In this document: one piece after another, positions 1-64,000 of the stretch
Layout of the letters: each line of letters starts with the position of its first letter
Numbering within the stretch: the first letter of the stretch is position 1
Source of the DNA: Paulownia fortunei
Lineage: Eukaryota > Streptophyta > Magnoliopsida > Lamiales > Paulowniaceae
Assembly: GCA_019321725.1 (NCBI GenBank)
Contig: CM033121.1
Coordinates: 14,508,001-14,572,000 of the forward strand
DNA: 64,000 nucleotides
Direction of reading: 5' to 3'
The notes under the pieces: model-generated
What the model was told of the DNA's origin: nothing
Databases searched by the model: none
The model's input: only the letters and a program-made list of their open reading frames with translations
Made by a program: the position numbers and the translations under genes

Positions 1-1577
1 TTATTAGTGTGGTCCATTAATATTAAGAATGTAATAGTTTTATCCAGACTATTGATGTGGTCACATCATAATTGAGGCACTTTATATAATATGATTATAT
101 AGAACTAGACCAGATATAATTTAAAATTTCACATAATTTTTGTTATTTTCTGAAAATTCAAATAATATTAATAGATGATCATATATGAGTTGATTTTCAT
201 CCTAAGTGGTTATAGAGTCCAATTTATTTCAGTATGATCTTTTATTTACTCGTTAAAGGTTTGTTCTTCAACATTCTTAACCACTTGAATTTTTGGATCA
301 TATTGGGAACAGTAGTTAGGAATGTAGCTTACAGATATGGAATTCAAACCTTCCTGTGGGAAGTGAAAAGACGGTTCCTTTGATTAGTTAATTCTGAAAC
401 TAAATAGTATAGTGCTTAAATTTATAACTTGGTTATAAATTAACTGTTCATTAGTGAATTAACGGTAGACAAGGAACAATAGATAATTAGAGTGGCTAAC
501 GAAAAACCTAACTCTAATTATGAATCATCTATGGAGGGTTAAACCATATGTAATAATTATATTGATAGACTACTCAGTATTGATCAGAGTGAATTATTCT
601 ATAATTACAAGTGTGCAATTCCATAATTTTAGTGGAGTATTCTTGGAATTAATAAATTAGATAAATTAATTAAAAAATTTAATTAATTGTCCGAATTTAT
701 TGGAGCTTGCAATTATAGGTCCATAGGTCCACAATCCACCTTCATAAACACTGAAATGGATTTTATGTAATAAATTTAATTATACTTATAATTGTAGAAA
801 ATTATTTTCTAAACTGGGTGTTAATTATAAATACTAAAGTTTACCAAGAATATCTGATATTGTTTGGTAATAAATAAATATGAGATATTTATTTTGATAT
901 TTATAATTGTTATCATGAATTATGAATTCTAGATAATTACAAAAGAAAGTTAGTGATAACTTTCCTATCAGATAAGAGTATCAGCCTATTAGAGTTAGAG
1001 AAAGATTATAAAACTAGTAATTCAACAAGTATAAAAAGGAATCTCTCCTTCTCTCCCATAACACATGTTTTATACACCAAGAGAGATAAAAGAGAATCTC
1101 TCCCTTTCTCTTTTCTAAGAGATACATTATTTTCTAGAGAAGAGTTCTCTAGACTTTTATTGAATATTTTCCTCCCTTTTTCCAAGGTCAAGTCTTGTGA
1201 TTTCATGAGTTAAAAGATCATAAGATAAATTATACAATATAATTTTATTTAGTGTTAAGAATGCCCACTCGTTCCCATTGGTATGGAGGCTTGGATTAGA
1301 AGACATTGGTGTCTGATTCAATCAAATTAAAGTTTGGTGAGAAAAGCTTAAAGATTCTAAAAGCATCATTAGAAAAAGAATTGATTTTTTCTATTAGGTT
1401 ATGTTTTTTGAAACTCCTTATATTTTGTAGAACTGATTAAAATTACATATTCATACAACTACAATAATTTTGTAAAAATTATTGTAGTATCTGATACCGC
1501 ATTTTTCTACTGCGCTCAATTTAATCAAAAAATAAATCAAAAATTAATTATTATTCAATAAGAATTAATTTCCAACA
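1..1577 (+). repeat. 5' LTR of Ty1/copia element, left end outside window
   Basis: Positions 1-1577 match 6709-8243 almost base for base, including shared stretches such as GGTCCATTAA and the TATA region, so this is the upstream LTR of the same element. About 220 bases of its left end lie before the window, judging from the downstream copy that starts near 6486. It ends in CA at 1577, two bases before a tRNA-Met-like primer-binding site. An open frame inside it (953-1213) is not a gene, only LTR sequence. Confidence 0.9.
1030..1037 (+). promoter_or_regulatory. TATA box of copia LTR promoter
   Basis: TATAAAAA lies in the middle of the LTR, and the downstream LTR has TATAAAAG at the matching place (7702-7709). 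Position and conservation fit the U3/R promoter of a copia LTR. Activity cannot be judged from sequence. Confidence 0.55.
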
Positions 1578-1579
1578 AT

Positions 1580-1591
1580 TGGTATCAGAGC
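1580..1591 (+). other. Copia primer-binding site (tRNA-Met type)
   Basis: TGGTATCAGAGC lies directly after the 5' LTR. This is the usual plant copia primer-binding site, complementary to the 3' end of initiator tRNA-Met, and primes minus-strand DNA synthesis. It fixes the LTR end at about 1577. Confidence 0.9.
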
Positions 1592-2881
1592 CAATTTGTA
1601 TGAATACTATAATTTTAATCTTCAGTATACATGAGTGGGTATTTGCATTATTGAATGCATTTTTTGAATGTTATGAATGATTATATCATGTAATGGATGT
1701 ATGGTGATGTTTTTTGGTCATTATTATTTGGTTCCCTAGGATTGCATAGTTGATGTAAGTATTTTTAATTAGATTAAAAATTGTAAACCTTAAATTTATG
1801 GATATAGGATATCTGTAAATTTTGCCTAATCTCCATACCCTACATGATGGAGATTATATGAAGATGGAGGAGAATAAGTTAGAAACTTTGCAGATTTTAT
1901 GTAATTATCTATTTTATTTTTCTATTATTTCTTTTTAGGTTGTAATTTTATTATCTTAGGGAACCGATCAAAAACATCATGTATTTATTTTTTATTTATT
2001 TATTTGATTAATGTATGAGATACAAATTGCCATGCATAATCGTATGTCATTCATAATATCCACTCATAGTCATTAGGAATGTCATGGATACTTGTCATCA
2101 TATTAAATAGTTTCATATGTAATATCCTATAGGATAGGAGTTAAACTTGGAATAATCGATTAAAATTGCGATTTTAGTTTAATAGTTAAATTTGATAAAA
2201 TCACTATTTATTTAGGCTTTATTTATTAAAGAGTTAATAATTGTTAGCTTAGGTTATTCTGAATAATGAACTTAGATTTTTTAGAAAAAATCTTATAATT
2301 AGGTAAGCCCAATAGGATTGGAGTTAGTTAGAATAAATTAATATATAGAGATGTATTAATTAGAAACATTCGATTTTTGGATAACATAATTGTAAAATAA
2401 TGAGCGGGGGAGGGGTATATGACAATATATTCTACGGTTTCCATTATTAACACAGTTCTGTGAGATTTAAATGGTGCCTCGCGACTCTTTAATTTTGTCC
2501 TTCCTACAGAGGGTGTTCATTTAAGTCAATAACAAGGTTGGTTTGTAAATAATAAGATTTTTCGATGTATTTCAAAATTGACCTACCCTACGGCTTGGTG
2601 AAATTCGAAATAGTAGGTCACACTCATAAATATGTAATTAAAATTAGTTTAACTATGTCTTGATCGATATAAATGGTAATTAATAAATGGATGAAAATAT
2701 GAGATATTTTGATGTTTCATTTATTAATTGAGATGGTCTTGATTCAATCATCTTTAGTATGACCTCCCCTACCGCGGCATAGTAATTATGAGATTGAATT
2801 ACCATGGAATTAGTAAAATGATTATATGTTCATGCATGCATACAAGTATTAAATGTTACCTGTCTATTAATTTCAGCAATC
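1592..2881 (+). other. Copia untranslated leader
   Basis: This is the region between the primer-binding site and the first gag ATG. It is AT-rich and has no coding frame I can support. Its length of about 1.3 kb is long for a copia leader and may include later insertions, but no terminal repeats were recognised inside it. Confidence 0.5.
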
Positions 2882-3787
2882 ATGTCTAGTTTAAATCATA
2901 TTCTTTCATTACTTGCTAATGAAAAGTTGACTTGAGAAAACTATGTTAAGTGGAAAAATAACATGAATATCCATCTTGTTTGTGAAAACTTCAAATTTGT
3001 CCTTATGGAGGAATGTCCTCAAGAACCTATTGCCAATGCTCCTTGTAATATATGAGAGAGCTATGAAAAATGGATTACAACCAATAATAAGGCTCGTGCC
3101 TACTTGTTAGTCGGCATGTTTGATGTGCTTAGACTGAAGCACAAAAAGATGGAGACTGCTTATGAGATAATGGAGTCTCTACAAGCCATGCTTGGGCAAT
3201 CTTCTGATCAATCGCACCATGAAGCTATGAAATTAGCTATTAACAGGAAGATATAGAAGGGAACCTCAGTTAGGGAATATGTTTTCAACATGATTAACTA
3301 CCTGAGCGAGGCTGAAAACCATGGTGTGACCATTGATGAGCACACCCAAGTGAGTATGATTTTAGAATCACTCTCACCGGCTTTCCTGCAGTTTAAAAGC
3401 AACTATGTTATGAACAAGTTGAGTTATGATATGACTCAATTGCTTAATAAGTTGTAGACCTTCGAAGCCATTACATTGGAAAAGCTAAAGAATGTGAGGA
3501 AAATATTGATGAGGATAAGCCATCTTCCTTAAACAATGGTAATAACAAGAAGAATCAAAAGGCTAGTTCTAGGACTCAGTCCAAAAAGACAAAGAAGAAG
3601 GGTCCTAAAGGTAAAAAGAAGGACGACTCTGAGAAAAAGCCTAAAGGAATGTGTTTCCATTGCAGAGTTGAGGGGCATTGGAATAGAAATTATCTAAAGT
3701 ATCTCTCTGAGCTCTAGGAGAAGAAGAAAGGTAAATATGATTTAGTTGTTCTTAAAGCTTGTTTAGTGGAAGATGATTCATTATCCT
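2882..3787 (+). pseudogene. Copia gag, degenerate
   Basis: The frame opens MSSLNHILSLLANEKLT and is then broken by stops. Readable pieces follow the gag plan of Tork-type copia elements in plants: a start with a LANEKL-type motif, a middle part with GTSVREYVFNMI, then ESLSPAFLQFKSNY, a Lys-rich stretch near 3540-3640 and a zinc knuckle at about 3652-3693 reading CFHCRVEGHWNRNY, where the last Cys is replaced by Tyr. The product would be the capsid protein of the virus-like particle. The lineage assignment is inference from the overall look, not a search. Confidence 0.82.
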
Positions 3788-6440
3788 AGATAGTTGATTC
3801 AGGAGCCAGTAATCATGTTTGTTCTTCTCTGTAGAAACTTAGTTCTTCTAAGGAATTTGCCAAAAGACATTCACGATGAGAGTTGGCAATGGAGCCTTGG
3901 TTTCGACAAAAGCACACATTCATCTTATTTTTAGGAATAAATATTTTGTAGAAATTGCATGAATAATTTGATTTCTATACAAATTTGATTTTTGTTTTGA
4001 TATTGCACGAACAATTATTTGGTATTTTTTTTATAATAATGACATTATTATTTCTAGAAATGGTTCGGATATTTGTCATGCAAAGATGAAAAAATGGGCT
4101 TTATGTGCTTAGGCCTAATGAACAACCACAGTTTAAATTTGAAATGTTTAAAGCAAAACATCCTAAGCCTAAGAGACAAAAGGTTTCTCAAGAGGATGAA
4201 ATGTATCTTTGGCACCTAATGTGATGGCATATTAATCTAGATAGGGTAAACAAGTTAGTAAATGATGGTCCTTTAAGAGAGCTGAAAATTGACACTCTTC
4301 ATATTTGTGAATCATATCTAAAAGGTAAAATGACTAAGAGACCTCTCACTGGAAAGGGCAATAGTGCCAAAGAACCACTAAAGCTTGTATATACTGATGT
4401 TTGTCCAATAACCATATAAGTTAGAGGTGGTTATGAATATTTCGTCACATTTATTAACGATTATTCTAGATATGGTTTAAGTACCTAATGTAAAGAAAAT
4501 CTAAAACTTTTGGAAAGTTTAAAGAATTCCAAGTAGAGGTTGAAAGGCAATTAGGTAAATCCTTAAAGTCTCTAAGATCAGATTGAGGAGGCGAGTATGT
4601 TGATATTGAGTTCAAGGACTATATGCTAGAGTATGGTATTTTGTACCAACTCTCAGCACCTAGAACTCCTCAGCAAATGGTGTTGTTAAGAGGAGAAATC
4701 GAACTTTACTTGATATGGTGAGGTCCATGATGAGCTACTCTTCATTGGCGGATCTATTTTAGGGTTATGCATTACAAACTGTGGTGTACATTTTGAATGT
4801 AGTACCATCCAAGTCTATCCAAAAGACACCCTTAGAGTTTTGAAATGGTAGTAAACCTACTTTACGTTATTTTCGCATATGGGAGTATTTGGTACATGTG
4901 CTTAAAGGAAAGACTGGAAAATTACAACCATGAACAGAAGTGTATCTGCTTGTGTGATACCCCAAAGGTATAAGAGGAGGTTTGTTTTATAATCCTCAAG
5001 ATAAAAATGTAATTGTGTCGACATATGCCACATATTTTAAGCCTCGTAGTAAAGTTGTACTAGAGGAGTTACTTTATGATGAGATCAGACCACAACCAAC
5101 AAGAGTTATTGGACAACATATCCAATGGACCACCAACTCTAATCAAATATCATCCCACCTCGACGTAGTGGGAGGTTTGTAAGACCACCAGTATGCTATA
5201 GAGAGGATGGAGAGGCACAAGTTGTTGTCTTCGACAACAATGAGGATGATCCACTAACATTCAAGCATGTAATGAAAGATTCTAAAAGAGAGAAATGACA
5301 AGAGTATGAACCAAGAAATGGAGTTTATGTACTCCAATTTTATCTAGGAGCTTGTTGATCCATATGAGGATGTCAAGCCCATTGGGTGTGAATGGATCTT
5401 CAAGAGAAAGAGAGGTATGGATGGAAAAGTAGAGACTTTCAAAGCAAAGCTAGTGGCAAAAGGCTATAATTAGAAACAGGGACTCGATTATAAGGAAACC
5501 TTCTTGTCTATAGCTATGCTTAAATCTATCTGCATACTGCTCTCCATTGTTGTGAACCTAGATTATGAGATATGGTAAATGAATGTCAAGACAGCCTTTC
5601 TAAATGGCTATCTTGAAGAAGACATCTATATGAAGCAACCAGAGGTTTTCATAGCATAAGGCCAAGAGCAGAAAGTCTACAAGTTACTGAGGTCTAGTTA
5701 TGGACTAAAGCAAACCTCTAGATTATGGAACATAAGATTTGATGAGACGATTAAATCTTATGATTTTGATCAGAATGTTGATGAACCTTGTGTATACAAG
5801 TTCATCAAAGATAAGAAGGTGGTCTTCTTGGTACTTTATATAGATGATATTCTACTCATTGGGAATGATGTAGAAATATTATCTAATGTTAAAAACTGGC
5901 TAGCCAAATAATTCCAAATAGAATATTTGGAAGAATCAAAATGTTTGGGATAATTGCAAGAACATAATGTTGGCATTATCTCAGGCATCTTATATTTATA
6001 AGATAGAGACAAATTCTCTATGCCTCACTAGAAGGCATCCTTATATATGCCATGTAGTGTACAAGGCCAGATATTTATTATACGAAAGGGATGGTTGGTC
6101 CTTTCCAGTCAAATTTAGGATTAAATTATTGAAAAATGGTAAAGAACATTCTCAAGTATCTTAGGATAACGAGAAATATATGCCAGTAAATTCAGGTAGA
6201 GACCTGAATTGCTTTAGATATACTGATTGTGAATTTGATTGGAAAAGGATAGTTGAAAGTCAACCTCCGGATTAGTGTCCACTAAGAGTGGAGAAATAGT
6301 CTGGAATAGTGTTAAAGTGTTAAACAATCCATCAATGTTGATTCAACCTTTGAGACTGAAAACCTAATAGCTTATAAAGCAGCTAAAGAAGCAGTTAGGC
6401 TCAAGATTATTTACTGATTTAGAAGTTGTTCCACTTAGAG
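3788..6440 (+). pseudogene. Copia pol: protease, integrase, reverse transcriptase, RNase H remnants
   Basis: The order is protease, integrase, reverse transcriptase, RNase H, as expected for Ty1/copia. The protease site reads IVDSGASNHVC at about 3788. The GAG-pre-integrase motif WHLM.WH lies near 4210, with integrase pieces LVYTDVCP and FVTFINDYSR near 4385-4470 and SD.GGEYV near 4580. Reverse transcriptase shows WIFKRKRGMDG near 5395 and the catalytic block VLYIDDILLIG near 5826. RNase H is only weakly readable after 6200. Many stops and frameshifts break every domain, so the element cannot move by itself. Confidence 0.88.
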
Positions 6441-6485
6441 ACATGTCTCACCTGCTTTAGGGTAAGTGAGAGATTTTTAGGATAG

Positions 6486-8243
6486 TGTCTTAAAATAGTG
6501 TATTAGTACATTAATTGCTAAATTAATTAAATAATATTTGATACATGTTTCAATACATAATAGTATGCTAGTGAATATTAGAAAATTCCTCTTTATTTAT
6601 GTAACCATAATCTTAGTATATAAGTGTTATATATAAGAGGATTAAGATTATTGATAATAAACTAAATCTATAATGAAATTAATTAAAGTTAGAATTTTTA
6701 ATTAAATCATTATTAGTGCGGTCCATTAACATTAAGAATGTAATGGTCTTATCCAGACTATTGATGTGGTGATATCATAATGGATGCACTTTATATAATA
6801 TGATTATATAGGACTAGACCAGGTGTAATTTGAAAAATAACATCAATAGATGATCATATATGAGTTGATCTTAATCCTGAGTGGTTATAGACTCCTATTT
6901 ATTTTAGTATGATCGTTGATTTGCTCATTAAAGGTTTGTTAGTTAGCATTCTTAAGCACTTACATTTTGGGATCATATTAGAATAGGTAGCTAGGAATGT
7001 AACTTACAGATGTAGAATCCATACCTTCCCACGAAAAATGAAAAGGGAGTTCCATTGATTAGTTAATTTTGGAACTAAACGATAGAGCGTTCAAATATAT
7101 AACTTGATTATAAATTAACTGTTTACTAATCAATTAACGGTAGATAAAGAACAAGAGCTAATTAAGAGGTTAACAAAGAACCTAGCTCTAATTATGAATC
7201 ATCTATAGAGGGTCAAACCATATGTAATAATTATATTGATGGACTACTCAGTGTTGGTCAGAGTAAATTATATATAATTACAAGAGTGCAATTCCAGAAT
7301 TTTAGTGGAGTAATCTTGGAATTAATAAATTGAATGAATTAATTAAAGAGTTTAATTAATTATCCAAATTTATTGGAGCTTGCAATTATAGGTCCATAGG
7401 TCCCCAATCCACCTTCATAAATACTGAAATGGATTTTATGCAATAAATGTAATTGTACTTGTAATTATAGAAAATTATTTCCTAAACTAGGTGTTAATTA
7501 TAAATATTAAATATTACCGGAATATCTAATATTGTTTGGTAATAAATAAATATGAGATATTCATTTTGATATTTATAATTGTTATTTTGAATTATGAATT
7601 CTAGATAATTACAAAAGGAAGTCAGTGATAACTTTCCTATTAGATAAGGATATCTGACTATTAGAGTTAGAGGAGGATTAGAAAACTAGTGATTCAACAA
7701 GTATAAAAGGGAATCTCTAACTCTCTCTCTCCCATAACACTCGTTTTTTACACCAAAAGAGATCAAAGAGAATCTCTCCATTTTCCTCTCCTAAGAGACA
7801 CATTATTTTCTAGAGAAGAATTCTCTAAACTTTTACTGAATATCACCCCCCCTCCTTAGCCAGTCTTGTGATTTAATAAGTTGAAAATATCACAAGATAA
7901 ATTATACAGTATAATTTAATTTAGTATTAATAATGTCCACTCATTCCCATTGGTGTGGAGGCCTTGATTGGAAGACCCTGGTGTCTGATTCAATCAGATT
8001 GAAGTTGGTGAGGAAGGTTTGAAGATTCTAAAAGCGTCATTAGAAGAAGAATTGTATTTTTTATGAGGTTATATTTTCTGAAACTCTCCTGAATATAATT
8101 GTTATATTTTGTAAAATTGATTAAAATTACATATTCATACCACTGCATTAATTTTGTGAAAATTATTGTAGTATCTAATACCGTATCTTTCCGTTGTGCC
8201 CAATTTGATTAGGAAACAAATCAAAAATTAATTTTAATAAAGA
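6486..8243 (+). repeat. 3' LTR of the copia element
   Basis: This repeats 1-1577 after a purine-rich stretch near 6465-6480. It starts at TGTCTTAAAA, and its first 220 bases correspond to the missing left end of the 5' LTR. The match stops near 8243, about 30 bases before the expected CA end, so the 3' tip is deleted or replaced. No target-site duplication can be checked. Confidence 0.85.
7702..7709 (+). promoter_or_regulatory. TATA box in 3' copia LTR
   Basis: TATAAAAG is the counterpart of the box at 1030-1037. Confidence 0.5.
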
Positions 8244-8589
8244 TATCAAATTGGATTCGCTATACTTTACAAATCAAACTCTTATCATATTTGATCTCTT
8301 TACTTAATTAAAGGAACTCAAACAATCAATCTCGAATATTTGATTGATTATAATTCACACAATGAACTTAAAATAATCTCAAATCGAGTAACTCATTGTG
8401 TTCTATCTTTGATGTTGGCTTGCTAATTTTAATGGATGTTTTCCATTACATCTTGAATGCATCAGAAAAATGTTACAAAATATACTTAGTCCGATAAAAT
8501 AAGTTTGCTCACTCACTCCTAGCCTGGTACACAACTCATGGATGACGTCTCGAAATATCCTACAAGAAGCTACATAATTTGTTGATCAC
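8244..8589. other. Intergenic, no recognised feature
   Basis: AT-rich sequence between the truncated copia LTR and the chaperonin remnant. I see no coding frame, repeat or RNA gene. Confidence 0.5.
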
Positions 8590-8892
8590 ACTGAATAACT
8601 GCCAACACCTTGTTGAGCAGCAGCTGCTTCTACAGGTGTTTTCGACTTAGGTTTCTGCACAAACGATGGCTTGTGTGGTGAGCACCATTCCAGCAACTAA
8701 AACTGCATTGTGCAATGTACGTCTTGTCACCTTCGCTGGGTTAATTCTCCAGCTTCTACCAAATTCTCGTATGCATCAGTCATTGCATTGTAACCCAACT
8801 CCCATTCACTAACCTTCACTTTATCTCTATGATCACCCTCACCTTGAACCCCAACATTTTGGGCTATCAAGGACGCTGGTGATGTTAACGCC
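8590..8892 (-). pseudogene. Plastid chaperonin-60 alpha subunit pseudogene (3' end)
   Basis: Read on the minus strand, about 100 codons resemble the C-terminal end of the RuBisCO large-subunit-binding protein alpha subunit. Pieces are SPASLIAQNVGVQGE, then SEWELGYNAMTDAYENLVEAG, then after a frameshift AVLVAGMVLTTQAIV, then a KPKSKTPVEAAAA-like tail. In the living protein this region belongs to the equatorial ATPase domain of the Cpn60 ring that folds imported plastid proteins. The only readable part is this short C-terminal stretch; the rest of the roughly 580-residue protein is absent. At least one frameshift separates the LVEAG and AGMVLTTQAIV blocks. Sequence up to about 9140 might hold more decayed coding sequence, but I could not align it. 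It is a gene relic, nuclear by context. Confidence 0.8.
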
Positions 8893-9762
8893 TACATCCA
8901 CAATATTCTCATTCAGCATCAAAATTTCATACCGATCACCGAAACCATCAATGATGCTATTTATTTGACAAACTGTAAAAAATGAAACAATAATTTGATT
9001 TGGAGGCTAATGTGTCAGACTCTTTGCCATCTTCATTGAAGTGGAGGTAATAAATTGCCAATTTCAGTCCATTTGTATCACAAAAACTGATGCTTGTGCA
9101 ATTAGCATGTTCTCTAAGGACCTATATGCTCCACAGCCCATATATGCCTTCCTTTATCCTCCTACTACAAAAAACTTCTTACACACTCTGAGATAAGAGA
9201 CCAAGCATGACAATAGATAAAATTATATATGAACTGTCACATGATGAATGAAACTCCAAATTATTGGATAAACTATGTGGTATACTGCAGCCCATTAAAT
9301 AACAAGCAAAGAGTGCATAAATCAAATTTTAATTGAATTCACAACTACACATAATTTATAAGCTGAATTAAAAAAATTATTTTGGATATTTAGTCTAATT
9401 ATAAAACAACTCAATTATTTTTTAAAATTATAAATATTTTCTTGACATTTGTTTCTATTTTACAAATTGCACCTACTGAGACTGGTATTTATAAACTTAA
9501 GACAAACCTCAATGAGGTATTTGTAATACCTCAATGGGGTACTTGTAATTTTGAAATATAATTGAGTTATTTTGTAATTAGTCCAAACCTCAGGAATACT
9601 TACCCCAATTTATATGTATGACTCATTCTTTATATACATACATACATATATATATATATATATGAAGAGCACCAAATCTGTTGATGTACATCAAGAATTG
9701 GTCTGTTGCTCTCAGTTTTTGACTCCACCGGCGATGACCTACAAAACAGACACCAAGCTGAC
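8893..9762. other. Unassigned spacer
   Basis: The part nearest 8893 may be more of the chaperonin pseudogene, without readable motifs. Around 9500-9550 the phrase ACCTCAATG.GGTA.TTGTAAT occurs twice, and a short TA run lies near 9647-9662. No gene is supported. Confidence 0.4.
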
Positions 9763-12700
9763 TGTAACACCCCCACCACTAAATATAGATATTGATATAA
9801 CAATAATTTTGACAAGGTATCACATGTGTGTACATGTGTATATATATAATTTTTTTGTCAACTGTAGTACTTTGAAAAACAGTAAAAGTATTTTCTCACA
9901 TATAAGCCTGTATATAGAAAAAGCACCGTTTATATAAAAAGCACAACATCCATTACTGTCACGCTATTCTTAAACTTATTTACTATAAAATTTCAAGAGT
10001 TATATGGAACACAACATCCCAAAGTTATAATACGATAAACTCAAAAATCAAAATAATAGCCTATACTTTCGGAAGAAGTAAGGACATTTTGCATCTTGTA
10101 ACCCTTTACGTATAGACAACAATTTACACAATAATAATGATTGTAAAAATTAGAATATAACCACAACACAACCCAACAAGTCATTATCCATGTACAGTGA
10201 TCCTCAAAAGCCTTTAGGAGCTCCAACAACAAGCCTAGTAAGCCTCATGTATCACCATGCTTACTTACAATGAATGAACTACGTGAGCTAATGCTCAGTA
10301 AGTGAAAATCATGCATGCTAAAGAGATAATCTAACATAAATGCGATGTATCTCTATGAAATCATGCCAGGAATACAAGCTAAACAGTTTATTCAAAATCA
10401 TTTTCCATCACGGGACCCTTGGCTACCTACTATGCATCGGATAGAACTCTTAATAATATCAATAATCACTTGACCATAAATAAATTGACTCAGTTCAGGG
10501 GCCATCTCCTGGGATCACCAGAGGTCCACCCTATTTCTTCCTTTATGATCCTCCAAAAGTCTTCCCACCGGCAAAGTAAATAAGGACACACTCAAGTGGT
10601 CCACCCTCTCATGACCACCAGAGGCACATGCCCTGTCAACCTCTATGATTCTCCAAGAAGTAACACTCGTGGCGCTCCAAAATATCACATAAGCATATCT
10701 CGCATGCCTCAGTGAACTAGTAGTGGCCAACCAAAATATTTTATTTCTGTAAATCATGTCTCAAATCATATCGGGCATGCAAGAACCTCAACTATACTCA
10801 TATGTTGTGTATTCACATATAAATGCTCATGAATGGTATGTTCAATATGAAATGCACGTCATCTTGCTCTCAATATGAAATGCAAGTCATCTTGCTCTCA
10901 ATATTTTTCAAGAATCATAAAACTCTTAAGGTACATACTATACTTGTCATCCAATCAATTTAAACATCATCAACACATTTGGTATAAATGCTTCAAGACA
11001 TACTATGTTCATGCATTGTAGTTGCAAATGGATTTTCACTTACCTTTGATCGGTTGTGTGTTACTTCTAGGTTTCTTAAGTATTACTACCCAACCCTAGA
11101 TGTGAAATAATCTATAAACATACAAGATGTCAATCACCATCCTTAATTAACAAGTTTATTTTACCTAATGTAGTATAAAGATCTTGAATTTCAATTTAAT
11201 TAAACAACCTTACCACTTAAAAACTATAACCAAATACAACCTTCTATGCACCTTTGTTTTACATCTTAAACATGTACTAACCTCACTTATTTGATGTATT
11301 TTAACTCTTATAACACCCTCCCTAAAATTTAGGGATCAAATTAACCACATCTATATTGGAAAATATTAATGAACCAAATAGGACAGAATCACAACTTCAC
11401 ATTTTCTTGCTGCCACATTAATTTGCATGATGATTTTGATACCCTTAGATATATTCATTCACTCCCAAATTTTTATCACACTTAGCTAACATGAAAAAAT
11501 GTAACCATGGCATATATTGGCTAAAACTCATGGATATAGCATCCCAAGTTCAGCTCCCTTCACAACATACTAAAATAGATTTTTCCTACTGTAATAATTT
11601 TACGCACTTCATAACATTAATGGTTTTGGCACCCTTAAGTATATTCAACCACTCCCAAATTTTCACCACACTTAGTTAACATATACAAAGAGACATCCAG
11701 GTCATAGTATTGCCAAAACTAATGGATTTAATGCTGTAAAACCAGTCCCCTTCATATAGGACAGAATCTAAAATTCGATGGAGATAGTTCTAATCATCTC
11801 TTTAATTATCATGCTATATTTTAATTCTTAAGCTATCTAAACCTAAATACATAATCTTAAATCCTATATAAAAACATTCATGATGATAAATATAGAATTT
11901 ACCAAAGGTTTTTTGCAGATTTCAAGCTCAATAAATTATAAATCAACATATACACAGATTCTGCCCCTCAGTGGTTCTACTATGTGTTTGCAACCACAAA
12001 TCATTCTTTTATGCTTAATAACCCTATAAATAACATCTAAATTCATCATGAACAAGATAAGAATCTTAAGAAAACACAAAACCCTCAAATAATATAAAAA
12101 TTAATGTCAAAATAGTAGATAAACCTCACTTATGCCAGTTTTAACTTCTACTCCTGATTACTACTTCCTTTTGCTTCCTTTGCCATTTTCTATCACTTGG
12201 AATCACTTAGAATCAGACTAGAGAGATTTTGACATGAGTTTGGACCCTGAAAATGACTGAGAAATGGTTGAGGGTCGTGGGTAAATGGCTAAGAGTGAAG
12301 GAAAGCTTGATGTGGCACTTGAGGTGCTTGCTTAAGCTTGGTAGCAAGCATGAGGTGATAAGTTGTGGTATATAAGTCTAGATCAGATGTGTCTTACTAT
12401 ATATTAATTTTATTTCATCCTATTTTAATTACCAAAAGATACTATAGATAATTCATAAGCTAATTTCCTAACCGTTCATTTAATTTCTTACCCGATTGTC
12501 ACCCAATTCTTAAATAATTACCCATATTAAAAATTATATAATCTTATAAATAAATGAGTATTGTAATATCACATTTGAATCATATTATCTTATGTCCAAT
12601 ATCCCAAATATGCAATTTACCGGTATATACTTTTAAAATATCTGGATGAAATCAAATCAAACCCTATAAGCTTACTAGTAACAACTTTAACACTTACAAA

Positions 12701-12789
12701 ATTATAATTTATATATCCCATCGATATCCAATATTGATCAACCTCATTTTATTTTAATTTAATGTTGATTAATTATATTATGATGATCG
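9763..12789 (-). repeat. LTR-like repeat, minus orientation
   Basis: It begins TGTAACACCCCC at 9763, the reverse complement of the GGGGGTGTTACA that ends the solo LTR at 15238. Its first 1.3 kb is an imperfect inverted copy of 14060-15238; shared blocks include the GATCACCAGAGGTCCACC stretch near 10515. The same sequence recurs in the same orientation at 18405-20690, which supports the repeat to about 12030. The rest, up to the insertion of the next LTR, is inferred. No target-site duplication was found. TGTAACACC...GGTGTTACA ends are seen in some plant gypsy chromoviruses, but the lineage is not proven. Small frames inside are not genes. Confidence 0.65.
10843..10898. repeat. 28-bp tandem duplication
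   Basis: The unit starting CAATATGAAATGCACGTCAT occurs twice in a row with one mismatch (ACG versus AAG). Confidence 0.85.
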
Positions 12790-12794
12790 ACAAC

Positions 12795-15238
12795 TGTAAT
12801 ACTCAAGTCTTGCGCTACTCATTTAACCAATATAGTTCATGCATTTCATGCTACGTATGTGCCATTTGCATTTTTAATTGATATTTCATAAGGCACTATA
12901 TTTTATGTGGCATTTTTAATAATTAAACTTCTAAAGTTGTCACCCAATATTAGTTTATAAATTCTTTAATCTAATTGGTTGAGTTGGTACTAAGATACGA
13001 GGATTTAGGTGTCAACTATCAAATACCATTACGATACATGTAAGTGAAAGGTGGCATCGTTTGTGTTTATCAGTGTAGGATAAACTATGCAAATAAATTA
13101 ATTAGGAAGAAAATAGTGATAGTAATGGTAATAATAATAATAATAAAAGAAAGTAAGGACATTATCATATAAATTAAGAGGGTATAAATTCTTAATTGGA
13201 AATAAACTTGGGGGCTTAGAAATAAATATATAAAAATATATATACATATTATGTATTAATTATATATGTAAAAATATAATATACATATACGTATATATAT
13301 GCATATATGTAGATGTACGGAATATATATATATAAGTATGTGTATGTAGTATAATATATATATGTATACATGTGTATAGTATATTAGCTTATGTTTTAGA
13401 TATGCATATGCTATAATATATATATTATATTAAAGTTCCTTAATTGTTAAGTTATTATATTATATTAATGTTCCTTAATTGTTAAGTTATTAACACACAT
13501 CACACACACACGATTAACACCACACACACACTCATGACAACAGAGAAAGAAAAAGAAAAAAAAAAAAAAAGAAAGAAGAGAGAAAGAAAGGAAGAAAAGG
13601 GAGGGTGCTCCAACAAATTTCAACGATAGGAATTGAAGGAAATTTTAGGTAAGTCTCTTCTCATTTTTGTATAGATAAAAATATATATTTATACCGTTTA
13701 TTTCTAATTTAAAAGAAAGTTTTTAATTTAAGTTAACTAGTTATCTACCTGTGAGACAATAATTAATGTACACCTTTAATTCGAATTAGTTACAAAGATT
13801 TTATTTTATTTCTTACATTAATCGAATGAAGGAGCTAATTTAATTAAGGGATTTGTTATGGGATTATAACACATTAATTAAATAATATTAGAATAAATTC
13901 AAGACGAGAAATTAAGGTATTTTAAAAGGTTCTGATTGGGGTGAAGTATACATTTTAAGGTTTGATTATTACTTAATTAAATTTAAGATTTAAGATCCCT
14001 TAAAAGATTTGATATAGAAACCTAATGATTAAGAATGAAAATTAATATGCTATACTTTTATAGGAGGCCTTATATCTAAGGTTAGGAAGGAAAATCTTAT
14101 TAACATTCAGTAGGACATCAAAGGTGAAAGGTAAGTAAAAATCTATTTGCAACTATAATGTATAGACATAGTATTTCGTGCATTATCTATATTAAAGATG
14201 ATCCTTGTGTCTTGATGTGTGTATTGTGAGTATTATACATATCTTATAGTGCATATGTTGCTTGGATGATGGGATATAGGATTTATTGTGTCATTGGACA
14301 TGTCATTCATCAGCATATACATGTCCATGCATAACACGTGCTCACAGTCGAGGTTTTTGCACGCATGATATTACTTTCAAAAAGAAAATATTTCAGTTGA
14401 CTAGTACTAGTGTACCGAGACTTGTGTAGCTTATTTATATAATATTTTGGGTCACCATAAGTATTATTTCTCGGAGGATCATATGAGTTGATAAGGGGTG
14501 TGCTTCTAGTGGTCACGAGAGGGTGGACCACTTGACTGTGCCCTTATCGACGCCGCTGGTGGGAAAGCTTCTGGAGGGTCATAGGGGAAAATAGGGGGTG
14601 GACCTCTGGTGATCCCAGGAGATCACCCCCAGACTGTGTCGATCTGTTTATGGATATGTGATTATTGATATTATTGAAAGCTCTATCCAGTACATAGTGG
14701 GTAGGCTAAGGGCCCAGTGATGGAAAATGATTTTGAATGAACTATTTTATGCAAGAGTTTGCATCCTTGTCATGATTTCATAGGAATGCATTGCATTTAT
14801 GTTAGATTATCCCTTTATCATGCATGATTTTCACTTATTGGGCATTAGCTCACATAGTTCATGCATTGTAGGTAAGTTTGGTGATATTTGAAGTCATGGA
14901 CTTACTGGCAAGCGACTGGAGTTCCTATAGGTTCTAAGGATTGGTGTACTTGAATGACAACATGTTGGGCTGGTTGTTAGTTTGTTTGATTTTGGAGTCT
15001 ACTGTATTAAGTTTTGGGACTTGTACTATGTGTTACTTTTAAAACTAGTCTGCACATGGGTATGTAAATATTGTGGTTGTTATGGGTCCTCTGCAGGTAT
15101 ATATATTAGTCTGTGAGTGGGAAAATAGTTTATTATTTAAATATGTTATAAGGAGAAAAAAAAATTCATGCATGCACACAGGTTCTATCATGTTAAATTA
15201 TACAATATATATAGTTGTGTAGTAATGGGGGTGTTACA
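12795..15238 (+). repeat. Solo LTR, plus orientation, TSD ACAAC
   Basis: It starts TGTAATACTC at 12795 and ends GGGGGTGTTACA at 15238. It is flanked by ACAAC on both sides (12790-12794 and 15239-15243), an exact 5-bp target-site duplication. It has no internal region or coding frame, so it is a solo LTR left by LTR-LTR recombination. Its right half is inverted relative to 9763-11100, so it probably inserted into or next to a relative. It contains an AT-rich stretch near 13200-13430, a purine run near 13545-13605 and a 30-bp direct repeat. Confidence 0.85.
13424..13488. repeat. 30-bp direct repeat within LTR
   Basis: The phrase TTCCTTAATTGTTAAGTT, with an ATTATATTAA lead, occurs at 13424-13453 and again at 13459-13488 with one mismatch. 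Confidence 0.8.
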
Positions 15239-15243
15239 ACAAC

Positions 15244-16060
15244 TAACACCATATGAGATTTTCTAGAAATTAAATGATCAAATATGATTATAAGGTAAAA
15301 TGGATCATGCCATGTAGTTTCAATGAAAGCACTTATGAATAACATGTAATGCATGAATCATATTGGCCAAGTGAGTAGTGTGAGACTCGTTTATTACACT
15401 GACCCAATGTAGAAACTCTGATACCCAAGTCAATTGGGTTGCTTGGAGAAGAAGATAAAGATCAAGAAAATGTAAATATGTATGTAAAGTGTAAAAAAAA
15501 TGTAACATGTTTCTTGAGTTCATCCCTGCTATTTATAGACATTATAGTAGGGGTATAAAAGAAATTTCAAACCTTAATTTATTATAACAGCTTGGTGTAC
15601 CAGTCAACATTTCTCTAATTTACCCTAAATTAGATTTTCTGTCACTATCTATCCATAATCATCTGGCCTTATCCTTTTGCATGAACATGCATGACTTGAG
15701 AGATAGAGGTCCTGCGGGATAAGCTGACCTGTCCTAGTCTAGAAGTAGATCATATAACATTCATAAGTAGGCCCTAAAGAACGAGTTGATTAAACCCATT
15801 TAACATCTCATGCATAACTCAATAGATCAGGCAAGACTTAACAGCTCACGCATGACTCAGCAACTCATGCAAGACTCAACAGCTCACGTATGACTTAATA
15901 GCTCACACATAACTTAAAGTATCTAATTGTATCCTAAGGTCCTTCTTATTGAGTCGACCAACTAGGTAGTCCCGACCTAGTTCATCAATTTAACACCTTA
16001 TCTTAGGCATAACTCAGGCTATATGAGTTAACTCTGACCTATCACATATCATCTACTCCC
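15244..16060 (-). repeat. Tat-like gypsy LTR, minus orientation, partial
   Basis: On the minus strand a polypurine tract reading GTAGGGGGGAG (plus positions about 16055-16070) precedes the region. A TATAAATAGC box then lies near 15534, followed by a leader and the phrase TTGACTTGGGTATCAGAG near 15425. TATA followed by a TTGACTTGGG/TTGACTTAAG-type phrase is what I know from R-U5 of Tat-lineage LTRs. The end toward 15244 abuts the ACAAC target site of the solo LTR, so it is truncated or undefined there. Confidence 0.5.
15801..15915. repeat. Imperfect tandem repeat, unit about 19 bp
   Basis: Four to five units of the type ACAGCTCACGCATGACTCA run in series with base changes. They lie in U3 of the minus-strand LTR and could be promoter or enhancer repeats, as in many LTRs. 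Confidence 0.7.
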
Positions 16061-16640
16061 CCCTACTTTTCTTGAGCTGAGTTATTTTGAAGGTCAGGTA
16101 GAGCATACAAGTTTTCTTGATTTTGATGGTTAGGGCTGACATATGTTTCCATTTTCAAATTCTATAATCTATTGGGATGTCGTACCCAAAATAACCCTCT
16201 TTTCCTGCTTTTGTAATTACCTAAATTAACTGCCTTGCCTTTTCATCTGACCCACTTCATCCATCCATCCACGTACCTCTCAATCTATGGTAAGAATTCA
16301 CCTTGCCTCTTGACCTACTTTCCTTCCTCTAGAAAGGGGAATAATTTACTTCATTCTTCTACTTTTCTTGCCTCTCTCACTACTCCTCTTCATCTTTCTT
16401 CGGCGAGTAACTTACTCCCCCAGTAGCCTTTCCTCTTTTCTACAGTAGTTCAAGTAAGTATACTTACCTATTCTATTTTTTTATTTTTTCCTTTGAGTAT
16501 GTACTTGGCCTATTTCTTGATGTCCACTTTTCCTGAATCTCAAGAACATATTTTGTTTATTTTCTCCTTTTCTCCTATCTGGAATTTTTGCAAGTGAGCT
16601 ATCGCGTGAACTATCCATACATCATCTATTTGAGATAAGA
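16061..16640 (-). other. 3' internal region of the Tat-like element
   Basis: Sequence between the polypurine tract and the antisense ORF remnant. No coding frame is supported. Confidence 0.35.
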
Positions 16641-17560
16641 ATGGTTGATCCTGGTCATCACCCTACTTATCTAACCCATACCTCTACTCTTTTTGAAACC
16701 AGTCTTGAACATCATAAGGAGAATGCTAGAATACCTGAAGAATATAACATTGTCCTTCCTGGCCTAACGACCGATCTCACAACTCTCTTCCAGGCCATGT
16801 TGCATTTTTTGTAGACCAGCTAGAATGGGATAAAGGTTCTCTATGCCTAGCCTCTTCTGTCGTATTTCTAGAAGCTTCGCCATCCCTTTGATGCATCTCG
16901 TTCCCAATTCCTTCCTCCTCATGGAAGATTTTTGGATGGTAGTTAGCCATTTTAGATATGAGCCCAATCACAAGCTATGGTGAGCTCTTTTTCATCCTAA
17001 AACATCTAGCCCAGCTAAATTTTTAGAGGGAAATCTAAGTCCCTCCAGGGCTGGAAGAAAAAGTATTTTTTTATTTCTTCTCTTGATCATTAGAATTTTC
17101 CTATAAATTAGATCACTGAACTACCTCTACAAGGTCGCGCACCTGAGCATAACTCAACAACCCAAGCCTTAGCTAGTCAGTTAAATCATAACCCTTACCA
17201 CATAGGTTTGCTAGTCGATTTCTGGCATCTACTCTATCACTTTCAATTAAGTCCTAAAGCTATCGAGCTTCCTCAACCCATAGGAACTAACTTCTGATTA
17301 AACATTTTAATCTAATGGAGTCTTCCAAATCAACTGATGGAGTCTCGACTACTTGCTACTTACCAAGCTCAGAAGGCAGCTGGTAGAGCTAACCACCCAA
17401 AAGGTTAAGCCCGAGTTCCCTTGACTAGTGCGCCCCCAGCTCAACATCACACCCTTACACCTCTAGCTGCAACCTCTACATCCCAGCTCCCATCTCCATC
17501 TTCTAGCAACCCCTCTCCTCCCAGGTCTGTTGGCCCTCGCAACCGAGGGGTAAGCGCCCA
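16641..17560 (+). pseudogene. Probable antisense extra ORF of a Tat-like element, degenerate
   Basis: The plus-strand frame opens MVDPGHHPTYL near 16641 and breaks up after about 55 codons. Later pieces include FVDQLEWDKGS and SLQGWKKKYFFI (near 17038), which resembles the SSNKGWKxRFFFV signature of the plant 'putative gypsy-type transposon' domain. A Pro/Ser/Ala-rich tail follows near 17430-17550. In Tat elements such as Grande, extra ORFs with this domain lie between pol and the 3' LTR, sometimes antisense. The minus-strand LTR at 15244-16060 gives exactly that geometry. The family match is by eye and is weak outside the SLQGW block. Confidence 0.42.
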
Positions 17561-18404
17561 GCTCTAGCTGGGTGGTGAGGTTTTGTTTTGTATTTGGTGG
17601 ACAAAAGAAGAACTAAGAAGGAGGCTTGTGATCAAGGCACTGATTGTATGGGATACAATGTTGTAATAGAATAGGCTCTATTCCATTTTATTACCCTTAA
17701 ACTGACCTTAGGTCCATTTTTTGCTCAAATAGACCACATAGAATTGATTCATGATCATCCACTTTTAGTATGCATTAGATACATGCTAGAATTTTATTTA
17801 ATATTTTCTTATGTTATGCTTGTGCTCATATCAATATTACATGCATTAAATAAAACAAACAAAAAGGGAAAAATAATGAGGTCTAGGCATAAAATGAACC
17901 CCACTTGATTTTTTTGAAATTTAAGTAAAAGAAATTTTGAAGAAAATTAAATTTCAAACAAAAATGGACAAAGTTAGCTTGGACCCAACATTCTAAGCTA
18001 CCATCAAAAGTAGCAAACATGATGATGCTACCACACCTAATCATCGGCCATGAGTCGTGTGATGATTTTGTGGGGAAAGTTGTGATCTCTACTAAGAATG
18101 GCGATGGCTATGGGATAGACTCATTTATACATTAGTCATGAGTCGTATGACATTTAGATTCTCCATTTACATGGAGGTTTGTTGGATCTTATTTGACACC
18201 AAGTACCATATGGGCTCATAAAATCGAGAAATATGGGAAGAGGTGAGGCAAAACATCTTGAGGGTTGTATGGAGTTACAATCGTTACGGAGTTAACCACC
18301 TTTAGATATATTGTGTTGGCTCATAAATTTTGGGTATCTAATATGTCAATTGGACCTCAAGCCCACTAGAAAATATGATTTCTTGAATTTCCATTAGGGT
18401 TGAT
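17561..18404 (+). repeat. Dispersed repeat shared with 29100-29923
   Basis: Blocks such as TGGTGAGGT..T..TTT.TATTTGGTGG, ATGGGCTCATAAAATCGAG and the closing CCTCAAGCCCACTAGAAAA recur in the same order at 29120-29923 and 31997-32060. No coding frame is visible. It is probably the internal region of a non-autonomous LTR element. It ends where the 18405 repeat begins. Confidence 0.55.
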
Positions 18405-20690
18405 TGTAAAGCCCCCACCACTAAATATAGATATTGATATAACAATAATTTTGACAAGTTAGCACATATGTGTGCATGTGTATATATATATTTTTTTGTC
18501 AAATGTAACACTTCGAGAAACAGTAAAATATTTTCTCACATATAACCCTGTATATAGAAAAATTACCATTTATATAAAAAAACAACACCCATCACAGTCA
18601 CGCTATTCTCAAACTTATCTACTAAAAAAATTCAAGAGTTATATAGGACATAATATTCTAAAGTTATAATACGATAAACTCAAAAATCAAAATAATAGAC
18701 TATATTTCGAAAGAAGTAAGGACATTTTGTATCTTGTAACCCTTTATATATGGACAACAATTTACACAATAATAATGATTGTAAAAAATTAGAATATGCC
18801 CACAACACAACCCAACAGGTCATCATCCATGTACAATGATCCTTAGAAGCCTGTAGGAACTTCAACAACCAGCCCAATTAGCCTCAGAGTCTTAGGTATC
18901 AATCCATTCTTACCTACAATGCATGAACTACATGAGTTAATGTCCAGTAAATAAAAATCATGCATGCTAAAAATGATGTGAAACATATGCAAAAGATTTC
19001 CAAGAAATTGTGCTAATAGTGCATACTCATGAATCAAAACATTTTATTCAAAATTATTTTCTTTCATTGGGCCCTTAGCCCACCTAATATGTACCAGAAA
19101 GAGCTCTGCATAATATCAATAATCAAATGGCCAATAATGGATTGATATAATCAAGTGAACCATCCTCTTGTGACCCCTAGAGGTACACCCCATGTCTTCC
19201 CTTGTTATCACCCATGAAGTATCCTACCCACAACATTAATCATAACAAAGGCACAGTTAAGTGGATCATCATCTTATGACCGTTAGAGGTCCACCTCATG
19301 TCTGCCCCTGCGATCATCTTATGACCGTTAGAGGTCCACCTCATGTCTGCCCCTGCGATCCTCTGGGAAGTTATCCCACTTGCATTACCTACAATATCAT
19401 AGCATACCTCGCTTGCCTCAGTGTACTAGTAGTGGCCAACAAAATATTTTTGCTTTAAAAATCATAACGTACATGCAAGATCTTAACAATGTTTATGTAT
19501 TATGCATGCACGTGCAAGTGCTATAATAAATGGCATGCTCAATGCAACAACATGTATTTGGTCTCATCATTCTCACACATCACATACATCAAACGATACT
19601 TAATGTACTTGTTATCACACCTCTTCAAACATCACATCACAAATAGTATAGATATTCCAAGAAATACTATGTTCATGTACTGTAGTTGCAAATGAATTTT
19701 TACTTACCTTTGATCGGTTGTGTGTTACTTCTAGATTTCTTAAGTATTACTCCCCAACCCTAGATGTGAAAAAATTTGTAAAAATACACGGTATCAAACA
19801 CCATCCTTAATTAACAAGTTCATTATACCTAATGTAGTATAAAGATCTTGAATCTCAATTAAAATAAACAACCTTACCACTTAGAAACTATAACCAAATA
19901 CAACCTTCTACGCACCTTTGTTTCATATCTTAAATGTATACTAACCTCACTTAATTGATGTATTATAACTCTTATAACATGCCATAAATGTTAGCGATCA
20001 AATGCACTACATCTATGTTGGAACATGCTAATGAATCAAATGGGACAGATTCATAACTTCACATTTTTTTTCTGCCACTATAATTTGCATGATGATTTTG
20101 ACACTCTTAGACATATTCATTCACTCTCGAATTTTCTATCACACTTAGCTAACATAAAAATAATGTAACCATGTCATAGAATGGCTAAAACTCACGGATA
20201 TAGCTTCCCAAGTTCAGCTCCCTTCACAACATATTGAAACAGATTTTTCCTACCGTGACAGTTTTGCGCACTTTATGACATTAATGGTTTTGACACCCTT
20301 AAGTATATTTAATCACTCCCAAATTTTTACCACAATAGATAACATATGCACAGAGACAACCAGGTCATAGTCTTGCTAAAACTGATGGATTTAATGATGT
20401 AAAACTAGCCCCCTTCACACAAGACATAATATAAAATTCGATGGTGATAGTTTTGAGCATCTCTTTAATTATCATGCCATAATTTAATTCCTAAAGTATC
20501 CAAACCTATATACATAATCGTAAATCCTATATAAACACAATCATAATGATAAATATAGAATTTACCCAAGGTTTCTTGTATATTTCAAGCTCAATAAACT
20601 AGAAATTAGCATATACACAGATTATGTCCCTTAGTGGTTCTACTATATATTTGCAACCACAAATCATTTTTTTATGCATACCCTATAAGT
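18405..20690 (-). repeat. Second copy of the 9763 LTR-like repeat, truncated
   Basis: It starts TGTAAAGCCCCCACC at 18405 and follows 9763-12030 closely. It includes the same minus-strand pseudo-frame with DHCTWMMTCWVVLW near 18770 (DHCTWIMTCWVVLW in the first copy). It is cut off near 20690 by the next repeat, so no far end or target-site duplication is visible. Confidence 0.75.
19270..19359. repeat. Exact 45-bp tandem duplication
   Basis: The 45-base unit beginning CATCTTATGACCGTTAGAGG is present twice without a mismatch (19270-19314 and 19315-19359). The 9763 copy has this region once, so this is a recent local slip compared with the decayed surroundings. Confidence 0.9.
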
Positions 20691-21272
20691 GACAGATCAT
20701 TTGTTGCCAACTTATCAACCTGCATACATGTTAATACAACTTCTAACGTACCCCATGTTGTGATTATCAAGTAATCAAAAAATACATCAAAATGAAACAC
20801 GACATGTACCTCAAGTCTAAGGACTAATCGTGTACTATTGTAATATGGAATTTTTTTTTTTGACAATCAATATTTCCAACGGGCCTATTTAGTGTACTTA
20901 TTCTCTAACAAGTATGCGTATACTTGCACTAGCGTGACTATGGCAATGTCCATAGAGGGATATATCCTCCTCATGCGAGCATGCATCGTATGTGCGAGTC
21001 TATTAAGCTATTCGATGTCCTATCTCAAAAAGCCCTTAGCTCAAAATTAATTTAAGACCAAAACCATAGAGGCATATTCCATAATCACCATCAAATGCGT
21101 GACCATACCCTATAGCTAAGTTTGGTCTAAGGACTTTATCTAATTACTATACGTAATTAAAGATAAAGAAATGAGCCTATTTAATTAATATGATTTGAAA
21201 ATACCATTTTTTACAAATACAAGAGTATAGAAGATGCCCAATCTAATTGGGACACCATGCACGAATCTAACA
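20691..21272 (-). repeat. TGTTAG-family LTR, partial, minus (copy E)
   Basis: Read on the minus strand from 21272 it begins TGTTAGATTCG and follows the first 580 bases of the solo LTR at 24067. Blocks include the TTATCTTTAATT stretch and the AAGTACAC.GAA. phrase. It is truncated at the junction with the 18405 repeat. Confidence 0.75.
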
Positions 21273-21277
21273 CTCCT

Positions 21278-22080
21278 GATGCCTCATCTCTATATGGGTC
21301 GTCTTATTGGTTGTGTCCTTAACATCTTCTTCATCTACCTGTAGCTTTCTAGTGAATTCGTCTTATCAATAGGTGTTTCTCATTGAAGGGGTGACACGAC
21401 AGGGCTCTTTCCCTTCCTTTCATGTTCCTCAATGACATATCCACTTATATCCAATACCAAGTGCTTGAGGTCGTTGGCCTTCATTTGAACAACCAGTTCC
21501 TCACCTCTTCTGGTTGGTTATCATGAGCCTAGAGAGAAGGAGAAAAAGGTGAGTGAATATGTTGGGGTCTTTCTGCTAGTTTCTTTGGTGTCTCCGCTAT
21601 ACTCTGTTCAACATCTTTTCAACAGACAATGCCAACTGATTTAGGAAAAATAGTATACCTAAATTCGAGTTGGTTGATCTCGAGTTAGGTATTTGACTTT
21701 GGAATTACCATAAAAAAAATACTCGTTAGGCTTGCTAGGGTGGCCCCAGCTAAAATCTTTCAATACTTAAGTCAATTTAGGTCGCAAGGTCAAAAGTAAC
21801 AGATAAGAAAAGTGAATGCAAAAAGTCAAATTAATTTATGACACTGAGCACCATGGTATTTATAGTGGTTAGTCTACGTGGTTTGCACATGATAGGTGTC
21901 ATAATTGCATTGGTCTACCAATCCCATCACCCTCACGCATCAATGTTCGCATGTTAGGTTAGCCCGACGCTAGGTTCGGGTCATGCTTCATTAGAAAAAG
22001 ACACAATCTTTGAGCTGATAAGAAATTTTGATGGTTTTATAAGGGCCAAATAGTTATTTTAGTGGTCTAACCCATCAACA
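21278..22080 (-). repeat. Possible second Tat-like LTR remnant
   Basis: On the minus strand CACTATAAATACC near 21860 is followed by TTGACTTAAGTATTGAAAGA near 21765. This is the TATA plus TTGACTTAAG arrangement I associate with Tat-lineage LTRs. Neither end could be found, and the part 21278-21640 holds nothing recognisable. Confidence 0.35.
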
Positions 22081-22525
22081 TGATTTGATATCCTAGCCTT
22101 TTATTTGAATTGCTCATGTCTGATATGATTGTGCAATGATATGATCCTCCACTATAAGCGATACATGGAAATGAAAAATAATCTCAATGATTTGATAATA
22201 TTTCAAGCATATAGTAATTTTGACTAGTTACATATGTAAAAGCCAAGATATGAACATGAATTAAACTCACCTACACAAAGAACAAGATTAGAGTATATAT
22301 TAACATTATATGAGAAGGGTGTGGTTTTGTTAAAGAAAAATTGAATTAAAAACAAATGATTACTTTGGGATGCAGAATTCTCAGATATGGTATACGAGTC
22401 ATTCTTTCTTAGTGATGACTCTTCAAAACTTCAATTCACTTACCAAGTGAAATCTCCACAATATTTACATTAGGGTCATTTTATATACAAACACATATTC
22501 ACGCAATTTAGCACTCTTGGAGCAA
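22081..22525. other. No recognised feature
   Basis: AT-rich sequence before the integrase fragment. It may be decayed pol of the same gypsy element, but no motif could be read. Confidence 0.35.
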
Positions 22526-22818
22526 CTATCAGTTATGAAGGTACCCATTTTTATAACAAATTATTCAATAACCTTTTGTCTAAGTATAGTGTGAAGCATA
22601 AGGTAGCACTTGGATACCACTTGCAGCCCAATGGAGCAAGACTAAATCTCTAACTATGAAGTTAATAAAATCCTTGAAAAGTCAGTTAGCACAAATCATA
22701 TAGATTAGGAACATAAGTTGGAAGATGCACTTTGGGCCTACCACACAGCCTACAAGATACCCATTGATATATCACTGTATTGATTGGTGTTTAGGAAGGC
22801 AGCAAAAATTAAAAGTTT
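22526..22818 (+). pseudogene. Gypsy integrase core fragment
   Basis: The frame reads SYEGTHFYNKLFNNLLSKY, then VKHKVALGYHLQPNGA, and ends near LPHSLQDTH-type sequence in a shifted frame. It corresponds to the SDEGTHFxN...HKVATPYHPQTNGQ part of the DDE integrase core of Athila/Tat-type gypsy elements. It is broken at 22818 by an LTR insertion (TSD ATAAA). The C-terminal part continues at 27127. Confidence 0.8.
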
Positions 22819-22823
22819 ATAAA

Positions 22824-24061
22824 TGTACATGCATAACCATTACAGAACTGGTCTAAAATTTCATGCCATTTTTGGTTACACCCAAGTATTTCATTTTAAC
22901 CAAAACAAAAATAATGTTCACGATTATAACTTTCAATAACACTCTGGCTTTGGATGTGGATTTGAATGATTCAAGTCTTGACAGTAATCAAAAACTTCTT
23001 TGCCATAGGAATCCACTCGTCTTCTCTCTAACGGTATCCACATGATGAGCAAGATCACAATTTTATACCTTTGCTAGAAGATATCAAAACTTGTTCCAAA
23101 ATTGGAATTTTGAGAGTGTTGATTAATCCAACATCAACATAGTGATAAGAGAATTAATCAGAATATATGTGAATATCCTAGAACCAAATTGATAGAACTA
23201 GACTAGAGAATATGGAGTGAGAAAACTTTTTTCTACACACAAAAGGAAGGGTCGACTTTTTCCCACAAATTATTCTCTAACTTTCGGCCCTTATGTATGG
23301 TATATTTATACACCACCAATTCTTGACCTTATCCCATTAGGTCTCTAAGACATTCCATATTTATCCATTGTTTAATTCTATCCAACATACGTCTTGGATT
23401 AGTTTCCTATTAAGATTCAAAGTCTTAATTAATTCTTATCCAAGACATGGGGTCTTTGATTCATAATCAAAGACCACCAATAGGCCTCTCTTACGAGCCC
23501 ATTAATGATTGGGCTCTCCAATTAATTAATCACTATTAATTAATTAAGCCCAACCAAATTATTCTAGTGGACTACCTAATTAAATAGGTCAAATTTAAAT
23601 AATATAATTATTTATATTAGTTAAATTAATCTAACCATTATATTAATTTAAAGACCATTAATTAATTGATCCAATAAATTATTTAATTACTCCTAAAAAG
23701 AGTCCCTAATCTTAATTAAATATAATTAAATAATTCTATTATTTAAATAGATGAATTTATTTAAATAATAAATTAATTCTAGCTCCAAGGTAATTAATCT
23801 CTATTAATTAACTTGATCTAACTCTTTGGATATTATTACAGATAGAAGTGATCTATCTCATTTTGCATGAACCATTAGGTTCATAATTAAGCTAACTGTG
23901 GACTTGCAACTATTGCAACTTAGTGAATAAAAAGATATTTTGATTAATTAATCTAATTACTTAATCCTTCTTGAAATTAACTCCTTAATTCTAAGAATGC
24001 ATCTTGACTACCTAGTCTTTGGTGAAATAGCAAGTGACCCTATATTTGTTATGAGTACCAT
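22824..24061 (-). repeat. Solo LTR F, TGTTAG family, first part
   Basis: Minus-oriented LTR inserted in the gypsy integrase. The left target-site duplication ATAAA is 22819-22823 and the right one is 27122-27126. This part is the LTR 3' half; it resembles 30100-31200 (AACGGTATCCA.AT...GCTAG block). It is interrupted at 24062 by solo LTR A and resumes at 26303. Confidence 0.8.
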
Positions 24062-24066
24062 GTAAG

Positions 24067-26297
24067 TGTTAAAGTAGGATGCCAACGCTCCAATTAGATT
24101 GGGTGAATTATATTATTTTGCTTCTGTAAAGACAATTTTATTGGGAATCATATTAATAAAAAGGTATTTTCTTTATCTTATGTCTTGCATTTTTTATTTT
24201 TGCACATTAGATAAAGTCCTTAGACCAAATTTAGCTATGTGGCATGGTCACGCATATGATGGCGATCATGGAACATGTCTCTAAGGCTTTGGTCTTAAAT
24301 AAGTTCTGAGTCGAGAGTTTTTTGAGATGGGACATCAAATAGATCAGTAAAACTCACACATATGATGCATGCTCGTGAGACGAGAATGTTATATTCTATT
24401 GGCATTAGCGTAGAGACGTAAGTGCATGTATGTGGGTGCTTGTTAGGGAACAAGTACACCGAACATGGCCTACAAGAAATTCTTAGTTGGAGGTTTTGCC
24501 CGTCAAAATAAGAATTTCTGTATTGCGATAGTACACGACTAGTCCTCAAACTTGAGGCACGATAGTAGCCTTGTGTGCATCCTGCAACACTTTGATATAT
24601 CTTATGATTGCTTGACAATCACAAAAGGGGTATGTTGGATGTTGCACTGGTGTGCATAGAGGTTTGTCAGTGGCCAACATAGAATTCGACACTTGTCTTT
24701 TTAAATAAGGGAATCTCTTGTGTTTTCATAGTTCGTGATTCAAAGACCTTGGCCAAGGCAGTATGAATTGTGATTCATCAAGAATCATTGGAACTTGAAA
24801 TGGGATCACAGTTATTAAATCATTTAGGGTTTTGACTTATAATCAATGCCTTAGATTCAATTAGAAGATTAGCTGTCGAAAGGACCATGCGTGTATGGTA
24901 CTCGCAACTAAAATAGGTTTACTCGTTATTTCATCTAAGACCAGTTTGCCATGATTACTTGCTAGGTGTTTTCATGGATAGTGAGGTTCTTGGAATTAAT
25001 GAGTTGATTCTAAGCGGATTAATTAATTGAATTAATTAATTAGAATAATTGTTATTCATAAGTTGGAAATGTTACAAACCCACTACTAGCTTAGTAGTGA
25101 ACCTAAAAGGGTCACACATTTTTATGGAAAGTAACATTTCTAATTTTAGATTTTATCTAATGGTTGGAAATTAATTAATTAATACTGATCAATTAATTAA
25201 TTAAGGGTTTTATTTAATTTAATGGTTAAATTAAATTATTCAATTAAGTAATTGAATTATTTAATTGGACCTACTTTGATTAGGAAGCCCAATTGGAGTA
25301 AATTAAATTAATCAATTGGATTGATTAAATTGGCATTGAATCAATTGAATTGATTTGGAGATTTTTGAGTCCAAACCCAAAATGAATGTAGATCACTTAA
25401 GAAACCCACTAAAATATGAAGATAATAAATTAAATAAATATAATTTATTTAATTAACATATTTATACATAAATAATTATAGTGACCAATTTTATGGGATA
25501 AAATCGACCACTAAGATTTAATTTATGTATAAATATAATTATAGTGTATATATATGATATATATATATCTATCTTGGTATTATTTGAAGAGTTCAAATTA
25601 ATATTAACAATATATGTAGACAATTTTGATGATTAATGTAGTCTCAAATTAGTCCACATACAATAGGAGAGAGAAAAAAGAAGAGTTCTTGGAAGATTTA
25701 GAATCTTTCCAAAATAAGGTTTTGAAGTAGTTCAAAATTGAAAAACTTTTCAAGATTTGGAAAGGGAATAAAATTTTCAGCCCTATATATATGAGGGATG
25801 AAAATGACATAATTAAAATTCAAAAAAATTTAGCACAAATATTTTGTTTAAAGTCTTCTATTTTTACTCTCCAACAAAAGAAAAGGAAGAAAAAGAAAAT
25901 CAGTTTTTTGTTATTCTCTTTATATTATTGTTTCAAGAACTTAAAAAATCAATCTTTATTATTCTTGAAAATTTACTCCGATTCTAGATTAGTAAACAAT
26001 TAAAGGGATACTAGCGAATCCTTTTGATTGGTGTTGCTCTTCCGTATTGTGGAGCTGATAGAGAGGAGAAACTTAGATCCCTGCGAGTTCTGATAGTCCA
26101 GGATAAGCAATTGATTGCTTCATTCCCTATAACAATCGGAGTGCATGAAAGGTATAATCCGATTTTATATTTATTTATATATTCACTTAAATAAGCGCAA
26201 TCGTTAAAATCGCTTTCAAATCAAAAGGGTTAAATTTATATTTGATAAAAAATTTAATTTTCCGCTGCATATACCCCTGATTATAGCGAACACAATA
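24067..26297 (+). repeat. Solo LTR A, TGTTAG family, TSD GTAAG
   Basis: It starts TGTTAAAGTAGG at 24067 and ends GCGAACACAATA at 26297, where TA stands for the usual CA. GTAAG flanks it exactly at 24062-24066 and 26298-26302. Length is 2231 bases with no coding frame. It is nested inside LTR F in the opposite orientation, so it is the younger of the two. Small open frames within it are chance. Confidence 0.88.
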
Positions 26298-26302
26298 GTA
26301 AG

Positions 26303-27121
26303 TCCAATCCGTTCACTAGCTAACCTGCTGATTAAGTCTATGGCATGGATTATTAGTTGAAATCTTATTTGACTTAGTAACTATAATTTTATTTCTAGTC
26401 ACATTGACTCTTGATGAATCATTAGAAAAGCCCATCTAATATTCATCTTGCTCTAGCCAGCAGAGTCTTTTCGAGTTTACCATGAAAGTATAGGAGGTTC
26501 GCCTATTCTACTGCATAGGAGATGGATCCTTTATTTTCCACTCATTAACCTCCATACACGAACACCATATACCGAACGTAAATCTATTGTGATTATCATA
26601 CAATCGAGAAATACATCAAAGCATATGATGTTGTGTAAAAAGTTACTATGGTGCCTCAAGTCAAAGGACTAAGTCATACACTATCATAACTAGAAAATTC
26701 TCATTTGAAAAATAATATTTCTAGTGAGAATTTTCCATGGGCCAATTCACTGTACTCATTCCCTAACGAGCACCTGCACATGTCCACTAGCATCCCCATG
26801 CCAATACCTATGGAGGAAGACATCCTCATTTCAAGTATGCATCATCTGCTTAAGTCTTTACGGGTTTATCAATGTGCCATCTCAATGGACCTATGACTTG
26901 ATACTAATTTAAGACCAAAGCCATAGAAGCATCTTCCATAATCACCACCATATATGCAACCAAGCCCCATAGCTAAGAATGGCCTTGGGACTTTATCTAA
27001 TTGACTAAATGCAATTAAGGATAAAGAAAATGCCAATTTTGTATTATTATATTTTTAATAAGATTATTTTTACAAGAGTATACAATCGGCCACTAATTGG
27101 CTCATTGACACTACTCTAATA
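26303..27121 (-). repeat. Solo LTR F, second part
   Basis: This resumes the LTR after LTR A and ends in the reverse complement of TATTAGAGTAG at 27121, followed by the right target-site copy ATAAA (27122-27126). Without LTR A, F would be about 2057 bases. Confidence 0.82.
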
Positions 27122-27126
27122 ATAAA

Positions 27127-27440
27127 TAAATTCCGTTATGATACATATGAAAATGCCAAGGTCTATAAGGAAAAGACAAGGAAGTATCATGACATGATGA
27201 TATTGAGGTGTGAATTTGAATACATACAGCAAGTCCTACTCTTTAATTTTCATTTGAAGCTATTTTCAGGTAAACTTAAGTCAAGATAGTTAACTCTGTT
27301 TGTTGTTGAGAAGATATTCCCGTTTGGTGAAATTGAAGTGAAGGCCAATAATGGTCGTCTCTTTCGAGTTAATGGTCAACATTTGAAGCATTACTTTGAG
27401 ATTAAGGTAAGAAAGGTCGCCAACCTTCCTCTGGGACAGG
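27127..27440 (+). pseudogene. Gypsy integrase C-terminal fragment
   Basis: The frame reads RYDTYENAKVYKEKTRKYHD, then a GEIEVKANNGRLFRVNGQ block. It matches the C-terminal end of Athila/Tat-type integrase (RNDAYENAKIYKEKTK and FKVNGQRLKPY in typical members). Together with 22526-22818 it is one integrase split by LTR F, with some sequence lost in between. The phrase CTTCTTGGGAGACGACCCA at about 27488 is typical of sequence just after pol in these elements. Confidence 0.82.
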
Positions 27441-28345
27441 CCAATTGACTCACTTTACCAAAGTCTAGCTAAAGACTATAAACTTAACGCTTCTTGGGAG
27501 ACGACCCACGCTATTTATAGTGCTTTATTTCAATCTTATTTCATGTGTTTTTAGATAAATTTACCTTAAGATAGTTGGTTATTTCATCCCTTAGATGTGT
27601 TAATTTTTTTCAATTTTATTTATTTTCTTTGCAATACAAGACATGAAAGTTGACACAAACAATTACATAGGTGGAATTTAATAAGCTTAATATGGTGCCC
27701 TGGGGTGCATAATCCAGCCCAAAATACTACATAAATAGCATCCCAACACAAGTTTCCAGCCTAGAAAATTACGTACATAGTGCCTCGGCATTGTAAAGAT
27801 TGCACCGACGTGATATTTATCCATGAAAAACTGATAACACGGCGCTGGTGCCATTAACTCAAGGCCATGGCATGATGTCTGAAAATGATTTTTACTTAAT
27901 TAGAAATCTAAGTAAACAATCCAGATGTCTACTTGGAAAACATGACATTAATCCTAGTCTTAGATGGAAAGGATGGAGATAAGAAAGTAAGGTGTACAGC
28001 CCAAACAGGATTAGGGCTAGTATCAAAGTGTCCATATATACACACACTTTGAGGGGGCCAAAAATTACAAGATCCCAAGACAAAAAAATTACCCCTCTTT
28101 CTCTTCATTCTCTCGTCTTTTTTTTTTCTTATTTAGCAAGAAAAATCCTTTTTCATCAAGTTGGTTCCATTCCTACTGGATTTAATTTTTGTTCTCTAAT
28201 CACAACTTGATTTAAACGAGTAGATTAGAATGCAAATTGATTAATCATATCAATTCTTGGAATTGCACATTTATGTTTTAATATGCATGAGTTAAATTGT
28301 TTAGACATCTATTACATACCCATCCTGAGATATACAAACTATTTA
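27441..28345 (+). other. 3' flank of gypsy pol, then a possible LTR
   Basis: The first part is gypsy sequence after pol. From about 27877 (TGTCTGAAAATG) to 28343 the sequence has a TATATATACACACAC box near 28034 and ends just before a tRNA-Met-type primer-binding site, so it may be the 5' LTR of a copia-like element. No second LTR copy was found, so the boundaries are guesses. Confidence 0.35.
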
Positions 28346-28358
28346 TGGTATCAGAACC
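28346..28358 (+). other. Primer-binding site (tRNA-Met type)
   Basis: TGGTATCAGAACC differs by one base from the TGGTATCAGAGCC used by the copia element at 1580. It marks an LTR end just upstream. Confidence 0.6.
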
Positions 28359-29923
28359 TTGGTTCTGCATTTTATTTACTTTCATGAATGATGCTTGATA
28401 TATTCATATGATGAATTGAATTATTTAATTGTCAAAAATTCAATAACACAATTTAAATGAAAAAATATTTTCAGCGAGCCTGTCATTGCTAGGGCCAAGG
28501 TGGCAGATAGTCGCGCACAGCCCAGAAGGTTGTGGATGCGATGAAGTGGGTGACATATTAGATGTTTCCTAGGCCTACTACACTGTCGGGAGATAATTGC
28601 ATGATGGATGGGTTGCCCTGTGCGACGAGCGAGAATCGCCCGATGCATATACAGCTTAAGCGAGTGATGAGTTAGACTCGTTGGATGTCTACCACTTATA
28701 TGCAGGCATTTGCTGGGGCGCAATAGGCAGCATATGGGTTGCTGCCCGTTTCCATGTCATGTGAATTTATATTATTTTTTTGATTAATAATTAATTTTTG
28801 AATTTGTAAAAAATGAACTTTTTTTTCTTGGAAAATCGTGAATTAATTCCCATACCAGAAAAATGACATTTTATTTTATGGGTGAATTTACATGCTTTGA
28901 ATTTATTTCAATGGATGATTAAATTAAACATGTATGGTATTCATGATCATGGAGCCCAGACCATTTATATTCTATGTGATGGTTTTTAAGGCTTTGGGTT
29001 TTGATCAAAATAAGGCCTGCGAGTCTTGTCTTTTCTCTTGTCTTCTCTAAATATTAAATTATAACTCCCTTCTATATACTTCTCCTTGGAAAAAAGCAAA
29101 TATAATGAGAGTAGTTTTAGGATGGTGAGGTCTTCTTTTTATTTTGGTGGATATTACAAGAATAAAGAACAATATGGAGAAAAGCAAGATTAAAGGCCCA
29201 TGATTGTACGGGTGATAAATTCATGTAAAAATAGATAAGATATATTATTACTTTAATTATTACTGTTAGATTGATTTAGACCCACTTTGGCTCTACTGGA
29301 TCATATTGGATAAGGCCTACGATCATCCCTTTATTTATCTTTGCATAGGCATATTTACTGCTTTTTCTATGACTATGCTTCCAATAGGTAGGAATAGTGC
29401 AACAATAAATAAAAACCTAGGAAAAAAGATGATGACTTGGTAAAATGGAACCCTCACTTAAAATTGTTCATGATTAAGAATTTTTAAGTAAATTCTATAT
29501 CAAGCGTAAATGGTTAATATTGGGCTGACCTGATCGTCTATGCCTTCCATCAAATGTAGTTGGCAAGTGAAACACTGCCACACTTAGTTCATTAGCTATG
29601 AGTTATGTGATGCGCTAAGTGGAGGTAATAGTTGTAACCATTAGTAACATGGAGGTGCCCACGGGGAAGGAGGGCTAAGGGTGTTGGCCATAAGTTGTGG
29701 GACATACTTTAGTTATCTTACTCACATGGATGTTTGATGGGTCATGCTCGATACTTAGTACCCTATGGGCCCATAAAATTAGGATGTATATGAAGTAGTG
29801 AGACAAAATAGTATATGGGTTGCATGGGAAAGCAATTGCTAATGTATTAGCTACCTTTTACTTTTATTATATGGGCTCATACTATTGGGTTCACATAACT
29901 TCGGGGCGTGCACAGTAGAAATA
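28359..29923 (+). repeat. Internal region of an unclassified, probably non-autonomous element
   Basis: Bases 28470-28760 are visibly richer in G and C than everything around and have no intact frame with a recognised domain; a 100-codon minus-strand frame there (28421-28723) looks like chance. From about 29100 the sequence matches 17561-18404 in order. No protease, integrase or polymerase motif was seen. The repeat continues after solo LTR B at 31997. Confidence 0.5.
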
Positions 29924-29928
29924 TAATA

Positions 29929-31991
29929 TTTAATTTAAAACATAATAAGATGCCATATCAAATACGGCATCACCCCCAGTTCGATGTGATTATTAATTTT
30001 CTCATTTTCAAATTGCAAAACTAAACACGTAAAGGTTTTTTAGATTTATACCTTTCGAGCACTCCAACTATAAAAGGAATTGAAGCAATCAATTGCTAGC
30101 CCTCATATAAAAACTGCTGCGCATACATCCAGATGTCTCCCCTCTAACGAAATCCATAATTCTGGCAAGAACACGAAATTAAAACCCTGCTAGTGATTCT
30201 AGTTCCTTTACTTGTCTAGTATATCAGAGTGATTTAACTAAGTATTAATTCTTAAACCAATAGGTGGTAATAAGAATTGAATACTTTAATTCAATCAAAA
30301 GATGGAGCTCTTTGACTGAAGGAAGAAAGGTGGAAGATGCATTTCTGGGAGAAACTTTTTCTCTTTAGTTCTTTCTTGTTGGCCGAAAATCCAAGTGTGT
30401 TAACCTAAAATTTTTGGCCCTCCCTTTTATTCGCTAGGGTTGGCCGAAAATTGCCTGTTACCATGCTATTATTTTTGGCCCCCTTCTCTAGTATGTTGGA
30501 TGATTTTGGTTGATCTCATAATCTTTCAAAAAATCTTCCAATTCCATCTACAAGGGTACCACATATCCTCTTTTATCTTTCAAAGCTACTATGGAATATT
30601 ATATCTAATGAAATTGGATAATTTCAAGAATAAAAATATCTTATTTTGTGTTGTCCTTCCATCTTCTTCCAACAACTCTAGCGGATTTTTCCTAATGGAC
30701 CACTTTGAATTGGGCTTGGACTTTTAACTAAATCCAACAACTAAACCAATTAATTAATCTTAATCAGTTAATTTAATTCCATCAAGTCTACCTAATCATA
30801 TTAGGCCCAATTAAATAATCTAATTATTTAATTTAGTAAATTAATTTACATTAAATTAATTTATGTCTAAATTAATTAATTGATCTAATTAATTAATTAT
30901 TTCACTCCAATTGGGTTCCCTAATTTTATTAGGTCCAATTAAAAATGTAATTATTTAATTAAATAATTAATTCAACTCTTGAATTAAATTAAACCCTAAT
31001 TAATTAATCTCTATTAATTAATTGGATCCAACTCTTTGAATCAATTTCTCGATTAGAAATGCTCCATCCAAAAAATATATAACTCTTTAGGTTCACAACT
31101 AAGCTAACAGTGGGCTTGTAATATTTGCAACTTGTGAATAATAATTATTTCGATTAATTAATCTAATCAATTCATCCACATTAACTTAACACTTTAATTA
31201 CAAGAACTTCACAAGTATTGGAAAACACCTAACAAGTGTATCATGACTCAATAGCTATGATTCCATTTCAAGTTATACTAACTCTTGATGAATCATTACA
31301 AAACCCTATCTTATATTCATCCTGTAAGGACCTTTGAGTAATAAACTATGAAAATATAAGAGATTCACTTGTTCTACTAAACAAGTGATGGATTCTTTAT
31401 TGGCCACTCATTAACTTCCATACGCGCCAAAGCAACATCCAACATATCCCATTTTTTAATGTCAGGCAATCATAAGATACATCAAGATGGAACACAATGT
31501 GCATAAGGCTACCATGATACCTCAAGTCTAAGGACTAGTCATGTACTATCATAATGAGAAAATTCTTATTTTGACAGATAATATCTCTAACTAAGAATTT
31601 CCAGTGGGCCTGTTCAATGTGCTTGTTCTCTAACAAGTACCTGAATACATACATTAGCGTCACTACACCGATACTTATGGAGTGAGATATCCTCCTCATG
31701 TGAGCATATATCGTTTGCGTGGGTGTTATTAGGCTATTTAATTTCCAGTCTCAAAATGCCCTCGACCTAGATCTAATTTAAGATCAAAGTATAGAGATAT
31801 ATTCCAAAATTACCATCATATATACGACCATGTCCCATGGCTAAGTCTAGTCTATGGACTTTATGTAATTAACGTACACAATTAAAGAAAAAAATACCTA
31901 TTTTATTAATATGATATGAAAAGGACTATTTTACAAATACAAGAGTACAAAAGATGCTAATCTAATTTACTCGCCAGGAACTACTCTAACA
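29929..31991 (-). repeat. Solo LTR B, TGTTAG family, TSD TATAA
   Basis: On the minus strand it starts TGTTAGAGTAG (ending at plus position 31991) and ends at 29929. TATAA flanks both sides (29924-29928 and 31992-31996). It aligns with LTRs A and F over its length. The frame 30440-30727 inside it is not a gene. Confidence 0.82.
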
Positions 31992-31996
31992 TATAA

Positions 31997-32138
31997 AGTT
32001 GAGGTATATAATAAAGCTAATTAAACCTCAAGCTCACTAGAAAAGAAGATTTCCCAAATTTCTATCTAGGGGTGATAGAATTTGAATAAATAGTGGGAGA
32101 CAATTACAATTAAAGATCTTATTAAAAATGAATAAACT
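31997..32138 (+). other. Continuation of the 28359 repeat
   Basis: The stretch AAACCTCAAGCTCACTAGAA near 32027 matches 18353-18374, so it continues the repeat broken by LTR B. Confidence 0.5.
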
Positions 32139-33093
32139 GTTGAATGTATGTCTATTTTCTACCTCATATTTTAATAGATATTTTATTCACAAATGGCTAA
32201 AACTCCACTTGCATCAATTCTGGACACTTTGAGCAAGAACACAGAATCCAAACTCTACTAGCAATCTGAATTCTTTTACTAATATATTTTTAGAGTGTGT
32301 TTTGTGAATATTAATTCTTAATATCAACTCTAATACTTTCAAGAAGGATGGAAATTTTGTTGGAGAAAAGATGGAAGAAAGAAAATAATCTTCTATCCCT
32401 TATTTTTATTTGATGGCTGAAAATATGAGGTAAAAATACCTAAAATTTTCGGCCCCCATATTTTTGTGGTGCCTGAAAAATCTAAAAGTCTAACTCTTGG
32501 ATTTTTGGCCACTCCTCTCATTGGTCGAAGGATTTTTGGTTGATATCCTAATCTCCTAAATATATCCAACTCTATCTCTTGTATCATCCAAAGATAGTGG
32601 AGATATTCCTATCTAATCCAATTAGATATTTCCAAGAATATCAAATTCTTAGACTCTATTTGTTTCCAGGAACTCTCGTGGGCCTCTCCTAATAGGCCTT
32701 TTTAAATTAAACTTGGACTTAAAATAAATACCATAGTTAATCCAATTAATTATTTAAGCTCAAATTCAATTAATTCCATCTATTCCACCTAATCAAATTT
32801 GGTCAAATCAAATAATTCAATTATTTAATTGAGTAGATTAATTTAACAATTAAATTAAATTATGGTCTACATAATTAATTGATCCAATCAAATAATTACT
32901 TCACTCTAATTGGGCTTCCTAATCTTATTAGGTTAAATTAAATAATTTAATTATTTAATTAAATAATTAATTCAACTTCTTGAATTAATTTGAGCCCCAA
33001 TTAATTAATCTCCATTGATTAATTGGATTCAACTCCTTGGATCAATTCCTAAGTTAGAAATATTTTATTCCAAATTGTGTATGACCCTTTAGG
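32139..33093 (-). repeat. TGTTAG-family LTR, partial, minus (copy D)
   Basis: It runs parallel to 30120-31080 of LTR B (GAGCAAGAACACAGAATCC block, then the ATTAATTAAT-rich middle). It is cut at 33093 by the next LTR, and its other half is missing. Confidence 0.65.
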
Positions 33094-33760
33094 TGTTAGA
33101 GTAGGATATTCGATGCCCCAATTCAATTGGGCGTATCATACTATTTTCATTGTATTTGTAAAAAAAAATCTTATTGGGAATCATATTTATAAAGGCGCAC
33201 TTTATTTATCTTATGTCTTGCATTTACTTTATATGCATTAGATAAAGTCCTTACACCAAATTTAGCTATCGGACATGGTCGCGTATATGATGGCGATTAT
33301 GAAACTTGCTATAAGTCTCTGATCTAAGTTCCGAGTCAAGGGTTTTTTGAAATGGGACATCAAATAGCCCAATAAGACTTCTGCACACGATGCATGCTCG
33401 TAAGATGAGCATGTATCATCCTATATGCATTAGCATAGTGATGTAAGTTCATATGTATGAGTGCTTGCTAGAGAACAAGTACACTGAACTGACCTGCAAG
33501 AAATTTATAATTGAAAATTTTATTTGTCGAATAGAGAATCTCTATGTTATGATAGTGCACGACTAATCCTTTGCTATGATTAATTGGTAGATATTTTCAT
33601 GGATAGTGAGGTTTTTAGAATTAAAAATTAATTTCAAGTGGATTAATTAATTGGATTAATTATTTAGAATTATTATTATTCATAAGTTGCCAATATTGCA
33701 AGTCCACTACTAGCTTTGTAGTGAACCCAAAGGGTCACACATAATTTGGAATGAATAACC
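33094..33760 (+). repeat. TGTTAG-family LTR, partial, plus (copy C1)
   Basis: It starts TGTTAGAGTAGG at 33094, directly after copy D. It is interrupted by solo LTR C2 at 33761 and continues after it at 35856-35925 (TAACTTCTAGTTTAAAATT, matching 25130-25160 of LTR A). Its right side is lost at the junction with the gypsy element at 35926. Confidence 0.72.
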
Positions 33761-35855
33761 AGTTAGAGTATTACCTAATACGCCAATTAGATTAGGTGTT
33801 TTCTATACTATTGTATTTGTATAAACAGTCTTTTTCAAATCATATTAATAAAATAGGCACATTTCTTTATCTTTAATTGCATATAGTAATTAGATAAAGT
33901 CCACAAACCAAACTTCACTATGGGGTATGGTCACACATTTAATGGTGATCATGGAATATGCTTCTTTGGCTTCGGTCTTAAATTAGTTCTAAGTCGAGGG
34001 CTTTTTGAGATGGGACATTAAATAGCCTAATAGACTCATGCATATGATGCCTGCTCGCGTGAGGAGGATGTCTCGCTCCATGAATATTAGTACAATGATG
34101 CTAGTGCATGTATGTGGGTGCTTATTAGAGAACAAATACACTGAACGTACCAATTGAAAATTTTTAATTGGAAATGTTGATTGTCGAAATAAGAATTTCC
34201 ATATTACGATAGTACATGATTTGTCCTTGGACTTGAGAAAGCATGGTAGCCTTTGTACATACTGTGTTTTATTTGATGTATCTTGTGATTGCTTGACAAT
34301 CACAAAGGGGGTACGTAGGAGATTGTATTGACATTCCGTCACTTGTCTGGCAAAACAAGTGAATCTCCTATATTTTCATAGTTCATGACTCATAAGTCCT
34401 TGGCCAACGCAGGATGAATTTTGGATTAGTTTGTCTAATGTTTCATCATAAATCATTGCAACTTGAAATGGAATCATAGTTATTGAGTCAATTAGGTTTT
34501 AAATATTAATCCATGCCCTAGAGTCAATTAGGAGATTAGATGATGGAAGAACCTTACATGTATGGTACTCGTAGGTGAAATAAGTTCACTTGCTAATTCA
34601 CCTAAGACTAGGTAGTCATGATACACTTGGTAGGTACTTCCCATGACTTGTGAGATTCTTGAAACTAAGGAGTTAATTTCAAGCGAATTAATCAATTAGA
34701 TTAATTAATCAAAATAATTATTATTCATAAGTTACAAATGTTACAAGCCCACTGCTAGTTTAGTTGTGAACCTAAAGGGTCACACACAATTTGAGATGGA
34801 ACATTTCTAACTTAGAAATTTATCCAAGGAATTGAATCTAATTAATTAAAGGAGATTAATTAATTGGGATTATATTAATTCAAGATTTAAATTAATTATT
34901 CAATTAAATAATTAGATTATTTAATTGGACCTAATAAGATCAGAAGCCCATTTGGAATAAAATAATTATTTAATTAGATTAAATTAATTGTGTAGACCGT
35001 AAATTAATTAATTTAATTATTAAATTAATTTACTCAATTAAATAATTAAATTATTTAATTTGGCCTAATTTGATTAGATGGACTATATGGAATTAATTAA
35101 TTAAATTTGGGCTTAAATTATTAATTGAATTAATTATGGGATTTACTTAATGTCCAAGTCCAATTCAAAGAGGGCTATTAGGAGAGACCCATAAGGGTTG
35201 TTAGAAAAAGATGAAAACTCAAGAATTTGATATTCTTGGAAGTCTCTACGAATCTTTGGGCAATGCAAGAGTTAGAATTGGAAATATTGGGAGATTTGGA
35301 ATAAAACCTTCCAACCAATAAAAGAGAAGGCCAAAAATATCAAGAGTGGGACTCTATGTTTTTAACCACTCCTATGTAATATTAAAGGGGCCGAAAATTA
35401 GGAGTATTTGTTTACTCCAAATTTTCAGCCATCATAGAGAAAAATAGAGGAAAAAAATTTCTATCTTCCATCTTTTTTTCAACCAAAAATTTCATCCTTC
35501 TACAGGGTATTAATTCTTTTATCACAAGTTGATAGTAAGAATTAATATTCACAAACTACACTCCAGAAACTAGGCTAGTAAAGGAATCAAAATTGCTAAA
35601 GGAGTTCTAATTTCGTATTCCTGCTCAAAGTGTGAACTACTTCAGAGGAGAGATATTTGGATCCCTGTGAACCAAATCAGAGAAAGGCCTGACAAATGAT
35701 TGCTTTAATCGTACAATAGTTGGAGTGCTCAAAGAAATAAATCAAAAATTTTATTTATTTTATATAACCATTGGAAATTGCGAGATCATTAAAATCGCAT
35801 GTTTGTTATTTTTACTTTTTCGCTGCGCACACTAAAGGATCAAGCGAACTTAACA
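33761..35855 (+). repeat. Solo LTR C2, TGTTAG family
   Basis: It starts AGTTAGAG (first base changed from T) and ends GCGAACTTAACA at 35855. The flanks TAACC (33756-33760) and TAACT (35856-35860) are a 5-bp target-site duplication with one mismatch. Length is 2095 bases. It sits inside C1 in the same orientation. The minus-strand frame at 33989-34342 is chance. Confidence 0.8.
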
Positions 35856-35925
35856 TAACTTCTAGTTTAAAATTAATCCAAAGAGTTTGATATAATTAAT
35901 TAATTAATTAAGGAGTAAATTTATT
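35856..35925 (+). repeat. Copy C1, short remainder
   Basis: About 70 bases that continue copy C1 after LTR C2, ending where gag-like sequence of element G1 begins. Confidence 0.55.
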
Positions 35926-36740
35926 AAGGTTTATCTCCTGAAATAAAATTATTTATTGAAACAATGTGTAATGGTGAGTTTCTTGATAAAAAACCTAATG
36001 AAGCCTATGAATATCTAGACCATTTGGCAGAAAACTCTCAATCATAGCATAATGTTAATTTTTCTGAAGGTTCTATTAGATCCAATCTTGCTAATAGTAA
36101 TAAAGAAAAATATTACCTTAATAAAAAAGATGAACTAAATGCTAGAATTGCTAGTTTAACAAGAAAAGTTGAGGCCATGGAACTTAAAAAAGTAAAAAAA
36201 ATAAGATCTGTACAAGATGAAGAAGTTTGTAGCATTTGTGAACTTGTGGGACACTCCACAAATGAATGCCCAAATATTCTAACACAAGTAAATATCATGA
36301 ACACACTTAAAAAGTCTTTTCATTCTCCATATTCTGAAATTTACAATCCGTAATGGAGAAAATCATCTCAATTTTAGTTGGCGAGATGAGAACCAGCCCA
36401 ATCGCTATAGTCACAAAAGTCACAAAACTTTCCTTCTTATCCAGCTCCACGTACAAAATCTCTTGAGGAAACTTTATAAGAATTTATGCATGCACAAACA
36501 AACATCAATAACCAGACTTCACAAGCTATCATTGAGGTCAAAAGCATACTTTTAACATTGACAACCTCTTTGCATACTCATAAAAAAGGTAATTTTTCTG
36601 CTCAACCCTAACCTAAACCTTTCACTCAGTGTCATGCTTCTTCTTGAGGTGAAAATTCAATCAAGGAGGCTAATTCAATCACAACTCTTCGAAATGAAAA
36701 AGTTATTAATAAGACTATTCATCCTAAGGAGAATCCAAAG
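35926..36740 (+). pseudogene. Element G1: gypsy gag, 5'-truncated
   Basis: The sequence begins in mid-gag (SPEIKLFIETMCNGEFLDKK) without LTR, primer-binding site or gag N-terminus. It then matches the G2 gag (45915-46730) closely. The zinc knuckle CSICELVGHSTNEC at 36228-36269 is intact as CX2CX4HX4C. Several in-frame stops follow (for example near 36044 and 36350). In a living element this protein would form the capsid and bind the RNA. The left edge is a truncation against LTR copy C1. Confidence 0.82.
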
Positions 36741-37900
36741 TTACTAACAATCCTAAACTTCTCTCTCATACTTATGTAACACCACTAATTTTTCTTAGCA
36801 GGTTAGCAAATTCTAAGAAAAATGAGCAAGAAAAGAAAATCCTTAAGACTTTTCAAAAAGTGGAGATAAACATCCCTCTTCTTGATACGATCAAGCAGGT
36901 ACCTCAATATGCACTAACAAATGGAAGTTGAAGGGGGATGAAAAAGTAAGTGTGGGGGAGAATGTTTTGGCAGTTTTTCAAAGAAAACACCCTCCAAAGT
37001 GTAAGGATCTGGGAACTTTCACCATCCCTTATACCATTGGTAAGACCAAATTTGAAAATTGCATGTTACATTTGGGAGCATCAATTAATGTTATGCCATA
37101 TTCTATTTGTGCTTCTCTAAATCTAAAACCTTTAAAAGAAACTGGTGTTATTATATAATTGGTTGATAGATCTAATGCATATCCAATAGGGGTTGTGGAA
37201 GATGTTCTTGTGTAGATGAATGAATTAGTTTTCCCTGTTGATTTTTAAGTTCTTGAGATGGAGGATGACATATGCCCTAATTCTACACACGTTCTTTTGG
37301 GAAGACCACTCATGAAGACAGTCCAGCTAACATTGATGCTCATGATGGCACTCTTACTATGGAGTTTGATGGCGAGCTTATAAAATAAAATATTTTTGAA
37401 GCCATGACATATCCTACTGACATGAATGTTGTTTATATAGTTGAAATTATTGATCTCAAGTCACAACAAATGCTTTAGTTCACTAGCAATGATGGAGTAG
37501 AGGTTACTTGACAAAAACATCTCCTTATGGAGGATTTGAAGAAAAGAATTTAGATACACAAATTTTGGGGGATATGGAAAATGATGTGACGAGGCTGGAT
37601 TCATTACCAAAATAATTAAGGTATGGTATTTATTATGTTGAATTGTCAATATCTAATGAGAGGCTTCTACCTTCTATGTTGTAGACACCTATAATGGAGA
37701 TTAAACTAATCTCGGACCATCTTAAATATTTCTACTTAGGTGAGAAAAAAATAGTACTAGTTAGCATTGCTAAACACCTCACTCAAGTACAAGCGGACAA
37801 ACTTATTTGGATGCTTCAAAATTATAAGATAGTGATTGAATGGACAATGGCTTTGGCAACATATGTTGATGAGTGGGAGGAAATGCCAGGCTAAGGATAT
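36741..37900 (+). pseudogene. Element G1: protease region from a different gypsy lineage
   Basis: The frame 36928-37158 (LKGDEKVSVGENVLAVFQ, then FENCMLHLGASINVMPYS) is a retroviral-type aspartic protease; the catalytic DLGAS is changed to HLGAS. Further on come LLGRPLMKT and DGTLTMEFDGEL (near 37290-37380), then SDHLKYFYLGEK near 37715. These features differ from G2 and G3, whose protease regions read LLDLGSS or LLDIGAN and SFGNMTLELNVFNF. G1 is therefore a mosaic, with the switch near 36740 and a return to G2-like sequence near 38080. Stops and frameshifts are common. Confidence 0.78.
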
Positions 37901-38300
37901 TAAATTAAGCACTTGTTGGGAGGCGACCCAATAGATAAAAGTGAAGATTGTGAGAGCAATCACAGATTTGCTTTCTCGAACTCTCATTCTCTTTTCTTTT
38001 TATCCATTTAATTTTTGTATTTTTTTTAATTTTGTACTAATCAAAAAATGTGTGTTGACAATATGGTAGGTAGTATTTTTTTTAATTTTATCACGCAAGA
38101 GCACATGGTAGTCACTTTTCAATAAAAAAAATAACTACAAAGATCCTGCAATATGGGTTTAATTGACCCACTCTTTTCAAAGACACTTGAACTTTTTGCA
38201 TAAGTTATGAAAATTATCAAAAATGAGGATCATTCCTGGTTAAGTGGTGGATAACGGCACTCTGTGGCTATTAAAGTCGGACTTATCAGTTTTTCCAAAT
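37901..38300 (+). pseudogene. Element G1: pol-end marker and integrase scrap
   Basis: GGGAGGCGACCCAATAG at 37919 is the kind of sequence that follows pol. At 38085-38220 a short piece matches the H2C2 zinc-finger end of the G2 integrase (49250-49370), and 38230-38290 matches the sequence just after the G2 integrase (50408-50475). Reverse transcriptase, RNase H and nearly all of integrase are missing. Confidence 0.7.
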
Positions 38301-38863
38301 AATAACTTTGGTAGAACTTTAGTAGAAAGAAAAATTCATTTAGTGTATGTGGGAGGCAGTCTGGGTTAATGGGGAGTGTTGCTACTTCTGCTCATGAAGG
38401 AGGAGACAAAATTTTAGAAGTTATCCCAAAATATTTAACAGTACAGAATATCACAGGTATGGCCATCGGAGATGAGCTAAAAGTATCAGATATTCAAGAC
38501 AAAATGCCTAACATGTTAAACAATGTGGATGCATTCATCACTCTACCAGGTGGTTTTGGTACATTGGATGAATTATTCCAAGTTGTCTCTTGGGCACAAC
38601 TCAATATTTACCAGAAACCTGTAGTTATTTTTAATGTTAATGGTTTCTTTGATAGTTTGCTATCTTTTATATCTTATGTTATATAAAAGGGTTTTATTTC
38701 ATTGTCTGCAAGATTAATTCTCATTTTTTCTCCTATACCTGACCATCTGATTGATCAACTTCTAGCATATATGCCAGAATTTGATCCAGCCTTAGCTTGT
38801 GTGGATTGGTCCAATAGGGACAATGGTCGAAAATGCAAAATGAATTTGACTCTTAGCCTGTGA
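38301..38863 (+). pseudogene. Element G1: captured LOG-like cytokinin phosphoribohydrolase, 5'-truncated
   Basis: LOG enzymes release active cytokinin bases from cytokinin riboside 5'-monophosphates in the cytosol or nucleus. The frame starts at NNFGRTLVERKIHLVY, loses one G at the GLMG turn, and from ATG 38369 continues as one frame of 165 codons broken only by a TAA at 38684. It shows the catalytic signature PGGFGTLDE (near 38550), VVSWAQLNIYQKP and a tail ending NLTLSL with a natural TGA at 38861. The first 25-30 residues, with the FCGS motif, and the upstream ORF are deleted. No intron is visible. This is the best preserved LOG copy in its catalytic part. Confidence 0.88.
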
Positions 38864-40251
38864 AATTTATACTTATTTTTTTTGCATAACATGGCAAGTT
38901 TGGGAAGTTTTTAACAAAAGTTTGTGAATTATCAATTTTTTTTAGTCATAGATGTTTTTCAACTTTAATAATTAAAATTAAGCACGAATAATGTGGTTTG
39001 ATGATGATGGGTGTTATTTTGGACTTTGATGTTGTTCTTTGATTAATATGTTTTTGTGATAATTATACTCAAATTTTTTTGCATAAATAGTTATGTTACT
39101 CAGTGTTGAGACAACCACGACAAAATAGGTAGTTCTTATGCCCTTACTTTAATCTTTACTTAGATTTTCGACATGAAGGGGTTGAGTGTTAGGGCTTTTC
39201 CTTTTGGTATGCCAAGGCGAACGACTGATTGAGCACCACTTGAAAAATAATTAAGGCATTAGGCTTTCTAGCACCACAGTCAAATCAGTTTGTTCCCTAT
39301 ATAATGTTCCAAGAGAATATCCCCCATAGTGAGCCACTTTGAGCCTTTCAATAAATAAGCCTTTTTCTATGGTAACTATATCTTCTTACGTAGCTTAAAT
39401 ACACTATTATCCTACCCTTATTCTAAAAATAATTTGGAGCTTAAGTTACATTTTATTGACAAGGTGAACTTGCGAAGGAAATTTGGGTTGGAATAGAAGA
39501 TAAGTGTGGGGGAGTTTCTCTTCTAAAAGAAAATCGCAAAATATTAAAAATATTATGAGTTGTAACTAAAAATGGGATAAAGAGGGGTCCAATTCAATAA
39601 AAATAGGCCCCTGTGTTGAAATTCGTGGAGTATAAGAATTCTTCATTAATAAAACCTATGTCTCTAATTCTATGAAGTTCTTAAAACCTTTGTTGCATCT
39701 CATCCTTTAATTTCTTAGTCACATCACTACTTTTGGCCCCATTACAACCTTTGTTAAAGACCTTTTTATTTTGTGTGGTGCTTTCGGTGTAGTATAGATT
39801 GTACCAAATGAAAAGCCTATGATGTTTAACTTTTCAATTAGAGATTGGGTGACGGTTTTTATGAGGTTCTATAGGAATTCACTTGTTTGAAGCATACCTG
39901 GTTTCATCACTATTGACATTAACTATTCACACACATACTTGACTATACTTATTGTGGAAATGTATTGACTTTTAAATAACTAAGGATTAGATTCAACATT
40001 TGTTTGATTTTATTTCTATATTACATTGTTGCTTCTTGATAACAATGATTGGAAGTTAATTATCATTGGTGTTTATGGGTATCACCACTGCAAACTCTCA
40101 CGAGACTATAATTCATCCTCTATGGGCCATCTAGGGGTTCAAAGGCTTGTTACATATGCTAAATATATTGATGATTTCCTACGAAAGTGGATTAGTTTAG
40201 GTTTGTTTTAAGTTTGCTCGAGGACGAGCAAGGGATAAGTGTGGGGGAATT
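38864..40251 (+). other. Element G1: 3' non-coding region with polypurine tract
   Basis: It is collinear with 51991-53721 of G2. It ends with GTGTGGGGGAATT at about 40240-40251, the polypurine tract that primes plus-strand DNA, directly before the LTR. No coding frame is supported; the 61-codon frame at 40026 is not conserved. Confidence 0.75.
40214..40231. other. Short inverted repeat before the polypurine tract
   Basis: TTGCTCG-AGGA-CGAGCAA can form a perfect 7-bp stem with a 4-base loop. G2 has the decayed form near 53694 (CTTGCTCAAGGACAAG). Confidence 0.7.
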
Positions 40252-41747
40252 TGATCAGTACATATTTTGACATATTTTTGTATCAAATTCTTTAAAATTT
40301 CCTTGCTTTATTCTTTTTAATATTATAGTTTTATTAATATTTTGTGTTAGGAAATCAATGAGCAAAAAAATAATCAAACAGAGCCAAAATGAAATTAAAG
40401 AAGACAACACGTTTCGTGAGCAAGTTGGGAGATAATATTTTATTGGATTAAAAAAACATCATAATTAGAAGAAAAGGGCAATTTGACTCCATCATGTGTA
40501 GATCAAAATATATGCAAGAAATCACTTGGACTTTGCAAGTGATTGTTGGACTTGCATTTAATTCAAAATAACCATGTTTTCAAACTTTGTTTAGGTATAA
40601 CTCTATGTTCAAAATCTCTATGGACCTAAATCTTACTTCATTTAAAAGATAAGAGATAGAAATACAACTTTGTTGTTGCAAGCTTAGCCCAATTTACCCT
40701 TGATTAAAATAAAAAAAATTATCTAAATGTGTGTATTGGAAGGGATCTATCAATGCCGACACATTGGAAAGAATAAAGTTCTCCGTAGTGGTTGGAATTA
40801 GGTGATTCAAGTGGGAAAATGAAGCTAACAGACAAATATACAACTTTCATGAAAAGGCCATATGAATTTAGAGCATATTTGAAGTAAATTTAGAGTATAT
40901 TTGGAGTGAATTTTGATATGCTAATTTAGGCACTCTTCTACTATAAATAGGGGCTCTTAGATGTCATTGAAGACACATAAAAACCCTTAGACATGGAAAA
41001 AAAGTTTTATTGTTGTCTTCTTTAGGCTAAGTTTTCTAGTAGTAATAGAAAAGTATTTTCTAATTTCTCTTCTATTTTTAATCATTATGTCTTTATAAAT
41101 TTCATTTAGTTGAGGAGAAATGATGAACCTCTTGTGGAGGAATAAGAACGAATAAAAGTACATAATGTTCAGGTGTGGTGTATTATTCTTTTAATTTTTG
41201 ATTAAAACCCTCCTCATTTTGTGGTGATTCTTTTTTTATATATCAACAATGACATAATAAATACTTGGATTCATTTAGTTTGATGACACCGACTACTAAC
41301 GTAAAACCTTGATTTGTTGTAGGCAAAGATGTACATAAATAATTGATCCTATAAACAAGTATTGGAGTTAAGAGATAATTTGCAAATAGTAAGACAGTAT
41401 CATGATTACCTTAATGCATGAGATATTTGATAACATCTTCCCATTGTAACTTTCATTGTGTATAGATTCCAATAGTGACATTTAAAAGAAGTAAAAAAAT
41501 AATAAATAATCATTTATTTATCCAAAACTCAAGAGCGAATCTCTAATCATTAGTACTTTTGTATTATTTTGATTTCTTAGTTATAACATAAATTTTTCTT
41601 TATATTCTAAACTACATAAAACCCATCTTTTAAGAAATATAATCCTGAAAACTTCAAACAACTTTCCTGTGGATCGACATCGGACTCCCAAGAAATTTAT
41701 TACTTGACATAACATGCACTTGTATTTGCAACTTTAAAGTTGTAGCA
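40252..41747 (+). repeat. LTR1: 3' LTR of element G1
   Basis: It starts TGATCAGTACATA after the polypurine tract and ends AAAGTTGTAGCA at 41747. It aligns with LTR2 and LTR3 of G2. A TATAAATA box is at 40942-40949. The base after it is the first base of the inverted tail of another element, so no target-site duplication is visible. Confidence 0.85.
40942..40949 (+). promoter_or_regulatory. TATA box of LTR1
   Basis: TATAAATA lies in CTACTATAAATAGGGGC, matching the box of LTR3 (54500-54507) and, inverted, of LTR4 (61307-61314). Confidence 0.55.
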
Positions 41748-43102
41748 CCCCCCAACCAAATTATTACTAATCCCTAGTAATTACAGCGTGTTGAAATATG
41801 ACAAACAAAAAGGACCATGACATAATGATCAGAATTTTAAAGAAACTTGTAAAATAGTATAATAATCAAAATAATCATTTGTCAGAGAGAATAGATGCTA
41901 CCGAGATTTTATTTTATTTTATTTTTATTTATTATTATTATCTTTTTTTATAAAAAAAACTTCCAAAGGATGTTGTGTGTATGTCAACTAAGCCAACCTT
42001 TCATTCCACAGACCAAGATACATATAACTTCAAAATCAATCATGAAAAAGCCTCAACTCCATATCCTCACATGTAAGTGTTTACCATTTGAATTGGTAAG
42101 GTGTTCACTCGTGGAGTTGGAAAATAGTTAAAACACTCAGGCATTACATGATTTAGGATAAGCATTCAAACTAAATTTGAGCATAACAAAGGTAGTTACA
42201 AAATTTGAAACATCTAATCAGTCTTACAAAAATATGCCTCGAAATTTCATTGGTTAACCTGAAAACAAAATGGTGAATTTTTTTTGCTTTAATTTTTTTT
42301 ACAAAACCATGACTCGCATGATGACAAAAGATCAAAAGAAGAATCTATAACTATACTCACATCACTAGCTACAAAGCGAATATTTCATTAGAAATAGATA
42401 ACTACATAGATTTTACCAAATTCATTTCTTCACATGCAAGGTAGACATAATTAGGCATCTCAAATTGCAATGAAACCAATTCAAATGATCAATTAAAGTT
42501 TAGAATACTTGTTTTCTTAAACTCTCCACTCATTCACAAGAGATGTGTGAATATTAAAAAGTAAACACTTTAACATGGTCAAAATTTTCAATTATATGTA
42601 TCACAACCAATCTTTCCACAAGGTTTAGGATGTTCATAAGACTAACTTTTTTTTTTTTTTTAAGTCACTCATTATTTATGCAGATAGTACCTTGGACTCT
42701 AATAAAAAGAGGTCTATAATTATATTTTGACAATGAACAAAGATTCAGTTAAAAACTTTCCAAAAATGCTATGTTGTGCACAAAAAAATCTGGAAGTGTC
42801 TCAAGAGTATCAAAAAGTTACTCTTTACTCTATCACCCTTTCTCATGGTTTCAACTTATCCAAAAGAAAACACACTTGATTTTTAAAAAAAAAAAAAATA
42901 AGAAACTAGAAAAGCATACACTGAACACACAAGATATGACATCAACTATCCCTTCCCCTAACCTAATCGAGACATTGTCCCAATGTCGAAAATAAATAGA
43001 AAAGTAAAGCTTAAAAAGATATCACCTAAAAAGTAACTTATTGGAAAATAAAGCTGAAACAATATAAAACATACACTTTTGTTTAAAACCATTATGAGAA
43101 AT
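41748..43102 (-). other. Element G3: 3' non-coding region and polypurine tract (minus)
   Basis: It is a close parallel of 62134-63511. On the minus strand it runs away from the LOG end and finishes with GGTTGGGGGG at 41748, the polypurine tract. The G3 3' LTR that should follow is absent; the inverted end of LTR1 follows instead. It also aligns loosely with the G2 3' region (GTGATATCTTTT and TCTCGATTAGGTT blocks). No gene is supported. Confidence 0.72.
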
Positions 43103-43508
43103 TTCATAGGCTAAAAGTCAAATTTAGTTTGCTTTTTCAACCACCGACCTTGTCTAACCACTCCACATGAGCCAAAGTTGGATTAGGTTCTTGCACATAT
43201 GCTAGAAGTTGATCGATCAATTGGTCAGGTGTTGGTGCAGAAATGAGTATTCATCTTGCAAACGGTGAAATAAAACCTTTTTTCTACAGTATGATCTACA
43301 AAAGATACCAAACCAACAAAGAACATGTTAACATTAAGAATACCTACAGGTTTTTAGTAAATGTTAAGTTATGCCCAAAAGACAACTTGGAATAACTCCT
43401 CCAGTGTGCCAAAACCACCAGGTAGGGTGATGAAAGTATCTGCATTTTGTAACAAGTTAGGCATTCTGTCCTGCAAGTTTGACACTTTTAGCTCATCTCA
43501 AATGGTTA
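43103..43508 (-). pseudogene. Element G3: LOG-like gene, C-terminal half
   Basis: Minus-strand reading gives DELKVSNLQDRMPN, TFITLPGGFGTLEELFQVV and KPVGILNV, then a frame change after FVDHTVEK. The PGGFGTLEE catalytic signature is intact, but stops interrupt the frame (for example before LNIY). Its N-terminal half lies at 55339-55588; element G2 separates the two. The cut site carries the GGTTA target duplication at 43504-43508. Confidence 0.87.
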
Positions 43509-45176
43509 TGATAAATACATATTTTAACATTTTTTTATATCAAATCCTTTATACTTTTCTTGCTTTATTCTTTTTAATATTATTGTTTATTAATATTTTG
43601 TGTTAAGGAATCAATGAATATAAAAAGATCAAAAGAAACATGTTTCTAGACTTGTGCAGTGTTTGTATTTTGATCATAACTTCATGATCAAAAGCCCTAT
43701 GGACCTGAATCTTGCTTCATTTGAAATCCAAGAGATAAAACTACAACTTTTTTGTTGGAAGCTCAGCCTAATTCAGTCTTGATTATAGCATAAATTTCTT
43801 CCAATTGGTTGCACAAAATGGATCACCAAAATTCGAATCAAAGTTCAGCCCAGTATTGACTTATTTGACCAATTGGATCATATCTCCTAAGCCCAAATTT
43901 ATTTTGGGCTGAAATTTGGATATGTTATATAAAAGAGGTAAATAAACATGTTTTCAAAAGACAAGATGGTGATAAAATATGTTAGAATGGTAAACACATA
44001 GGTTGCACGCTGATGCTTTTGTTAAAGAATGGCTTTTAGACATGATTCGGTAATTAGACCATATCTTTCTCATCCGATAGCCAACTTTGTCAAATGATAT
44101 ATGAAAATATATCATCACCAAAATATCTACAACTTTTGTTCTTTACGTATCATCAAAATCTGAGTACATCTGACCTAAACATGTAATTCAATCCGGTAGG
44201 TGAGAATTTTAAGGACTAGGTGTAACAACTTTTCAACTCTTGCCAACTAGCATACCACTTGATTAACTCCTCCATTATTTGTTTGGACTTTAGCATAATC
44301 CAATTACTTTAAATAGGCCATGTATTAAGCTTGTAAGAGAGGGGGGTTAGTGGGTTTCTTTAGGCTAAGTTTTTTAGTATGTATGTTTCCTAGTAAAGTA
44401 ACTTTTCTAGTAGTAATAGAAATGCATTCTCTAGTTTCTCTTCTATTTTTAGTCTTTCCTACTTTTATTATATCTTTTTAAATATCATTTTGCTGAGAAA
44501 AAATGGTGACCTCTTGATGGAGGAAGAGGAACGGTTATAAGGGTAGAAAATGTTTAAGTATGTTGTATTATTATTTTGAGTTTTAATCTAAACCCTACTT
44601 GTTTTTGTGATGATTCTTGATTTATGTATCTCCAATGGCATAACAAATACTTGGGTTCATTTATCTTATTATACAGTTTTACCCCATCGACTGCTAATGT
44701 AAAACTTTGATTTGTTGTTAACAAAGGTGTACATAAATGCTTGATCTTTTAAATAAGTGTTGGCGTTAAGAGATAATTTATAAATAATAAGATAATATAA
44801 TGATTACCTTATTGCATGAGCTATTTGATAATATCTTTCCATTGGAACCTTCATTATGTATGGATTCCAATTGTGACAATTAAGAGAGATAAAAAGAATA
44901 AATAACCATTTTTCTATCCAAAACTCAAGAGTGGATCCTTAATCCTTAGTACTTTATTACTTTGGTTTTTCTTTAGTTACAGCATATACTTTGGTTTTTC
45001 TTTAGTTACAGCATATATTAATTGTTCATATATTTTGATTCACTTAAATTCCATTTTTTCAATATTTATAAACCTGAATTCTTTAACCAACTTCCCTGTT
45101 GATCGATCTCGGACTCACAATAAATTTATTACTTAATACAACCTATACTTAGGTTTGCAACCTTAAAGTTGTAGTA
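43509..45176 (+). repeat. LTR2: 5' LTR of G2
   Basis: It starts TGATAAATACATA and ends GTTGTAGTA, with the final CA changed to TA. It is preceded by the target duplication and followed after six bases by the primer-binding site. The TATA box seen in the other LTRs is changed here to CTTTAAATAGG near 44300. Confidence 0.88.
44959..45016. repeat. Exact 29-bp tandem duplication in LTR2
   Basis: The unit ACTTTGGTTTTTCTTTAGTT plus ACAGCATAT occurs twice. LTR3 has it once, so the slip came after insertion of G2. Confidence 0.9.
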
Positions 45177-45182
45177 AGTTTT

Positions 45183-45200
45183 TGGTGTCGTTGCTAGGGA
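45183..45200 (+). other. G2 primer-binding site (tRNA-Asp type)
   Basis: TGGTGTCGTTGCTAGGGA resembles the TGGCGCCGTTGCCGGGGA used by Athila-type elements, which pairs with tRNA-Asp; three bases differ, all consistent with C-to-T or G-to-A decay. It supports the Athila/Tat placement. Confidence 0.8.
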
Positions 45201-45380
45201 AGGCAAAGTACGTATTCGGGTTTGTTAATATTTTTTCTTTGTAAATATGGTTTATTTATTTTCTTTATGGATGGATATATGGTTATATGGTATCGTAGTT
45301 ATAATTCTCGGTGTTTAGCTAGAAATAATGTTAAAACTTTGTTTGGAAATTTGTTTGAATCATCTCCACACACTTCAACC

Positions 45381-46740
45381 ATGGCTGAAAATGAAAGTGT
45401 CCAGAATGAGAATGAGAATCAATAGGTGCGTACCATGCATTATTACTTGCAACCTCCTCCAAATTCTTCTTCTTGTTGTTTCATTTTTCCTCTCAATACA
45501 AATAACTTTTGATTCAAGTTAGGTATGATCCCTTTAGTTCCTAATTTCCATGGTTAAGACTCTGAAAACCCTTACTTGCATTTGAAAGAATTTGATGAAA
45601 TATGTGCTACTTTTGATGAACAAACTTGCACAAATGAGATTGTTAAGGTCAAATTATTTCCTTTTTCTTTAAAAGATAAAGCAAAATATTGGCTTAATTA
45701 TTTAAAACCTAGGTCAATTGGCCCTTGGCAAGAAATGCAAACTAAATTTTTGAAAAAATTATTTCCAATTTATAAAACTAATGATTTGAAAAGATAAATT
45801 CAATTTTTTTCTCAAAATTCTAATGAAGCTTTCTTTCAATGTTAGAAAAATTTAAAGATTTGTTGAATTCATCCCACATCATGGTTTTGAAAATAGGGCC
45901 TAGTTAGTTTTTTTTTTATGAAGGTTTAACTCCTGAAATAAAATAATTTGTTGAAACAATGTGTAATTGTGAGTTTCTTGACAAAGAACCTGATGAAGCC
46001 CTTGAATATCTAGATCATTTAGCAGAAAACTCTCAATCATAGCATAGTGTTAATTTTTCTGAAAGTTCTATTAGATTTAATCTTGCTAATAGTAATAAAG
46101 AAAAATATTACCTTAGCCAAGAAGATGATCTAAATGCTAGGTTTGCTAGTTTTACAAGAAAAGTTGAAGCCATGGACCTTAAAAAATTAAAAGAAATCAA
46201 ATTTGTGCAAGAGGGGGAAGTTTGTAGCAATTGTAAACTTTTCGGGCACTCCACCAATGAATATCCAAACATTCCAGTACAAGCAAATTTCATGAACACA
46301 TTAAAAAAATCCTTCCATTCTCCATATTCTGAAACTTATAATCCACAATAGAGAAATCATCCCAATTTTAGTTGGCAAGATGATAACCGTGCCCAAACGC
46401 TGCATTCACAAAAACTACCAAACTTTCATTATTATCCAACTCCACATATAAAATCCCTTGAGGAGACTTTGCAAGCATTTATGCATTAACAAACAAACAT
46501 CAATAATCAGACTTTACAAGCTATCAATGAGATCAAAAGCACACTTTCAACACTGACAGCTTCTTTGTGTACTCATGAAAAAGGTATATTTCCTGCTTAA
46601 CCTTAACCTAATCCTTCTACTCAGTGTCAATTTCTTCTTCAGGTGATAATTTAATCAAGGAGGCTAATTCAGTCACAACTCTTTGGAATGGAAAAGTTAT
46701 TAATAAGACTATCATCCCAAGGAGAAAGTTTCTAATCCAT
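45381..46740 (+). pseudogene. G2 gag, degenerate
   Basis: ATG at 45381 opens MAENESVQNENENQ and a stop follows. The retrotransposon gag domain is clear at 45576-45797 (KLFPFSLKDKAKYWLNYLKP, then a PWQEMQTKFLKKLFP block). Further on come LTPEIK, FLDKEPDEALEYLDHLAENS, a coiled-coil-like RKVEAMDLKKLKEI stretch and a knuckle CSNCKLFGHSTNEYP whose last Cys is Tyr. Several stops and frameshifts make the gene dead. The start is chosen because G3 has the matching ATG (MTRNESD) at 60297. Confidence 0.85.
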
Positions 46741-47715
46741 ATCCAGAAATGAAGAATCGAAATAGTCTTGATGATGAAGGTAAGTGTGAAAATAATGAAA
46801 AAAAAATATTTACCTCTAGCACCCTTTCCTCAAAGATTGCAAACAACTCATAAATTGACCTCAAATGTTGAAATCTTTAAAGTTTTTAAACAAGTCAAAA
46901 TTAATATTCCATTGTTGGATACAATCAAGCAAGTTCCACCTTATGCCAAATTTTTGAAATATTTGTGTACAATCAAAAGAAAACATCATGTACAAAAGAA
47001 GGCATTTTTAACTGAAAGTATTAGTTCACTCATTCAACAATTCACTCCACTTACCACTTAAGTACAAAGATCCAGGTTGTCCAACCATTTCATGTAAACA
47101 CTAGAATAGAGCGTGCTTTGCTTGATATTGGTGCTAATGCTTATACCTTTCTCAGTTTATGAACAGTTAGGTTTAGGAGAACTTAAAATAACTTTTGTTG
47201 TTCTCCAATTGACTGACCGTTTGATTAAAATTCCAAAGGGAGTAGTAGAAGATGTGTTAGTATAAATTGATAAGTTTTACTTTCCAGTTGATTTCATTGT
47301 TTTGGACACAAACACATACATAAATGCCTATCATTTTGGGTCATCCTTTTCTTGCAACTTCAAATATTTTGATCAATTGTAAGAATAATATTTTGAAGTT
47401 ATCATTTGGAAATATGACTTTGGAACTAAATGTGTTTAATTTTTGTAAGCAACCTATAGAAGATGTCGAAGTACAAGAAGTGGATTCAATCGAGAAACTT
47501 GTTCATGAATACTTTACTATTACTAACTCTTCAAATTTTTTGGAGTATTATTTTAAAAATGAAAGTATTTGTAAAAAGGCACATGCTAATACTCTCTCTG
47601 AATTTTTGCAGGTACAAGAAAATCATTTTTGGAAGCCAAGGTTTGAAAAACTTTCATCATCAATAGTAAAATATATTCCATCAAGTATTAAAGCTCCTAT
47701 AGTTGATTTGAAACT
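46741..47715 (+). pseudogene. G2 aspartic protease region
   Basis: The linker FKQVKINIPLLDTIKQVPPYA at 46880-46945 leads to a protease with LLDIGAN in place of LLDLGAN, followed by a frameshift near 47140. Then PIILGHPFLATSNILINCKN (47327) and SFGNMTLELNVFNF follow, as in the Athila/Tat family. The protease would cut the Gag-Pol polyprotein. G3 shows the same domain with LLDLGSS. Confidence 0.83.
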
Positions 47716-48503
47716 TTGCCAATTGATTTGAAATACTCTTTCTTAGGTGAGAATGCTACTTTTTCAGTAATAATTTCTTCCAAACTTGATGCATCTCAAG
47801 AAGATAAGTTGATTGAAACTCTAAAAATGCATAAGAATGCTTTAGGATGGACCATTGCTGATATTAAAGGTATTAATCCTTTAATTTGCACAAATAACAT
47901 CTATCTAGAGGAAAATGCTAAACCTTATAAAGAAAAGCAATGAAGGCTAAATCCTAATATGAGAGAAGTAGTGAGAAATGAAGTCATTAAACTCTTAGAT
48001 AATGGAATCATTTATCCTACTTTTGATAGCAAATGGGTAACTCCTACTTAAGTTGTACCTAAGAAATCTGAAGTTACTGTACTTAAGAATGAGAATAATA
48101 AATTAATTCCAACTAGGACTGTTACTGGTTGGCGAATATGCATTAACTATAAGAAACTCAAATCAGTTACTAGAAAAGATCATTATCCATTACCTTTCAT
48201 GGATCAAATTTTAGAAAGAGTTATGGGACATGAATTTTATTGCTTCTTAGAATGATATTTTAGGTATAATCAAATTGCAATTGCACTTGAAGATCAAGAG
48301 AAAACAACTTTTACATGTCATTTTGGTACTTTTGCATATCAAATGATGCCTTTTGGATTATGTAATACACCAGCTACATTCCAATGATGTATGCTTAGTA
48401 TTTTTAGTGACATGGTTGAACGTTTTCTTGAAGTTATCATGGATGATTTTTCTATTTTTTTGGTAATTTATTTGATGATTGCTTATCTAATTTAGAAAAA
48501 ATT
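47716..48503 (+). pseudogene. G2 reverse transcriptase, internally deleted
   Basis: Motifs in order: GWTIADIKGINP (47848), REVVRNEVIKLLDNGIIYP (47960), GWRICINYKKLKSVTRKDHYPLP (48130), YQMMPFGLCNTPATFQ (48337) and the catalytic box IMDDFSIF (48438). Right after the following LEKIL stretch it jumps to EWTENCENAF, so the thumb and connection region (about 80 codons in relatives) is missing. Stops occur at several places. Confidence 0.87.
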
Positions 48504-49127
48504 TTGGAATGGACTGAAAATTGTGAAAATGCTTTTGTTAAACTTAAAAGCATGCTTATATCTGCTCTAGTCATGCAGCCTCCAGATTGGACTTTATCTT
48601 TTGAGATAATGTGTGATGCTAGTGACTATATTGTTGGAGTTGTCTTGGGACACACAAAATATAAGAAACCATATATTATTTACTATACAAGTAAAACTTT
48701 AAATTGTGCTCAATTGAATTATTCAATAACTAAAAATGATTTACTTGCTGTAGTTTTAACATTGGACAAATTTAGATCTTATCTTGTTGGCTCACCAATT
48801 GTTCTTTTCAGTGATCATGCAGTTTTGAAATATCTTTTGTTAAAAAAAGATGTCAAACCTACACTGATTAGGTGGATTCTCTTAGTCCAAAAATTTAATA
48901 TTATGATTCAAGATAAGAAGAGAGTAGAGAATGTGGTGGCTGATTATTTGTCAAGACTTGTTTATGATGACTCTTTTCAAACCACACCTATTAATGACAC
49001 TTTCCTTGATGAACAACTATTTAATATTTCTATTTTACCTTGGTTTGCTGATATTGTTAATTTTCTTGTGACTAGAAAGATGTCATCACATTGGAACTCT
49101 CAAGACAAAAAAGAAGCTTTTGACTGA
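48504..49127 (+). pseudogene. G2 RNase H domain
   Basis: A clean frame of 207 codons: FEIMCDASDYIVGVVLG (first catalytic Asp), YTSKTLNCAQLNYSITKNDLL (with Glu replaced by Asp or Asn), FRSYLVGSPIVLFSDHAVLKY and a final VENVVADYLSRL. This is the gypsy-type RNase H that removes RNA from the RNA-DNA hybrid. It stays open because the reading frame was restored by the upstream deletion or by chance; the flanks are broken. Confidence 0.88.
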
Positions 49128-50330
49128 GGTGGGAAACTTTTATTGAGATGATCCATACCTATTCAAATACTGTCCTGATCAAATCTTTTGAAGATGTGTG
49201 TCTGGTAATGAGATAGGTAATATTGTCAAATTTTGTCATTCAGAAGTATGTGGTGGTCACTTTTTAGTAAAAAAAAACCACTGCAAAAATCTTGCAATGT
49301 GGATTTTATTGGCCAACTCTTTTCAAAGACACTTACAATTTTTGCAAAAGTTATGAAAATTATCAAAAGTTAAGGTCCCTTTCACAGCGAAATGTGATGC
49401 CCCTACACCCTATCCTAGTGATTGAAATCTTTGACTGTTGGGTTATTGATTTTATGGGACCATTTCCATTATCATTTGTTTTTCTTTACATATTGGTTGT
49501 CATAGATTATGTTTCAAAATGAATCAAGACAATTCCTTGTCGAAAAAATGATCATAAAATTGTGATAAATTTTTTGAAAGAAAATATTTTAAGTTGATTT
49601 GGAATTCCTCAATCTATTATCAGTGATGGGGGAAAATATTTTTGTAACAAAGTTTTTGGAACTCTAATAAGGAAATATGGAATTACACATAAAGTTGCAA
49701 CCCCTTATCACCTTAAGACAAATGGACAAGTTAAACTTGCAAATAGGGAGATAAAATAAATTTTGGAAAAAATAATTAACCCAAATCATAAAGTTTGGTC
49801 TCTTAAACTTATCGATACACTTTCAGCATATAGAACTACTTTCAAAACATCATTAGGCATGTCTCCTTATAGGATAGTTTATAGAAAATCTTGTCATTTA
49901 CCAGTTGTACTTGAACATAAAGCTTATTAGGCAATCAAAATGTTTAATTTCAACCTTGATGAAGCTTCAAAATTGTGCAAATTGCAAATCAATGAATTTC
50001 AAGAATTGAGAAATGATGCATATGAGAATTCTAAATTTATAAACAAGAATCAAAGATTTTCATGATAATAAAATTTCAAGAAAAAAATTTAAAGTTGGTC
50101 AAAAGGTTTTGCTTTATAATTCTTGATTATATTTATTTCCTAGAAAATTGAGATCAATGTGGCATAGTCCTTTCGTTGTAAAAAAAGTATATCCTTATGG
50201 AACGATTGACATAGAGAATCCTATAAATGGTAACATATTCAAAGTAAATGGACAAAGAGTTAAACCATTTCTAGAAAATCAATTTTCACAAGAGGAAATT
50301 ATTTTTCTTTCTAACTCTTGTTATGATTAG
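49128..50330 (+). pseudogene. G2 integrase, degenerate
   Basis: H2C2 finger remnants at 49230-49370 (FCHSEVCGGHF, then ANSFQRHLQF in a shifted frame), then the core: WVIDFMGPFPLS (first Asp, 49437), IPQSIISDGGKYF (second Asp) and NREIK.ILEK (Glu). The C-terminal part shows LRNDAYENSKF, KVGQKVLLYNS and, at 50148-50330, MWHSPFVVKKVYPYGTIDI and NGQRVKPFLENQ with a stop at 50328. Stops break the core in several places. The enzyme would join the cDNA to the host genome. Confidence 0.87.
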
Positions 50331-50619
50331 TGTTGCATATATATATGTACTTATTTTCTCTAACTTTATTTGTTTTGAAAGTTTTTCTTCTTTTATTTTT
50401 TTTTCTTTTCCCGATTAAGTGGCGGATAATGGTACTCCATAGCTATTAAAATTGGACTTATCAGTTTCCCAAACAACTGAAATCTCAGTACAAAGTTTCT
50501 CTACTTTTCTTATTCTCTTTTCTTGTTCTTTTCAAAATTGGTGACATTCTTCTAACTCTTAAGAAGCGATTTTCTTTTCTTTCTAAAAATGCAATTTTAA
50601 AAATTTATAAAATTCGAAT
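50331..50619 (+). other. G2 spacer between integrase and extra ORF
   Basis: Contains the block GATTAAGTGGCGGATAATGG near 50413 that is also found just before LOG in G1 (38240). No coding frame is seen. Confidence 0.5.
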
Positions 50620-51094
50620 TGAAAGATTGAGGATGCTTATGCACAAGGGCATTCCAGAGGACATACAATGGATAATTGAAGCAAAAGTAAGAGCAGGTGA
50701 GTTTTCACATGGGTTTCCAGAATTGTTTAGTAGATACATGCCTGGTTTTGATAAAAGCACATATTCAAAAAAACGAAGGGCAAAAAAAATAAAAGTTTGT
50801 CACAATTGTGCTACATAGACTTGCAACACAAAGTGTGGTTCTTTAGGAATGGTTTCTAAAAATCGAAAAAATAAACTTAAATTCATTATGGATAGACTGA
50901 TTAAGGAGTCTTTAGATCACATTATATTGACTCTTGAGATGCATTCATGTAGATTGGTAGAACATTTAATTCTTGATTTATGGGATCATTTTCGAAATGA
51001 ATATGAGCTTTATAGTCTCGGGAATCTGACATTAAAAGACCCTGTTTTCCAGTTTATAAGAAAATTGGATAGAAAGTATATCCTCGACCCATAG
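50620..51094 (+). pseudogene. G2 extra ORF of unknown function, Cys-containing
   Basis: Two frames in phase, separated by a stop: MLMHKGIPEDIQWIIEAKVR to KKRRAKKIKVCHNCAT (50627-50818) and TCNTKCGSLGMVSKNRK to FIRKLDRKYILDP (50822-51094). If the stop codon (TAG near 50816) was once TGG, it was one protein of about 160 residues. CHNC and CNTKC could bind a metal, and the KKRRAKK stretch is basic. The second half is also present in G3 (minus, 55755-56010), so the ORF belongs to the element family and is not chance. I do not recognise it. It lies 240 bases upstream of LOG in the same direction. Confidence 0.68.
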
Positions 51095-51336
51095 AGGGCA
51101 TTTAAGCCATTATTGATCGTAAAACTAGAAAAAGATGTAAGCCACAATCACAACTACATGTACATTCACGTGTAAGTAGGTAATTTTTAAATTCTGTGTC
51201 CTTATTTTCAACCTTTCTAATAAAAGAAAAAGACACGCAATAAATGCATTCCCTATTCACACCTCAATAAATAGCACCGCACTCACTCTATTTTTGCACA
51301 ACTTATTTTCAAAAAAAAAATAAAAAAAAATAAAAA
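51095..51336 (+). promoter_or_regulatory. G2 leader of LOG with TATA-like box
   Basis: CCTCAATAAATAGCACCGCACTCACT near 51265 lies about 70 bases upstream of the LOG ATG, and the matching G3 leader reads CAAGAAATAGCATCGTACTCACTCC. The block just before the ATG is A-rich in G2 and a (GA)21 run in G3. It may be the promoter and 5' leader of the captured host gene, or only an element leader. Function is inference. Confidence 0.4.
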
Positions 51337-51990
51337 ATGGAAGTTTCTTTGAATCGCAAATTTAATTGCATTTGTGGATTTTGTGGATCCAATCTAGGAA
51401 AAAATAGTGAGTTTATAGGGGCAACCAATAACCTTGGCAGAACTTTAGCAGATAGAAAATTTCATTTAGTGTATGGAGGAGGCAGTTTGGGGTTAATGGG
51501 GGATTGTTGCTATTTCTGCTTATATAGGAGGAGTCAAAGTTGTTGGAGTTATCTTAAAATCTTTAACAGTACAGAATATCACAGGTATGACCATCGAAAA
51601 TGAGCTAAAAGTATCACATATTCAAGACAGAATGCCTAACATGTTAAACAATGTGGATGCATTCATCATTCTATCTGGCAGTTTTGGTACACTAGAGGAA
51701 TTATTTCAAGTTGTCTATTGGGCACAACTCAACATTCACTAAAAAACCTATAGGTATTCTTAATGTTAATGATTTTTATGATGGTTTGCTATCTTTTAGA
51801 TCATGCTGTCAAAAAAGGTTTTATTTCACCATATGCGAGAAGAATCCTCATTTCTGCTCCTGCATTTGACCAGTTGATTGATCAACTTCTAGCATATGTG
51901 TCAAAACCTGATCCAGCCTTGGTCAATGTGGATTGGTCCAACAGGAACAATGGTCAAAAATGCAAATTAAATTTGACTCTCAGTCTGTGA
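51337..51990 (+). pseudogene. G2 captured LOG-like cytokinin phosphoribohydrolase
   Basis: It covers the whole length of a LOG protein, about 217 codons, without introns. It begins MEVSLNRKFNCICGFCGSNLG with the LOG N-terminal FCGSxxG motif, then NNLGRTLADRKFHLVYGGGS and GLMG. A frameshift follows; the next frame gives NITGMTIENELKVSHIQDRM, then SGSFGTLEELFQVVYWAQLN, where the PGG of the catalytic loop is SGS. After another shift the last frame runs to GFISPYARRILISAP, LIDQLLAYVSKPDPAL and WSNRNNGQKCKLNLTLSL with a natural stop at 51988. In plants LOG makes free cytokinin bases from the ribotides. This copy is dead. The start is supported by the matching start in G3 (55588). Confidence 0.9.
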
Positions 51991-53721
51991 TACTTATTAT
52001 TAATGGTTTCATCTAATAGTGTGTTTTGTGTAGTTTCAGGTTTTTTTTTTTTGCCACACTTCAGGTGATATCTTTTAAACTCTACTTTTCTATCTATTTT
52101 TAATATTGAGGACAATATCTCGATTAGGTTGGGGAAGACTAGTTAATATCATAACTTGTGTGTTCAATATGTATTTTTCTAGTATTTTATTTCAAAAAAA
52201 AATCAAACGTGTTTTCTTATGGGTCCGTTGAATTCATGAAAAAATGATGGCAGAGTAAAGGGTAATTGTAATGCTCTTAAGCTGCATCCCTATTTTTTGC
52301 ATAACATAGCAAGTTTATGAAGTTTTTAACAAAAGTTTGTGAATTACCAATTTTTTTTTAATTTTTTTAGTCGTAAAGGTTCTTCCAACTTCAATGATTA
52401 AAATTAAGCATGAATAATGTGGTTAATTGATGATGAGTGTTGTTTTAGACTTTAATGTTGTTATTTAGTTAATATATTTTTGTGATAATTATATTTAATT
52501 TTTTTGCACAAATAGTTATGTTATTTAGTGTGAAGACAATCAAGTCAAAATAGGAAGTTCTTATGCCCTCGCTCTAATCATCACTTGGATCTTTAATATG
52601 TAGGGGTTAAGTATTAGAACTTTTTCTTTTAGTATGTCGAGGCGAATGACTGATAGTGCACCACTAAAAAAATAATTTAAGGCATTAGGATTTCTAGCAC
52701 CATTGCCAAATCAGCTTGTTCCCCATGTGATGTTCCAAGAAAATATCCCCTAGTGAGCCACTTTAAGCCTTTCAATAAATAAATATTTTTTTTGTAACCA
52801 TATCTTTTTACCTAGCCTAAATACACTATTATCCAACCCTTGGTCTAAAAATGATTTGGAGTTTAAAAGACATTCCATTGACAGCGTGAACTTGCAAAAG
52901 AAATTCAGGTTGGAATGGAAGATAAGTGTGGGGGAGTTTCTCTTCAAAAAAAAAAAAAAAAAAAGAAAAAGAATGAAAAAGAAAATAATAGAAAATTGCA
53001 AAGTGCTACGAGTTGCAACTAAAAATGAGATGTTGCAAGATGAATAAGAGGGGTCCAATTCAATAACAATAGACCCCAGTATTGAAATTTGTAGAGTTTG
53101 AGAATTCTTCATCGATAAACTCTATGTCTCTAATTCCATGAAGTTTTTAGAACCTTTGTTGCATCCTATCATTTTATTTCTTAGCCACATAACTACCTTT
53201 TAGCCTCATTACAACTTTTGTTGAAAACCTTTTGATTTTGTGTGGTGCCTTTAATATAGTGGATATTTGTACCAAAAGAAGAGCCTATGATGTTTAACTT
53301 TTACATTAGAGATAGGGTGATGGATTTTGCAAGTTTCTATGAGAATTCACTTATTTGAAACATGCATAGTATCATCACTGTTGACATTAACTATCCACAC
53401 ACACACACTTGAGTATGTTTATTGTGGAAATATATTAACTTTTCAATGACTAAAAGTTAAACTCAACATTTGTTTGATTTCATTTCCATATTACTTTGTT
53501 GCTTCCTGATAATAATAGTTGGAAGATAGTTATCATAGGGCGTTTATGGGTATCACCACTGGAAACCCTCACGATACTATAACTCATCCTCTATGGGTCA
53601 CCTAGGGGTTTAAAGGCTTGTTGCATATACTAAATGCAATCATGATTTTCTACGAAAGTGGATTAGTTTAACTTTATTTTAGGCTTGCTCAAGGACAAGT
53701 AAGGGTTAGTATGGGGGAATT
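51991..53721 (+). other. G2 3' non-coding region with polypurine tract
   Basis: Collinear with 38864-40251 of G1. It ends GTATGGGGGAATT before LTR3. An earlier AAGTGTGGGGGAGTTTC near 52924 also looks like a polypurine tract and occurs in G1 (39503) too. Poly-A and poly-T runs lie near 52946-52975. No gene is supported. Confidence 0.75.
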
Positions 53722-55338
53722 TGATAAGTGTATATTTTGACATATTTTTATATCAAATTATTTATTCTTTTCTTACTTTATTCTTGTTAATTTTATTATT
53801 TTATTAATGCTTTGTGTTAGGAAATTAATGAATATAAAAAGATCAAAAAAAGAATATTTCCAAACTTGTGCAGTATTTGTATTTTGAGCATAATTTCATG
53901 ATCAAAAGCCCTATGAACCTAAATCTTGCTTCATTTGAAAGTCAAGAGATAGACCTACAACTTTTTTATTGGAAGCTCAGCTAAATTCAATCTTGATTAT
54001 TGCAGAAAGTTCATCCAATGTATTGCACAAAATGGATCATGAAAATTCGGATCAGAGTTCAGCCCAGTATTAACTTATTTGACTAATTAGATCATATCTC
54101 TTAAACCCAAATTTATTTTGGGATAAAATTTGGATATGTTATATATAAGAGGTAAACAAACAAGTTTTTTGAAGATAAGATGGTAAACATATAGGCTACA
54201 TGGTGTTGCTATTGTTAAAGGATGGCTCTTGGACATCATTCGGCAATTGGACCATATCTCCCTCATCCGACAATCAACTTTGACAAAAATATATAAAAAT
54301 ATATCAGCACCAAAAGATCTACAACTTTTGATCTTTAGTCATCATCAAAATCTAGCTGCATCTGACCTAAAAATGCAATTCAATTCGGTAGGTAAAAATT
54401 TTGAGAACTTGGTGTAACAACTTACCAACTCTTGAAAACTAGCATACCACTTGATTAACTCCTCCATTATTTTTTTGGCCTCTAGCATACTCCAAGTACT
54501 ATAAATAGGCCATGTATTAAACTTGTAAGAGATGGGAGGTAGAGGGTTTCTTTAAGCTAAATTTTCTAATATGTATGTTTTCTAGTAATATAAGTTTTCT
54601 AGTAGTAATAGAAATGCATTCTCTAGTTTCTCTTCTATTTTTAGTCTTTCCTACTTTATTATGTCTTTCTAAATTTTATTTTGTTGAGGAAAAAGGGTGA
54701 ACCTCTTGATGGAGGAAGAGGAATGGTTATAAAGATAGAAAATGTTTAAGTATGTTGTATTATTATTTTAAGTTTTGATCTAAACCCTACTTATTTTGTG
54801 ATGATTCTTGATTTATGTATCTCCTATGGCACAACAAATACTTGGGTTCATTTAACTTATTGTACGATTTTACCCCACCAACTGCTAATGTGAAACTTTG
54901 ATTTGTTGTTGACAAAGGTGTGCATAAATGCTTGATCCCATAAATAAGTGTTTACGTTATGAGATAATTTGTAAATCGTAAGACAATATCATGATTACCT
55001 TATTGCATGAACTATTTGATAATATCTTTTCATTGAAACCTTCATTATGTATGGATTCCAATTGTGACAATTAAGAGAGGTAAAAAGAATAAATAACTAT
55101 TTCTCTATCCAAAACTCAAGAGTGGATCCCTAATCCTCAATACTTTTATTACTTATATTTTTCTTTAGTTACAGCATACATTAATTGTTCATATATTTTG
55201 TTTCACATAAATTCCATTTTTTCAAGAATTATAATCCTAAATTCTTTAAGCAACTTCCCTATGGATCACCTCGGACTCACGAAAAATTTATTACTTAATA
55301 CAACATGCACTTGGGTTTGCAACCTTAAAGTTGTAGCA
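53722..55338 (+). repeat. LTR3: 3' LTR of G2
   Basis: It starts TGATAAGTGTATA and ends GTTGTAGCA, followed by the target duplication GGTTA. The TATA box TATAAATA is at 54500-54507. It matches LTR2 with many point changes and lacks its 29-bp duplication. Confidence 0.9.
54500..54507 (+). promoter_or_regulatory. TATA box of LTR3
   Basis: TATAAATA in ACTATAAATAGGCC, at the place matching the boxes of LTR1 and LTR4. Confidence 0.55.
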
Positions 55339-55581
55339 GGTTATGTTGGTGATATTTTGTATTATGAAAGGTTTGGGGATAACTCCTAAGATTTTGAATC
55401 GTAAATAGCAAAAGTAGTAACACTCCCCATTAACCCCAGGCTGCCTCCCTATATACTAAATAAAATTTTCTTGCTTCCAGAGTTCTACCAAGGTTATTGG
55501 TCACCACTATAAAATCACTTTTTTTTCCTGGATTGGCTCCACAAAGCAGACAAATACAGGTGAGCTTATGAGTATAAGAGC

Positions 55582-55588
<7 letters not shown>
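55339..55588 (-). pseudogene. Element G3: LOG-like gene, N-terminal half
   Basis: The minus-strand ATG at 55588 opens MKGSYTHKLTCICLLCGANP, followed by GKKSDFIVVTNNLGRTLEAR and KFYLVY. This is the LOG N-terminus with its CGAxxG motif. The next glycine-rich turn is frameshifted to YREAAWG, where other copies have YGGGSLG. The right frame then reappears as LGVIPKPFIIQNITN, up to the G2 insertion point. The C-terminal half continues at 43508-43103. Confidence 0.88.

Positions 55589-55630
<42 letters not shown>
55589..55630. repeat. (TC)21 microsatellite upstream of G3 LOG
   Basis: Forty-two bases of perfect TC repeat (GA on the coding strand) directly before the LOG ATG of G3. The G2 leader has an A-rich run in this place. 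Confidence 0.95.
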
Positions 55631-55635
<5 letters not shown>

Positions 55636-55754
55636 GTGAAAGTGAGTTGTGGAAAAAATGGAGTGAGTACGATGCTATTTCTTGAGGTGTAAACAATGAA
55701 TACATTTATTGCACCTCTTTTTTTTGTCGGAAATATTGAAAGTAAAGACACAAA

Positions 55755-56010
55755 ATTTGAAAATTAACTATTTATGCGTGAATGTACATGTAGTTGTGAT
55801 TGTGGCTCACATCTTCCTCTGGTTTTACGTCCATTAACAACTTAAACGCCCTCTATGGGTTGAGGATGTGCTTTCCATCTAGTTTTCTTACAAACTAGCA
55901 AATATGATTTTTTAATGTCAGATTTTTGAGACTATAATGCTCATATTCATCCCAGAAATGATTCCCTAAATCAAGTATTACATGTTGTACAAAACTACAA
56001 GGATGTGTCT
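55755..56010 (-). pseudogene. Element G3: C-terminal part of the unknown extra ORF
   Basis: The minus strand reads LDLGNHFWDEYEHYSLKNLT, then FVRKLDGKHILNP. It corresponds to LDLWDHFRNEYELYSLGNLT and FIRKLDRKYILDP of G2. The first half with the Cys motifs was removed together with most of integrase. It lies between integrase and LOG, as in G2. Confidence 0.7.
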
Positions 56011-56039
56011 TAAGAGTCAATAATAAAAACTCACCTAGA

Positions 56040-56470
56040 CATAATCTATAGCGACCAAAATGTAAATAAAACCAAATGATAATAGAAATGATCCCATAAA
56101 ATCATTATCCCAATAGTAAAAAAATCCAATCACTAGGATAGGATGTAAGGGTATCATGTTTCAAGTTAAAATGGATCCTAACTTTTGACAATTTTCATAG
56201 CTTTTGCAAAAATAAGTGTTTTTAAAAAGAGTTATCCAATAACATCCATATTGTAAGATCTTTGCAGCAGTTTACTTTGCAGAAAAATGACCACTACGTG
56301 CTTCTGAATGACAAAATTTAACAATACTACCTAACTCATTATCAGGCATGCATCTTTGAAAGATTTGAATAGGATAATATTTGAATAGGTATGGATTCAT
56401 CCCAATAAAGAAATTTTTGCCTCGGTCAAAAATTTCTTTTATCTTTGGGAATTTCAATACAATGGCATCT
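56040..56470 (-). pseudogene. Element G3: integrase N-terminal fragment
   Basis: The minus-strand frame 56457-56272 ends DNELGSIVKFCHSEARSGHFSAK, the H2C2 finger region. It continues in broken frames to NDFMGSFLLSFGF and VAIDYV near 56050, where the core is cut and joined to the extra ORF. The SDGGKYF part and C-terminus are missing, so G3 is non-autonomous apart from its point mutations. Confidence 0.8.
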
Positions 56471-57960
56471 TTCCTGTCATAAGAAAATTAACAGTATCAG
56501 CAAATTAAGGTAAAATAGAAACATTGAATAGTTGTCCATTAGGGAAAGTGTCATTAATAGATGTGGTTTGAAATGAGTCATCACAAACAAGTCTCAATAA
56601 ATAATCAGTTACCACATTCTCTACTCATTTTTTTATCTCGAACAGTAATGTTGATTCTAAGAGTAAAAAATTCCACCTAATCAGTCCAAATTTGGCATCT
56701 TTTTTTGAAAAAAATATTTTAAAGTTGCATGATCACTGAAAATAACAACTGGTGAGCCAACAAGATAAGATCTAAATTTTTCCAATGCAAATACTATAGC
56801 AAGTAATTCTTTTGCAGTGGTTGAATAATTCATTTGAGCAATATTCAAAGTTTTACTTACATAGTAAATGACATATGCTTTCTTATCTTTTCTTTATCCT
56901 AAGATAGGTCCAACAACATAGTCACTGACATCACACATTATTTCAAAAGATAAAGTCCAATCTTGACGTTGCATGAGTGGAGTAAACGAAAGCATGCTTT
57001 TAAGCTTAACAAAAGTTTTTTCACAATTTTTGGTCCATTCAAAAATAGTGTCTTTTATAGCATGTCCTAAAAATGATCTTATCTCCTTTATAGACTTCAG
57101 TATTGGACATTTTGCAATTAACTCAATTTTAGATTTGTCCACCCCAATACCTTTCAATGAAATGATGTGTCTAAAAACAATACTAATTGTTACCATGAAA
57201 TGACATTTTTCCCAATTGAGTACAAGGTTCTTTTCTTCACACCTGATCAAAACCATTTCTAATTTAGTTAAGTAATCGTCAAATTAATTACCAAAAATAG
57301 AAAAATCATCCATGAAGACTTCAAGAAGATGTTCAACCATGTCGCCAAAATACTAAGCGTGCATCATTGGAATTAACTTGTGCATTACATAATCCAAAAG
57401 GCATCCTTCGACATACAAAAGTTCCAAAAGAACATATAAAAGTTGTTTTCTCTTGATCTTCAAGTACAATTGCAATTTAATTATATCCAAAATATCCATC
57501 TAAGAAATATTAAAATCATGTCTTGCAACTCTTTCTAAGATTTGATCTAGGAAGAGTAGTGAAATTGATCTTTTCAAGTAACTGAGTTGAGTTTCCTATA
57601 GTCAATTTACATTTCCAAGCAGTAACTTTCCTAGTTGGAATTAATTCATCATTCTATTCTTGACTATAGTAACTTTGGATTTTTTGGTACAACTTGTAGG
57701 ACTTACCCATTTGTTGTTAGAAATAGGATAAATGATTTCATTATCCAAGAGTTTACTTACTTCATTTCTTACTACTTATTTCATATTAGAATTTAGCCTT
57801 TGTTGTATCTCTCTAAATGATTTAGTGTTTCCCTCTAGATAGATGTTATGTGTGCAAATTAAAAGGCTAACACCTTTTATGCCAGTAATGGTCCATCCTA
57901 AAGCATTCTTATGCATTTTCAAAGTTTTGATCAACTTACCTTCTTAGGTTATATTAAGTT
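56471..57960 (-). pseudogene. Element G3: reverse transcriptase and RNase H
   Basis: On the minus strand from 57960: reverse transcriptase pieces including the DDFSIF box near 57310, then MVLIRCEEKNLVLNWEKCHF (57256) and EIRSFLGHA, followed directly by IKDTIFEWTKNCEKTF, a deletion of the region normally between them. RNase H follows with DWTLSFEIMCDVSDYVVGPI and a decayed remainder to 56471. Compared with G2, the deletion is in a neighbouring but not identical place. Several stops are present. Confidence 0.82.
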
Positions 57961-58960
57961 TGGAAGAAATTATTACTGAAAAAATCTCATTCTCACCCAA
58001 AAAAGAGTATTTCAAATCAAATGGCTAAAGTTTTAAATTAATCAGAGGAGTGTTAATACTTGATGCAATAGGTTGTACTGTCGATGATGAAAGTTCTTCC
58101 AACGTTGCTTTCAAACAATGCTTTTCTTATACCTACAAAAACTTGGAGAGAACATTAGAGTGCATCTTTTCATAAAATTTCACTTTCAAAACAAGTCTCC
58201 AAAGGATCAGAAGATTAGTGGTAGTAAAATATTCATATACAAGTTCTTCGATTAAATCCACTTCGTGTACTTAGACATCTTGTACAGGTTGCTTACAAAC
58301 ATTAAACATATTTAGTTCCAAAGACATATTTCTTAAAGATAACTTCAAAATACCATTCCTACAATTAATCAAAGCATTTGAAGTTGCAAGAAAATGAGGA
58401 CCCAAAATGATAGGAATATGTGTATGTGTATGTACAATAGGTTATATGTCCAAGACAATGAAATTAACTGGAAAGTAAAACTTACCAATTTATACCAACA
58501 CATCTTCTACTACTCCTTTTGGAACTTTAATCGAATGGTTAGCTAGTTGGAGTACAATAGAAGTTGTTTTAAGTTCACACAAACCTAATTGTTCAAAAAC
58601 TGATAAATGTAAAAGATTTACACTAGAACCAAGATCAAGCAAAACACACTCCATTCTAGTATTTCCTATGATACATGAAATAGTTAGATAACCTGGATCA
58701 TTGTAATTGGGTGGAGTGAATTGTTGAATGATTAAACTAACACTTTCAATTAAAAATGTCTTCTTTTGTACATAATGTTTTCTTTTTATTGTATACAAAT
58801 CTTTCAAAAATTTGGCATAAGATGGAACTTGTTTGATTACATCTAATAATAGAATATTAATCTTGACTTGTTTAAAAAGTTCAAAGATTTCAGAATTTGA
58901 GTTTAATTTCGGAGTTGGTTTCAATATTTGAGGAAAGGGAGTTGGAGGTAAATATTTTTC
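57961..58960 (-). pseudogene. Element G3: aspartic protease region
   Basis: The 144-codon minus-strand frame 58924-58490 reads IFELFKQVKINILLLDVIKQ, then MECVLLDLGSSVNLLHLSVF with the catalytic DLGSS, then SIKVPKGVVEDVLV. Further pieces to 57961 correspond to the SFGNMTLELNVF part of G2. It is the best preserved protease in the window. Confidence 0.85.
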
Positions 58961-60297
58961 TTTCTCATCATTTTCAAACTTACATTCATTAATTTTTCAT
59001 TTGTGAAGGTGGATTAGAATCTTTTTCCTTGGATAAATAGTCTCATCAATAAATTTTCCACTTTGAAAAGTTGTGACCAAATTAGCCTCCTTGAATGATT
59101 TTTCACCTGAAGAAGAAATAAGAAACTGAGTAGAAAGATTAGGTTGAGGTTGAGTAGGAAACTTACCTTTTATATCAGTGCGTAAAGAGACTGTTATTGT
59201 TGTAAGTGTGTTTTTGATCTCATTGATGGCTTGTGAAGTTTGATTATTAATGTATATTTGTCCATTCATAAATGCTTGCAAAGTCTCTTCAAGGGATTTT
59301 GTATGTGGAGCTGGATAAGAAGGAAACTTTGGTGGCTTTTGTGAATGTAATGGTTGGGCATGGTTATCATCTCACCAACTAAAATTGGAATGATTTCTCC
59401 ATTATAGATTGTAGTTTTGGAATATTGATAATGAAAAGGCTTTTTGAATTTGTTCATGATATTTTCTTATACTGGACTATTTAGACATACATTGGCGAAG
59501 TACCCCATAAGTTCACAAATGCTACAATCTTTTTCATCTTGCATAGATCTAATTTCCTTTACTTTTTTATGTTCCATGGCCTCGACTTTTCTAGTTACAC
59601 TAAAAATCCTAGCATTTAGATCATTTTTTTGACTAAGGTAATACTTTCTTTTATTATTATTACCAAGACTAATTTTGATTGAACCTTCGAAAGAATTAAC
59701 ACTATACCATGATTGAGAGTTTTTCACTGAAAGGTCGAAATATTCTAGGGAGTTAAACCTTCATAATAGAAACTAATTATGTGCCATTTTTCAAAACCAT
59801 GATGTAGGCATGAATTCAATAAATCTTTAAATCTTTCTCAACATTAAAAGAAAACTTCATTAGGATTTTGAGAAAACAATTGGATTTGTCTTTTCAAAGC
59901 ATTAATTTTATGAGTTGGAATGAATTTTTTTAAAAATTCAGCTTGCGTTTCTTGCCAAGTTCCAATTGACCTAGGTTTTAAAGAGTTAAGCCAAGTTTTT
60001 GCTTTATCTTTTAAAGAAAAAGGAAATAATTTGAACTTAACTATCTTATTCGTACAAGTTTGATCGTCAATAGTGGCGCATACTTCTTCAAATTCTTTCA
60101 ATGTATGTAAGGTTTTTCAGAGTCTAAACTATAGAAATTAGGAAGTAAATGGATCATACCTGACTTGAATCAGAAGTTATTTTCATAGAGAGCAAAAATG
60201 AAACAAGGAGAAAAATTTCAAGGAGGTTGTAAGGAATAACGCATGGTACGCACCTATGATTCACATTTTCATTCTGGTCGCTTTCATTTCTAGTCAT
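58961..60297 (-). pseudogene. Element G3: gag, degenerate
   Basis: The minus-strand ATG at 60297 (MTRNESD) matches the G2 start. The capsid domain lies at 60101-59844 (KLFPFSLKDKAKTWLNSLKP, then TWQETQAEFLKKFIP). The knuckle region at 59727-59467 reads CSICELMGYFANVC, with the expected His replaced by Tyr. A later frame, 59281-58997 (INEIKNTLTTITVSL), corresponds to the gag C-terminus of G1 and G2. Stops separate these blocks. Confidence 0.85.
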
Positions 60298-60473
60298 GAT
60301 GGATGTGTGTAAAGGTGACTCAAACAAATTTTCAAATAAAATTTTAGAATTATTTCTAACTAAATGATAAGAATTATGACTATGATACTATTTGACCATA
60401 TAACCATAAAGAAAACAAACACATAATATTTACAAAGGAAAAATATTTACAAACCTTAATACTTACCTTACCT

Positions 60474-60491
60474 TCCCCAACAACGGCGTCA
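60474..60491 (-). other. G3 primer-binding site (tRNA-Asp type)
   Basis: The minus strand reads TGACGCCGTTGTTGGGGA just after the LTR end, close to the Athila-type TGGCGCCGTTGCCGGGGA. Confidence 0.78.
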
Positions 60492-60497
60492 TAAATC

Positions 60498-62133
60498 TGC
60501 CATAACTTTAAGGTTGCAAACCCAAATGAAGGTTGTCTCAAATAATAAATTTCTCATGACCGAGGTCAATCCACGGGAAGTTGTTTGAAGTTCTCGAGAT
60601 TATATTTCTTGAGAGTAGGGCTTTATGTGGTTTAGATTATTAAGAAAGATATTTGTGTTATAATTAAGAAATCAAAATAATAAAAGTAATAAGCATTAAG
60701 GATCTGCATCAAGTTTTAGATAGAGAAATAATTATTTATTATTCTTTTTACCTATTTTTATATGTCACAATTTGAATCCATACATAACGAAGGTTTCAAT
60801 GGAAAAATGTTATCATATAGCTCATGTATTAAGGTGATCAAGTTATTGTCTTACTATCTTTAAATTATCTTTTAACGCTAATACTTGTTTATAGGATCAA
60901 GTATTTATTCACATTTTATCCACAACAAATCAAGGTTCCATGTTAGCAGTTCGTATAGTAGAACTAGACATTTAACTAAATGGATCCAAGTATTTGTTAT
61001 GCCATTAGTACTACATAAATCAAAAACAACCACTAAACAAAGAGGGTTTAATCATAAATTATGACGATAATACAACATAATTAAATATTATGTACATTTA
61101 TAACCATTCTTCTTCCTCCATCAAGAGGTTCACCCTTTCTCCTCAAGCAAATGAAACTTAGAAGGACATAATAAAAGTAGAGAAGTCTAAATATAGAAGT
61201 GAAACTAGAGAAGATATTTTTATTACTACAAGAAAACTTAATGCAAAGGAAAACAAGACTAAAACTTTGTTCTAACTCTCCCCTTTTACAAACTTGATAC
61301 AAGGCCTATTTATAGTGATTGGAGAATGCTAGAGGCCATAAATATAATGGAAGAATTTAACAATCAAGTGGTATGCTTGTTGATCAAGAGTTGATAAGTT
61401 GTTATACAAAAAATTGGAACCCTCCTTTGATAATTTTTATCTACCTGATTGAATTGAATTTCCAGGCTGAATACAACTAGATTCTAATTATTGGTAAAAA
61501 TCAAAGTTGTAGATCTTTATTTGCTGATAGATTTTCATGTATCATTTGTCAAATTTGGCCGCAAGATGAAGGAGATATGATCAAATTATGTGATTATATT
61601 CCAGACCCATCATACAACATCAGCAGTGCATTGCAATATGTTTCTTAACCATTTTAACATATTTTTACACCATTGTCTCACAAAACTTGTTTATCTAACT
61701 CTTGTGTGTAACATATCCAAATCTTAGCCCAAAAGAAATTTTAATTTAAGAGGTATGACTCAATTGGTAAAATAAGTTAGGACTAGGCTCAACTATGATT
61801 CGAATTTTTGGTTATCCATTTTGTACAGCCATTTGTAATCCAAATTTTGATCCTTAAATATTTAGTATAGGTTCCAAGGTCTACATAAACTTGTACATGA
61901 ATGATTTATCAATCTAAAGCCTCAAGAATTAACCCAAGCCATTTTGGAATTATAAGTTTTGCTAGTTTCTCTAAACCTACACTAAAAAAACGCTTCTTAA
62001 TTTGATTTTATGTTGATTTCCCATTTCATTTCTAAAATACAAAAAATGCTTTAATTGAGAGTTCTAATGACAGTTTCAAAGTGAAAATAATTATATAAAT
62101 CCTAATTAATTGTATATTTTTAAACGTTCATCA
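60498..62133 (-). repeat. LTR4: 5' LTR of G3, also 3' LTR of G4
   Basis: The minus strand starts TGATGAACG at 62133 after a polypurine tract (GTTAGGGGGTG) and ends TTATGGCA at 60498 before the G3 primer-binding site. The TATA box is at 61307-61314. It is alignable with LTR1-LTR3 but clearly diverged, a second subfamily. Because a tail precedes it and gag follows, it serves two elements. Confidence 0.83.
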
Positions 62134-63511
62134 CACCCCCTAACTAGCTTATTACTAGTACCTAGTAATTACAACATAATAAAATTTGACAAGCAAAAAA
62201 GAACATATCATGATGATCAGAATTTAAAAGAAACCAGTAAAATAGTATAACAATCAAAGCAATCATTTATTAGAGATCACAGATGCTATCGAGATTTTAT
62301 TTTATTTATTATTTTTATTTTATGTATTATTATTATAAATACCATTTTTTTTCAAAACTTCTAACGGATATTGTGTGTATGTGCACTAAGCCAACCTTTC
62401 ATTCCACAGACCAAGATATATATAATTTCAAAATCAATCATGGAAAAGTCTCAACTCTATATCCTCACAGGTAAGTATTTACCATTTAAGTTGGTAAAGT
62501 ATTCACTCATGGATTTGAAAAACAGTTAAAACACTCAGAAAAATGGCTTACAAGATTTAGAACAACCATTCAAACTAAAATTTAGCATAAAATAGGCAGT
62601 TACAATATTTGAAACACCTAATCTGTCTTACCACAATATGCCTCAAAATTTCATTGGTTAACCTGAAAGCGAAATGGTGAATTTTTTTTCTTTCTTTTTT
62701 GTCTTTTTCTTTGATTTATTTTTTTTATAACAACATGACTTGCAAGATAACAAAAGATCAACATAAGGATCTATAATTATACTCACATCACTAGCTACAA
62801 AGTAAAATATTTCTATAGAAATAGACAACCACATTGATTTAACCCAATTTATTTCTCCACATGCAAGGTAGACATAATTAAGCATCTCAAATTACAACGA
62901 AACCAATTCAAATGACCAATTAAAAGTTTAGAATGTTTTTTTCTCAAACTCTCTACTTATTCACAAAAAATGTGTGAATATTAAAAAGTAAACACTTTAA
63001 CATGGTCAAAATTTTCAGTTATATGTATCGCAACCAATCTTTCCACAAGGCTGAAGATGTGCACAAAACTGACTTTTTTTTTTCAAGTCGCTTATTATTA
63101 ATCAAGATAGTACCCTTGGACTCAAACAAAAAGAGGACTGCAATTCTATTTTGGCAATTCTAAAAACTTTAATTAAAAACTTCATAAACATGCCATGTTA
63201 TGCACAAAAAAAGTTTAGGGTGCGTCTCATAAGTATCAAAAAATAACTCTTTACGATGCCACCCTTTATCATGGTTTCAACTTACCCAAAAGAAAATACA
63301 CTTGATTTTTTTTAAAAAAAAAAGAAACTAGAAAAGCACACATTAAACACACAAGACAAGATATTAACTATCATTTTCCCAACCTAATCGAGACATTATC
63401 CCTAATATCGAAAATAGAGATTAGAAGATATCACCCGAAATATGACTTATTGGAAAATAAAGCTGAAACAACACAAAACACATACTTTTGGTTAAAACCA
63501 TTAATGAGAAA
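62134..63511 (-). other. Element G4: 3' non-coding region
   Basis: It is closely similar to 41748-43102 over its whole length, for example ACTAAGCCAACCTTTCATTC at 62384 and 41978 on the plus strand. It ends at the polypurine tract before LTR4. No gene is supported. Confidence 0.8.
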
Positions 63512-64000
63512 TTTCACAAATTGAGAGTCAAATTCAGTTTGAGATTTTGACCACTGTCCTTGTCGGACCACTCCACATAAGCCAAAGTTAGATCAGGCTC
63601 TTACACATATGCTGGAAGTTGATCAATCAGTCGGTTAAGTGTTAGTGGAGAAATGAGTATTTATCTTGCAAAAGGTGAAATAAAACCTTTTTCCACAATA
63701 TTATCTATAAAATATAACAAACCGTCAAAGAAACTATTAACATTAACAATACCTACAAGTTTTTGGTAAATGTTGAGTTATACCCAAGAGACAACTTGGA
63801 ATAACTCCTCCACTGTGCCAAAACCACCAGGTAGGGTGATGCAAGCATCCGTATTTTTTACATGTTAGTTATTCTGTCCTACATGTTTGACACTTTAAGA
63901 TTATCCCCAATGGTTCTGCCTGTGATATTCTATATTGTTAAAGGTTTTGGGATAACTCCTAAAACTTTAACTCCTCCTAAATAAGTTGAAGTATCAAAAT
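63512..64000 (-). pseudogene. Element G4: captured LOG-like gene, runs off the window
   Basis: The minus strand shows GGVKVLGVIPKPLTI, then CITLPGGFGTVEELFQVVSW, KLVGIVNVNSFFDGL and VEKGFISPFAR. The catalytic PGGFGTVEE is intact. Stops are frequent (for example before NITG and after AYV). The N-terminal third and the rest of G4 lie beyond 64000. The distance from LOG to LTR4 is the same as in G3, so G3 and G4 belong to one subfamily. Confidence 0.87.

What the first reader, a model, noticed from the sequence alone, without database searches (positions are those of the whole stretch)
35926..64000. A cytokinin-activating LOG gene carried as cargo by a family of gypsy retrotransposons
Seen: four separate LOG-like copies (38301-38863; 51337-51990; 55588-55339 plus 43508-43103; 64000-63512) each lie on the sense strand of a gypsy element between integrase and the polypurine tract/3' LTR, with recognisable LOG motifs (FCGS, YGGGSLGLMG, PGGFGTLEE). 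Known: LOG proteins make active cytokinin from its ribotides; Athila/Tat elements often carry an extra ORF in this position, but I know of none with LOG. Inference: one ancestral element captured a LOG mRNA or gene and multiplied with it. A mobile hormone-activation gene could have changed cytokinin levels where it inserted.
Basis: partly seen in the sequence, partly recalled or inferred. Interest (0 to 1): 0.95.

Follow-up and report, generated by a model that had tools for sequence, protein, structure and literature searches.

The report
Retrotransposons carrying altered hormone-enzyme gene
A family of plant gypsy retrotransposons carries an intron-free copy of the cytokinin-activating LOG gene beside a gene resembling a plant-virus zinc-finger protein, and likely uses the two to make host cells more favourable for its own copying.

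Summary
Confirmed: four LOG-derived copies lie in sense in four related Ty3/gypsy copies (E1-E4). E2 is complete (11.8 kb, 5-bp target duplication) and sits inside E3's LOG, so local segmental duplication does not explain them. LOG cargo itself is not new: a published screen reports it in Citrus and poplar gypsy elements. What these calls add: (1) LOG shows purifying selection between the two subfamilies (internal branch dN/dS 0.16; off-frame and flanking controls do not), then near-neutral decay. (2) Intact relatives, several in many copies, are listed for Paulownia, Rehmannia, Orobanche, Reevesia and poplar; the 34 sampled form one group apart from the 26 host LOGs sampled. (3) They keep LOG's catalytic Arg/Glu pair (105 of 118), but the five-residue prenyl pocket, identical in 120 of 120 host LOGs, is whole in 2 of 118. 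(4) 81 of 120 end in LxLxL, an EAR-like motif; 0 of 120 host LOGs do. (5) Between integrase and LOG lies a second ORF whose relatives match carlavirus-type nucleic-acid-binding proteins. Best reading: a two-gene accessory module rather than passive cargo. Whether it makes ordinary cytokinin is open, because the substrate pocket changed.

The parts
43509..55338 (+). E2, complete gypsy element, inserted in the LOG gene of E3
   Evidence: LTR pair and GGTTA on both sides
43504..43508 (.). target site duplication GGTTA, left
55339..55343 (.). target site duplication GGTTA, right
43509..45176 (+). E2 5' LTR
   Evidence: 88.3% to the 3' LTR over 1609 sites, K2P 0.129, with boundaries a few bases different
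53722..55338 (+). E2 3' LTR, preceded by a PPT-like run
45558..50327 (+). E2 gag, protease, RT, RNase H and integrase remnants (broken)
   Evidence: Retrotrans_gag and RT_RNaseH above cut-off; RVT_1, Integrase_H2C2, rve below cut-off
50537..51091 (+). E2 second ORF, carlavirus-type NABP-like zinc-finger protein (broken: in-frame stop)
   Evidence: 10 listed relatives; Pfam of the relatives; tblastn
51337..51990 (+). E2 LOG-derived gene, intron-free span of 218 codons (broken)
35920..41747 (+). E1, 5'-truncated element with pol largely deleted; 3' LTR 40252-41747
38301..38863 (+). E1 LOG-derived gene (5' part missing)
55344..60497 (-). E3 gag-pol part, NABP-like tail (56026-55859) and N-terminal LOG part (55588-55344)
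41748..43508 (-). E3 C-terminal LOG part (43508-43103) and 3' region down to its PPT-like run
60498..62133 (-). LTR shared as 5' LTR of E3 and 3' LTR of E4
63512..64000 (-). E4 LOG-derived gene, cut by the window end

Best explanation
These are gypsy retrotransposons that carry two sense accessory genes between integrase and the 3' LTR, a virus-type zinc-finger (NABP-like) gene and an intron-free LOG-derived enzyme gene, which likely help the element by changing the host cell. Shown: anatomy and nesting; fewer protein-changing than silent changes in LOG between subfamilies; intact relatives in other plants; retained catalytic pair; altered prenyl pocket; LxLxL tail. Inferred: capture from a spliced host LOG mRNA, followed by change of the pocket and gain of the tail (the basal Xanthoceras-type LOGs keep the host pocket). 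Inferred mechanism, untested: when the element is transcribed, the enzyme would cleave cytokinin-like nucleoside monophosphates and push cells towards division, the zinc-finger protein would bind nucleic acid and dampen silencing or switch host genes, and the tail would dock a TOPLESS-type corepressor. After insertion each copy decays.
For: Element anatomy and target duplication. LOG internal-branch dS 0.202, dN 0.031, ratio 0.16, dS-dN interval 0.066 to 0.289; repeated on E2-E4: dS 0.249, dN 0.020, interval 0.090 to 0.402, while the other two LOG frames and all three frames of the alignable 3' flank have intervals that include zero. Full-length relatives listed for several eudicot orders, some in clusters of dozens of members, one of 244; one 100/100 group in the tree. 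Catalytic Arg and Glu both kept in 105 of 118. LOG fold predicted, nearest 2a33. Xanthoceras gene model P0013 joins LOG pieces to a gag-pro stretch 52-53% identical to that of E2 and E3. NABP-like ORF in E2 and its tail in E3, i.e. in both subfamilies.
Against: All window copies are dead. Overall, LOG is no better conserved than the flank just 3' of it: between subfamilies 22.0-22.4% against 21.8-24.7%; only the silent/replacement split speaks for selection. An apparent contrast with the whole 3' region (45-57%) is not evidence, because beyond about 360 bp the two subfamilies' 3' regions hardly align. Read as codons, the whole 3' region also gave ratios of 0.65-0.76, with dS-dN intervals above zero in two of three frames, so the method is biased. 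The altered pocket may mean lost or different enzyme activity. Orobanche relatives lack the LxLxL tail (1 of 25). The pairing of NABP-like ORF and LOG was seen only in this window. No expression data.
Confidence: 0.6

Rival explanations
1. Passive cargo: LOG was transduced once and multiplied by hitch-hiking, with no use to the element.
For: All four window copies are broken; overall LOG divergence equals that of the near flank; plant LTR elements do transduce host genes (PMC7264820, passages).
Against: Silent/replacement split on the internal branch; full-length relatives about 50-60% identical across plant orders that keep the catalytic pair in 105 of 118. The database list favours intact gene models, which weakens this.
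Confidence: 0.2
2. The retro-LOG has left cytokinin activation: with a rebuilt pocket it acts on another nucleotide, or is mainly a binding/corepressor-recruiting protein.
For: Prenyl pocket whole in 2 of 118; Lys to Met/Ile in 110 of 118; Glu to Gln/His in 110 of 118; LxLxL tail in 81 of 120. The CgLOG paper links pocket residues to substrate choice (PMC4979012, passages).
Against: Catalytic pair and phosphate-site Thr (116 of 118) kept. Residue roles are transferred from a bacterial LOG.
Confidence: 0.18
3. Local segmental duplication of a host LOG locus next to retroelements.
For: Four copies lie within 26 kb.
Against: Three copies (E1, E2, E3) lie after element pol remnants and all four before a PPT-like run; E2 has its own target duplication and interrupts E3's LOG; no introns; relatives in other plants, some in many copies; fused gag-pro/LOG gene model in Xanthoceras.
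Confidence: 0.02

Closest known systems
YgdH (LOG)-carrying gypsy elements of Citrus sinensis, C. clementina and, without its copy filter, Populus trichocarpa (PMC9289625, section 12 read; it cites Steinbauerova et al. 2011, not held; its abstract, recalled, speaks of two Athila-like elements resembling LOGL4)
   Same: LOG-type domain inside plant gypsy elements
   Different: That section does not mention a NABP-like ORF, altered pocket, LxLxL tail, selection test, or Lamiales/Malvales occurrence; its supplementary figure was not seen
AlkB m6A-demethylase domain in Phalaenopsis Ty3/gypsy elements (same paper)
   Same: Host-type enzyme captured and kept by a plant gypsy lineage
   Different: An RNA demethylase, not a nucleotide phosphoribohydrolase; found only in two Phalaenopsis species in that screen
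Cysteine-rich proteins of carlaviruses, e.g. chrysanthemum virus B p12 (PMC10141686, passages)
   Same: Pfam Carla_C4/Viral_NABP match, basic stretch followed by a Cys finger
   Different: Sits in an LTR retrotransposon upstream of LOG; no function tested
Host plant LOG1/LOG3/LOG8 enzymes
   Same: Fold, length, catalytic Arg/Glu, PGGxGTxxE in 96 of 120 by strict pattern for PGGxGTxEE (rows, one search count)
   Different: Separate 100/100 group, altered prenyl pocket, LxLxL tail, no introns in E2's copy

Membership tests
LOG (PF03641) family | PF03641 match above cut-off | tested here: met
   Window pieces 95.3 and 55.4 bits, P0001 129.3, cut-off 27
LOG (PF03641) family | Catalytic Arg and Glu | tested here: met
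   Both kept in 105 of 118 relatives, 120 of 120 host LOGs; 2 of 120 relatives, chimeric gene models, were left out
LOG (PF03641) family | Prenyl-group pocket (Met, His, Lys, Glu, Trp) | tested here: not met
   2 of 118 relatives against 120 of 120 host LOGs; so it is a LOG homologue, not shown to be a cytokinin-activating LOG
LOG (PF03641) family | Phosphoribohydrolase activity on cytokinin ribotides | not testable with these tools
   No assay
Ty3/gypsy superfamily | gag, then RT and RNase H, then integrase, between LTRs | tested here: met
   E2; RT and integrase matches below cut-off
Athila lineage | RT/RH/INT phylogeny within Athila; no second (archaeal-type) RNase H as in Tat | not tested
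   No reference RT set was aligned; lineage is a recalled resemblance only
Viral NABP / Carla_C4 | Pfam match above cut-off | tested here: met
   Relatives: Viral_NABP 5 of 10, Carla_C4 7 of 10 above cut-off, Paulownia partial P0121 none; the window piece itself is below cut-off (18.7 against 20.9)
Viral NABP / Carla_C4 | Descent from a virus | not tested
   No tree with viral members; direction of transfer unknown
EAR-motif repressors | LxLxL motif (recalled consensus) and TOPLESS binding | tested here: inconclusive
   Motif in last 15 residues of 81 of 120 against 0 of 120 host LOGs; binding not testable here

The most novel reading that the evidence does not exclude
A retrotransposon lineage spread over eudicots has assembled a two-gene host-control module: a stolen LOG enzyme whose substrate pocket was rebuilt and which gained a corepressor-docking tail, paired with a zinc-finger protein shared with plant RNA viruses, together reprogramming cell division and silencing for the element's benefit.
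Probability: 0.27. Interest if true: 0.88.

Novelty: new variant of a known kind. Interest (0 to 1): 0.66.

Why it matters
Most accessory genes of plant retrotransposons have no recognisable function. Here one is a hormone-type enzyme with specific changes at known substrate residues, and its neighbour is of plant-virus type. That makes the question whether plant retrotransposons manipulate their hosts as viruses do directly testable by one enzyme assay and one binding assay. It also suggests that many proteins annotated as LOG in Reevesia or Orobanche genomes belong to this probably mobile group.

Tried and rejected
Segmental duplication of a host LOG locus: rejected by nesting, target duplication and element structure.

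Strong overall conservation of LOG against the whole 3' non-coding region: withdrawn on checking, because beyond about 360 bp those regions hardly align between subfamilies; the alignable flank differs as much as LOG. The silent/replacement test was repeated against that flank and held.

Own-genome search: not completed, so copy number in the window's species is unknown. Viral-contig scans with P0001, a retro-LOG alignment and an NABP alignment: no relatives, so no DNA from other species. NABP structure: mean pLDDT 46, too poor; no fold search made with it. Papers linking retrotransposons to carlavirus-type proteins: none recognised among the 9, 0 and 11 papers listed; PMC6338049 (passages) concerns helicases and methylases. 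No supplementary file could be opened.

Full report
ANATOMY. The last 28 kb of the window hold four related Ty3/gypsy copies. E2 (43509-55338, +) is complete: LTRs 88.3% alike over 1609 aligned sites (K2P 0.129), PBS-like and PPT-like sequences, GGTTA on both sides. It lies inside the LOG gene of E3 (minus strand, 60497-55344 and 43508-41748). E4 (minus) runs off the window end and shares one LTR (60498-62133) with E3. E1 (+) is truncated at its 5' end and has lost most of pol. Open pieces match Retrotrans_gag and RT_RNaseH above cut-off, and RVT_1, Integrase_H2C2 and rve below cut-off. Athila is my recalled guess for the lineage; no RT tree was made.

LOG COPIES. E2's LOG spans 218 codons from ATG to stop with no intron-sized gap. 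Host LOG genes have introns (recalled), so capture from a spliced mRNA is likely. All four copies are broken.

SELECTION. By LOG, by 3' region and by the gag stretch that three copies share, E1 goes with E2; by LOG and 3' region E3 goes with E4. The LTRs do not show this grouping (E1-E2 64.3%, E2-E3/E4 72.1%, E1-E3/E4 64.5%), so the elements may be mosaics. Within subfamilies LOG differs by 16.5 and 17.8%, like the 3' region (16.0 and 15.0%), as expected of decay after insertion. Between subfamilies LOG differs by 22.0-22.4% and the alignable 3' flank of about 335 sites by 21.8-24.7%, so LOG is not better conserved overall. Its changes are, however, split unevenly. Nei-Gojobori counts give internal-branch dS 0.202, dN 0.031, ratio 0.16 (bootstrap interval of dS-dN 0.066 to 0.289, 2000 replicates); with the 141 codons open in all four copies the ratio is 0.26 (interval 0.018 to 0.244). 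In the other two LOG frames the interval includes zero. A repeat on E2, E3 and E4 gives dS 0.249, dN 0.020 (0.090 to 0.402); all three frames of the 3' flank and both other LOG frames include zero. Against this, the whole 3' region read as codons gave ratios of 0.65-0.76 with intervals above zero in two of three frames; that region hardly aligns between subfamilies.

RELATIVES. A search with the E2 LOG returned 552 proteins at E<=1e-3 among 678 candidates; 120 were listed. The best named are from Paulownia fortunei (83%), then Xanthoceras, Rehmannia, Reevesia, Orobanche and Populus; several 90% clusters hold dozens of member sequences, one 244 (this count may include database duplicates). That these lie in retroelements is inferred from copy number, except for Xanthoceras P0013, a gene model joining two LOG pieces with a gag-pro stretch 52-53% identical to E2's and E3's (E=3e-11 and 8e-10). 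In a tree of 34 of the 120, two window copies and 26 of 120 host LOGs (the 120 listed of 7,997 hits to a LOG3/LOG8 profile), relatives and window copies lie on one side of a 100/100 branch; E2 pairs with Paulownia (100/83). Other host LOG groups were not sampled, so the parent gene is open. The window is probably from Paulownia or near kin in Lamiales (inference).

ENZYME. The AlphaFold model of P0001 (mean pLDDT 83.3) has a LOG fold, nearest 2a33. With residue roles taken from the CgLOG paper (PMC4979012, passages), the catalytic pair is kept in 105 of 118 relatives (two chimeric gene models left out). The five prenyl-pocket residues are the same in 120 of 120 host LOGs but all kept in only 2 of 118, P0102 and P0110, the most basal relatives in the tree. 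Lys is Met or Ile in 110 of 118 and Glu is Gln or His in 110 of 118. PMC11593424 (passages) reports that close plant LOGs can differ in product, so activity cannot be read from sequence.

TAIL. 81 of 120 relatives have LxLxL in the last 15 residues; 0 of 120 host LOGs do. By group: Paulownia-like 12 of 12, Rehmannia 4 of 4, Populus 1 of 1, Reevesia 43 of 52, other unnamed sources 20 of 23, Xanthoceras 0 of 1, Orobanche 1 of 25. E1, E2 and E4 carry it; E3 has one Leu changed. The EAR reading is recalled knowledge. The tail has pLDDT under 50.

SECOND ORF. Upstream of LOG in E2, 50537-51091 resembles ten proteins of 95-182 aa (E<=0.01 among 426 candidates): one partial from Paulownia, one from Hibiscus cannabinus, eight from unnamed sources. 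Viral_NABP is reached above cut-off by 5 of 10 and Carla_C4 by 7 of 10; P0121 (Paulownia) matches neither. Four Cys (C-x2-C-x4-C-x3-C) are invariant in 6 of 6 full-length relatives. E3 keeps the tail of this ORF, so both subfamilies had it. [quoted passage not shown] Whether other species pair this ORF with LOG was not seen.

PRIOR ART. PMC9289625 reports YgdH (LOG) in gypsy consensuses of two Citrus species and, without its copy filter, poplar, citing Steinbauerova 2011. I saw no other report in the listings (searches listed only 20 of 444, 20 of 248 and 12 of 21 papers). Hence a new variant of a known kind.

Noticed in passing
41747/41748: E1's 3' LTR ends exactly where E3's PPT-like run begins, head-on: E3's own 3' LTR is missing and an LTR in the opposite sense stands in its place.
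   Followed up: partly
60498-62133: One LTR serves as 5' LTR of E3 and 3' LTR of E4, as after unequal recombination between LTRs.
   Followed up: partly
38864-40250 and 51991-53708 against 43102-41760 and 63511-62150: Beyond about 360 bp past LOG the 3' regions of the two subfamilies hardly align, though each is about 81% alike within its subfamily: the 3' end was probably exchanged once.
   Followed up: partly
1-8233: Direct repeats 1-1549 and 6710-8233 (83.5%) flank pieces that read like copia pol, probably another LTR element.
   Followed up: no
20687-35633: A family of diverged repeats of about 0.1-1.3 kb in both orientations, 67-84% alike; nature unknown.
   Followed up: no
55588-55640: A long GA repeat lies directly before the LOG start of E3; it is absent from E2.
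   Followed up: no
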